Positions 1 to 39,304 of a DNA stretch of 39,304 nucleotides are shown one piece after another. A program made the position numbers and the translations under genes. Within the stretch, counting starts at the first letter, position 1, and every line of letters starts with the position of its first letter. Source of the DNA: Stagnihabitans tardus (lineage in GTDB: Bacteria; Pseudomonadota; Alphaproteobacteria; Rhodobacterales; Rhodobacteraceae); assembly GCF_009925085.1 (NCBI RefSeq), contig NZ_JAABNR010000026.1, positions 1 through 39,304 on the forward strand, read 5' to 3'. Below the pieces are notes generated by a model, which was not told the DNA's origin, ran no database searches, and saw only the letters and a program-made list of their open reading frames with translations.

Positions 1-119
1 AGACCCCACGGAAGTGCCTGGGCTTCCGAACCCCCGCCGAAGTCTTCCGCGCCCATGTCCTTGGCCGAGGTCATCGCAAGGCGAAACTCTCCACCAAACC
101 AAAGTCGCATCTGGGCTAG
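1..119 (+). pseudogene. IS30-family transposase, 3' fragment (cut by window edge)
   Basis: Reading from base 3, the window opens in a frame ending at a TAG at 117-119. The peptide begins TPRKCLGFRTPAEVFRAHVL. This closely matches the C-terminal end of the IS30-type transposase that follows at 188-1198 (TPRKCLGYRTLAEVFRERVL), so it is the tail of another IS30-family copy in the same orientation. Only eight bases separate its stop from the left inverted repeat of the next element, and no right-hand inverted repeat of its own is visible. The copy therefore appears truncated at its 3' side. Whether its 5' part is intact cannot be seen. Confidence 0.75.
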
Positions 120-126
120 CGCGCCC

Positions 127-1235
127 AATTCAAGATTGAAGTGCGACTTTTGAGCAAAAACAATGCCTTGCTCAAAGGAGGATTCGCATGCCCCGCTCAT
201 ATGTCCATCTCAGCCTCGAGGATCGTCGCAAGATCGCGCGCTGGCTTGACGCCAGGATGCCGGTTCACGAAATCGCAGCACGCCTCGGCCGCCACCGCGC
301 AACGATCCATCGCGAGCTGAAGCGCAACCGCTTCGTCGATGCCAAGCTGCAGGATCTCTCCGGCTATTACGCCTTGAACGCCCAATCTAAAGCTGAAACC
401 CGCCGGGCTGGCCTACGCAAGCTGGTCCGGCATCGCGACCTCCGTGACGTTGTCATCGACCGCCTCAAGTCCGGCTGGACGCCGCAACAGATCGCGGGTC
501 GTCTGCGCGTGGATGGCCGCGATCTGCAGGTCAGCCATGAGACCATCTACCAGTTTGCCTACTCCAAAGACGGTCATGCAATGGACCTTTGGCGCCATCT
601 GCCAGAGCATCGTCGCCGCAGGAGAGGCTGAGGAAAGCGGCGCTCTCAAGCCCATATATTCGCTGATGAATTGTCGATCAAGAACCGCCCAGAGGTCATA
701 GGGACTCGCGAAGAGTTTGGTCACTGGGAGGGTGACCTGATCCAGTTCCGTAAGGAATTGGGCCATGCCAACGTCACCTCCCTGGTCGAGAGGGTCAGCC
801 GCTTCACCGTCCTCCTGGAGAACGCTGACCGGAAATCGAAGCCCGTGATGGAAGGGATCATCGCGGGTCTCTCGCCCCTCCCGTTCCACGCGCGCAGGTC
901 CATCACCTTCGACCGGGGCTTTGAGTTCACGGCCTGACCCCATTTGCAGGCAGGCCTGGGCGTCACGGTCTGGTTCTGCGATCCCCAGGCGCCTTGGCAG
1001 AAGGGCACCAACGAGAACATCAACGGCCGCGCCAGGCGGTTTCTCCCAAGAGACACGGACCCGACGGCGCTGACAAATCGCTCCTTGGCGGCGATTTGTC
1101 AGCGCCTCAACACCACGCCGAGGAAGTGCCTCGGCTACCGAACGCTCGCCGAGGTCTTCCGCGAAAGGGTCTTGGCCGAGGCAGGCACCCTGCCCTAACA
1201 TCTCACCGGCTCAAATACGCGCTTCGGCTTGAATC
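127..1235 (+). mobile_element. IS30-family insertion sequence, defective
   Basis: The element is bounded by imperfect inverted repeats. The left end at 127-155 begins AATTCAAGATTGAAGTGCGA. The reverse complement of 1209-1235 begins GATTCAAGCCGAAGCGCG. Both share ATTCAAG, GAAG.GCG and TTTGAGC with one-base gaps. Its only gene is an IS30-type transposase (188-1198) carrying two in-frame stops. No target duplication is obvious. End coordinates are approximate because the repeats are imperfect. Confidence 0.7.
188..1198 (+). pseudogene. IS30-family transposase, two premature TGA codons
   Basis: A single reading frame encodes an IS30-type DDE transposase but is broken by TGA at 629-631 and TGA at 935-937. 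The start at 188 follows a strong AAAGGAGGA. The N-terminal part (MPRSYVHLSLEDRRKIARWL, then RLGRHRATIHRELKRN) is the helix-turn-helix. The core shows GHWEGDLIQF (first Asp), ITFDRGFEFTA (second Asp) and PWQKGTNENINGRARRFLP (Glu region), and the tail is TPRKCLGYRTLAEVFRE. The second TGA replaces a Trp expected after EFTA in this family. No base shift is needed to join the pieces, so point nonsense changes are the simplest explanation. Full-length product is not expected without readthrough. Confidence 0.85.
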
Positions 1236-1380
1236 CACAGGCGACTTACGTCGCGATGCCGCTTTGACACGGGCCTCGAGATGTCAGCCTCCGTTGCCGC
1301 AGACCTGGCCCAAGGCTGCGGGCCCCTGCCCCGCGCTTTGGCCAACAAAGCGCCCAGATGGCCCTGTAGCAACCCCATAG

Positions 1381-1396
1381 TGTCGCGTCTGAGACA
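1381..1396. promoter_or_regulatory. Palindromic regulator site TGTCGC-GTCT-GAGACA
   Basis: Matches the consensus TGTCNC-N4-GNGACA seen at several other intergenic places in this window. It lies 206 bp upstream of the binding-protein gene at 1603. A further half site, GTGACA, follows at 1403-1408. Proposed binding site for the AcoR-like regulators encoded here (inference). Confidence 0.6.
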
Positions 1397-1494
1397 GGCC
1401 CTGTGACAGGTCCTGCCGCTCATGGGTCAGTGGCCAAAACAGGGGGCTTCCCGCAGCATTCGGGACGGGAGAGGCCTGCAAGGCGTCAGGGAGG

Positions 1495-1509
1495 GGCGAT
1501 CGCATCGCC
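1495..1509. promoter_or_regulatory. Dyad GGCGAT-CGC-ATCGCC
   Basis: Perfect 6-bp inverted repeat with a 3-bp centre, about 95 bp upstream of the binding-protein start. It could be an operator. It is short and GC-rich, so chance is possible. Confidence 0.25.
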
Positions 1510-1563
1510 ATGACGCCATTCAGGGGATCGCTCTCATGAACCTTGCGACATGGGTGGCGCAGG

Positions 1564-1580
1564 GGGTTTTGGCAAAACCC
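1564..1580. promoter_or_regulatory. Dyad GGGTTTTG-G-CAAAACCC before the RBS
   Basis: Perfect 8-bp inverted repeat around a single base, ending 10 bp before the AGGGAGGA ribosome binding site of the gene at 1603. The one-base centre favours a protein operator over an RNA hairpin, although a shorter stem with a TGGC loop is possible. No local-type repressor gene (LacI, GntR) is present in the window. Confidence 0.4.
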
Positions 1581-1602
1581 AACCCTTCAGGGAGGAACAA
1601 GA

Positions 1603-2670
1603 ATGATGATGAACAAACTGTCCGCCATCGGTCTCGCGGCGCTTCTGGCGAGCTCGACCGTGGCCGTGGCGCAGGATGACACGTCCAAGAAGCTTTACCT
1701 CGGCGTCGGCAATACCAGCGCCGAATACTGGACCCAGATGATCTGGGGCGCGACCCAGGTCATGGAATCGGTCGGCGGCACGGTCGAGGTCATCGGCAAT
1801 GACTTCGACCCCCAGAAGTCGTTGCAGAACATCGGCGCCATCACGGCTCCGGGCTGCGAGGGCTGCATCTTTACCTGGTTCCCGGATTCGCCCGCCTTCA
1901 CCAAGACCTTCGTGGAAAAGATCGCCGATGCCGGCGGTTTCATCACCACGCTGTGGAACCGGGCCGAGGAAATCCACCCCTGGGATACGGCTGCGGAAGC
2001 CTGGGTCGCCAATATCTCGTTCGACGGCGTCGATGCGGGCTATCAGAACGGCATGGCGCTCTGCAACGCCATGGGCGGCACCGGCGAGATCGTCGTTCTG
2101 CAAGGCGTGCTGGACAATGCGCCCGCCAAGCAGCGCACCATGGGCCTGGAGAAGGCCATTGCCGAATGCCCCGGCATGACCGTGCTGGAGATGCAGGTCG
2201 GCAGCTGGCAGCAGGCGCCCGCGCAAGACATCACCCGGACCTGGCTGACCAAGTATGGCGACCGGATCAAGGGCATCGTCGGCCAGAATGACGCGATGGC
2301 GCTGGGTGCCGTGGCGGCTCTGCGCGAAGCGGGTCTGGCTGGCAAGGTCTTCGTCACCGGCACCGACGGTTCTTCGGACGTCGTCAAGCTGATCGAGACC
2401 GGCGAGATGCTGTCCACCATGTCGGGCCTGAACGAATACCAGGGCGCGATTGCCGCCGCCTTGGCCTATGGCGCCCGCACCGGCGATATCAAGCTCTCTG
2501 ACCTGACCGAGGCGCAGCGCGACTTCTTCGTCCAGCAGATCCTGATCACCAAGGAGAACGCGACCGAGTTCCTGGCGCGCAAGCCCGATCCGAAAGACTA
2601 CACCTACGAAGCCATCAAGGCCGACTTCTGGGCCAAGTCTGCCGGCCAGATCCCGAACGGCGTCAACTGA
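1603..2670 (+). CDS. CUT2-type ABC transporter periplasmic substrate-binding protein
   Basis: A 355-residue protein starting MMMNKLSAIGLAALLASSTV with a Sec signal peptide cleaved near AVAQ-DD. The mature part has the two-lobed periplasmic-binding-protein/LacI fold: LYLGVGNTSAEYWTQMIWGA at the N-lobe, a hinge near GEIVVLQG, then GIVGQNDAMALGAVAALREAG and VFVTGTDGSSDVVKLIETG. These are family hallmarks of sugar-binding proteins serving ribose-type importers. Start 1603 is chosen over an upstream in-frame ATG because AGGGAGGA sits six bases before it and the signal peptide begins there. It heads an operon with permease, ATPase, permease, aldehyde dehydrogenase and SDR. The substrate cannot be read from the sequence; it may be a polyol, sugar or other cyclic compound. 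Confidence 0.88.
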   Translation: MMMNKLSAIGLAALLASSTVAVAQDDTSKKLYLGVGNTSAEYWTQMIWGATQVMESVGGTVEVIGNDFDPQKSLQNIGAITAPGCEGCIFTWFPDSPAFTKTFVEKIADAGGFITTLWNRAEEIHPWDTAAEAWVANISFDGVDAGYQNGMALCNAMGGTGEIVVLQGVLDNAPAKQRTMGLEKAIAECPGMTVLEMQVGSWQQAPAQDITRTWLTKYGDRIKGIVGQNDAMALGAVAALREAGLAGKVFVTGTDGSSDVVKLIETGEMLSTMSGLNEYQGAIAAALAYGARTGDIKLSDLTEAQRDFFVQQILITKENATEFLARKPDPKDYTYEAIKADFWAKSAGQIPNGVN

Positions 2671-2678
2671 AGCCTTCC

Positions 2679-2705
2679 TGCGGGACGCGCCCCTTGCGTC
2701 CCGCA
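2679..2705 (+). other. Intercistronic stem-loop after binding-protein gene
   Basis: TGCGGGACGC pairs perfectly with GCGTCCCGCA around a 7-base loop, just after the binding-protein stop and before the permease start. There is no T-run. Such hairpins commonly protect the upstream message or reduce read-through, so that binding protein exceeds membrane components (known for ABC operons; inferred here). A second GC stem follows near 2721-2737. Confidence 0.6.
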
Positions 2706-2763
2706 TCAAAGCTGAAGGGCTCTCCCCCTGGGGGGAGGGCCTGTCTCCGAAAGGACCTCGCGG

Positions 2764-3717
2764 ATGTCTAAACTCTTGCAATCTCAGGGCCCGCTTCTGG
2801 CCCTGCTGGGCCTTGTTCTTCTGTTCTCGGTCATCACCGACAGCTTCGCCTCATGGGGCAACCTGGGGGCCGTGCTTGAGGCCGCCGCCATTCCGGCCGT
2901 CGTGGCCATCGGCCTGACCTTCGTCTTGATGCAGGCCTCCATCGACCTGTCGGTCGAAGGTGTGGCCTCCTTGGCCAATATCATTCTGGCGATCACCATC
3001 GCCAATTCGGTGACCGCCACCGATATCGGCCTGTGGGCCGTGCCCCTGGTGCTGGGCGTGGGCCTGGCCATCGGCGCCACCAGCGGGGCGATCTCGATCT
3101 ATGTGCGCATGCCGTCCCTGATCGTGACTTTGGGCATGTGGCTGACCACGGTCGGCCTGGCCGCGCTCTTGTATCCCGGACGCCTGCCGCAGATCCTGGA
3201 CACGCGGATCACCGGGCTGGCCATCGGCAAGGTCTGGGGGCTGAGCTGGATCGTCTATCTGACGCTGGCCCTGATCATCATGGCCCTTCTGGTCGAAAAG
3301 CACACCCGGTTTGGCCGCATGTGCCGTGCCATCGGGGAAAACGAGCCCGTGCTGGTCATGTCGGGCATCAAGGTCATCCGCCACAAGATCGCGGCCTTTG
3401 CCCTGGCGGGGGGCTGTTATGCCGCCGCCGGCATCCTGATGGGGGCCCGCATCGGCGTGGGCAACACGCAATCTGGCGTGGGGCTTCTGTTCCCCTCGAT
3501 CGCGGCCTGCGTCCTGGGCGGCACCTTGTTGTCGGGCGGCCATGGCGGCGTGCGCCAGTCGATGATCGGGGTCCTGATCCTGGTCACCCTGCGCAACGGG
3601 CTGATCATGGTCGGCGTCGATCCCCTTCTGCAATCGGCGCTGGAAGGCGCGGTCATCATCCTCGCCGTGGCCGGATCGACCTGGCACCTGCGGCGCAAGA
3701 TCAGGGTCATCAAATGA
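2764..3717 (+). CDS. CUT2-type ABC transporter permease
   Basis: A 317-residue integral membrane protein of the ribose/autoinducer-type permease family (BPD_transp_2). Hydrophobic segments begin at LLALLGLVLLFSVI and recur along the chain, about eight to ten in all. The conserved GGTLLSGGHGGV motif lies near residues 258-269, and FALAGGCYAAAGILMGARIG precedes it. AAAGGA lies a suitable distance before the ATG. The stop overlaps the start of the ATPase gene (ATGA), indicating translational coupling. It should pair with the second permease at 5233 to form a heterodimeric channel with the ATPase at 3714. Confidence 0.88.
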   Translation: MSKLLQSQGPLLALLGLVLLFSVITDSFASWGNLGAVLEAAAIPAVVAIGLTFVLMQASIDLSVEGVASLANIILAITIANSVTATDIGLWAVPLVLGVGLAIGATSGAISIYVRMPSLIVTLGMWLTTVGLAALLYPGRLPQILDTRITGLAIGKVWGLSWIVYLTLALIIMALLVEKHTRFGRMCRAIGENEPVLVMSGIKVIRHKIAAFALAGGCYAAAGILMGARIGVGNTQSGVGLLFPSIAACVLGGTLLSGGHGGVRQSMIGVLILVTLRNGLIMVGVDPLLQSALEGAVIILAVAGSTWHLRRKIRVIK

Positions 3718-5228
3718 CGGCGTTTTCTCTTGAGGGTATCTCCAAACGCTTCGGCGAGGTCACCGCGCTGGACAATGTCAGCCTGTCACTCAACGAGGGC
3801 GAGGTCCTGGGGCTGATCGGCCAGAACGGCTCGGGCAAGTCCACGATCATGAAGGTCATGGCGGGGCTGCACCGGCCCGACAGCGGCGTGGTCAAGGTGG
3901 GCGGGCGCGCCGTGCAGCTGCGCTCTCCGGCCGAGGCGGCGCTTGCGGGCATCGGCCTGGTTCACCAGGAGCAATCGCTGATCCAGGCGCTGAGCGTGGC
4001 CGAGAACCTGTTCCTGGACAAGCCTGCGGGCTCGACCTGGGCGGGGGTCTACCGCTGGAACAGCCTGCGCGACCGGGCAAAGGCACAGCTGGACAAGGTC
4101 GAGCTGGACATCGACCCCTTTACTCCGGTGTCCGCCCTTTCCTTCGGCCAAAGGCAGATGGTCGAACTGGCCAAGGTCCTGTCCTTGGAGGAACTGGTTC
4201 ACGGCCACCTGGTCATCCTTTTCGACGAGCCCACCGCAGTCCTGAACCCGCCCGAGATCCAGGCCCTCTTCGGCCAGATCCGGCGGATCAAGCATCGCTC
4301 CTCGGTGGTCTTCGTTTCGCACCGGATGGACGAGATCCTCGATATCTCGGACCGGGTCTATGTCATGAGCGACGGGCGCAACGTGGCGACCCGCGACCGC
4401 GACGCCGTGAACCCGGACGAGCTTTACGAGCTGATGGTGGGCCGCCAGCGCGTCAACCGCAAGGACCGCAAGCCGCGCGAGGCCCATATCGGTGCAGAGC
4501 CGGCGTTGACGCTGAACCATGTGACGGTGCCCGGGGAGATCGAGGATATCTCGTTGAAACTGGCGCCCGGAGAAATCCTGGGCCTGATCGGCGTGCAGGG
4601 TTCGGGCGCGGAAACCATCCTGCGCACGGTCTTTGGCATGGCCGACGACTGGCAGGGCAAGATCGAGTATTTCGGCGCGCCCTTGGACATCGACACCCCG
4701 GCGCAGGCCGTGGCCAAGGGCATCGGCTATCTTCCGGCCGAGCGCAAGACCGAAGGCATGATCCGCAACACCTCGGTCTCCGAGAATGTGGCGATCACCT
4801 ACGGCTGGCAGCATGGCCGCGGCGCGGGGTTGATCTCGCGGGCCAAGGAACGCGGGATGATCGAGGGCTGGGTCCGGAAGCTGGCCATCAAGACGCCTTC
4901 GATCGCGCATCGGATCGACAACCTGTCAGGCGGCAACCAGCAAAAGGTCGTCCTGTCGAAATGGCTGTTCGGCAAGACGCTGAAGGTCCTGATGCTGGAC
5001 CATCCGACGCGGGGCCTTGACCCGGGCGCGCGCTCCGACCTCTTCGCCGTGATCCGCGAGCTGGCCGATCAGGGCCTGGCGATCCTCTTGGTGGGCGACA
5101 CCTTGGACGAGGTCCTGACCCTGTCGGATTCGATCATCGTCATGAAGGACGGCCGCGTCAGCGCCCGGATCGAGGGGGTGCAGGCCGCGCCCCCTTCGGA
5201 AGAAGACCTCGTCAAGGCCATGGTGTAG
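3714..5228 (+). CDS. CUT2-type ABC transporter ATPase, tandem nucleotide-binding domains (second Walker B altered)
   Basis: 504 residues, the usual length for RbsA-type double ATPases. Domain 1 has Walker A GQNGSGKST (36-44), signature LSFGQRQMVELAK and Walker B LVILFDEPTA. Domain 2 has a Walker A without lysine (GVQGSGAET), which is usual for this subfamily, and signature LSGGNQQKVVLSKWL. Its Walker B reads LMLDHPTRGLD, with His430 where the catalytic Glu normally stands, so domain 2 is probably catalytically dead. The switch region of domain 2 (LLVGDTLDEVL) also departs from the usual form. Start 3714 overlaps the permease stop (ATGA). The next permease follows four bases after the stop. 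Confidence 0.9.
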   Translation: MTAFSLEGISKRFGEVTALDNVSLSLNEGEVLGLIGQNGSGKSTIMKVMAGLHRPDSGVVKVGGRAVQLRSPAEAALAGIGLVHQEQSLIQALSVAENLFLDKPAGSTWAGVYRWNSLRDRAKAQLDKVELDIDPFTPVSALSFGQRQMVELAKVLSLEELVHGHLVILFDEPTAVLNPPEIQALFGQIRRIKHRSSVVFVSHRMDEILDISDRVYVMSDGRNVATRDRDAVNPDELYELMVGRQRVNRKDRKPREAHIGAEPALTLNHVTVPGEIEDISLKLAPGEILGLIGVQGSGAETILRTVFGMADDWQGKIEYFGAPLDIDTPAQAVAKGIGYLPAERKTEGMIRNTSVSENVAITYGWQHGRGAGLISRAKERGMIEGWVRKLAIKTPSIAHRIDNLSGGNQQKVVLSKWLFGKTLKVLMLDHPTRGLDPGARSDLFAVIRELADQGLAILLVGDTLDEVLTLSDSIIVMKDGRVSARIEGVQAAPPSEEDLVKAMV

Positions 5229-5232
5229 GGGG

Positions 5233-6180
5233 ATGATGATGGACGCGACCTTGCGTTTCCTGCGCCGCAATGGCGCGGTTCTGGTGCTTTTGGTGATCCT
5301 GGCCGCGGTCTCGACGGCGGCTCCGGGGATCCTGCGCTGGAGGGCGATCAACTCCTTGTTGCAGGACAATGCGCCGATGCTGATCCTGATCGTGGGGGCG
5401 ACGCTGCCGATCCTTCTGGGCTGCCTCGATCTGTCGATTGCCGCCATGGCTTCCCTGGCGGCCGTGTCGGCCGCGCTCTTGTCGCCCGTGCTGGGATCGG
5501 CCTCGGTGCCGGTCGTGGTGGGGGGGGCGGCCGCCTTGGGAGGCCTTCAGGGCTGGCTGATCGGGCGGCTTCAGGTGCCCTCCTTCGTCATATCGCTGGG
5601 CGCGCTTGGGATCTTCAAGGGCGTGGCCATGTATCTGACGGGCGCCAACATGGTCGGCATCACGCCGGGCATCTGGATCTATGACCTCCTGGGCTCGCGC
5701 AGCTTCGGCATGTCGAATTCCTTCCTCTTGGTGCTGATCGTGGCGGGGCTCTTCGCCGCCATGCTGAAATTCACCAACCTCGGCCGAAACATCTATGCCT
5801 TTGGCGCCAACGAGATCGCTGTCTATATCTCGGGCGTGCGGCGCGATATGGTGCGGAGTTTCGCTTTCGCCACCTCGGCGGGCTGTGCGGCCTTGGGCGG
5901 GATCATGATGATCAGCCAGACGATGTTCGCCTCCGCCACCGTGGCGGGCAGCCTGCTCTTGCCCGCCCTTGTCGGCGTCGTCGTCGGCGGCACCGCGATT
6001 TCGGGCGGCGTGGGGGGTGTGCTCTCCAGCCTCATCGGCGGGTTGATCGCCATCCTGATCCGGGTGGGCGTCACCATCTCGGGCCTTCCGCCCGAAAGCC
6101 AGGACGTCGCCTTCGGCATCACCATCCTGATCGCCGTGGCTCTGACCACCGACCGCGCCAAGATCGGCGTGGTGAAATGA
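5233..6180 (+). CDS. CUT2-type ABC transporter permease (second)
   Basis: A 315-residue membrane protein of the same family as the permease at 2764, with hydrophobic spans beginning VLVLLVILAAVSTAAPGIL and the family motif VVVGGTAISGGVGGVLSSLIG near the C-terminus. Three ATG codons in a row (5233, 5236, 5239) follow a GGGGG stretch; the exact start is uncertain by two residues. Two different permeases flanking one ATPase imply a heterodimeric channel. The stop overlaps the ATG of the aldehyde dehydrogenase (ATGA at 6177-6180), tying transport and oxidation into one transcript. Confidence 0.88.
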   Translation: MMMDATLRFLRRNGAVLVLLVILAAVSTAAPGILRWRAINSLLQDNAPMLILIVGATLPILLGCLDLSIAAMASLAAVSAALLSPVLGSASVPVVVGGAAALGGLQGWLIGRLQVPSFVISLGALGIFKGVAMYLTGANMVGITPGIWIYDLLGSRSFGMSNSFLLVLIVAGLFAAMLKFTNLGRNIYAFGANEIAVYISGVRRDMVRSFAFATSAGCAALGGIMMISQTMFASATVAGSLLLPALVGVVVGGTAISGGVGGVLSSLIGGLIAILIRVGVTISGLPPESQDVAFGITILIAVALTTDRAKIGVVK

Positions 6181-7631
6181 CCCAAACCAAAGAGGCCGAC
6201 ATGTCTTCGAAAGCGGGATTGATCATCGGCGGCATCAGCCGTCCTTCCGGCAGCGCCGGTGTGCTGGAGCTTACCGATCCGGCGACCGACGAAGTCATCG
6301 CCACCCTGCCCAAGGCGGGCCTGCCCGAGGTCGCCGTGGCCTGCGAGGCCGCGCTGATCGGTTACGGCGAATGGTCCTCGGTCTCGCCCTATGAGCGGTC
6401 CAAGGTCCTGCGCCGCGCGGCCGACCTGATGCGCGCCCGCACCGAAGAGGCCGCGCAATGCCTGACGCGCGAGCAAGGCAAGCCGCTGGCCCAGTCGCGG
6501 CTGGAATGGGGCGGGGCGGCCGACCTTCTGGACTGGTTCGCCGAAGAGGGCCGCCGGACCTATGGCCGCGTCATCCCGGGCCGCGTGGCCGAGGCTGACC
6601 TGCGCGTGTTGCGCCGCCCGGTGGGTCCGGTCGCGGCCCTTGCGCCGTGGAACTTCCCGGCCTGGGGCATGATGCAAAAGATCGCCCCGGCCCTGGCCGC
6701 GGGCTGTTCCGTCGTGGCCAAACCCTCCGAGGCCACGCCCCTGACCACCTGGCACATCGCCACCTGCCTGCTAGAGGCCGGCCTTCCGCCCAAGGCGATC
6801 TCGGTGATCTGGGGCAGCTCCTCGCTTCTGTCCGAGGCGCTGATCAAGGCGCCCGAGATCCGCAAGGTCTCGCTGACGGGTTCCACGCGGGTCGGGCGGA
6901 TCGTGGCGGCTTTGGCTGGGCAATACCTGAAGAAGGTGACGATGGAGCTGGGTGGTCATGCCCCGGTGATCGTGGCCCGGGATGCGGATATGTCCAAGCT
7001 GATCCCCCTGGCCGCGCAGTGGAAGTTCCGCAATGCTGGGCAGGTCTGCGTCTCGCCGACCAGGTTCCTCGTCGAGGATGCGGTCTATGACGACTTCGTC
7101 GAGGGCCTGGCCGAGGCTGCGGGCAAGGTGAAAGTCGGTCACGGGCTCGAAGAGGGCACGATGATGGGCCCCTTGTGCACCCGCAATCAGCGCAACGTCA
7201 TCTCGTCCATGGTGGCCGATGCCCGCGCCAAGGGGGCCCGCGTGGTCGCCGGCGGCGATGCCATCGGCAATGTGGGCAATTTCCATGCGCCCACCGTGGT
7301 CGCCGATGCCACCCCAGACATGCTGGCGATGAACGACGAACCCTTCGGCCCCCTGGCGCTGGTCGCCCGGATGGGGTCGATCGACGAGGCCCTGGCCGAG
7401 GCGAACCGGATGCCCGTGGGCCTCGCCTCTTTTGCCTTCACCACCAATTCCCACACCCAGGCCAAGATCACCCGAGGGGTCAAGTCGGGGATGCTGGGGG
7501 TCAACCACTTTGCCATGGGCCTGCCGGAAACGCCCTTTGGCGGGGTTCTGGACAGCGGCTTTGGCTCGGAAGGCGGGATCGAGGGGCTGGAGGCCTATAC
7601 CGTGCCGCTGCTCGTCTCGGCCATGGTCTGA
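6177..7631 (+). CDS. NAD(P)-dependent aldehyde dehydrogenase
   Basis: 484 residues, full family length. The active-site set is complete: Asn159 in APWNFPAW, Lys182 in VAKPSEATP, the SLTGSTRVG dinucleotide loop (232-240), general base Glu257 in MELGGHAP and nucleophile Cys291 in NAGQVCVSPTRF. The sequence resembles the semialdehyde dehydrogenase branch (succinate-semialdehyde-like), though specificity cannot be assigned. It would oxidise an aldehyde from the imported compound to an acid, which the local CoA-transferases could then activate. Met9 is an alternative start; Met1 is preferred because its ATG overlaps the permease stop. Confidence 0.9.
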   Translation: MTQTKEADMSSKAGLIIGGISRPSGSAGVLELTDPATDEVIATLPKAGLPEVAVACEAALIGYGEWSSVSPYERSKVLRRAADLMRARTEEAAQCLTREQGKPLAQSRLEWGGAADLLDWFAEEGRRTYGRVIPGRVAEADLRVLRRPVGPVAALAPWNFPAWGMMQKIAPALAAGCSVVAKPSEATPLTTWHIATCLLEAGLPPKAISVIWGSSSLLSEALIKAPEIRKVSLTGSTRVGRIVAALAGQYLKKVTMELGGHAPVIVARDADMSKLIPLAAQWKFRNAGQVCVSPTRFLVEDAVYDDFVEGLAEAAGKVKVGHGLEEGTMMGPLCTRNQRNVISSMVADARAKGARVVAGGDAIGNVGNFHAPTVVADATPDMLAMNDEPFGPLALVARMGSIDEALAEANRMPVGLASFAFTTNSHTQAKITRGVKSGMLGVNHFAMGLPETPFGGVLDSGFGSEGGIEGLEAYTVPLLVSAMV

Positions 7632-7668
7632 AATCAACGCCCTTCGGGGCACATAACGGGAGGAAATC

Positions 7669-8457
7669 ATGTCTCAATTCTCATTGGAAGGCCAGATCGC
7701 CCTGGTCACCGGGGGCGGCCGCGGGATCGGTCTTGGCATCGCCACCAGCCTCGCCCAGGCCGGCGCCCATGTGGTGATCGCCGACTACACCAAGGACCTC
7801 GCCGAGGCGGGGGCCGATGCCATGCGCGGCTTGGGTCGCAAGTCGGCCGCCATCGTGGTCGATGTCCGCAAGCCCGAAAGCGTCACCGCCATGGTCGATG
7901 CCACGGTCAAGCAGTTCGGCCGGCTGGACATCGCAATGAACAACGCGGGCATCGTATCGCTGGGCGGCATCGGAGAGCTGACCGTCGAACAATGGGACGA
8001 CTGCATGGCCGTCAACCTGCGCGGCGTCTTTCTGTCGACCCAGGCCGAGGTCGCCGTGATGCGCAAACAGAAATACGGCCGCATCATCAACACGGCCTCG
8101 ATCGCGGGCAAGGTGGGCTTCCCGGCCCTGTCGCATTACTCGGCCACCAAGTTCGGCGTGATCGGTTTCACCAACGCCGTGGCCAAAGAGGTCGCGACCG
8201 AGGGCATCACGGTCAACGCGCTCTGCCCCGGGATCGTCGGCACCGGCATGTGGCGCGGGGAAACCGGCCTCTCGGGCAAATGGGCGCTGGAAGGCGAAAG
8301 CGAAGAGGCTTCGTGGGAACGTCACCAGAAGATCTTCCTGCCCCAGGGCGTGGCCCAGACGCCCGAGGACATGGGCCAGATGGTCGTCTACCTCGCCTGC
8401 GCGCCGCATGTGACGGGCCAGGCCTTGGCCGTCGATGGCGGCTTCTCGCTGGGTTGA
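7669..8457 (+). CDS. Short-chain dehydrogenase/reductase (classical)
   Basis: 262 residues with all classical SDR landmarks: TGGGRGIG (14-21) for NAD(P), NNAG (91-94), Ser144, Tyr157 and Lys161 in YSATK. An acidic residue after the second strand (IADY) suggests NAD preference. The closest look is to polyol/3-oxoacyl-type dehydrogenases, but a larger insert (about residues 197-225) marks a specific substrate pocket. GGGAGG lies six bases before the ATG. Last gene of the first importer operon; a GC hairpin follows at 8464-8485. Likely role: oxidation of a secondary alcohol in the imported substrate. Confidence 0.87.
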   Translation: MSQFSLEGQIALVTGGGRGIGLGIATSLAQAGAHVVIADYTKDLAEAGADAMRGLGRKSAAIVVDVRKPESVTAMVDATVKQFGRLDIAMNNAGIVSLGGIGELTVEQWDDCMAVNLRGVFLSTQAEVAVMRKQKYGRIINTASIAGKVGFPALSHYSATKFGVIGFTNAVAKEVATEGITVNALCPGIVGTGMWRGETGLSGKWALEGESEEASWERHQKIFLPQGVAQTPEDMGQMVVYLACAPHVTGQALAVDGGFSLG

Positions 8458-8463
8458 TCCCTT

Positions 8464-8488
8464 GGCCGGGGGGAGACCCCCGGCCTTT
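8464..8488. terminator. Terminator-like hairpin between convergent genes
   Basis: GGCCGGGG pairs with CCCCGGCC around a short GA-rich loop, followed by TTT on the + strand. It sits directly between the SDR stop (8457) and the stop of the convergent regulator gene (8487). The T-run is short, so efficiency is uncertain. Confidence 0.6.
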
Positions 8489-10346
8489 ACGTCTCGTCGC
8501 GGGCCTTCTGGATCTGGATTTTCCGATACAAAGTCGCCCGCGACACCCCCAAATACCGAGCCGTCAAAGAGACATTGCCGCCGTTGTAGCGCAAGGCCGC
8601 CTCGATCTTGGAGGCCTCGGACTGCGAGCGCGCCGTCAGGTCCTTGCGGGCGATCTCGTCCACGATGTCATCGGGCAGATGCTCCATCCCGATCAGCTTG
8701 CCATCGGCCAGGGCCACGGCATGGCGCAAGGTATTGCGCAGCTCGCGCAGGTTGCCGGGCCAGTGGTAATGCGACAGGACCAGCCGGGAATCCTCGTCCA
8801 TCTCGACCTCGGGGCGGCCGAGTTTCTCGCGCTCGACATGGAAGAGGTCGCGGATCGTGGCTTCGAGGTCGGGGGCGGCACGCAAGGGGGCCAAGGCCAC
8901 CTGCCCGCCCTTGAGCCGGTGCATCAGGTCCGTGCGCATTCGCCCGTCGCGCACCAGGGTATCCAGGTCCTGGGTCGAGATCACGATGACGCCGATCCCA
9001 TTGGCCCCCGCCTGCCGGTCGTTCTCCAACAGGGCCAGAAGCGCGGTCTGCCGGGTCTCGTCCATCTCGTCGATGCGGTCGATCAAGAGACAGGACCTTT
9101 GCCCCGTCAGCCGCGCCTGCAACAGCGCGCCCAGATCGACCTGGGCCTCCAGCGAGGCGCAGTCGATGAAGACCGTCTCGGCCTCGTCCCCAAAGGCGAC
9201 GCGGGCCACGGCCTTGGCGAAGGCGGTCTTGCCCGAGCCCGACTCGCCGGTCACCACCAGGGGCAACCCCGCCGACAAAAGCCTGCGGGCGCGGTCCATG
9301 GCCTGGGACAGGATCGGGTTGATCCGCAAGGGTTCCTCGGCCAGATCCACCGTGCGCAGCGTGGGCGCCGTAGCCCGGGGCGACACAAGGGCGCGCGGCG
9401 AACGGGTGCGGGTCTCGGGATGGGTCAGGACCGCCTGCAGGCTGCGGCCCTGGAAGTTCAGCCGGATCGGCGCATCCGGGCGCAGATCGGCAAACGACTG
9501 GTCCAATTCGAAGATCTCCTCGGCCTGCTGGCCCACAAGCTGGCCAACAGGCCGCCCCAAGAGCCGCGTCGCAAAGGAAGACCCGTCCAGCACGCGGCCG
9601 TTTTCATCCAGCGCCAGGCGGCCCTCTTCGGCAATGTCGCCGGTCTCGCCATTGTCGAGGATGCGCAGCATCAGGTTGCGCCGGTTCAGGCGACCGAAAT
9701 AGCCATTCTCGATCCGCCGAGCCGAGCGCTCGACGATCTGCTGCACCATCTTGTTGACCCGGGCATCGGCCTGCCGCGCGGTCGTCACGTTGATCACGCT
9801 TTCGATCGCCCCGCCCCGCCCGAGAACGGGAGCCGTCAGACAGGTCAGCCGCTGTGTCGCCGCCCCGTAATGCTCGGCCCCCGCGATGATCACCGGCTTG
9901 CCCACGCGCAGGCAGGTGCCCACGCCATTGGTGCCCTGGGCATCCTCGGTCCAGACCGAGCCCGGGATGACGCCCGACCCGGCCAGGTCGCCCAGATACT
10001 GGTAATCGCAGCGGAAGAGCATCATGGCCCCCTGCGACGAAGCCAAGGAAACAAGGTATTCGCTGTCGACCAGCTGGCGGAACAGGCGTTCCACCTCGGG
10101 TTCGGCGATGCGCAGGAACTCTTCGCGCTCTTGCATCAGGGCCTGGATTTCAGAGTGGCTGAGCACAGCCGCGCGCGGCACTGCATCCGGAAGCAGGTTG
10201 TAATCCGTCAGGCAGCGCTTCCACGACTGTTCGACCAGATCCGGCAATCGTGCCTCGGCAACGCCCCGCGCCCGCAGGATGCTTTCGATTTCGCTGGACA
10301 AGGGATCGTTGAACCCCTTCGCCTCAAGTGCTTCCGTCTCCCACAT
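8487..10346 (-). CDS. AcoR-like Fis-family regulator lacking sigma-54 contact loop
   Basis: 619 residues: a GAF-like sensor (about 75-225), a short PAS-like stretch (about 230-310), an AAA+ domain (about 345-560) and a Fis-type helix-turn-helix (about 575-612, GGNVSLTARYLGVSRATLYR). Walker A is GESGSGKT (367-374). The GAFTGA loop needed to touch sigma-54 is absent; the corresponding segment reads DLGALLQARLTGQ. Walker B is LLIDRIDE, with Arg424 replacing the usual Glu. It is therefore expected to act without sigma-54 and perhaps without ATP hydrolysis. The start follows GGGAGGGG. It lies 49 bases after a flavin reductase gene on the same strand. A close paralogue is at 26336-28171 with an identical recognition-helix region. 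Confidence 0.88.
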   Translation of the reverse strand: MWETEALEAKGFNDPLSSEIESILRARGVAEARLPDLVEQSWKRCLTDYNLLPDAVPRAAVLSHSEIQALMQEREEFLRIAEPEVERLFRQLVDSEYLVSLASSQGAMMLFRCDYQYLGDLAGSGVIPGSVWTEDAQGTNGVGTCLRVGKPVIIAGAEHYGAATQRLTCLTAPVLGRGGAIESVINVTTARQADARVNKMVQQIVERSARRIENGYFGRLNRRNLMLRILDNGETGDIAEEGRLALDENGRVLDGSSFATRLLGRPVGQLVGQQAEEIFELDQSFADLRPDAPIRLNFQGRSLQAVLTHPETRTRSPRALVSPRATAPTLRTVDLAEEPLRINPILSQAMDRARRLLSAGLPLVVTGESGSGKTAFAKAVARVAFGDEAETVFIDCASLEAQVDLGALLQARLTGQRSCLLIDRIDEMDETRQTALLALLENDRQAGANGIGVIVISTQDLDTLVRDGRMRTDLMHRLKGGQVALAPLRAAPDLEATIRDLFHVEREKLGRPEVEMDEDSRLVLSHYHWPGNLRELRNTLRHAVALADGKLIGMEHLPDDIVDEIARKDLTARSQSEASKIEAALRYNGGNVSLTARYLGVSRATLYRKIQIQKARDET

Positions 10347-10395
10347 CTTGCCCCTCCCAAGACAGATGATGTGTCGACCCTACATGCCGCAGGGC

Positions 10396-10938
10396 CTACG
10401 CATATTCTCTTCCCGCGAGCCTTGCGGCCCGTCCGTTTATCCAGATCAATGGCTCCCTGTCGTCATATCCTTCGCGGCCCAGTCTGACACCGACGATGCG
10501 TCCGATAAAGACGGTTTGATCCTCATGCGCATGGGCGCCCTGTACGTCACAAAAGAAGCAGGCCGTGGCGCTGTCCAGATAGGGCAGTCCATGGGGCCCG
10601 ACCGACCAGCGGCCAGAGGCAAACCGCTGCGCGCGCAGGTCGCTGCGGCTGAAGCGGTCCAGAAGGTCGATCTCGTCCGCCGCGATCTGGTTCAGGCAGA
10701 AATAGCTGCTGTCGCGGATCGCCGGATAGGCCGAGGCCGAATGCTTGACGGCGACGATCATCGCCGGGCGATGGCTTGAGAATGGCACCGCCGTCGTGAC
10801 GGCAAGCCCGTGGTTCACGCCCGCCCGATCCTTGGTCGTCAGGATCGAGACATTGACCGGCGTCGCCCGCAGCGCCTGGCGCATGCTGTCCGAGAAGTCC
10901 GGATCGACATCTTTGCAAGGCAGCGCATGGGCAGGCAT
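10396..10938 (-). CDS. Flavin reductase-like FMN-binding protein (HpaC/DIM6 family)
   Basis: 180 residues of the flavin-reductase fold that feeds FMNH2 to two-component monooxygenases. Visible family features are ATPVNVSILTTKDRAGVNHGLAVTTAVPFSS at the N-terminus, a central FCLNQIAADEIDLLDRFS and a C-terminal PLIWINGRAARL. The ATG at 10938 is preferred over that at 10944 because GGAGG lies six bases before the former and directly abuts the latter. It is the most diverged of three reductases in the window. A palindromic site at 11048-11063 lies upstream, and the AcoR-like regulator follows in the same direction. Likely partner: an LLM monooxygenase encoded nearby. Confidence 0.85.
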   Translation of the reverse strand: MPAHALPCKDVDPDFSDSMRQALRATPVNVSILTTKDRAGVNHGLAVTTAVPFSSHRPAMIVAVKHSASAYPAIRDSSYFCLNQIAADEIDLLDRFSRSDLRAQRFASGRWSVGPHGLPYLDSATACFFCDVQGAHAHEDQTVFIGRIVGVRLGREGYDDREPLIWINGRAARLAGREYA

Positions 10939-11047
10939 GACCATCCTCCAGGTCCAAAAGGGATGTGATCCTCAGGGCCAACACCCAGACTAAGCACGTT
11001 CGCGCGCCGCAGCCATGTCAATCCTGATAAGGGTTAATGTCTCAGCG

Positions 11048-11063
11048 AGTCTCAAATGAGACA
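11048..11063. promoter_or_regulatory. Palindromic regulator site AGTCTC-AAAT-GAGACA
   Basis: Matches TGTCNC-N4-GNGACA except for the first base. It sits two bases past the stop of the CoA-transferase (minus strand) and about 110 bp upstream of the flavin reductase at 10396-10938. An extra half site TGTCTC lies at 11038-11043. Confidence 0.6.
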
Positions 11064-11064
11064 G

Positions 11065-12249
11065 TCATTTCACCACGCGCGCCTCGGCCAGGGCCGCGAT
11101 CCGGTCGGGGTCGAGGCCGAAGCGCGCCAGGACCTCGCGGCTATGGGCGCCGATTGTCGGCGGCGCCCGGCGCACCGAGCCCGGGGTGCGATCCAGTTTC
11201 ACCGCGATGCCGGGGCCCTTGTAGCCGTCAAGTTCCACGACCATCTCGCGGGTCGCGGTATGGTCCAGCGCCAGGGCCTCGTCCACCGTCAGGACCGGCG
11301 CGCAGGGCACACCCAGCTCCATCAGCCTTTGGAAAAGCGGCATCCCGTCCAGCTTGGACAGGGGCGGCAAGAGCGCGGCCCGCAGCGTCTCGCGGTTCAT
11401 CACGCGGTCGCGGTTGGTGCGATAAAGCGGGTCGGTGCCAAGGGCCTCGATCCCGAGTTCGGTGCAAAGCGTGCGGAACTGGCGGTCGTTGCCGACGGCC
11501 AGGAACAGGGGCACGGTGGCGGTGGGAAAGAGGTCATAGGGCACGATGTTGGGATGGCCGTTCCCGGTGCGCGAGGCGCGTCCGCCGTTCAGCACATTCG
11601 AGGCATGGGGATGCAACATGGCAATTGCGGTGTCATACAGCGTCACCTCGACCTGCTGGCCGCGCCCGGACCGGTTGCGTTCCAAGAGCGCCAAAAGGAT
11701 GCCCATGGCGCCATACATCCCGGTGCAGGTGTCCACGATGGGGATGCCAATGCGGCAGGCGTCGATATCGGGCGGCCCATTGACCGCCATCAGCCCCGAT
11801 ATGGCCTGAAGCGCCGCGTCATAGCCCGGAAGGCCGCCGAACTCGCCTGTCTCGCCAAAGCCCGAGACCCGGCAATGCACCAGGCGGGGGAAGCGGCGGT
11901 TCAGGTCCGAAAGGTCATCCACCCCCCATTTCTTCCAGGTGGACAGCTTGAAATTCTCGATGAAGACATCGACCTGGCCCAAAAGCTCGAACAAGAGCGC
12001 CATGCCCTCGGGGCCCGACAGGTCGAGGCCAAGGTCCTGCTTGTTGCGGTTCAGGCCCAGGAAATAGGGCGCCGTGCCGTTCACGAAGGGGGGGCCGTAG
12101 CCCCGCGTGTCGTCGCCGTCAAAGCTTTCGACCTTGATGACCTCGGCCCCGTGATCGCCCAGAAGCTGGCCCGCAAAGGGTCCGGCCAGAACGCGAGAGG
12201 CATCCAGAACGACGGTGCCGGTCAGGCAGCCTGCGGGGAATTGGGTCAT
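11065..12249 (-). CDS. Family III CoA-transferase (CaiB/BaiF type)
   Basis: 394 residues with the family opening (LTGTVVLDASRVLAGPFAGQLLGDHGAEVIKVE) and the segment GGLPGYDAALQAISGLM, whose Asp144 is the expected catalytic aspartate that forms the acyl anhydride. Such enzymes move CoA from a donor thioester such as succinyl-CoA to an organic acid. It follows the LLM monooxygenase gene by 55 bases, with a strong hairpin between them, suggesting that the oxygenation product or a derived acid is activated here. A second family III transferase is at 22826-24025, also just downstream of an LLM gene. The start follows AAGGA. Confidence 0.9.
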   Translation of the reverse strand: MTQFPAGCLTGTVVLDASRVLAGPFAGQLLGDHGAEVIKVESFDGDDTRGYGPPFVNGTAPYFLGLNRNKQDLGLDLSGPEGMALLFELLGQVDVFIENFKLSTWKKWGVDDLSDLNRRFPRLVHCRVSGFGETGEFGGLPGYDAALQAISGLMAVNGPPDIDACRIGIPIVDTCTGMYGAMGILLALLERNRSGRGQQVEVTLYDTAIAMLHPHASNVLNGGRASRTGNGHPNIVPYDLFPTATVPLFLAVGNDRQFRTLCTELGIEALGTDPLYRTNRDRVMNRETLRAALLPPLSKLDGMPLFQRLMELGVPCAPVLTVDEALALDHTATREMVVELDGYKGPGIAVKLDRTPGSVRRAPPTIGAHSREVLARFGLDPDRIAALAEARVVK

Positions 12250-12268
12250 GGCATCGGTCCTTGGAAAG

Positions 12269-12296
12269 GGGCGCGGGGGGGAGCCTCCCCGCGCCC
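12269..12296 (-). other. Intercistronic GC hairpin after LLM monooxygenase gene
   Basis: GGGCGCGGGG (12269-12278) pairs perfectly with CCCCGCGCCC (12287-12296). There is no T-run. It lies between the LLM stop and the CoA-transferase start and may stabilise the LLM message or dampen downstream expression, as at 22016-22043 after the other LLM gene. Confidence 0.55.
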
Positions 12297-12304
12297 GGGT
12301 CGCA

Positions 12305-13393
12305 TCAGCCCGCGTTGATCACGGGCAGCACGTCTTCGGCCAGGCGGCGCATGGTCAGACGCTCACGCTCGCGGTTGTTGCCCGAACCGTCCATCGCGGC
12401 CTTGAGCAGCGTGTTGAACGGGCCCGAACGCTCGCGCAGCGACATGATCTTGTCGATGACGGTCTTGCGCGAACCATAGATGACCGAGGCCTTGACGATG
12501 GATTCCACCGTCACGTCCTTGTCCTCCATCGTCGGGATCGGCTTGATCACGGCGGTGTAATTGGCGACCTTCAGGACTTCCCACAGGTAGTCGAAGTAGT
12601 AGAAGTCCGAGCCCGCCGGATCCAGCAGCCAGTCTTCCGCCTGGGCATCCGAATCGGCGATCAGGATGTTGCGGGCGACCGACCATTCCTTGCCCGTCGG
12701 CTTGATGCCCATGGCATCGCAGCCCTCGACATACTTGTGCCAGTGGTTGATCACAGTGCTTTCCGGCGCGAAGTTCGCGGTGATCGGCTTCCAGCCCTGC
12801 TTGATCGCATGGGCGACCGAATTGCCATCGGGCGACATGGAGGACAGCGAGATCGGGGGATGCGGCTTGGTATAGGGTTTGGACATATAGCCCACGCCCA
12901 GCTTCGGAATGATGTTGTCCGTCAGCTTGATGTGCCAGTGCTTGCCCTTGATGTCATAGGGCGGGTCTTGGCTCCAGATCTTCTTGATCATGCCGATCGA
13001 CTCGGCAAACTTCTCGGCCCGGACCGATCCGTCCAGCACGTCGAAAAGCTCCATGTCCGAGGCCAGGCCACCCGGCCCGATGCCCATGTTGAAGCGGCCC
13101 TTGGTCATGTGGTCGAACTGCGCCGCCTGACCGGCAACCTGCGCCGGGTGGTGGTTCGGCAGGCAGATGACGCCCGTGCCAAAGCGGATGTTCTTGGTCT
13201 GCGGGATCAGCGAGGCCAGGAACATCATCGGCGCGGTGATCGGCTCGGTCGAGGCCGAATAGTGCTCGCCGATCCAGGTTTCCGAAAAGCCGAGCTGGTC
13301 GGCGTAGATGATCTTTTCCGTGTTTTCCGCCAGAACGTCGACCAACGGCTTGTCGGCCGGGTGCAGCGGCATGTGGAAGAGTCCGATTTCCAT
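12305..13393 (-). CDS. LLM-class flavin-dependent monooxygenase (luciferase-like)
   Basis: 362 residues of the bacterial luciferase-like TIM-barrel family, which uses FMNH2 made by a separate reductase. Family features include MEIGLFHMPLHP at the first strand, ADQLGFSETWIGEHY, the GTGVICLPNHHPAQVAGQAAQFDHMTKGRF block and GIGPGGLASDMELF. Length and domain plan fit alkanal, limonene-type and type II Baeyer-Villiger monooxygenases; which one cannot be decided. The start follows GGGAGGAA. The gene stands between a flavin reductase (55 bases upstream) and a CoA-transferase, so the three look like one operon. A clear but diverged paralogue is at 20927-22009. Confidence 0.9.
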   Translation of the reverse strand: MEIGLFHMPLHPADKPLVDVLAENTEKIIYADQLGFSETWIGEHYSASTEPITAPMMFLASLIPQTKNIRFGTGVICLPNHHPAQVAGQAAQFDHMTKGRFNMGIGPGGLASDMELFDVLDGSVRAEKFAESIGMIKKIWSQDPPYDIKGKHWHIKLTDNIIPKLGVGYMSKPYTKPHPPISLSSMSPDGNSVAHAIKQGWKPITANFAPESTVINHWHKYVEGCDAMGIKPTGKEWSVARNILIADSDAQAEDWLLDPAGSDFYYFDYLWEVLKVANYTAVIKPIPTMEDKDVTVESIVKASVIYGSRKTVIDKIMSLRERSGPFNTLLKAAMDGSGNNRERERLTMRRLAEDVLPVINAG

Positions 13394-13448
13394 AGTGTTC
13401 CTCCCAGGAGTGGTTGCCCTTGCGGGTGATGTGCCTGACGGCTTGGTG

Positions 13449-13973
13449 TCAGGGGTTCGAATGCGCGGTGACGGAGGCCCGTTTGCCGTTCAGCCAAAGG
13501 ATTGGCGCGGCGGTTTGGGCGATGGGGTCGGGCAGGACCACTTGGGTGACCTTGCCGAAAAAGACGGTATGGGTGCCGAAGTCATGGGCCTCGGCCACCT
13601 GGCAGACATGGGCGCACAGCGCGCCCTTCAGGATCGGGCCTGCGGCGTCGATCCAGTCCCCGGGGGTGAAGCGCTGATCGCGCAACTCGCTGCGCGAGAA
13701 CCGGTCCAGCAGGCCTGCGTGGGTTTCGCCGATCAGGTTCAGCGTGAAGGCGCCCGAAGCCGCGATCACCGGGTGGATCGAGGCGCTGCGGTTCACCGCC
13801 ACCAGCATCGAGGGCGGCTCCATCGAGAGCGAGCCGGCCGATGTGACCGCCATGCCGTGCCAGCCCCCCGCAGCGTCGCGCGCGGTCACCAGCGAGACCG
13901 ACGCAACCACGAGCCGCAGGCTGGCCCGGAACGCCTCGGGCAAAGGTCTGATGAGCGTCTCTGGTGCCGACAT
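13449..13973 (-). CDS. Flavin reductase-like FMN-binding protein
   Basis: 174 residues starting MSAPETLIRPLPEAF. The frame stays open far upstream, but this start is chosen because GGGGAGGG lies eight bases before it and because the N-terminus aligns with the paralogue at 28392-28907. Features: RLVVASVSLVTARDAAGGWHGMAVTSAGSLS, then SIHPVIAASGAFTLNLIGETHAGLLDRFS, ending PILWLNGKRAS. It should reduce FMN with NAD(P)H for the LLM monooxygenase encoded 55 bases downstream. Two palindromic regulator sites lie in the divergent region upstream (14097-14112 and 14185-14200). By eye it is about three-quarters identical to the third reductase. Confidence 0.88.
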   Translation of the reverse strand: MSAPETLIRPLPEAFRASLRLVVASVSLVTARDAAGGWHGMAVTSAGSLSMEPPSMLVAVNRSASIHPVIAASGAFTLNLIGETHAGLLDRFSRSELRDQRFTPGDWIDAAGPILKGALCAHVCQVAEAHDFGTHTVFFGKVTQVVLPDPIAQTAAPILWLNGKRASVTAHSNP

Positions 13974-14096
13974 TGCGACGGCCCTCCCCAGCGCCGTATC
14001 CTGCGGCGGGCTGTTGATCACCCGCTTTGGGCTAGATTTCCCAACAACTTGGCCCCTTGGAAACTGGCCCAGATGCATCAGGGGTGTCCGGGGCCC

Positions 14097-14112
14097 TGTC
14101 TCAGAAGTGACA
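14097..14112. promoter_or_regulatory. Palindromic regulator site TGTCTC-AGAA-GTGACA
   Basis: Perfect match to TGTCNC-N4-GNGACA in the 284-bp divergent region between the flavin reductase (start 13973) and the SDR (start 14258). It lies 123 bp before the reductase start. The core AGAA is TTCT on the other strand, the same spacer seen at several other sites. Confidence 0.7.
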
Positions 14113-14184
14113 GTTGCGACAGGTGGAAAAAAACGCGTGGCGACACAGGCCAAGGGCCGGTTCCAAGGCCGGGTGGGTCGCCGC

Positions 14185-14200
14185 TGTCGCAGAAGAGACA
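14185..14200. promoter_or_regulatory. Palindromic regulator site TGTCGC-AGAA-GAGACA
   Basis: Second perfect site in the same divergent region, 88 bp from the first (about eight helical turns, so possibly on the same DNA face) and 57 bp before the SDR start. Half sites (GCGACA, CGACAC) lie between the two. Confidence 0.7.
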
Positions 14201-14257
14201 CTTGCCTGCCCCCTGCCCCCGCGCCTTCCTGTGCCCATGGGGATCAGGGGTGAGACG

Positions 14258-14968
14258 ATGGCAGAGACATGGGCGGTGGTGACCGGCGGGGCGCGCAACA
14301 TCGGCCAGGCCATCGGGAGGCGGCTTTTGGCGGATGGGTTCCGGGTGATCACCCTGGACATCGTGACGCCAGAGGATCCGGCCTTGCAGGCCGATGCCCG
14401 GCGGGTGGATCTGTCGGACCGCAAGGCCGCCGAGGCGGTCTTTGCCGAGGTGGCGGCGCTCCCGGTCGCGGTCCTGGTGAACAACGTCGGGATCGTGCGG
14501 CCCGCCCTGTTCGATGCGGTCGATGTGGATGACTTCGACGCGGTGATGCATCTGAACACGCGGACGGCGCTGATCGCGGCCAAGGCGCTGGTGCCGGGGA
14601 TGCGCAGGCTGGGCGGCGGCCGGATCGTGATGAACACCAGCCGCGTCACCTTGGGCAAAGAGGCGCGGAGCCTTTATAGCGCCTCCAAAGGCGCCTTGCA
14701 GGCGATGGCGCGGACCTGGGCGCTGGAACTGGCCGCCGATGGGATCACGGTCAATTGCGTGGCGCCGGGGCCGATTGCCACCAGCGTCTTCTGGGCCAAC
14801 AACCCGCCCGAAGCCGACTACACCCGCAAGCTGATGGCCAGCATCCCCCTGGGCCGCATGGGCACGCCCGAGGATGTCGCCAACGCCGTCAGCTTCTTTT
14901 GCGACGCACGGTCAAGCTTCGTCACCGGCCAGACGCTTTATGTCTGCGGCGGCGTGACCGTCGGTTAA
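14258..14968 (+). CDS. Short-chain dehydrogenase/reductase
   Basis: 236 residues with TGGARNIGQAIG (9-20) for NAD(P), NNVG (75-78), Ser128, Tyr140 and Lys144 (YSASK), so the classical catalytic set is complete. It resembles 3-oxoacyl-ACP reductase-type SDRs. The start is set at MAETWAVVTGG, after GGGGTGAG; upstream in-frame codons cover the regulator sites and are not coding. It is transcribed away from the flavin reductase/LLM operon and converges on the glutathione S-transferase, the two stop codons overlapping by four bases. Likely role: alcohol/ketone interconversion ahead of, or within, the oxygenation pathway. Confidence 0.85.
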   Translation: MAETWAVVTGGARNIGQAIGRRLLADGFRVITLDIVTPEDPALQADARRVDLSDRKAAEAVFAEVAALPVAVLVNNVGIVRPALFDAVDVDDFDAVMHLNTRTALIAAKALVPGMRRLGGGRIVMNTSRVTLGKEARSLYSASKGALQAMARTWALELAADGITVNCVAPGPIATSVFWANNPPEADYTRKLMASIPLGRMGTPEDVANAVSFFCDARSSFVTGQTLYVCGGVTVG

Positions 14969-15579
14969 GTCTCGTCCTGGAAGGCGGTCGCCCGGACCGA
15001 GGGCCTTTCGCTGAACCCGGCATGCCAGGCGGAAAGCAGGGGCCGACCCTTGCACCACTCCTCGGCCCCGAAACGGAAGTCAAGGTAACACAGCGCCACC
15101 CCGATGCTCAGGTGGCCGATGTCGAAGGACCGGGCCTGAAGGTCGGGCATCCGGGCCTCCAGCCAGTCGAGGACCGCGTTCATCTTGGTGCGCCAGCCCT
15201 CGACCAGGGCCTGCGACCGCAGTGCCTCGGGTCGGAGGCGCGTCTCGACCAGCCAGGGCAAGGCAACGTCGATCAAACCGGTCCCAAGCGCCTCGTTCCT
15301 TTCGTCGATCAGGTCGCCGGGGAACAGCACCGGCCCGCCGCGCCCATTGCGATCCACCCAGCGGCAGATGACATGGCTGTCAAACAGGACCTGGCCCTCG
15401 TCGGTCTCCAGCGTCGGGATCTTGGACAGGGGGTTGGTGGGCAGGAACCCGACCAGCGGCGCCATGGGATCGACAGGGGTCCGGACCCGGGTGACCTGGT
15501 CGGCCATGCCTTTTTCATGCAGGGCGACCATGACCTTGCGGACATAGGGCGAGCGGGGGGACCAATGCAGGACGGGCAT
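14965..15579 (-). CDS. Glutathione S-transferase family protein
   Basis: 204 residues. The N-terminal thioredoxin-like domain begins MPVLHWSPRSPYVRKVMVALHEKG and contains NPLSKIPTLETDEGQVLFDSHVICRWVD, with the cis-Pro and the glutamate/serine glutathione contacts in their usual order. The helical C-terminal half follows. An active-site Ser in SPRSPYVRKV is plausible. The start at 15579 has the family N-terminus. It follows the second importer's binding-protein gene, separated by a strong hairpin, and is probably the last gene of that operon. Possible jobs: ether-bond or epoxide conjugation in catabolism, or protection from reactive intermediates. The stop overlaps that of the convergent SDR. 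Confidence 0.85.
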   Translation of the reverse strand: MPVLHWSPRSPYVRKVMVALHEKGMADQVTRVRTPVDPMAPLVGFLPTNPLSKIPTLETDEGQVLFDSHVICRWVDRNGRGGPVLFPGDLIDERNEALGTGLIDVALPWLVETRLRPEALRSQALVEGWRTKMNAVLDWLEARMPDLQARSFDIGHLSIGVALCYLDFRFGAEEWCKGRPLLSAWHAGFSERPSVRATAFQDET

Positions 15580-15599
15580 GTCTTTCCTTCCGAAAGGAT

Positions 15600-15627
15600 A
15601 TGCTGCGGCCCCGCAAGGCCGCAGCAT
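15600..15627 (-). other. Intercistronic hairpin after second binding-protein gene
   Basis: ATGCTGCGGCC pairs with GGCCGCAGCAT around a short loop, immediately after the binding-protein stop (15635) on the minus strand. No clear T-run follows. It may stabilise the binding-protein message or partly terminate before the GST gene. Confidence 0.6.
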
Positions 15628-15634
15628 GAGGTGC

Positions 15635-16768
15635 TTACTGCGGATATTCGACCGAGAAGGTGGTGGGGTCGTAGTCCGGGATGCCGGTCGACAGGATCAG
15701 GTCGTTCGGCTTGTCCAGACGGGCATAGTCTTCGACCCACTTGTCAGCCTTGACCGAGACCGTTTCGTCGCCCTTGGTGATGGCGACATCGACGCTCATC
15801 TCATACTGATGCGGCACCGGCTTGCCGGCCAGGATGTCCAGACCCACTTCCAGCGCGACACCCCCCATGGCGGGCGGGTAGTCATAGTTGAACGCCGGTT
15901 GCTTGTTCTGCACCGCCAGCTTGACGCAGCCGTTCAGGTCGGCGCAGGTGATCGGCGGCAGGTCGGTCCAGCCGGCCTCGACCATGGCCTCAATGGCGCC
16001 CGAACCCTGCAGCCCGTGGTCGTTCCACACGCCGTCGATCTGGTCGCCATACTGCTGGATCAGCGCAGCCATGACCTGCTTGCCCTTGGCGGGGCTCCAG
16101 TCGGTATATTGCATGTCCAGGACCTTGATGTCCGGATAGTTCGCAAAGACCTCCTGCGCCGCCGCGATCCGGTTCACGGCCACCGAGACGCCCGCCATGC
16201 CCGGCAGCATGACGATATTGCCCTTGCCGCCCAGCTTTTCCACCATCCACTGCGCCGACATATGGCCATAGACCATGTCCGAGGCGGTGATGAAGGTGGT
16301 GAAGTTCTCGGACGTGATGCGGCGGTCGACCAGAACCACCGGGATGCCCTGCTCGTAAGCTTGCGTGACGATGGCATCCAGCGCTTCGGCGGTGGCGGCC
16401 GACACGATCAGCAGGTCCACCCCGCGCGAGATCAGGTCTTGGACGTCCGAGACCTGCTTGGCCGGGTCGTCATTGGCGTCGGTGATGATCAGCTGCTTGA
16501 TCTGGTCGGCATTGTCATGCGCCGCCTGCTGGATCGAGGCCAGCATCCCCACGCGCCAGGAATTCGAGATCGAGGCATTCGAGAAGCCGATCGTATAGGG
16601 ACCGTCCTTCTTGTATTGCGTCGTGTCCATCATGGTGGCGAGCGAGGTGCTCCACAGCATGGTGCGCGGCGCGCCCTTGTAGCCGGTCTTGTCGGCATCC
16701 TGCGCAAAGCCGGCCGTGGCCGTGGCCAACCCGGCCACCAGCGCGAGATTCAGAACTTTCTTGAACAT
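15635..16768 (-). CDS. CUT2-type ABC transporter periplasmic substrate-binding protein (second importer)
   Basis: 377 residues with a signal peptide (MFKKVLNLALVAGLATATAG, cleavage near FAQ-DA). The mature part opens with YTIGFSNASISNSWRVGMLASIQ and has the ribose-binding-type pattern NDDPAKQVSDVQDLISRGVDLLIVSAAT, IPVVLVDRR, then GVWNDHGLQGSGAIEAM. The start at 16768 follows AGGGAGGA. Two extra cysteines (PPITCADLNGC) could form a disulphide. It clearly differs from the binding protein at 1603, so the two importers probably bind different ligands or forms. Here it comes last among the transport genes (ATPase, permease, permease, binding protein). Ligand unknown. Confidence 0.88.
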   Translation of the reverse strand: MFKKVLNLALVAGLATATAGFAQDADKTGYKGAPRTMLWSTSLATMMDTTQYKKDGPYTIGFSNASISNSWRVGMLASIQQAAHDNADQIKQLIITDANDDPAKQVSDVQDLISRGVDLLIVSAATAEALDAIVTQAYEQGIPVVLVDRRITSENFTTFITASDMVYGHMSAQWMVEKLGGKGNIVMLPGMAGVSVAVNRIAAAQEVFANYPDIKVLDMQYTDWSPAKGKQVMAALIQQYGDQIDGVWNDHGLQGSGAIEAMVEAGWTDLPPITCADLNGCVKLAVQNKQPAFNYDYPPAMGGVALEVGLDILAGKPVPHQYEMSVDVAITKGDETVSVKADKWVEDYARLDKPNDLILSTGIPDYDPTTFSVEYPQ

Positions 16769-16915
16769 CTTGTCCTCCCTTGGACGGTTTTGCCCCCGCA
16801 TCCTTTTGACCGGGTGGCGTGTCTGGCACTTGAAAATCTGGCACGTCAAAACTCTGGGGCTTTTCCTCCCAAGGGGCGCACCCCTCCGGTTACGAGAGAG
16901 CCCCGCTCTCGTAGT

Positions 16916-17860
16916 TCAGGCCCGGCGGACGTAGATGGCGGCCGCAGCGATGATCACGATGCCCTTGATGATGATCTGGAACTCGATCGGCATGCCCAGC
17001 ATCAGGACGGCGTTGAAGACGACGACGAGGATGGCGGCTCCGAAAAGCCCGCCCAGGATCGTCCCGCGACCGCCCGAGAGCGCGACCCCGCCCATGACGG
17101 CCGCCACGATGGAATCGAGCTCGAAGCCGCGCCCCACCCAGTTGTCGACGATGCCGACGAAGCCCGAGTAGATCAGCCCTGCCAGGGCCGCGAGCCCGCC
17201 CGAGATGACATAGCTGGCGATGGTGATGCGGTCGGCATGGATGCCCACCAGCCGCGCCATGACCGGGTTGCCGCCGGTCAGATAGACCTGCCGCCCATAG
17301 GTCGTCTTGTGCAACAGAACCGAAAAGACCGTGGCCAGAACCACCAGGATCATCAGGTTGTAGGGCACGCCGTAGAAGGTTTGCGAGCCCAGGACCCGGT
17401 AGATCGGCGGCACATTCCCCGAGGGCGCGCCTTGGGTATAGGCAAAGCGCATCCCCTGCAGCAGCGTCATGGTCGCCAAGGTGACCAGAAAGGGCGAGAC
17501 ATTGCGCTTGGTGATCAAAAGCCCGTTCACCAGCCCCGTGGCCAGGCCAATCAGCATGGCGACCACGAAGACCGGAAAGGCGTCGCTGTCCTGTCCGCTG
17601 AAGGTCGTGGCCACTACGGCGGCCGTCGCCATGACCGAGGCCACCGACAGATCGAGGCCCCTCACCAGGATCACCAGCACCTGGCCGATGACGACGATCC
17701 CCAGGGGAGCGGCCTGCAACAGCATGTTCGAGATGTTGTTGCCGCTCAGGAAGGCCGGCGACAGGATCGCGGTCACCCCGATCAGGGCGGCCAGGACGAT
17801 ATGGATGCCGTAGGTCCGCAGGATGTCGCGGGCCGGCGCCATTTGCTCGGTATGTGCCAT
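16916..17860 (-). CDS. CUT2-type ABC transporter permease (second importer)
   Basis: 314 residues, multi-spanning: IVLAALIGVTAILSPAFLSGNNISNMLLQAAPLGIVVIGQ near the start and the family motif MGGVALSGGRGTILGGLFGA near the C-terminus. The ATG overlaps the stop of the upstream permease by one base (TGATG), a sign of coupling. A 147-base gap with an imperfect GC hairpin near 16891-16911 separates it from the binding-protein gene. Expected to form a heterodimeric channel with the permease at 17860-18816. Confidence 0.88.
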   Translation of the reverse strand: MAHTEQMAPARDILRTYGIHIVLAALIGVTAILSPAFLSGNNISNMLLQAAPLGIVVIGQVLVILVRGLDLSVASVMATAAVVATTFSGQDSDAFPVFVVAMLIGLATGLVNGLLITKRNVSPFLVTLATMTLLQGMRFAYTQGAPSGNVPPIYRVLGSQTFYGVPYNLMILVVLATVFSVLLHKTTYGRQVYLTGGNPVMARLVGIHADRITIASYVISGGLAALAGLIYSGFVGIVDNWVGRGFELDSIVAAVMGGVALSGGRGTILGGLFGAAILVVVFNAVLMLGMPIEFQIIIKGIVIIAAAAIYVRRA

Positions 17861-18816
17861 CAGACCTTCCTCTTGTTCTCGACATAGACAGAGACGGCGA
17901 TGATCACGATCAGCCCCTGCACGATCAGTTGGAAATGGGTGGAAAGGCTCAGGAAGTTCAGCAGGTTGTTCAGAAGCGACACCATGTAGACCCCCATGAG
18001 CGTCCCCATGACCCCGCCGCGCCCGCCGCTGAGAAGCGTGCCGCCGACGACCACCGGGGTGATCGAGGTCAGGGTGAAGTTCTGCCCCGTATAGGGCTGG
18101 CCCGAGCCAAGGCGCGCCACCAGGAAGATCGCCGCAATCGAGGCCATCAGCCCGCAGAACCCATAGGCCAGGAACAGGACCTTGTGGCGCGGCAGGCCCA
18201 TGAGCTGGGCGCCGGTCGCATCGTCTCCGGTCGCATAGATATAGCGGCCGAGCGGCACCTTGCGCAGGAAGATCGCCGTCAGGACAAAGGCCGCGATGGT
18301 GACGACGGCTCCGATCGGCAGGCCCAGGACCTTGCCATAGGCCAGTTGCGAAAAGCCCTTGGGCATCTTGCCGATGGGCGTCTGGGTATAAAGGAGCGTC
18401 AGCCCCTGCAGGATCGCCCCCATGCCCAGCGTGACGACCAGCGGATGGACTCGCAGATAGATCGAGGCCCCGGCATTGATCAGCCCGACCAGGATCCCCG
18501 CCCCCATGATCGTGGCCAGCGCCACGACCATCATCAAAGGATCGCCATTGGTGATCCCGGACAAAAGCACCGAAGCCAGGCTGATCATCGAGCCCACCGA
18601 CAAATCGATGCCCCCAGTGATGATTACCAGGGTTTGCCCCAGGCTGACCAGGGCAAGGGGGGTGGATTGCTCCAGGATGTTCAGAGCATTGGAGGCCGTG
18701 CCGAAGGTCTCGGAGACCAGGACGCCAAAGATCGTCAAGACCAGGATCAGCGCGATCACGGTCAAAAGACCGCCCCGGCGCTTGGTGAGAAAGGTGAATG
18801 TTGCGATCATGGTCAT
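17860..18816 (-). CDS. CUT2-type ABC transporter permease (second importer)
   Basis: 318 residues, same family. Spans begin GGLLTVIALILVLTIFGVLV; the signature VVGGTLLSGGRGGVMGTLMG lies near the C-terminus, and VTLGMGAILQGLTLLYTQTP is typical of the central helices. Two ATG codons are possible (18816 and 18810); the first leaves four bases after the ATPase stop. It is transcribed with the ATPase upstream and the second permease downstream. Confidence 0.88.
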   Translation of the reverse strand: MTMIATFTFLTKRRGGLLTVIALILVLTIFGVLVSETFGTASNALNILEQSTPLALVSLGQTLVIITGGIDLSVGSMISLASVLLSGITNGDPLMMVVALATIMGAGILVGLINAGASIYLRVHPLVVTLGMGAILQGLTLLYTQTPIGKMPKGFSQLAYGKVLGLPIGAVVTIAAFVLTAIFLRKVPLGRYIYATGDDATGAQLMGLPRHKVLFLAYGFCGLMASIAAIFLVARLGSGQPYTGQNFTLTSITPVVVGGTLLSGGRGGVMGTLMGVYMVSLLNNLLNFLSLSTHFQLIVQGLIVIIAVSVYVENKRKV

Positions 18817-18820
18817 GCCC

Positions 18821-20305
18821 TCAGGACGCGCGTTTCTGGGTGGCGGCTTGGATGATGCGGTTCTCGGCGATCTCGTCCCCGCGCAGCTCGGCGGTGATGA
18901 CGCCCTCGCGCATGACGTAAACCCGGTCGGCCAGGCCGATGACTTCGGGCATCTCGGAGCTGATCATCAGGACGGCCAAGCCCCGGTCGGCCAGGTCGCG
19001 CATGATGCGGTAGATCTCGGCCTTGGCGCCGACATCGACGCCGCGCGTCGGCTCGTCCATGATGATGACCTTCTTCGAGGTCCGCGCCCACCGCGCCACC
19101 AGGACCTTTTGCTGATTGCCCCCCGACATGGTCAGGACGGCTCCCTGCGGCCCCCGGCAGGCGATGCGGTAATTGGCGATCTCGGAGACCGCGATCTCTT
19201 TCTCGCGGCCATGGTTCAGCCAGCCCTTGTGGCTGACGCTGCCCAGATCCGAGGCGCTGATATTGGTCGCCACATCGGTCAGCATGGCCAGACCCTGGCC
19301 CTTGCGGTCCTCGGTCAAGAGGCCGATGCCCTTTTCGATGGCCAGCGAGGGCGTCATCCTGGTGAAGGTCTCGCCGCCGATGGCGACCTGGCCGCCGATC
19401 ATCGGCAGCCCGCCAAAGATCGCCATGGCCAGCTCCGTGCGCCCGGCGCCGACCATGCCCGAAAGCGCGGTGATCTCTCCGGCGCGGAGCTCCAGCGAGG
19501 CGGAATGGACGCGGCCCTTGACCGAGATATTGGTGGCCGTCAGCACCACCGGGCCCGGCGCGCTGGATTTCGGCGGGAAAAGTTCGCTCATGTCGCGGCC
19601 GACCATCAAAGAGACCAGCCGGTCATTGGTCATCTCGGCCAGGGTCTCGGTCGCGACGAACTGCCCGTCCTTGAAGACGGTGACGCGGTCGCAGAGGTCG
19701 AAGATCTCTTCCAGCCGATGCGAGATATAGATGATCGCCACCCCGTCGTCGCGGAGCGCCCGCAGACGGCCGAAGAGCAGCTCGACCTCATGGCCCGCGA
19801 TCACGGCGGTGGGTTCGTCCAGGATCAGAAGCTTGACCTTGTGGACCAGCGCCTTGGCAATCTCGACCATCTGCTGATCGGCCACCGAAAGCTCGGAGAC
19901 CAGGGCATCGGGGTCGATGGAAACGCCCAGCCGGTTCAACAGGTCAAGCGCGTCCTGACGGGTGCGGCCATGGTCGATCCCGTTCAGGAATCCGCGCCGC
20001 TCATGGCCCAGAAAGATATTCTCGGCCACGGTCAAATTGGGAAACAGGACGAATTCCTGATAGATGACATGGATGCCCGCAGCCTTGGCGGCGGCAGGCG
20101 AATCCCAATGGACGATCTCGCCGTCGAATTCGATCGTGCCCTCGTCGGGCTTGTGAACCCCGGCGATAATCCGCGTCAAAGTCGACTTGCCCGCGCCATT
20201 CTCGCCCACCAAGGCGTGTATTTCCCCGGCCTTCACCTCCAATTGCACATTGGACAGGGCCTTGACCCCAGGAAAGCTCTTGGAGACCTTCGATATCGTC
20301 AGCAT
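18821..20305 (-). CDS. CUT2-type ABC transporter ATPase, tandem domains (second importer)
   Basis: 494 residues. Domain 1: Walker A GENGAGKST, signature LSVADQQMVEIAKAL, Walker B LLILDEPTA. Domain 2: GMVGAGRTE (no Walker lysine, as usual for the family), signature MSGGNQQKVLVARW and an intact Walker B VIIMDEPTRGVD. This contrasts with the altered second domain of the first importer's ATPase. The start at 20305 is preceded by a G-rich run; the upstream open frame covers non-coding leader. First gene of a five-gene minus-strand operon ending in the GST. Confidence 0.9.
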   Translation of the reverse strand: MLTISKVSKSFPGVKALSNVQLEVKAGEIHALVGENGAGKSTLTRIIAGVHKPDEGTIEFDGEIVHWDSPAAAKAAGIHVIYQEFVLFPNLTVAENIFLGHERRGFLNGIDHGRTRQDALDLLNRLGVSIDPDALVSELSVADQQMVEIAKALVHKVKLLILDEPTAVIAGHEVELLFGRLRALRDDGVAIIYISHRLEEIFDLCDRVTVFKDGQFVATETLAEMTNDRLVSLMVGRDMSELFPPKSSAPGPVVLTATNISVKGRVHSASLELRAGEITALSGMVGAGRTELAMAIFGGLPMIGGQVAIGGETFTRMTPSLAIEKGIGLLTEDRKGQGLAMLTDVATNISASDLGSVSHKGWLNHGREKEIAVSEIANYRIACRGPQGAVLTMSGGNQQKVLVARWARTSKKVIIMDEPTRGVDVGAKAEIYRIMRDLADRGLAVLMISSEMPEVIGLADRVYVMREGVITAELRGDEIAENRIIQAATQKRAS

Positions 20306-20417
20306 TGTTCCCCCCGTATCGGCTTGCGGTTTCCCTCCCGCGCAAGCCGACCGCTGTGTGTGGACATCTGTCGCATCCACTGGGGTCAGGATGATACGCA
20401 GCCCCTTGGCCGGACAA

Positions 20418-20433
20418 CTGCCCTTATGTGACA
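20418..20433. promoter_or_regulatory. Weak palindromic site (one good half, GTGACA)
   Basis: On the minus strand it reads TGTCAC-ATAA-GGGCAG, so one half matches TGTCNC-N4-GNGACA and the other is degenerate. Its distance to the ATPase start at 20305 (about 113 bp) matches the spacing of better sites to their genes. Confidence 0.3.
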
Positions 20434-20647
20434 CACTGGGAATTCGCCCCTGTCGCACCTCGCAACCCAATGTATTACAGTCATTTTTTTAGCGGCGTTG
20501 CGAAAAGGGCGCCCGGATGCCTGCCGCTTTTGGCCCTGGATTGAGACAGATTGCCGCAGGCCAGGCCGCGATGCCTGCGGCAGCGCAGCGAAAGACCGGG
20601 CGTATTTCTGCAGCCGCGAAGGCACCCGGCGCCCGGACGCGACAAAC

Positions 20648-20663
20648 TGTCGCTTCTGAGAAG
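20648..20663. promoter_or_regulatory. Palindromic regulator site TGTCGC-TTCT-GAGAAG
   Basis: Matches TGTCNC-N4-GNGACA except in the last two positions and has the common TTCT spacer. A second dyad, GCGACA-AAC-TGTCGC at 20639-20653, overlaps it. Located in the divergent region between the second importer and the LLM operon. Confidence 0.5.
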
Positions 20664-20844
20664 AAAAATCTCACGAAACGCGACGCGGATGAGGCGCTGG
20701 ACAGAGGTCCATCACTTCGGGATTGTCAAACCAGATGTGCAATTCGGAGGAGCTGCACATTCTTCGGATCCCGCGTTGCGACACTGAACCCGCTGACCCG
20801 TTTCAGCAGGATCAGGGCCTATGTCCCCAGAAATTGGGAAGGCG

Positions 20845-20862
20845 TCGAATTCGGGAATTCGA
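20845..20862. promoter_or_regulatory. Dyad TCGAATTC-GG-GAATTCGA
   Basis: Perfect 8-bp inverted repeat with a 2-bp centre, 64 bp before the LLM start at 20927. Its sequence is unrelated to the TGT-N10-ACA sites, so it would be read by a different regulator if functional. Confidence 0.4.
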
Positions 20863-20926
20863 ACACATCAGATTGTCAATTCGTCGGGCCGAACCCGACC
20901 CTGGCACCAACCGGAGAGGAATTCAC

Positions 20927-22009
20927 ATGGTCAAACTTGGCACTTTCGCGATGCCCCTGCATCCGCCGCACCGCGCGCTTCACGAGATCCTGAAGGAAAA
21001 CCAGGACAAGATCATCAACGCCGACAAGCTGGGCTTTGACTATGCCTATGTCGGCGAGCATTTTTCCTGCACGACCGAACAGATCGCCTCGCCGCTGATC
21101 TTCTTTGCAAGCCTGATCAACCAGACCAAGAACATCAAGTTCGCCACCGGGGTCATGGGCCTGCCGCAGCACCATCCGGTCATCGTGGCGGCCGAAGTGG
21201 CGCAGCTGGACCACATGTCGGGCGGCCGCTTCATCTGGGGCATCGGGCCGGGCGGTCTGGCCTCTGACCTCGAGGTCTTCGAGCACAACGACCACGCCGA
21301 GCGCAACGAGATGCTGGCCGAGCACCTTCGCATCGTCCTGGACATCTGGAAATCGGACCCGCCCTACGACATCAAGGGCAAGTACTGGAACGTCTCGATC
21401 AAGAACTCGATCTACCCCGAGCTGGGGATCGGGTCGATGAGCAAGCCCTTCCAGCTGCCCCACCCGCCGATCCACATCTCGACCATGTCGCCCGACAGCC
21501 CGACCGTGGCGCTCGCCGCCCGCAAGGGTTGGGTGCCGATCACCGCGAACTTCTGCCCGCATGAGACGGTTTACGGCCATTGGAAGCAGTATGTGAAGGG
21601 CTGCGCCGATGTGGGCCGGGCTCCGACGGGCGAAGATTGGTCGGTGGCGCGCAACTTCCTGATCGGGGAAAGCGATGCCCAGGCCGAAGACTGGATGATG
21701 GATCCCAAGGGGTCCAGCCACTACTACTACGACTACATGTGGAAGGTGCTTCTCGCCGCCGACTATACCACGGTGGGCAAGCCCGACCCGACCATCTCGA
21801 ACGAGGATTGGGGCGTCGAGCGCTTCATGCGGTCCTCGATCATCTGGGGGTCGAAGAAGACCGTCCTGGAAAAGATCATGGACCTGCGCGAGAAGTCCGG
21901 CCCCTTCGGCACGCTTCTGATGGCAATGACCGATGGCTCTGGCCCGAACTTCGAACGCGAGCATCTGACGATGCAGCGCCTCGCCGAAATCCGCCCGATG
22001 ATCAAGTGA
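20927..22009 (+). CDS. LLM-class flavin-dependent monooxygenase (second)
   Basis: 360 residues, start MVKLGTFAMPLHPPHRAL after GGAGAGGA. It shares the whole plan of the LLM protein at 12305-13393: ADKLGFDYAYVGEHF, FATGVMGLPQHHPVIVAAEVAQLDHMSGGRF, GIGPGGLASDLEVFE and WKSDPPYDIKGKYW; identity by eye is about half. Two such proteins could be separate enzymes acting on successive intermediates or enantiomers, or subunits of one enzyme (luciferase itself is a heterodimer of LLM paralogues). No flavin reductase is in this operon; those at 13449 and 28392 could serve it. Followed by a hydratase and a CoA-transferase. Confidence 0.9.
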   Translation: MVKLGTFAMPLHPPHRALHEILKENQDKIINADKLGFDYAYVGEHFSCTTEQIASPLIFFASLINQTKNIKFATGVMGLPQHHPVIVAAEVAQLDHMSGGRFIWGIGPGGLASDLEVFEHNDHAERNEMLAEHLRIVLDIWKSDPPYDIKGKYWNVSIKNSIYPELGIGSMSKPFQLPHPPIHISTMSPDSPTVALAARKGWVPITANFCPHETVYGHWKQYVKGCADVGRAPTGEDWSVARNFLIGESDAQAEDWMMDPKGSSHYYYDYMWKVLLAADYTTVGKPDPTISNEDWGVERFMRSSIIWGSKKTVLEKIMDLREKSGPFGTLLMAMTDGSGPNFEREHLTMQRLAEIRPMIK

Positions 22010-22015
22010 GACCCC

Positions 22016-22043
22016 GCTCCGGCATCCGAAAGGGTGCCGGAGC
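22016..22043 (+). other. Intercistronic hairpin after second LLM gene
   Basis: GCTCCGGCA pairs with TGCCGGAGC around a 10-base loop; no T-run. Placed like the hairpin after the other LLM gene. Confidence 0.55.
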
Positions 22044-22062
22044 CCTTTCGAAGGGACCGCCC

Positions 22063-22836
22063 ATGCCGGTCGACATTTTCACCCTGGCCCAGGCGCAACG
22101 CGTGGCGGTGATGCTGGGCCGCGACCCATTGGCGCTGGCGGACGGAGACCCCGTGCCGCGCGGTTGGCATTTCGCCATGCTGGCCGGGCTGACTCCGCGC
22201 AGGCTCCTGCGGTCCGACGGCTTCCCGGGGCTTGGCGTGGTCATGCCGCAACTGGACCTGCCCCGGCTGGTGCTGGGAGGCCGCAGCACGATCTTTCACG
22301 GCGACCTGGTGATCGGCGCAGGCCTGCGCCGCGAGAGCTCCCTGGCCAGCGTCGAGGCCAAGACGGGCAAGGCCGGGCCCTTTGCGGTGGCGAGGATCGA
22401 CCACCGCCTGACCTCTGGCGCGGCCGAGATCACCGAGACCCAGACCTATATCCTGGCCGGCCCTCCCGCCCCGGCCCCCAAACCCGCGCCGATCACGCCG
22501 CCCGAGGGTCGGGCCCGTGTTGTGACGCCCGACGATTTGATGCTGTTCCAGTATTCGGCACTTGGCTTCAACACGCACCGCATTCATTTCGACCGCGACC
22601 ATGCCCGCAGCGAGGGCCACCCGGACCTCGTGGTCAACGGCGGCCTGGCCTCGCTTCTGGCGCTGGAGTTCCTGCGCGACCTGGGCCTTCGCCCCGCCTC
22701 GATGAGCGCCCGCCACATGGCACCGCTTTACGTCAACCGCCCGCTGACCCTTCTTGTCGCCGATGCCAGGGTCTTGATCCTGGATGACGAGGGCGTCCTT
22801 GCGGCCGAACTGGTGATGACTTTCGATGACCTATGA
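22063..22836 (+). CDS. MaoC/HTD2-like hydratase (mesaconyl-CoA hydratase-like)
   Basis: 257 residues with a double hot-dog plan. The N-terminal half (LAGLTPRRLLRSDGFPGLGVVMP, MPQLDLPRLVLGGRS) resembles the FAS1-like dehydratase domain. The C-terminal half carries QYSALGFNTHRIHFDRDHAR followed by SEGHPDLVVNGGLASLLAL, the hydratase-2 style active-site region (His/Arg and Asp cluster) of mesaconyl-CoA hydratase and HTD2 proteins. It probably adds water to, or removes it from, an enoyl- or branched CoA ester. Lies 53 bases after the LLM stop and overlaps the start of the CoA-transferase by 11 bases, so they are co-translated. Confidence 0.8.
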   Translation: MPVDIFTLAQAQRVAVMLGRDPLALADGDPVPRGWHFAMLAGLTPRRLLRSDGFPGLGVVMPQLDLPRLVLGGRSTIFHGDLVIGAGLRRESSLASVEAKTGKAGPFAVARIDHRLTSGAAEITETQTYILAGPPAPAPKPAPITPPEGRARVVTPDDLMLFQYSALGFNTHRIHFDRDHARSEGHPDLVVNGGLASLLALEFLRDLGLRPASMSARHMAPLYVNRPLTLLVADARVLILDDEGVLAAELVMTFDDL

Positions 22837-24025
22837 GCCGCTGAAGGGCACCCGCATCCTGGACCTGACCGCCGTCGTCGTGGGCCCCGCCGCCACATGG
22901 CGCCTGGGTCAATATGGCGCCGAGGTGATCAAGGTCGAAAACCCCGAGGGCGATCTGATGCGGGGCCTTGGCGGCCTCTCGCCCACCGGGCAGCAGGCCG
23001 GGGCCTATCTGCACCTGAACCGGGGCAAGCAGAACATCTGCCTGAACCTGAAGTCGCCCGGCGCGGCGGAGGTCATGGCGCGCCTTGTCGCCTGGGCCGA
23101 TGTGATCGTAGCCAATATGCGCCCCCAGGCCCTGGCCCGACTGGGGCTGGACGGAGCCACCATCCGCGCCAAGCACCCCGAGAAGATTTACTGCCTTCTG
23201 ACCGGTTACGGATCGGAGGGCCCCTATGGCGGCTTTCCGACCTATGACTCGGTCGTCCAGGGCGCGGTCGGCCTGCCAGGCCTGACGCTGGCCCGCGACG
23301 GGGCGCCGCGCTTTGTGCCTTTGTTGGTCTGCGACCATGTGGTGGGCGAGATTGCGGCAGGCGCGATCATGGCCGCGCTCTTGAACCGCGCCCGCACCGG
23401 CCAAGGCGTCACGCTGGAAATCCCGATGTTCGAGACCATGGCGACGCTGGTCCTGCAAGAGCACCTGGCGGCGCAGAGCTTCGATCCGCCGGTGGGGCCC
23501 TATGGCGATCAACGCCTGCTCAGCCCCTTCAACCAGCCGCTGGAAACCCAGGACGGCTTCATCGCGGTGACGATCAACACCGATCCCCAGGTCCGGGCCT
23601 TTCTGACCGCGACCGACCGGGGCCACCTGATCGCCGACCCGCGCTTTGCCAGTGTCGCCGCCCGGGCGGTGCATGTGAAAGAGTGGTTCGAGGTCCGAGG
23701 CACACCCCTGACCCAAAAGACCAGCGCCGAATGGCTGGCGCTGTTCCGTGCAGCGGACATCGCCGCCATGCCGGTCCATACGATCGAGACCCTGCGCCAC
23801 GACCCCCACCTTGAAGCCGTGGGCCTGATGCAACCCGAGGATCATCCGACCGAAGGCCGCACCACCGTCCTGCGCAGCTCGATCCTGGCCGATGGCGCGC
23901 CCCTGCCCTTGCGCACGCCCTCGGCGGGCAAGGGGGCCGATACGGCGACGGTCTTGGCAGACTTGGGCTATTCCGCAGCCGAGGTGCAAGCTTTGCTGGA
24001 TCAAGGGGCGGCGGCTTCCGCCTGA
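22826..24025 (+). CDS. Family III CoA-transferase (second)
   Basis: 399 residues: LKGTRILDLTAVVVGPAATWRLGQYGAEVIKVENPEGD at the N-terminus and TGYGSEGPYGGFPTYDSVVQGAVG with the expected catalytic Asp141. Full family length. Overlaps the hydratase gene by 11 bases. The pairing of hydratase and CoA-transferase resembles mesaconyl/citramalyl-type CoA modules, but the substrate is not determined. It is clearly diverged from the transferase at 11065-12249. A strong terminator follows. Confidence 0.9.
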   Translation: MTYEPLKGTRILDLTAVVVGPAATWRLGQYGAEVIKVENPEGDLMRGLGGLSPTGQQAGAYLHLNRGKQNICLNLKSPGAAEVMARLVAWADVIVANMRPQALARLGLDGATIRAKHPEKIYCLLTGYGSEGPYGGFPTYDSVVQGAVGLPGLTLARDGAPRFVPLLVCDHVVGEIAAGAIMAALLNRARTGQGVTLEIPMFETMATLVLQEHLAAQSFDPPVGPYGDQRLLSPFNQPLETQDGFIAVTINTDPQVRAFLTATDRGHLIADPRFASVAARAVHVKEWFEVRGTPLTQKTSAEWLALFRAADIAAMPVHTIETLRHDPHLEAVGLMQPEDHPTEGRTTVLRSSILADGAPLPLRTPSAGKGADTATVLADLGYSAAEVQALLDQGAAASA

Positions 24026-24051
24026 CCCATTCCAAAGGCATCAACGACAAA

Positions 24052-24078
24052 GGGCCGCGCAATCCGCGCGGCCCTTTT
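24052..24078. terminator. Bidirectional rho-independent terminator
   Basis: GGGCCGCGC (24052-24060) pairs perfectly with GCGCGGCCC (24066-24074) around a 5-base loop, with TTTT after it on the + strand and TTT on the minus strand. Placed between convergent CoA-transferase (+) and EamA transporter (-) genes. Confidence 0.85.
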
Positions 24079-24092
24079 GCTTTGGGATGAGA

Positions 24093-24974
24093 TCAGGCCA
24101 GCGCCGCACCGAAGCTTCGGCCGCGCTCGGACCACAAGAGATAGGCGGAACCGGCAAAGACCATCAGGATCCCCGGCCAATAGGTCATGTCGGGGGCAAA
24201 GCTCAGCACCAGCCAGGACACCAGGATGTTCGAGAAGAGCTTCAGGTCGTCGAAAGGCTGGACATAGGCCGCATCCGCCGAGGCATAGGCCAAGGTCAGG
24301 AAGCTTTGCGCGAAATACATGATCGCGCCGCCCAGAAGCAGCAGCCACAGGATGTTGCCCGTCGGAACCTCGAACCCGGCTTGCAGCGAGAAGACCAGGT
24401 TGACGGGGGTCAGCAGCACCAAAAGCCACAGGGTAACCCCGGTCTGCGGCTCGTCCCGGGTCAGGCGCTTGGTGATCAGCGAGGCCCCGCCCCAGGTCAC
24501 CGCCGCCGCCAGGGGAAGCAGGGTGGCCAGGGTAAAGCCGCTCTCCCAGGGGCGCAGCAGGATCATCGCGCCGGCAAAGCCGACGATGGCCGCGATCCAG
24601 CGGTTCAGACCGACGCGCTCTCCCAATAGGACCGCCGCGCCGAACATCACGAAGAAGGGCGAGGTCATGACCAGGGCAATCACATGCCAGGGCGCCATGC
24701 CGGAGGCGAAGGCCTGGGTGAAGGCCTGTACGCCCAGGACCGACAGGCCGATCCGGGCCAGGTGCAACACGGGGTGGCGGGTCTTCATGGCAGAGAGCCC
24801 GTGGCGCCAGATGAAGGGCAGCGAAAAGACCGTCGCAATCGCATACTGCCAGAAGGCGTCGGACTGCGGCTTGAAGCCCATCTTGTAGGTAACCGTCCAG
24901 GTCACCGCATTGGCCAGGGCAAAGCAGATCCCCGCCAGCACCATGAAGCCCGCGCCTTTCATATTGCTCGACAT
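24093..24974 (-). CDS. EamA/DMT-superfamily transporter; possible riboflavin importer
   Basis: 293 residues, ten predicted hydrophobic spans in two EamA repeats (GFMVLAGICFALANAVTWTVTYKMG at the start; LLPLAAAVTWGGASLITKRL opens the second repeat). It starts ten bases after the stop of the stand-alone riboflavin kinase, with GGGAGG overlapping the kinase stop region. EamA-family proteins include RibN riboflavin importers (established), so an importer whose substrate is trapped by the adjacent kinase is attractive, but the sequence alone gives only the family. Alternatives: export of a metabolite, or uptake of the catabolic substrate. Last gene of an SDR, kinase, transporter operon. Confidence 0.8.
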   Translation of the reverse strand: MSSNMKGAGFMVLAGICFALANAVTWTVTYKMGFKPQSDAFWQYAIATVFSLPFIWRHGLSAMKTRHPVLHLARIGLSVLGVQAFTQAFASGMAPWHVIALVMTSPFFVMFGAAVLLGERVGLNRWIAAIVGFAGAMILLRPWESGFTLATLLPLAAAVTWGGASLITKRLTRDEPQTGVTLWLLVLLTPVNLVFSLQAGFEVPTGNILWLLLLGGAIMYFAQSFLTLAYASADAAYVQPFDDLKLFSNILVSWLVLSFAPDMTYWPGILMVFAGSAYLLWSERGRSFGAALA

Positions 24975-24984
24975 CGGTGCCTCC

Positions 24985-25353
24985 CTAACCTGCGGTGATG
25001 GCGCGGGCCTGGTCCATATCGCCCTGCATCGCGGCGATCAGCGCCTCGACCGTGTCAAAGCGCGCTTCCGAGCGGATGAAGGCCAAGAACTCGACCTCGA
25101 TCTCCTGGCCATAGATATCGCCTGCGAAATCCAGGATATGGGTCTCGATCCTCGGGTCCGCCCCGTCGAAGGTCGGCCGGGTGCCATAGGAGGTGACCGA
25201 GGGCCAGACCTTGTCCTCTCCGGCAATCCGGGTCTGCGAGGCATAGACGCCGTAAGCCAGGGGGGCCGCCGCATTCAGATTGGCGGTCGGAAAGCCCAGG
25301 ACGCGGCCTCTTTTGTCGCCATGGGCGACGATCCCCTTGATGGTCATGGTCAT
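24985..25353 (-). CDS. Stand-alone riboflavin kinase (RibF C-terminal domain only)
   Basis: 122 residues, matching only the kinase half of bacterial RibF. Landmarks: GIVAHGDKRGRVLGFPTANL (7-26) with the PTAN motif that binds ATP-Mg, SYGTRPTFDG (55-64), ETHILDF with the expected catalytic Glu70, then DIYGQEIEVEFLAFIR. The FMN adenylyltransferase half is absent, so the product would make FMN without taking it to FAD. The ATG overlaps the SDR stop (ATGA at 25350-25353) and the EamA gene follows ten bases later. FMN is the cofactor of the LLM monooxygenases and flavin reductases in the same island, which explains the placement (inference). Met3 is an alternative start. Confidence 0.87.
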   Translation of the reverse strand: MTMTIKGIVAHGDKRGRVLGFPTANLNAAAPLAYGVYASQTRIAGEDKVWPSVTSYGTRPTFDGADPRIETHILDFAGDIYGQEIEVEFLAFIRSEARFDTVEALIAAMQGDMDQARAITAG

Positions 25354-26129
25354 GCTCCCCCCCTTTGGCCGCGCTGGCGGCCTCCATCGACGACCAGATC
25401 GGTTCCGGTCACAAAACTTGCGGCCTCCGAGCAGAGGTAAAGCGCGGCCTGCGCGATATCCTCGCCCCGCCCCAGCCGCCCCAGGGGCAGGCCGGTGGAA
25501 AGCCCGGTCTCTTCGTAAAGCCGTTTGACGCCCTCGGTGCCACCGATGGGACCCGGAGCGATCGTGTTGCACAAGATGCCGTCGGGGCCCCATTCGACGG
25601 CCAGCGAGCGGATCAGCGACATGACGCCGGCCTTGGCAGCGGCGGCATGGGCGCAGCCCGGCCAACCCTCCAGCGCGCGCATCGTGGTGATGGCGATGAA
25701 ACGCCCGCCATGGGGCGAAGCCTTCAGATGCGGATGGGCCGCCTTGGCACAGTGGAAGGTGCCGTGCAGGTCGATGTCCACGACGGTCCGCCAGGCGTTG
25801 AAGGACATCTCGGTGAAGGGCACGACGAAATTGCCCGCCGCATTGGCCATCATGATGTCCAGCCCGCCGAATTCCGCGACGGCACGGGCCACGGCCGCTT
25901 GCACCGCCTCGGGCTCGCGCACATCGGCGGCGACGCCAAGGGCGCGCCCGCCTGCGGCCCGGATCGCCTCGACCGCCTCGGTCACCCGGTCGATCTTGCG
26001 GCTGGCCAGGACGACATTGGCCCCCGCACCCGCAAGCGCCTGGGCGATGGCAAGGCCGATGCCGCTGCCCCCTCCGGTGATCAGGACCGTCCGGCCCTCC
26101 AGAAAGCCCGGCGCGAAAGGCGAGGTCAT
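25350..26129 (-). CDS. SDR of the 2,4-dienoyl-CoA reductase type (no catalytic Tyr)
   Basis: 259 residues with TGGGSGIG (18-25) and MANAAGNF (94-101), the altered NNAG of dienoyl-CoA reductases. The usual YxxxK is replaced: Lys166 is present (HAAAAKAGV) but Ala162 stands where Tyr should be, as in DECR-type enzymes, which use another residue. The motif NTIAPGPIGGTEGVKRL is also typical of peroxisomal-type DECR. It probably removes a double bond from a dienoyl-CoA with NADPH during beta-oxidation of an unsaturated or branched chain. First gene of the SDR, riboflavin kinase, EamA operon; a palindromic site lies about 120 bp upstream. Confidence 0.82.
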   Translation of the reverse strand: MTSPFAPGFLEGRTVLITGGGSGIGLAIAQALAGAGANVVLASRKIDRVTEAVEAIRAAGGRALGVAADVREPEAVQAAVARAVAEFGGLDIMMANAAGNFVVPFTEMSFNAWRTVVDIDLHGTFHCAKAAHPHLKASPHGGRFIAITTMRALEGWPGCAHAAAAKAGVMSLIRSLAVEWGPDGILCNTIAPGPIGGTEGVKRLYEETGLSTGLPLGRLGRGEDIAQAALYLCSEAASFVTGTDLVVDGGRQRGQRGGA

Positions 26130-26251
26130 GACCTTGCCCCCGCTTCAGCCCGCCGGAACGCATCCCTTGCGGGCCTGTCTGTCTTGCATGTCTTCACGGC
26201 AGGCTCCTCCATCCCATGCGGATGCTGCCGAGCTTCGGGACGCAGGGCAAT

Positions 26252-26267
26252 TGTCCCTTCTGTGACA
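26252..26267. promoter_or_regulatory. Palindromic regulator site TGTCCC-TTCT-GTGACA
   Basis: Perfect match to TGTCNC-N4-GNGACA with the common TTCT spacer, 122 bp before the start of the SDR/riboflavin kinase/EamA operon and downstream of the second regulator's stop. It places flavin supply under the same signal as the catabolic genes (inference). Confidence 0.7.
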
Positions 26268-26335
26268 CTGCGCCTGTCCCGATCCGCCGCGATTGAGGCA
26301 TGGACAAAGGACCGCCCCGCGCCCGGGACACCGCC

Positions 26336-28171
26336 TCAGGCCTCGCCGCGGGCCTTCTGGATCTGGATCTTGCGATACAGCGTCGCGCGCGAGACACCCA
26401 GGTACCGCGCCGTCAGCGAAACATTCCCACCGTTGTAGCGCAGCGCCGCCTCGATCTTGGAGGCCTCGGACTGCGAGCGCGCCGTCAGGTCCTTGCCCGC
26501 GATCTTGGCCACGATGGTTTCGGGCAGATGTTGCAGCCCGACGCGGCGGTCTTCGGCAAGCGCCACGGCATGGCGCAGGCAATTGCGCAGCTCGCGCAGG
26601 TTGCCGGGCCAGTGATAATGGCTGAGCATCCGCAGCGCATCCTCGTCCAGGACGGCGCCGGGCTTTCCCAGGGCCTCGCGCTCCATGGCGAAGAGGTCCT
26701 GGATCGTGGCTTCAAGGTCCGGCACCGAGCGCAAGTTGGCCAGCGTGACCTGCCCGCCGTTCAACCGCTGCATCAGGTCGGGACGCAGACGGTTTTCGGC
26801 CACCAGCTGATCCAGATCTTTGGTCGAAATTCCGATCAGCCCGACCAGGTTGCTCCCCGACTGCCGGTCGCTTTCCAAGGCCGCCAGAAGCGCGGTCTGG
26901 AAGGGCTCGTCCATCTCGTCGATCCGGTCGACCACAAGACAGGATTTCTGCCCGACATGCAAACGCTGGATCAGCAGGTCCAGCTCGGCCCGCCGATCCG
27001 GGGCCGCGCAGTCGATGTAAACGATGTCCAGGGGGTCGACCTGCGCCACGGCCTTGGCGAAGGCGGTCTTGCCGACCCCGGTCTCGCCGGTGACCACCAC
27101 GGGCAGGCCGACCGACAAGAGCCGCCTGGCCCGGTCCAAAGCCTGCGACAGGATCGGGTTGATCCGCAGGGCCTCTTCGGCAAGCGGAGCCGGGCGCCGT
27201 GTCGCGGCAACCACCCGAGGCAGGACGCGGCGCGGCGCTTCGGGCAAGGACAGGACCGCCTGAAGGCTGCGGCCGCGATAGGTCAGCGAAATGGGCGTAT
27301 CGGGGCGAATCTCGGAAAGCGCGCGGTCCATCTCGAAGAGCTCTTCGGCCGATTGGCCAGCCAGGTCGTCCAGCGATTGCCCCAGCAATTGCGAGGTGAA
27401 GGAGGCCCCGTCCAGAATGCGCCCGTGATCATCCAGCGCCAGGCGGCCCTCGTCGGCCAGATCGGTGATGGCGCCGTCATCCACGATGCGCAGCATCAGG
27501 TTGCGACGGTTGAGTCTGCCGAAATAACCGTTCTCGATCCGCCGGGCCGAGCGCGTGACGATGTTTTGCACCATGCGATTGACCCGGGCATCGGCGTGGC
27601 GCGCTGTTGTGACGTTGATGACGCTCTCGATCGCCCCCCCGCGCCCGAGGACCGGAGCAGTCAGGCAGGTCAGCCGCATGATGGCCGCGCCGTAATGCTG
27701 GGTGCCCGCGATGATGACCGGCTTGCCCACCCGCAGGCAGGTGCCCACGCCATTGGTGCCCTGCTGATCCTCAGACCAGACCGAGCCGGGGATCACGCCC
27801 GACCCGGCCAGCTCGCCCAGGTATTGGTAATCACAGCGGAAAAGCACCATGGCCCCTTCGGTCGTGGCCAGGGAGACCAGGTATTCGCTGTCGACCAACT
27901 GGCGGAACAGCCGTTCGACCTCGGGTTCCGCGATGCGCATGAACTCTTCGCGCTCTTCCATCCGCAGGCGGATTTCCGAATGGCTAAGCACCGAGGCGCG
28001 CGGCACGGCATCGGGCAGCAGGTTGTAATCGGTCAGGCAGCGCTTCCAGGACTGCTCGACCAGGTCGGGCAGGCGCGCCTCATCCGACCCGCGCGCGCGC
28101 AGGATCGAGGCGATTTCCTTTGTGACAATATCGGTATTCGCGCGAGCCCCATGGGCTTCTGTCTCCCACAT
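26336..28171 (-). CDS. AcoR-like Fis-family regulator lacking sigma-54 contact loop (second)
   Basis: 611 residues, parallel to the regulator at 8487-10346 along its whole length: both begin MWETEA, share the GAF-like region (LVEQSWKRCLTDYNLLPDAV) and an identical C-terminal helix-turn-helix from ASKIEAALRYNGG to QIQKAR. Walker A is GETGVGKT; GAFTGA is absent (AELDLLIQRLHVGQ in its place); Walker B reads LVVDRIDE, Arg again replacing Glu. The same DNA targets are therefore expected, while differences in the sensor half allow different effectors. The start follows GGGAGGGACAGG. A perfect palindromic site lies about 200 bp upstream, next to the stop of the flavin reductase gene. Confidence 0.88.
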   Translation of the reverse strand: MWETEAHGARANTDIVTKEIASILRARGSDEARLPDLVEQSWKRCLTDYNLLPDAVPRASVLSHSEIRLRMEEREEFMRIAEPEVERLFRQLVDSEYLVSLATTEGAMVLFRCDYQYLGELAGSGVIPGSVWSEDQQGTNGVGTCLRVGKPVIIAGTQHYGAAIMRLTCLTAPVLGRGGAIESVINVTTARHADARVNRMVQNIVTRSARRIENGYFGRLNRRNLMLRIVDDGAITDLADEGRLALDDHGRILDGASFTSQLLGQSLDDLAGQSAEELFEMDRALSEIRPDTPISLTYRGRSLQAVLSLPEAPRRVLPRVVAATRRPAPLAEEALRINPILSQALDRARRLLSVGLPVVVTGETGVGKTAFAKAVAQVDPLDIVYIDCAAPDRRAELDLLIQRLHVGQKSCLVVDRIDEMDEPFQTALLAALESDRQSGSNLVGLIGISTKDLDQLVAENRLRPDLMQRLNGGQVTLANLRSVPDLEATIQDLFAMEREALGKPGAVLDEDALRMLSHYHWPGNLRELRNCLRHAVALAEDRRVGLQHLPETIVAKIAGKDLTARSQSEASKIEAALRYNGGNVSLTARYLGVSRATLYRKIQIQKARGEA

Positions 28172-28368
28172 CCTGTCCCTCCCAAGACGATGATGTGCCG
28201 AGCCTTGTTTCTTGCAAGACTGACGCAGGCCTTGCGCCTTTCGGTCCGGTCTTTCGCGCCTTGGGCCCCCTCAAGCCCTTGGCGCCCGGTTTCCGTGACG
28301 CAGCCCCCAGCCTAGCAGGACCGCGACTTGCGGCCATGTTGAACTTGCAACGACGGGGCGTCTCACCC

Positions 28369-28384
28369 TGTCTCGGATGAGACA
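28369..28384. promoter_or_regulatory. Palindromic regulator site TGTCTC-GGAT-GAGACA (extended)
   Basis: Perfect 6+6 palindrome that extends to CCCTGTCTC-GGAT-GAGACAGGG (28366-28387). It is the most symmetric site in the window. It lies between the flavin reductase stop (28392) and the regulator start (28171), suggesting autoregulation of the regulator. It could also fold as a hairpin ending the reductase message, but no T-run follows. Confidence 0.65.
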
Positions 28385-28391
28385 GGGTGTC

Positions 28392-28907
28392 TCAGGCCCT
28401 TGCGACCGAGGCGCGCTTGCCGTTCAGCCACAGGATCGGCGCCGGGGTCTGGGCGGCGACCTCGGGCAGGATGACTTCAGTGACCTTGCCGAAAAAGACG
28501 GTATGGGTCCCGAATTCATGAGCATCGGCCACGGTGCAGACATGGGCGCAGAGCGCGCTCTTCAGGATCGGGCCTGCGCCGTCCGTCCAATCCTCGGGCG
28601 AGAAGCGCTGGTCGCGCAGGTCGCTGCGCGAGAACCGCTCCAAAAGGCCGACATGGGTCTCGTCCATCAGGTTCAGCGTGAAGCCCCCGGTCCGCGTAAT
28701 GACCGGATGGATCGAGGCCGTGCGGTTGACGGCCACCATCATCGAGGGCGGCTCCATCGACAGCGATCCGGCCGAGGTCACGGCCATGCCATGCCAGGTG
28801 CCGGCCTCGTCCCGGGCCGTGACCAGCGAGACCGAGGCGGCGACCAGGCGCATGCTGGCCCGAAAGGCCTCTGCCATGGGTTTGGCGACCATTTCTTGTG
28901 ACGACAT
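28392..28907 (-). CDS. Flavin reductase-like FMN-binding protein (third)
   Basis: 171 residues, start MSSQEMVAKPMAEAFRASM, after GAGGA at a suitable distance; the open frame extends upstream but without a ribosome binding site. Very similar to the reductase at 13449-13973 (SVSLVTARDEAGTWHGMAVTSAGSLSMEPPSM, HTVFFGKVTEVILP, PILWLNGKRAS). It should supply FMNH2 to the LLM monooxygenases. It precedes the second AcoR-like regulator on the same strand, the same gene pairing as at 8487-10938. It is divergent from the beta-oxidation operon at 29104, with a weak palindromic site between them. Confidence 0.87.
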   Translation of the reverse strand: MSSQEMVAKPMAEAFRASMRLVAASVSLVTARDEAGTWHGMAVTSAGSLSMEPPSMMVAVNRTASIHPVITRTGGFTLNLMDETHVGLLERFSRSDLRDQRFSPEDWTDGAGPILKSALCAHVCTVADAHEFGTHTVFFGKVTEVILPEVAAQTPAPILWLNGKRASVARA

Positions 28908-29031
28908 CTGGACGGTCCTCCCCGTTCGCGACTTGCTGGCGGGCCGTCCGGGCGCCGCCGTTTGGACCACTATTCCCGGCGCCCCGTTCGGCTTGGAAGT
29001 GGACAAGATGCGGCAGGGATGGATGTCGTCG

Positions 29032-29047
29032 CGTCTCATGTTTGACA
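29032..29047. promoter_or_regulatory. Palindromic site, imperfect: CGTCTC-ATGT-TTGACA
   Basis: Two mismatches to TGTCNC-N4-GNGACA. It lies in the 196-bp divergent region, 56 bp before the hydratase/dehydrogenase gene and about 125 bp before the flavin reductase start. Confidence 0.45.
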
Positions 29048-29103
29048 GTTGCCGCCAAGACGATGGCACCCCAGACAGGACCCCAAAAGCCGGAGGACTG
29101 AAC

Positions 29104-31140
29104 ATGCCCGTCACCTATGAACGTCTTGAAGAGGCGGCCCTTGTCACTTTCGACAACCCGCCCTTGAACGTCTTCGGCCAAGAGATGCGGGCAGGTCTGC
29201 AAGCGGCCATCGCCCGGGCGCGGGAGGAGCGGCCCGCGCGGCTGATCCTGACCGGTGCGGGGCGGGCTTTCGTGGCGGGCGCCGATGCCAAGGAGTTCGA
29301 CGGCCCCCCGCTTGCGCCGCATCTGAACGACGTTCTGGCGGAATTGGTCGCCCTGCCCTTCCCGATTCTGGCCGCGATTTCGGGCCCGGCGCTTGGCGGC
29401 GGGCTCGAGATTGCGCTCGCCTGCCGCTATCGCATCGCTTCGCCCGGCGCGACCCTGGGTCAGCCCGAGGTGACCCTGGGTCTGGTGCCCGGCGCCGGGG
29501 CCACCCAGCGCCTGCCGCGTCTGGTCGGCATGGCCGCGGCGGTGGACCTGATCGGCCAGGGTGGCGCGATCCCGGCCGCCAAGGCGCTGGCCTTTGGTCT
29601 TGTCGATGAACTGGCCGATGACCCCCTGGCCGCCGCGCTTGCGGTCCCGGCCGAGGTGCTGCGTCGGGCGATTGCCGCCGATCACCGCCCGGCTCCGGCC
29701 CCGGATGAGGCCGCCGTCACCGCTGCCCATGCCCAGGCCAACCGCCGCGCCCCGGGGCAAGAGGCGCCGCACCTGGCCATCGACCTGACGGCCTCTGCCG
29801 CCACCGAGCCGATGGAAACCGCGCTCTTGCGCGAAAGGGCGACCTTCATCGCGCGCAGGCAGTCGGACCAGGCCCGGGCGCTGCGCCATGTCTTCTTTGC
29901 CGAACGCGCCGCCCCCGCCCGAGGCCGTGCTTACCCGGCGCCCGTGAAACTGCAGGCGGTCCTCGTCGTGGGCGGTGGCACGATGGGCGCGGGCATCGCC
30001 TATGCGCTTTTGCTCGCGGGTCTGACCGTCCATGTCATCGAGACCGATGCGGCAGGCGTAACCCGGGCCGAAGCCAACCTGGACAAGCTGATCACCCAAG
30101 GGATCGAGCGCGGGTCGATCACCGACCCGGCCTTCCGCACTCGCCTGACGCTGGGGGCGGGCTACACCGACCTGCCGCAAGCCGACCTGGCCATCGAGGC
30201 GGCCTTTGAAAGCCTGGAGGTCAAGCAGGCGATCTTTGCCGCCCTGCAAGCGGCCCTGCCGCCCGAGACCATCCTGGCCACCAACACCTCTTACCTGGAC
30301 GTGAATCTCCTGGCCCAGGGCATCACGGACCCCGGCCGCTTCATCGGCCTGCATTTCTTCGCCCCCGCCCATATCATGAAACTCTTGGAGATCGTGCAGG
30401 GCGCCAAGACCTCGGACGCCGCGATGGGCATGGCCTTTGCGCTCGCCAAAAGGCTGGGCAAGATCCCGGTCGTGGCGGGGGTCTGCGACGGGTTCATTGG
30501 CAACCGGATCCTGGCGCGCTATCGCAAGGCCTGCGACCTGGTGATGCTGGAAAGCTCTTGCCCCAAGGGGATCGACGCGGCCCTGCGCGGCTTTGGCATG
30601 GCGATGGGGCCCTATGAGGCGCAGGACCTTTCGGGTCTGGATATCGCCTATGCCAACCGCAAGCGGCAGGGGCGCAGCGGGCGCTATGTCACCATCGCCG
30701 ACACCTTGGTCGAGGATATGAAACGCCTTGGCCGCAAGACCAACGCGGGCTGGTATGATTACGTCGACGGCAAGCCGGTGGAGTCCGATGCGGTGACGCA
30801 TGTGATCTACCGGGCCGCCGATGAGGCTGGGATTAACCGCACCACCCTGCCCGCCGAGGATATCGCCGACCGCGCCCTTCTGGCGATGATCATGGAGGCG
30901 ATCCTGATCCTGCAGGAGGGCATCGCCGCCCGGCCCTCGGACATCGACCTGGTGATGGTGCATGGCTACGGCTTCCCGCGCTGGCGCGGCGGGCTGATGC
31001 ATCATGCCGATGTGATTACGCCGCCGGCTCTCTTGGCCCGGCTGGAGACCCTGGCCTTGGAGGACCCGCTGTCCTGGGCCGTCCCCGACCTCTTGCGCCG
31101 CCTCGTGGGCGAGGCACGCCCCTTCAACAGCCTGAATTGA
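29104..31140 (+). CDS. Fused enoyl-CoA hydratase / 3-hydroxyacyl-CoA dehydrogenase
   Basis: 678 residues. The N-terminal crotonase domain has the oxyanion segment AGADAKEF (58-65), [15 protein letters not shown] with Glu102, and [14 protein letters not shown] with Glu122, so both hydratase glutamates are present. The NAD domain follows with [16 protein letters not shown] (about 289-304), NTSYLDV and [14 protein letters not shown] carrying the catalytic His region, and DGFIGNRIL. It performs two successive beta-oxidation steps, giving a 3-oxoacyl-CoA for the thiolase seven bases downstream. The start follows GGAGG; the long upstream extension of the frame overlaps the divergent reductase and is rejected. 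Length and order match FadJ/FadB-type proteins. Confidence 0.92.
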
Positions 31141-31147
31141 GGACGCC

Positions 31148-32353
31148 ATGCGCCACGTTTTCCTGTGTGACTATATTCGCACGCCCATCGGTCGCCATGG
31201 CGGCGCCCTGTCGAAATTGCGCCCCGATGACCTGGCGGCCCTGCCCCTGGCCGAACTCATGCGCCGCAACCCTGGCATGGACCCCAAGGCCATCGAGGAA
31301 GTCTGGCTGGGATGCGCCAACCAGGCGGGCGAGGACAACCGAAACGTCGCCCGCATGGGCTCGCTTCTTGCCGGACTGCCGGAGACGGTGCCGGGTGTCA
31401 CGGTGAACCGTCTGTGCGGCTCGGGGATGGAGGCGGTGATCTCGGCCCTGCGCGCGATCAAGTCGGGCGAGATGGAGCTGGCCATCGCAGGCGGCGTCGA
31501 AAGCATGAGCCGCGCACCCTTTGTGTTGTTGAAATCCGAAACCGCCTTTTCGCGCAACGTGGCCATGGAAGACACGACCATCGGCTGGCGCTTCATCAAC
31601 CCCCTGATGCAAAAGGCCTATGGCACGGATTCCATGCCAGAGACCGCGCAGAACCTGGCCGATGAGATGAAGATTTCGCGCGAGGCGCAGGACGCCTTTG
31701 CCGTCGCTTCGCAGCAGAAGGCCGGTGTGGCGATGTCCTCGGGCCGCTTTGCGCGGGAGATCCTGCCCGTGTCGGTGCCGGCGGGCAAGGGCAAGGTGAC
31801 CGAGGTCACCCAGGACGAACACCCCCGCCCCGAGACCTCCCTGGCCGACCTGGCCCGGCTGCGGCCGATCACAAGGCCGGACGGCTCGGTGACGGCGGGC
31901 AATGCGTCCGGCGTGAATGACGGGGCGGCGGGGCTGATCCTGGCCTCGGAGGCGGCGGTGGCGCGCCATGGTCTGCGGCCGATTGCCCGCGTGGTGGCCG
32001 GGGCCTCGGCCGGTGTGGCGCCGCGCATCATGGGCTATGGCCCGGTGCCTGCCGTGCAAAAGCTTTTGGCCCAGCAGGGGCTGACCACCGCCGACATCGA
32101 CCTCTTCGAGTTGAACGAGGCCTTTGCCGCCCAGGTCCTCGCCTGTCTGCAAGGTCTGGGGATTGCGGCTGATGACCCCCGCGTGAACCCCAATGGCGGG
32201 GCCATCGCTTTGGGTCACCCGCTTGGCATGTCGGGCGCCCGCATCACCGGCAGCGCGGCGCTGGAGCTGGCCCAAGGCACCGCGCGGCGCGCCGTGGTCT
32301 CGATGTGCGTGGGCGTCGGCCAGGGCGTCGCGCTGCTCCTGGAACGGGTCTGA
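31148..32353 (+). CDS. Acetyl-CoA acyltransferase (thiolase)
   Basis: 401 residues with the full thiolase active site: nucleophile Cys90 in VNRLCGSGMEAV, GGAIALGHPLGMSGAR with His356, and SMCVGVGQG with a Cys near 387. It resembles degradative thiolases of the 3-oxoadipyl-CoA/3-oxoacyl-CoA branch (opening MRHVFLCDYIRTPIGRHGGAL). The ribosome binding site GAGGA overlaps the stop of the hydratase/dehydrogenase gene, so the two are coupled. It should cleave the 3-oxoacyl-CoA to acetyl-CoA or propionyl-CoA plus a shorter acyl-CoA. A strong terminator follows. Confidence 0.92.
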   Translation: MRHVFLCDYIRTPIGRHGGALSKLRPDDLAALPLAELMRRNPGMDPKAIEEVWLGCANQAGEDNRNVARMGSLLAGLPETVPGVTVNRLCGSGMEAVISALRAIKSGEMELAIAGGVESMSRAPFVLLKSETAFSRNVAMEDTTIGWRFINPLMQKAYGTDSMPETAQNLADEMKISREAQDAFAVASQQKAGVAMSSGRFAREILPVSVPAGKGKVTEVTQDEHPRPETSLADLARLRPITRPDGSVTAGNASGVNDGAAGLILASEAAVARHGLRPIARVVAGASAGVAPRIMGYGPVPAVQKLLAQQGLTTADIDLFELNEAFAAQVLACLQGLGIAADDPRVNPNGGAIALGHPLGMSGARITGSAALELAQGTARRAVVSMCVGVGQGVALLLERV

Positions 32354-32408
32354 ATTCGGGCCAAACTCATTCGGGTTTGGGGCCTCCCCGCCCCTGACCC
32401 TTCACTCG

Positions 32409-32436
32409 CCCGCAGTCGCAAGGCTGCGGGTTTTTT
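32409..32436 (+). terminator. Rho-independent terminator after thiolase
   Basis: CCCGCAG pairs with CTGCGGG around an 8-base loop, followed by six T. Confidence 0.85.
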
Positions 32437-32456
32437 CGTGGCCCACCCCATCTAAG

Positions 32457-32487
32457 CAAAAAGCCAGGGCACCGAAATGCCCTGGCT
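32457..32487 (-). terminator. Rho-independent terminator after alcohol dehydrogenase
   Basis: On the minus strand AGCCAGGGCA pairs with TGCCCTGGCT around TTTCGG, followed by TTTTT. Confidence 0.85.
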
Positions 32488-32543
32488 CTCTGGTCCGGCG
32501 GCGGCTGACGGGAGTTTCAGACGCCGCCCATGACGCTCGGGGA

Positions 32544-33608
32544 TTACTTCCCGAGGTCGATCAGGATCTTCAGCTGGGTGCCGGCCGGATCCAGAAGCGC
32601 GTCGAAGCCCTCCTTGATCGCGCTGTCCAGCGTCACGGTCTTGGTCACGACCTTGCGGGCCGGGATCTGGCCCGAAGCGATGAGGCGCATCACGCGCGGC
32701 CACATCTGGGCGGTATAGGCCCAGGAACCGCGGATATCGATGTCCTTGTAGACCACGTTGAACCAGTTGATCGGCGCCTCACCGGCATGCAGGCCGATCT
32801 GCACCACGGTGCCGCGCTTGCGCACCGCATCGACGCAGGCCTGAAGCGCCAGGGTGTTGCCCACGCATTCCAGCGCGACGTCACAGCCCACGTTGCCCTC
32901 GGTCGCAGCCCGGATCACGTCGCCGACGTTCTGCTCACGCGGGTTGATGGTGACCACGTCGGGGATGATCCCCTTGGCGATGGCCAGACGCGTGCCATTG
33001 GGATCCGAGACGAAAAGCTGCGTGGCCCCCGCCGCACGGGCAGCCAGAAGGGTCAGGAGGCCGATGGGGCCCGCCCCGGTGACCAGCACGGAATCACCCG
33101 CCTTCACCCCGGCGCGTTCCACGCCATAGACGGCCACGGCGGTCGGCTCGACCAGGGCCGCATCCTCGTCCGTCAGATTGTCCGGCACCTTGTAGACGCA
33201 ATAGCCCTTGAGCAGGCTCTGTTGCGCCATGCCACCGCCGATCCAGGAGAGGCCCGCGATTTGCAGATTGTCCGACAGGTTGAAATGCCCACGGTCGGTG
33301 AAATAGTCGCCCCCGCGCGGCGTCATGAAGGGCTGGACCGAGACCCGGTCGCCGACCTTCACATGGGAGACCTTCTTGCCCACCTTGGTGACGACGCCAC
33401 CATATTCATGGCCCAGAACCTGGGAGACCGCCGCGCCCGAGGCATCCTTGGGGACGAAGATCGGCCCATAGGCATATTCGTGCAAATCCGTGCCGCAGAT
33501 GCCGACGAAGCGGTTCTGGATCACCACCTCGTCATCTGCGGGCTCGGCCGGTTGCGCAATGTCTTCGACCCGCAGGTCCTTGGCGGCGTGAAAACGCAAA
33601 GCTTTCAT
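32544..33608 (-). CDS. Zinc-type medium-chain alcohol dehydrogenase (butanediol/sorbitol dehydrogenase-like)
   Basis: 354 residues. Catalytic zinc ligands are visible: Cys38 in GICGTDLHEY, His67-Glu68 in LGHEYGG and Glu153 in LVEPTAVAVYG. The cofactor domain has VLVTGAGPIGLL and ends its second strand with SDPNG, suggesting NAD. The structural-zinc lobe (about 90-112) contains no Cys; MTPRGGDYFTDRGHFNLSD replaces the usual four-cysteine loop. The start is set at MKALRFHAAKDLRVEDI, after GGGGAGGAT; the upstream open frame overlaps the divergent gene. Likely oxidises a secondary alcohol or diol. It stands alone, divergent from the acyl-CoA dehydrogenase, with a perfect palindromic site between them. 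Confidence 0.87.
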   Translation of the reverse strand: MKALRFHAAKDLRVEDIAQPAEPADDEVVIQNRFVGICGTDLHEYAYGPIFVPKDASGAAVSQVLGHEYGGVVTKVGKKVSHVKVGDRVSVQPFMTPRGGDYFTDRGHFNLSDNLQIAGLSWIGGGMAQQSLLKGYCVYKVPDNLTDEDAALVEPTAVAVYGVERAGVKAGDSVLVTGAGPIGLLTLLAARAAGATQLFVSDPNGTRLAIAKGIIPDVVTINPREQNVGDVIRAATEGNVGCDVALECVGNTLALQACVDAVRKRGTVVQIGLHAGEAPINWFNVVYKDIDIRGSWAYTAQMWPRVMRLIASGQIPARKVVTKTVTLDSAIKEGFDALLDPAGTQLKILIDLGK

Positions 33609-33688
33609 TCGGGTATCCTCCCCCATTGATCTCTCCGGCGCCGGGGCGCCTTGGGGGAAGTAGAGGCGCGGGGGCGGTCCTGGACAAC

Positions 33689-33704
33689 TGTCTCTTCTGC
33701 GACA
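33689..33704. promoter_or_regulatory. Palindromic regulator site TGTCTC-TTCT-GCGACA
   Basis: Perfect match to TGTCNC-N4-GNGACA in the 187-bp divergent region, 80 bp before the alcohol dehydrogenase start and 91 bp before the acyl-CoA dehydrogenase start, so it could serve both. Confidence 0.7.
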
Positions 33705-33795
33705 GCGGCGGGCAAGGGGCATGGAGCAATCGTTCAATGGGCGGGCCGCCGGGGGGCTGGTAAGCGAGAGCAAACCCGAAGTCAGGAGGCCGACC

Positions 33796-34956
33796 ATGAG
33801 CCTGGATGCCGAAACCCTTGCGCAGTTCCTTGAAACGCTCGACCGCTTTGTCAAGGAACGGCTGATCCCGAACGAGGCCAAGGTCGCCGATGACGACGCG
33901 ATCCCGGCCGAACTGGTGCAAGAGATCCGCGACATGGGCCTTTTCGGCCTGTCGATCCCGGAGGAATACGGCGGCATCGGGTTGACCATGTATGAAGAGG
34001 TCCAGGCCGCCTTCGTCCTGGGCCAGACCTCTCCGGCCTTCCGGTCGCTGGTGGGCACCAACAATGGGATCGGGTCGCAAGGCATCATCATCGACGGCAC
34101 GGCGGAACAAAAGGCCACCTATCTGCCGCGCCTGGCGACCGGGGAGCTCATCGCCTCCTTTGCCCTGACCGAGCCCGAGGCGGGGTCGGATGCCGGGTCG
34201 CTGCGGACCTCGGCGCGCAAGGAGGGCGACCATTACATCTTGAACGGCACCAAGCGTTACATCACCAACGCGCCGCGCGCCGGGCTGTTTACCGTCTTTG
34301 CCCGCACCGATGCGACCTCCAAGACCTCGGCCGGGGTCACGGCCTTTTTGGTCGAGGCGGGGACGCCGGGGCTTTCGCTGGGGCCCATCGACCGCAAGAT
34401 GGGTCAAAAGGGGTCCCATACCTGCGATGTGATCCTGGAGGACGTGCGGGTCCCCGCCTCCGCCATCATCGGCGGCCCGGCGCGTGAGGGGCTGGGCTTC
34501 AAGACCGCGATGAAGGTCCTGGACCGCGGCCGCCTGCATATCTCGGCCGTCTGCACCGGGGCGGCCGAGCGTCTGATCCGCGACAGCCTGTCCTATGCGA
34601 TGGACCGCAAGCAATTCGGCGAGCCGATTGCCGAAAAGCAGTTGATCCAGGCCATGCTGGCCGACAGCCGCACCGAGGCCTTCGCCGCGCGCTGCATGAT
34701 TGAGGAAACCGCACGCCGCAAGGATGCCGGGCGCAATGTCTCGACCGAGGCGGCCTCGTGCAAGATGTATGCCTCCGAGATGGTGGGCCGCGTGGCCGAC
34801 CGCGCGGTGCAGATCCATGGCGGGGCGGGCTATATCGCGGATTACGGGATCGAAAGGTTCTACCGCGACGTCAGGCTCTTCCGAATCTATGAGGGCACGA
34901 CCCAGATCCAGCAGATCGTCATTGCCAAGGGCATGATGAAAGAGGCCCAGGGCTGA
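33796..34956 (+). CDS. Acyl-CoA dehydrogenase
   Basis: 386 residues, start MSLDAETLAQFLETLDRF after AGGAGG; an upstream ATG at 33721 lacks such a signal. Family features: EEYGGIGLTMYE, FALTEPEAGSDAGSL for flavin and substrate binding, KRYITNAP, QFGEPIAEKQLIQ and the catalytic Glu366 in RIYEGTTQIQQIVIAK. It oxidises an acyl-CoA to the 2-enoyl-CoA and passes electrons to EtfAB, whose genes lie at the right end of the window on the other strand. Product feeds the hydratase/dehydrogenase at 29104. Chain preference is not readable; the body resembles short/branched-chain members. Confidence 0.92.
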   Translation: MSLDAETLAQFLETLDRFVKERLIPNEAKVADDDAIPAELVQEIRDMGLFGLSIPEEYGGIGLTMYEEVQAAFVLGQTSPAFRSLVGTNNGIGSQGIIIDGTAEQKATYLPRLATGELIASFALTEPEAGSDAGSLRTSARKEGDHYILNGTKRYITNAPRAGLFTVFARTDATSKTSAGVTAFLVEAGTPGLSLGPIDRKMGQKGSHTCDVILEDVRVPASAIIGGPAREGLGFKTAMKVLDRGRLHISAVCTGAAERLIRDSLSYAMDRKQFGEPIAEKQLIQAMLADSRTEAFAARCMIEETARRKDAGRNVSTEAASCKMYASEMVGRVADRAVQIHGGAGYIADYGIERFYRDVRLFRIYEGTTQIQQIVIAKGMMKEAQG

Positions 34957-35007
34957 GGCTTGCCCCCCGGACGGGATTGCGCCACCCTGCGCCCGAGGAG
35001 ACCCGCC

Positions 35008-35607
35008 ATGATCCATTCCCTGCAAGACATCCCGCAAGGCGCACGCGCCAACAAGGTCGAAGTGTCACCCACCCCGCAAGGCCTGCGCATCGTTCTGGAT
35101 CAGGCCTCGCGGGCCGGGCAATTCGGGGTCGACTTCGTCGACAAGCCCTCGTTTCTGCTCTTGCCCGAAGTGATGGAGAACGGCGTGATCGAAGTCGATC
35201 TGCGCGGCAGCCTTTTGCCCGATGCGCCCGATTATGCGCGTGGTTTCATCGGGCTGGCCTATCGGGTTCAGGAGGACCTTTCGGCCTATGAATCGGTCTA
35301 TCTGCGCCCGACCAATGGCAGCGCCCCCCCGCCCCGCGACACCAGGGCTGTGCAGTATTACGCCTATCCCGACTATCCCTTCGACGTGCTGCGTGAGACC
35401 GAACCCGGTCTCCACGAGGCCGCAGCCCCCGTCGCCCCCGACCGCTGGATGCGGTTCCGCCTGGCCTTTGACGGATGGGATTACACCGCCCATGTCGATG
35501 GCGTGCAGGTGCTGGCGGGCAAGGGCAAGGTGCCCCCCCGCCCCGGCCGCATCGGGCTTTGGGTCGATATCGGCACCGAGGGCTTTTTCGCCAACCTCAG
35601 CGCCTAA
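35008..35607 (+). CDS. Concanavalin-like (laminin G / DUF1080-type) fold protein, unknown role
   Basis: 199 residues, no signal peptide or membrane segment. The pattern GVIEVDLRGSLLPDAPDYARGFIGLAYRVQEDLSAYESVYLRPTNG, then RWMRFRLAFDGWDYTAHVDG and GRIGLWVDIGTEGFFANL, resembles the beta-sandwich of laminin-G or 3-keto-disaccharide-hydrolase-type (DUF1080) domains. Start 35008 follows GAGGAG, 51 bases after the acyl-CoA dehydrogenase stop. Its stop overlaps that of ribA on the other strand by four bases. It might bind or process a sugar-linked form of the substrate, which would fit the ribose-type importers, but it lacks a signal peptide and this is speculation. Confidence 0.5.
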   Translation: MIHSLQDIPQGARANKVEVSPTPQGLRIVLDQASRAGQFGVDFVDKPSFLLLPEVMENGVIEVDLRGSLLPDAPDYARGFIGLAYRVQEDLSAYESVYLRPTNGSAPPPRDTRAVQYYAYPDYPFDVLRETEPGLHEAAAPVAPDRWMRFRLAFDGWDYTAHVDGVQVLAGKGKVPPRPGRIGLWVDIGTEGFFANLSA

Positions 35608-36638
35608 AGCTCCCAGGCCAGGCCAAGCGGCGAATGGGCGATGGTCGTGACGCGGAAATGCCTGCGCAGCGAGCCCATGCCCGGCATGGGTTCGGGCAGG
35701 GGCAGGGCATGGCCGAATTTCTGCGCCTTGGTCTCAAGATACTTGGCGTTGAAAGGGTTGGGCGGCATGACAAGGGGCTCGACCTTGGTGACCGTGATCC
35801 CGTGACGTTGCAGGCTCGCGGCCTTTTCGGGATTGTTGCTGAGAAGCCGGACCGCCTCATGGCCAAGCGCTCGCAGCATCTGCGCGGCCTGGGCAAAGTC
35901 GCGGGCATCGTCGGGCAGACCAAGGGCGCGGTTGGCCTCGACCGTGTCCAGCCCCTGGTCTTGCAGCGCATAGGCCCGCATCTTGTTGGCCAAGCCGATC
36001 CCGCGCCCCTCATGGCCGCGCATATAGACCAGGATGCCGCCCTCGGTCTGGGCCAGGCGGCGCATGCTTTCGTGCAACTGCGGCCCGCAGTCGCAGCGCA
36101 GCGACCCGAAGGCATCCCCCGTCAGACATTCGGAATGGACCCGCACCAGGGGCGCACCCTTGGCCTGTCCGGGAGAGACCAGGGCCAGATGCTCGACCCC
36201 GTCCAGGCGGCTGAGGAAGGAATGCGCGCGAAACGGCCGGTCGGCAAAGGCCGTGGGCAGATCGGCGACGGCGACATAATCCAGCATGGTCTCGGTCCGC
36301 AGGCGGTGCTGGATCACATCCACCACGCTGACCAGGGGCAGGCCCTGCGCCCGGGCAAAGGCCGGGGCATCGGGCGCGGCAAGGGCGCGCATCACCGCCT
36401 GCGGAGCCAGTCCGGCCAGGCGCATCAGATCGACAGCCGCCTCGGCGGGCGCCTCGTGGTCAAGGACGCCCCCGGTGCTGACCGGCTCGGCCGCGCCCGG
36501 GTGCCGGGTCTCTCCAACCCCGTGCCTGGCCAGCAGGTCCGAGGCATCGGCGGCCACCAGCTGCGCCCCCCCGTGATCGGCCAGAACGACGACCCCGCCA
36601 CGGCGCAGATGTTCCAAGGCTAAAGCAACGGCTTGCAT
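35604..36638 (-). CDS. ribA: GTP cyclohydrolase II with decayed N-terminal DHBP-synthase domain (RibBA-type)
   Basis: 344 residues. The C-terminal GTP cyclohydrolase II domain (about 135-344) is complete: zinc ligands Cys171, Cys182 and Cys184 in SECLTGDAFGSLRCDCG, GHEGRGIGLANKMRAY, DTVEANRALGLP and LLSNNPEK. It opens GTP for riboflavin synthesis. The N-terminal part (1 to about 115) is a shrunken RibB domain: GGVLDHEAPAEAAVDLMRLAGL recalls RibB, but the acidic DDEDREN loop, the central third and the GHTEAAVDL histidine are gone, so 3,4-dihydroxy-2-butanone-4-phosphate synthase activity is not expected. The start at 36638 lies inside ribE (19-base overlap). Last gene of etfB-etfA-ribD-ribE-ribA. 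Confidence 0.88.
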   Translation of the reverse strand: MQAVALALEHLRRGGVVVLADHGGAQLVAADASDLLARHGVGETRHPGAAEPVSTGGVLDHEAPAEAAVDLMRLAGLAPQAVMRALAAPDAPAFARAQGLPLVSVVDVIQHRLRTETMLDYVAVADLPTAFADRPFRAHSFLSRLDGVEHLALVSPGQAKGAPLVRVHSECLTGDAFGSLRCDCGPQLHESMRRLAQTEGGILVYMRGHEGRGIGLANKMRAYALQDQGLDTVEANRALGLPDDARDFAQAAQMLRALGHEAVRLLSNNPEKAASLQRHGITVTKVEPLVMPPNPFNAKYLETKAQKFGHALPLPEPMPGMGSLRRHFRVTTIAHSPLGLAWEL

Positions 36639-37225
36639 AGGCGCTCCACATATTTGGCGAGGACATCGCATTCGACGTTCAGAAGGTCGCCCACGTGCCG
36701 GGTCTGCAAGTTGGTATGGGACCAAGTGTGCGGGATGATGGTCAGACGCACAACACATTCGCCCGAGGGCTGATCCTCGACCGCGTTCAGCGTCAGGCTG
36801 ATGCCATCCAGTGTTATCGAGCCCTTTTCGACGCAATACCGCGCGATCTGGTGCGGCAGGGTCAGCGCGATGCGGTAGGCACCGGCCTCGGGGGTGATGC
36901 TGTCCAGCCGGCCCAGCCCATCGACGTGGCCCTGCACGATATGGCCCGAGAGCCGGGTCGACATCGACACCGCGCGTTCCAGGTTCACCACCTGGCCCGC
37001 CCGCAGGCTGCCAAGGTTGGTGCGCTCCAGCGTCTCGCGGCTGGCGTAGAACTGCGCCAGGCCCGAGGCGTCGAAGGTGACGACCGTCAGGCAGATGCCA
37101 TTGACCGCGATGCTTTCGCCAAGAGTCAGGTCGGGGAACCCGGTTTCCAGGTCAAGCACAAGGCTGCCTTCAGCCAGGGTCACGGCCTTGATGCGCCCCA
37201 AAGTCTCGATGATGCCAGAGAACAT
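36620..37225 (-). CDS. ribE: Riboflavin synthase alpha chain
   Basis: 201 residues with the hallmark MFSGIIETLGRI and two lumazine-binding repeats: repeat 1 contains GESIAVNGICLTVVTFD, repeat 2 KGSITLDGISLTLNAVE. SGHIVQGHVDGLG lies at the junction. It dismutates two 6,7-dimethyl-8-ribityllumazine molecules to riboflavin. The start lies 12 bases after the ribD stop. Full length for the family. No lumazine synthase (ribH) is in the window. Confidence 0.93.
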   Translation of the reverse strand: MFSGIIETLGRIKAVTLAEGSLVLDLETGFPDLTLGESIAVNGICLTVVTFDASGLAQFYASRETLERTNLGSLRAGQVVNLERAVSMSTRLSGHIVQGHVDGLGRLDSITPEAGAYRIALTLPHQIARYCVEKGSITLDGISLTLNAVEDQPSGECVVRLTIIPHTWSHTNLQTRHVGDLLNVECDVLAKYVERLCKPLL

Positions 37226-37237
37226 GGCTTGGTCCTT

Positions 37238-38200
37238 TCAGTCCTGACGGAGGGTCGTTGTGATCGTGTCGGGCGGCCCTTTGCGGATCAGGACCCATTC
37301 GTCCCAGAGGCCGCTTTGGCGGATGGTTTCGGTGACAAGCGGGCCCGCCTCGACGAGGACTTCGTTGCAGCCCCTGGCCGCCAGATCGTGCAGGGCCTGG
37401 TTCAGGTCCCGGGCCAGGAAGGGGCGAAAGCCGCGTTGACGGGCGGCCTCCAGGTAGGCTTCGCCCACCCTTCCCCGGCGGTCCAGGATGCAAAGCCAGC
37501 GAGACTTGGCCTTGATATCGGGAACATGGCGGACGGTGAATTCCGGCGCATCGGCCAGGACGGTGCCCGAGCCGGTGAGGATCGCATCCGCCCGCCGCCG
37601 CAAGCGATGGGCCAGGGTCAGCGCCTCGGGCCCGGTGAAGGTCTTTTGGCCCGGCGGAGGGATCATGCTGCCCTGGGGGTCAAGCGCCTGTTTCACGGTG
37701 ACGAAGGGGCGACCGCGCAGGATGCGGGTGGCAAAGGGCGCCAGAAGCCGCGTCGCGCGGGTCTGCAAGGCTTCGCGGTTGGGATGGTCAAGCTGCGACA
37801 GATCCCCGACCGCCAGCCCCGCCTGAGCGAGGGTCTCCGCCCCGCCCGAGGCCGTGGGATTGGGATCGGCAACCGCATACCAGACCTCGCGCGCCGGGGT
37901 TGTCAGGATGGCCGCCGAGCAGGGCCCGGTGCGGCCCTGGTGGTTACAGGGCTCCAGCGTGACGACCACCGTATGGATGCGCGGGGTCAGCCCCGCCTCG
38001 CGCGCCATCTGGATCGCGCGGGCCTCGGCATGGGGCTGGCCCGCGCCTTGGTGGGCGGCTGCGGTCAGCACCTGGCCTTGCGCATCCAAAAGCACGCAAC
38101 CCACCGCTGGATTGGGCGCGGTTGCGCCCTCTTGCTCGGCGGCAAGGTCCAAGGCCAGGCGAAAGGCCTCGGCGATCACTGGGGTCTGACGCGGGGTCAC
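37238..38200 (-). CDS. ribD: Bifunctional pyrimidine deaminase/reductase RibD, GTG start
   Basis: 320 residues. The deaminase domain has the zinc site PHAEARAI (His57, Glu59) and [12 protein letters not shown] (Cys85, Cys94). The reductase half contains [38 protein letters not shown] and [15 protein letters not shown]. It converts the GTP cyclohydrolase II product towards the ribityl-amino-uracil. No ATG is available; a GTG at 38200 overlaps the etfA stop (GTGA), giving [13 protein letters not shown]. It is slightly shorter than typical RibD (about 360), the reductase half being compact. Translationally coupled to etfA. Confidence 0.9.
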
Positions 38201-39123
38201 AGCTTTGCATTCAACTCCGGCACAGCGGTAAACAGGTCCGCGACGAGGCCGTAATCGGCGACCTGGAAGATCGGGGCCTCTTCGTCCTTGTTGATCGCCA
38301 CGATGACCTTGGAGTCCTTCATCCCGGCCAGGTGCTGAATGGCGCCCGAGATGCCGCAAGCGACATAGAGGTTCGGCGCCACGACCTTGCCGGTCTGACC
38401 CACCTGCCAGTCGTTCGGCGCATAGCCCGAATCGACCGCCGCGCGCGAGGCGCCAACGGCGGCGCCCAGCTTGTCGGCCAGCGTCTCGATGATGGCGAAG
38501 CTCTCCTTCGAGCCCACGCCACGGCCACCCGAGACGACCACCTTGGCAGAGGTCAGCTCCGGACGGTCCGAGGCCGCCACGCGGTCCTCGACCCAGGCGG
38601 AAAGCCCCGCCTCGCCCGGACCGGCCAGCTTCTCGATGGCCGCCGCGCCGCCCGCGCCCGCAGCCGCGAAGGCCGCGGTGCGGATGGAAAACACCTTCTT
38701 CGCATCCGAGGACTTCACGGTCTGGATCGCGTTGCCGGCATAGATCGGACGCTCGAAGGTCTCGGCGTCGATGACCGCCGTCACATCCGACATGACCATC
38801 ACGTCCAAGAGGGCCGCCACGCGGGGCAGGACGTTCTTGTTGAAGGCGGTGGCCGCCCCGGTGATGTGGGAATACCCACCCGCCAAGGAGACCACCAGGG
38901 CAGCGGTCGATTCCGCCATGCCGTGGCAATAGGCGTGATCCTCGGCGAAGATCACCTTGGAGACGCCTTGCAGCGTCGCAGCCTCCGCCGCAGCCGCGTC
39001 ACCGCCGAGGCCTGCGACCAGCACATGAACCTCACCAAGGCCCGCAACGGCGGTCAGCGCCTTGCCGACCTGGTCGGTGGCGAGGTGGCCGTCATTCACG
39101 TCAGCAATCAGAAGAACGGCCAT
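38197..39123 (-). CDS. etfA: Electron transfer flavoprotein alpha subunit
   Basis: 308 residues. The C-terminal FAD domain is clear: [68 protein letters not shown] and [24 protein letters not shown]. With EtfB it takes electrons from acyl-CoA dehydrogenase to the quinone pool via ETF-QO. The ATG at 39123 shares its A with the etfB stop (TGATG); a GTG one codon earlier is less likely. It leads directly into ribD, linking an FAD protein with riboflavin synthesis genes. Confidence 0.93.
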
Positions 39124-39304
39124 CACAGGACCCCCGCTTCGTCTTTGAGTTTCGCGATCAGCTCATCCACCGAGCCCACCTTGACGCCCGCCTTGCGGCC
39201 CGCAGGCTCGACGGTCTTGATCACGGTCAGACGCGGCGAGACATCCACGCCGTAATCGGCCGGGGTCTTGGCGGCGAGCGGCTTGGCCTTGGCCTTCATG
39301 ATAT
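39123..39304 (-). CDS. etfB: Electron transfer flavoprotein beta subunit, C-terminal part (cut by window edge)
   Basis: The last 59-60 residues are visible (from [20 protein letters not shown] to [12 protein letters not shown]), matching the usual EtfB C-terminus. The rest lies beyond the right edge, as does the promoter of the etf-rib operon, so whether it has a palindromic regulator site or an FMN riboswitch cannot be seen. Confidence 0.9.

Follow-up and report, generated by a model that had tools for sequence, protein, structure and literature searches.

TyrR belongs to the relatives of the bacterial enhancer-binding proteins and lacks GAFTGA. As described in the part of PMC4374768 used here, TyrR of Escherichia coli and Enterobacter has strong and weak palindromic boxes, the weak boxes depending on a strong neighbour, and acts at a sigma-70-like promoter via the polymerase alpha subunit. 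In the passages of PMC10274813 drawn on here, NtrC of Rhodobacter capsulatus has GAFTGA deleted, works with sigma-70 and requires ATP binding, not hydrolysis, and Caulobacter NtrC depends on its Walker residues. The published NifA consensus is TGT-N10-ACA and NifA works with sigma-54 (PMC7294313, in excerpt); in Clostridiales, 15 enhancer-binding-protein groups have in common TGT/ACA repeats separated by a 10-12-bp spacer (PMC6615313, in excerpt).

Here we analyse a palindrome, TGTCNC-N4-GNGACA, in a catabolic island within a window of 39,304 nucleotides (the whole stretch of DNA studied). A literature search at the level of titles and abstract openings returned no description of the motif, regulator or island.

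The palindrome clusters in intergenic DNA of the island

The perfect palindrome occurs six times in the window, against 0.07 expected, and none of 100 shuffles gave six. The original prediction had named these six by eye; all were recovered at exactly those positions, none within a gene (coding fraction 0.91), and all have the form TGT-N10-ACA. The rate in the rest of the genome predicts 0.035 perfect sites per 39.3 kb (Poisson P = 2e-12). Counts of inexact matches were 26 versus 19.45 expected in the window (≤ 2 mismatches) and 85 versus 62 for a reversed-pattern control in a genome-wide pattern search (≤ 1 mismatch), and therefore carry no weight by themselves. Two one-mismatch matches, at 1040 and 26381, fall within genes and were excluded from the site list. 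The four near matches also predicted (11048, 20648, 29032 and 20418) are supported instead by conservation, since orthologous intergenic regions carry sites at matching positions. The ten sites, with counterparts in orthologous loci (L numbers), are:

1381..1396, + strand: perfect palindrome, distal, in the importer-1 (SBP) operon promoter; counterparts in L044, L029 and L031
11048..11063, - strand: one-mismatch site before flavin reductase 2 and REG1; counterparts in L024, L029 and L031
14097..14112, unstranded: perfect palindrome in the gap between flavin reductase 1 (-) and an SDR (+)
14185..14200, + strand: second perfect palindrome, closer to the SDR; in the MAG, TGTCGCAGAAGAGACA before the same SDR (L045:7449)
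20418..20433, - strand: degenerate site before the importer-2 operon, with TTGTCC adjoining (20412-20417); identical 23-bp block in L023
20648..20663, + strand: degenerate site (two mismatches) before the LLM2 operon; TGTCACTCCTGAGACG in L023 and TGTTGCTTGTGAGACA in L029
26252..26267, - strand: perfect palindrome before the SDR-riboflavin kinase-EamA operon
28369..28384, - strand: perfect palindrome 197 bp upstream of REG2; L023:108 before the ortholog
29032..29047, unstranded: two-mismatch site in the gap between flavin reductase 3 (-) and fadB (+); sites in L024, L029, L031 and L022
33689..33704, unstranded: perfect palindrome in the gap between ADH (-) and acyl-CoA dehydrogenase (+); counterparts in L029, L031 and L046, and before the ADH in L043

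The nearest start codon faced by each site lies at 56-263 bp (the 112 bp of site 20418 were obtained by subtraction). Most operons are covered, as had been claimed, with the qualification that the sites of importer 2, LLM2, fadB and flavin reductase 2 are imperfect. A matrix from 32 site strings reads TGTCNC-N4-GNGACA; positions 7 and 10 are mostly A or T, and position 7 is G in two of the six perfect window sites. A terminator reading was dropped, as the 20 bases to the left and right of each of the ten sites contain no five-T run. A Pfam scan covered 30 of the 35 listed window genes, 20 of these only at E ≤ 1e-10, so weak domains may escape it; the other five were one CoA transferase, which was covered by NCBIfam, three permeases and a broken transposase.

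Specificity and conservation of the sites

The 4.59-Mb genome, searched with the patterns at zero and one mismatch, holds ten perfect sites: the six in the 39-kb contig and four outside, all four placed within ORFs. In the Rhodobacterales MAG and in Gemmobacter, every perfect site (4/4 and 3/3) lies inside the island; the second perfect site of the Rhizobium plasmid is within an ORF (the placement of its Agrobacterium plasmid counterpart is uncertain). In fifteen regulator-free congeneric genomes, several of them incomplete, perfect sites number 0-7 per genome and 41 altogether, versus 28 for the reversed control. Because such genomes hold up to seven, per-genome site numbers are unremarkable, and the remarkable feature is only the clustering in intergenic island DNA.

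Orthologous islands were found in the Rhodobacterales MAG, Gemmobacter, Agrobacterium/Rhizobium and Phaeobacter. Comparison of their upstream regions placed the motif before the corresponding operons, and it accompanies the island across orders and onto plasmids. The islands were retrieved via a regulator search, so the presence of a regulator in every one gives no independent support, and orthologous sites are not independent samples. One search gave six loci, of which L023 and L024 were used and L025-L028 (29-31% identical) left out; five plasmid matches were found, H2 being left out, and L030 and L032 were omitted as near copies of L029 and L031. In sampled genomes the regulator search was positive in 0/15 other congeneric genomes, 1/393 others of the family and 0/384 others of the class, sets that miss known holders such as Gemmobacter aquatilis. 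The catabolic gene cluster was probably acquired. One-mismatch sites lie upstream of ribH orthologs at L029:9448, within an annotated SDR fragment overlapping ribH, and at L045:5900. The window's own rib/ETF operon is at the right edge, where the contig ends.

Flanking sequence varies from site to site, whereas the place of orthologous sites is kept across lineages. The palindrome set is a genuine island regulon. With perfect sites concentrated in the island and their placement conserved, the original prediction of one island-specific regulon holds, and most operons of the island are tied together by common sites. For perfect sites, the genome search that could have refuted this prediction turned out favourably.

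Two paralogous regulators are the likely binders

The window encodes two related regulators:

8487..10346, - strand: REG1, 619 aa, behind flavin reductase 2; GAF, degenerate AAA+ (no GAFTGA), Fis-type HTH
26336..28171, - strand: REG2, 611 aa, a REG1 paralog, 73% identical
26342..26494, - strand: C-terminal Fis-type HTH region of REG2, sharing 98% identity with that of REG1 (8493-8645)

The domain order is GAF, AAA+, HTH_8, and PF00158 (Sigma54_activat AAA+) and PF02954 (Fis-type HTH) score above the Pfam cut-off in both. The best NCBIfam match is DhaR, scoring 149.9 and 148.8 bits where the cut-off is 551; the TyrR model gives 72.1 and 59.8 (cut-off 576) and nifA 69.3 for REG1 and 67.5 (cut-off 528.85). 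Neither protein reaches the threshold of any of these families. In seven of seven aligned regulators the GAFTGA loop is deleted and Walker A retained; the Walker-B Asp-Glu is replaced by Asp-Arg in six and Asp-His in one. No GAFTGA-like string occurs in the nine regulators searched; GSFTGA is present in another protein of the same genome. On this evidence the database label 'sigma 54-interacting transcriptional regulator' appears misleading for the REG1/REG2 family.

The 41-residue HTH core differs by 0-1 residue in eight of nine regulators and by five in the ninth (L022), which is 44-46% identical overall and has a one-mismatch site (L022:4606) before its neighbouring flavin reductase. Within the genome, REG1 and REG2 are the only close matches to this HTH; the next best is 49% identical over 35 residues. 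AlphaFold on a four-sequence alignment gave a mean pLDDT of 45.8. Both paralogous GAF-AAA+-Fis regulators are likely, on these comparisons, to be the predicted binders of the palindrome.

Two putative promoter layouts accompany the sites

-10-like hexamers lie at fixed distances below the palindrome, 54-57 bases in most of the far-layout promoters and 24 bases in some of the near-layout ones. The putative elements in the window are:

1414..1429, + strand: degenerate proximal site TGCCGCTCATGGGTCA, 33 bp below the perfect site at 1381; counterparts TGCCGCCGATGGGGCA in L029, a weaker form in L031, and one below the L044 site
1431..1459, + strand: importer-1 putative -35 TGGCCA (1431-1436), 17 bp, -10 CAGCAT (1454-1459)
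10987..10992, - strand: putative -10 TAGTCT of the flavin reductase 2/REG1 operon; orthologs TAATCT, TAACTT and TAACAT, 55-56 bases below the site
14034..14039, - strand: flavin reductase 1 putative -10 AAATCT, with 57 bases to the palindrome above; AATNNT, also at 57 bases, in the L024, L029 and L031 orthologs and in the window's flavin reductase 3
26222..26250, - strand: SDR-riboflavin kinase-EamA putative -35 TTGCCC (26245-26250), 17 bp, -10 CAGCAT (26222-26227); identical spacing in L023 (TTGCGG/CAGCAT) and L029 (TTGCGA/CAGGAT)
28309..28314, - strand: putative -10 TAGGCT of REG2, 54 bases below the palindrome; TACTCT at 55 in L023
29049..29077, + strand: fadB-thiolase putative -35 TTGCCG (29049-29054), 17 bp, weak -10 CAGACA (29072-29077)
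33659..33687, - strand: ADH putative -35 TTGTCC (33682-33687), 17 bp, -10 TCTACT (33659-33664); TCTACT at identical spacing in L043, L029 and L031, TTAACT in L046

TTG starts one base past the palindrome in 21 of 66 flanks, against a mean of 1.0 at offsets 5-49; the site sets are all hand-chosen, and some of the 21 flanks face no known gene start. These flanks come from 33 sites, namely an earlier set of 30 minus L031:22832 and L031:22781 (the latter carries TTG), plus five (L043, L044, L045 and two in L046). In the 30-site set, TTG stood at offset 1 in 18 sites, in one or both orientations. Among the 21 TTG flanks, the hexamer at offset 24 ends in T in 13 and is the A+T peak over offsets 14-39; a strict -10 (NANNNT) is found at offset 24 in 4/21, and likewise at offset 26 in 4/21. 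In several near-layout flanks a good -10 is lacking, the hexamers there being GTGGCG, CTTCCT, CCGCCG and CTGGAG.

For the far layout, CAGCAT lies 57 bases below the palindrome in 4/4 importer-1 promoters (window, L044, L029 and L031), AATNNT or AAATCT at 57 bases in five flavin reductase promoters, and TANNNT at 54-56 bases in four flavin reductase 2 and two REG2 promoters; these hexamers were picked by hand from alignments. The near/far grouping itself was defined post hoc from alignments, the near group partly by TTG. L022 has no clear far-layout -10, flavin reductase 2 of L031 is preceded by a poor proximal site, and neither layout clearly fits sites 20648 and 14185. The conserved sites and promoter-like spacing suggest, as their best reading, sigma-70 activation, a direction that we infer.

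Proposed mechanism and alternatives

We give a probability of roughly three in four to the following reading, in which binder, sigma-70, activation and signal are all deduced from sequence: the palindrome is an island operator bound by REG1 and REG2, which activate sigma-70 promoters in near and far layouts. Dimers of both regulators would bind via their Fis-type HTHs. As enhancer-binding-protein relatives in which both the sigma-54 contact loop and the glutamate of Walker B are gone, they probably bind ATP, hardly hydrolyse it and, owing to the same losses, would have the housekeeping polymerase as partner. In the near layout, the palindrome is followed after one base by a putative TTGNNN -35 and, seventeen bases on, by the -10; if the -10 spans -12 to -7, the site centre would lie at about -44.5, where class II activators bind. 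The strong palindrome of the far layout sits about 33 bp (three helical turns) higher, with the -10 54-57 bases below, and a degenerate second site, mostly a right half, fills the near position. The GAF domain may sense a signal, probably a pathway substrate or intermediate, leading to occupation of strong and weak sites; genes for import, monooxygenase, flavin supply and beta-oxidation would then be switched on, together with REG1 and REG2 themselves.

The original prediction had drawn an analogy to NifA, and its half concerning site shape stands. That REG1 and REG2 would also act like NifA, from classical sigma-54 enhancer sites at a distance with RpoN holoenzyme, is improbable. The TGT-N10-ACA form, a spacer length shared with many enhancer-binding proteins, the Sigma54_activat matches and a sigma-54 gene in the genome speak for it; however, GAFTGA and the Walker-B glutamate are missing in 7/7 regulators, and sigma-70-like elements are conserved at fixed spacing. 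Moreover, -24/-12 sites (TGGCAC-N5-TTGC, ≤ 1 mismatch) are at chance level (four matches, 3.62 expected), none of the four being intergenic or before the operons, and a NifA-like sigma-54 mechanism is unsupported on these grounds. It is less improbable, if still unlikely, that the same proteins act mainly as repressors beside the -35 and keep the island off until an inducer frees them. A site that borders directly on the -35 might impede sigma, and TyrR, of similar architecture, represses or activates by box position (PMC4374768, in the part used). Yet the palindrome abuts the -35 without covering it, and the strong site of the far layout is well upstream. The promoter elements are also imperfect, as is common with activators; the ADH elements TTGTCC and TCTACT each match the consensus at four of six positions.

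Palindromes of this length are used by many bacterial regulators, and the binding of REG1 and REG2 is predicted, so the sites might instead serve a host global regulator. The chance of this is very slim: all four perfect sites beyond the island fall in ORFs, the MAG and Gemmobacter have none outside, and the motif follows the island onto plasmids and from one order to another. Coincidence, or a dispersed repeat family without regulatory role, would fit the near-background inexact matches and the excess over the reversed control in regulator-free genomes, yet is negligible given how dense the perfect sites are in the window and given flanks that differ among sites whose orthologs keep their place. 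On the preferred reading, activation by REG1 and REG2, palindromes seen by eye become a regulon that can be tested, its operators, promoters and regulators each having a name. Reporters built from the operators could help to identify the inducing compound, and the pair of layouts would offer a natural test of how an enhancer-binding-protein relative operates at housekeeping promoters.

Comparison with known systems

DhaR, the best NCBIfam match, shares the order GAF, AAA+, HTH_8, but the score is far below the cut-off, GAFTGA is missing and the target genes are other ones. Kinship extends to AcoR as well, within the DhaR/AcoR branch of GAF-containing activators. NifA resembles the island system in its TGT-N10-ACA site spacing and Fis-type HTH; it differs in partnering sigma-54, and REG1 lies far below the nifA model cut-off. 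TyrR, as far as the cited part of its source goes, is similar in combining strong and weak palindromic sites with a sigma-70-like promoter. However, its box, TGTAAA-N6-TTTACA, is 2 bp wider and the island sites do not fit it. At ipdC, according to the same part, the strong-box centre is 33 bp above the -35 centre, compared with about 12 bp (near) and 45 bp (far) in the island; TyrR senses aromatic amino acids, whereas REG1 and REG2 have a GAF domain.

R. capsulatus NtrC, in the passages cited above, is likewise an alphaproteobacterial enhancer-binding protein without the GAFTGA loop, but NtrC controls nitrogen genes as a phosphorylated response regulator, unlike the GAF-domain regulators of this catabolic island. 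Caulobacter NtrC, in those passages, needs Walker residues, whereas the Walker-B glutamate is gone in REG1 and REG2. With GAFTGA-less, sigma-70-acting relatives in general, the family shares the loss of GAFTGA and the retention of Walker A in 7/7. We lean slightly towards a broader proposal, a GAF-AAA+-Fis family nearest DhaR that would have abandoned sigma-54 contact and ATP hydrolysis to become dedicated sigma-70 activators with a two-layout grammar, mobile with the whole regulon on plasmids and islands of Rhodobacterales and Rhizobiaceae, one genome having two regulators of identical HTH core. Sigma-70 activation, along lines that recall TyrR or R. capsulatus NtrC, is the best reading of the island system.

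Perfect palindromes between the genes of the island

A pattern search of the window found the perfect palindrome TGTCNC-N4-GNGACA at exactly the six coordinates noted originally, against 0.07 copies expected from 100 dinucleotide shuffles. None of the six lies within a gene, in a window that is 91% coding, which bears out their reported intergenic location.

Palindromes and regulator genes of the window
1381, 14097, 14185, 26252, 28369 and 33689: starts of perfect palindromes
8487-10346, minus strand: REG1, GAF-AAA+-Fis regulator
26336-28171, minus strand: REG2, paralogue of REG1

The whole 4.59-Mb genome contains ten perfect sites, and the surrounding ORFs place all four of those outside the window within coding sequence. 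At the outside-window rate, 0.035 perfect sites would be expected in 39.3 kb (P ~ 2e-12). For perfect sites, the refuting condition proposed at the outset, a motif equally frequent within genes or before unrelated ones, did not hold, and the original claim of one regulon stands. Their location rather than their number is informative, because each of 15 other congeneric genomes holds 0-7. Weaker matches carry little information from counts alone: up to one mismatch, there were 85 palindromes genome-wide vs 62 matches to the reversed pattern, and with two mismatches the window had 26 matches vs 19.45 expected.

Conservation of the sites between lineages

In orthologous intergenic regions, the position of the palindrome is kept and the flanks differ.

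Aligned site versions from orthologous intergenic regions
Alcohol dehydrogenase (ADH)/acyl-CoA dehydrogenase: TGTCGCAGAAGAGACA (window), CGTCGCAGAAGAGACA (Agrobacterium), TGTCGCAGGAGAGACA (Phaeobacter)
Importer 1: TGTCGCGTCTGAGACA, TGTCACGTCTGAGACA, CGTCGCGTCTGAGACA
Flavin reductase 1: TGTCACTTCTGAGACA, TGTCAATTCTGAGACA (twice), TGTCAAATCTGAGACA

The near matches proposed at 11048, 20418, 20648 and 29032 likewise have position-matched counterparts, that at 20418 with a 23-bp block identical in a Rhodobacterales MAG. Perfect sites are intergenic and beside island genes in 4/4 cases in the MAG genome, 3/3 in the Gemmobacter genome, 2/2 and 2/2 on Phaeobacter plasmids, and 1/2 each on the Agrobacterium and Rhizobium plasmids; the reversed control pattern matched four times each in the MAG and Gemmobacter genomes. 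In a matrix of 32 sites, chosen by us and not independent, TGTC is strongly conserved, position 5 is mostly T, G or A, position 6 is C, and position 7 is A or T in 92% and never C; of the six perfect sites in the window, two carry G at this position. Before flavin reductase 2 (window 11048-11063, and loci L024 of Gemmobacter and L029 of Agrobacterium), the palindrome is followed at 10-bp spacing by an additional TGAGAC(A/G) half-site, which may be a third contact.

Distribution and surroundings of the island

Regulator homologues occur in the MAG (77% identity), Gemmobacter aquatilis (63%), another genome of the family (47%), and on plasmids from Agrobacterium, Rhizobium and Phaeobacter (five in all, 62-71%; three typed as conjugative, two as mobilizable). 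At the thresholds used, the regulator was not found in the 15 other congeneric genomes searched, which together with its plasmid homes suggests that the island was acquired horizontally. The presence of the regulator in the orthologous islands is no independent evidence, because it was used to find them. Common to the clusters, in changing order and without every cluster region analysed showing all of them, are flavin reductases, LLM oxygenases, CoA transferases, a fadB-like gene, thiolase, alcohol and acyl-CoA dehydrogenases, importers and riboflavin genes.

The island-bearing plasmids are typed as conjugative in Agrobacterium and Rhizobium (L029, L030) and as mobilizable in Phaeobacter (L031, L032); their sources are aspen, coal-mine soil, an Emiliania culture and clam aquaculture. 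At the contig edge, directly before the island's first operon, lie broken transposase reading frames (188-1200), which we take to be IS30-like. Flavin-supply genes at 24985-25347 and 35604-39123 encode a stand-alone riboflavin kinase, GTP cyclohydrolase II, RibD, a lumazine-binding protein (riboflavin synthase type) and an electron transfer flavoprotein alpha subunit. Orthologous clusters additionally contain lumazine synthase, preceded in two by a one-mismatch site. Gemmobacter has a second, diverged regulator (L046:6067-7935; 39.5% to REG1) with a related but altered HTH, adjoining acyl-CoA dehydrogenase.

Two regulators with nearly identical DNA-binding domains

REG1 and REG2 are 73% identical, and differ by one residue in the 51-residue stretch bearing the Fis-type HTH; the next-best HTH match elsewhere in the genome reaches 49% over 35 residues. 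Among the 35 genes of the window, 30 were scanned with Pfam; at the cut-offs applied, these contain no further family of DNA-binding proteins. Eight closer proteins, REG1 included, have a 41-residue HTH core within 0-1 residue of that of REG1, and the regulator of the further family genome (L022) differs by five. An alignment of seven regulators from six genomes showed Walker A intact, the GAFTGA-carrying stretch deleted in all, and the Walker-B Asp-Glu replaced by Asp-Arg (six) or Asp-His (one); another protein of the same genome, bearing GSFTGA, aligned with this loop present.

Flavin reductase 2, behind which the REG1 gene lies, is preceded by a site not only in the window but also in Gemmobacter, Agrobacterium and Phaeobacter. 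For REG2, a perfect palindrome is located 197 bp ahead of the gene, and the MAG has a matching site. Judged from these positions, the two regulators seem to control their own genes.

Putative promoter elements at fixed distances from the palindrome

When 33 sites were read in both orientations (66 flanks), TTG started one base past the palindrome in 21, vs 1.0 on average for offsets 5-49; window sites alone had it there, in one orientation, in 5/10 (binomial P 2e-5). Of these 21 flanks, 13 have T as the last base of the hexamer that lies 17 bp below TTGNNN, and this hexamer is also the richest in A+T, both being maxima among offsets 14-39. The stricter NANNNT occurs there in 4/21, and equally in 4/21 two bases further on.

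Putative near-layout promoters
ADH (window, MAG, Agrobacterium): TTGTCC-N17-TCTACT
ADH (Phaeobacter): TTGTTG-N17-TCTACT
ADH (Gemmobacter): TTGTCC-N17-TTAACT
SDR/riboflavin kinase (window): TTGCCC-N17-CAGCAT
SDR/riboflavin kinase (MAG): TTGCGG-N17-CAGCAT

At 33721-33795, the acyl-CoA dehydrogenase frame is open up to an ATG at 33721, and the segment TGGAGCAATCG in this stretch recurs in L029 and in L045 of the MAG, which makes both the start codon and the promoter in this direction uncertain.

The palindrome lies one step further up at importer 1, the flavin reductases and REG2, a grouping into two layouts that was made after the data had been seen, with hexamers named by eye. Column conservation in this far layout peaks 25-30 and 52-57 bases below the palindrome. 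In 4/4 importer-1 promoters, CAGCAT is found at precisely 57 bases, and five flavin reductase promoters have AATNNT or AAATCT at the same distance; no element of this type was seen in the sixth (L022). TANNNT is present at 54-56 bases in six promoters of flavin reductase 2 and REG2. A degenerate second site lies 33 bp below the palindrome, most clearly so at importer 1.

The genome has a sigma-54 gene. Matches to -24/-12 elements in the window (four vs 3.62 expected) all lie in genes, none before the operons. Together with the loss of GAFTGA and the fixed spacing to -35/-10-like elements, this points to sigma-70 promoters. In the near layout the palindrome would be centred near -44.5, which is where class II activators sit. 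Repression by REG1 and REG2 is the main rival to activation; we favour activation, given this class II-like position. The GAF domain would be the obvious candidate sensor of the signal.

Comparison with known systems

The original comparison with NifA holds for the form of the site, which agrees with the published one, but is probably wrong for the mechanism, as GAFTGA is lost and -24/-12 elements are missing before the operons. Rhodobacter capsulatus NtrC, which like the REG1/REG2 family is missing GAFTGA, acts with sigma-70 through ATP binding, not hydrolysis (PMC10274813). TyrR uses strong and weak palindromic boxes, and at ipdC the strong-box centre lies 33 bp above the -35 centre (PMC4374768). 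In the island, the corresponding distance from the palindrome to the putative -35 is ∼12 bp in the near layout and ∼45 bp in the far layout, so that the geometry differs from that of TyrR.
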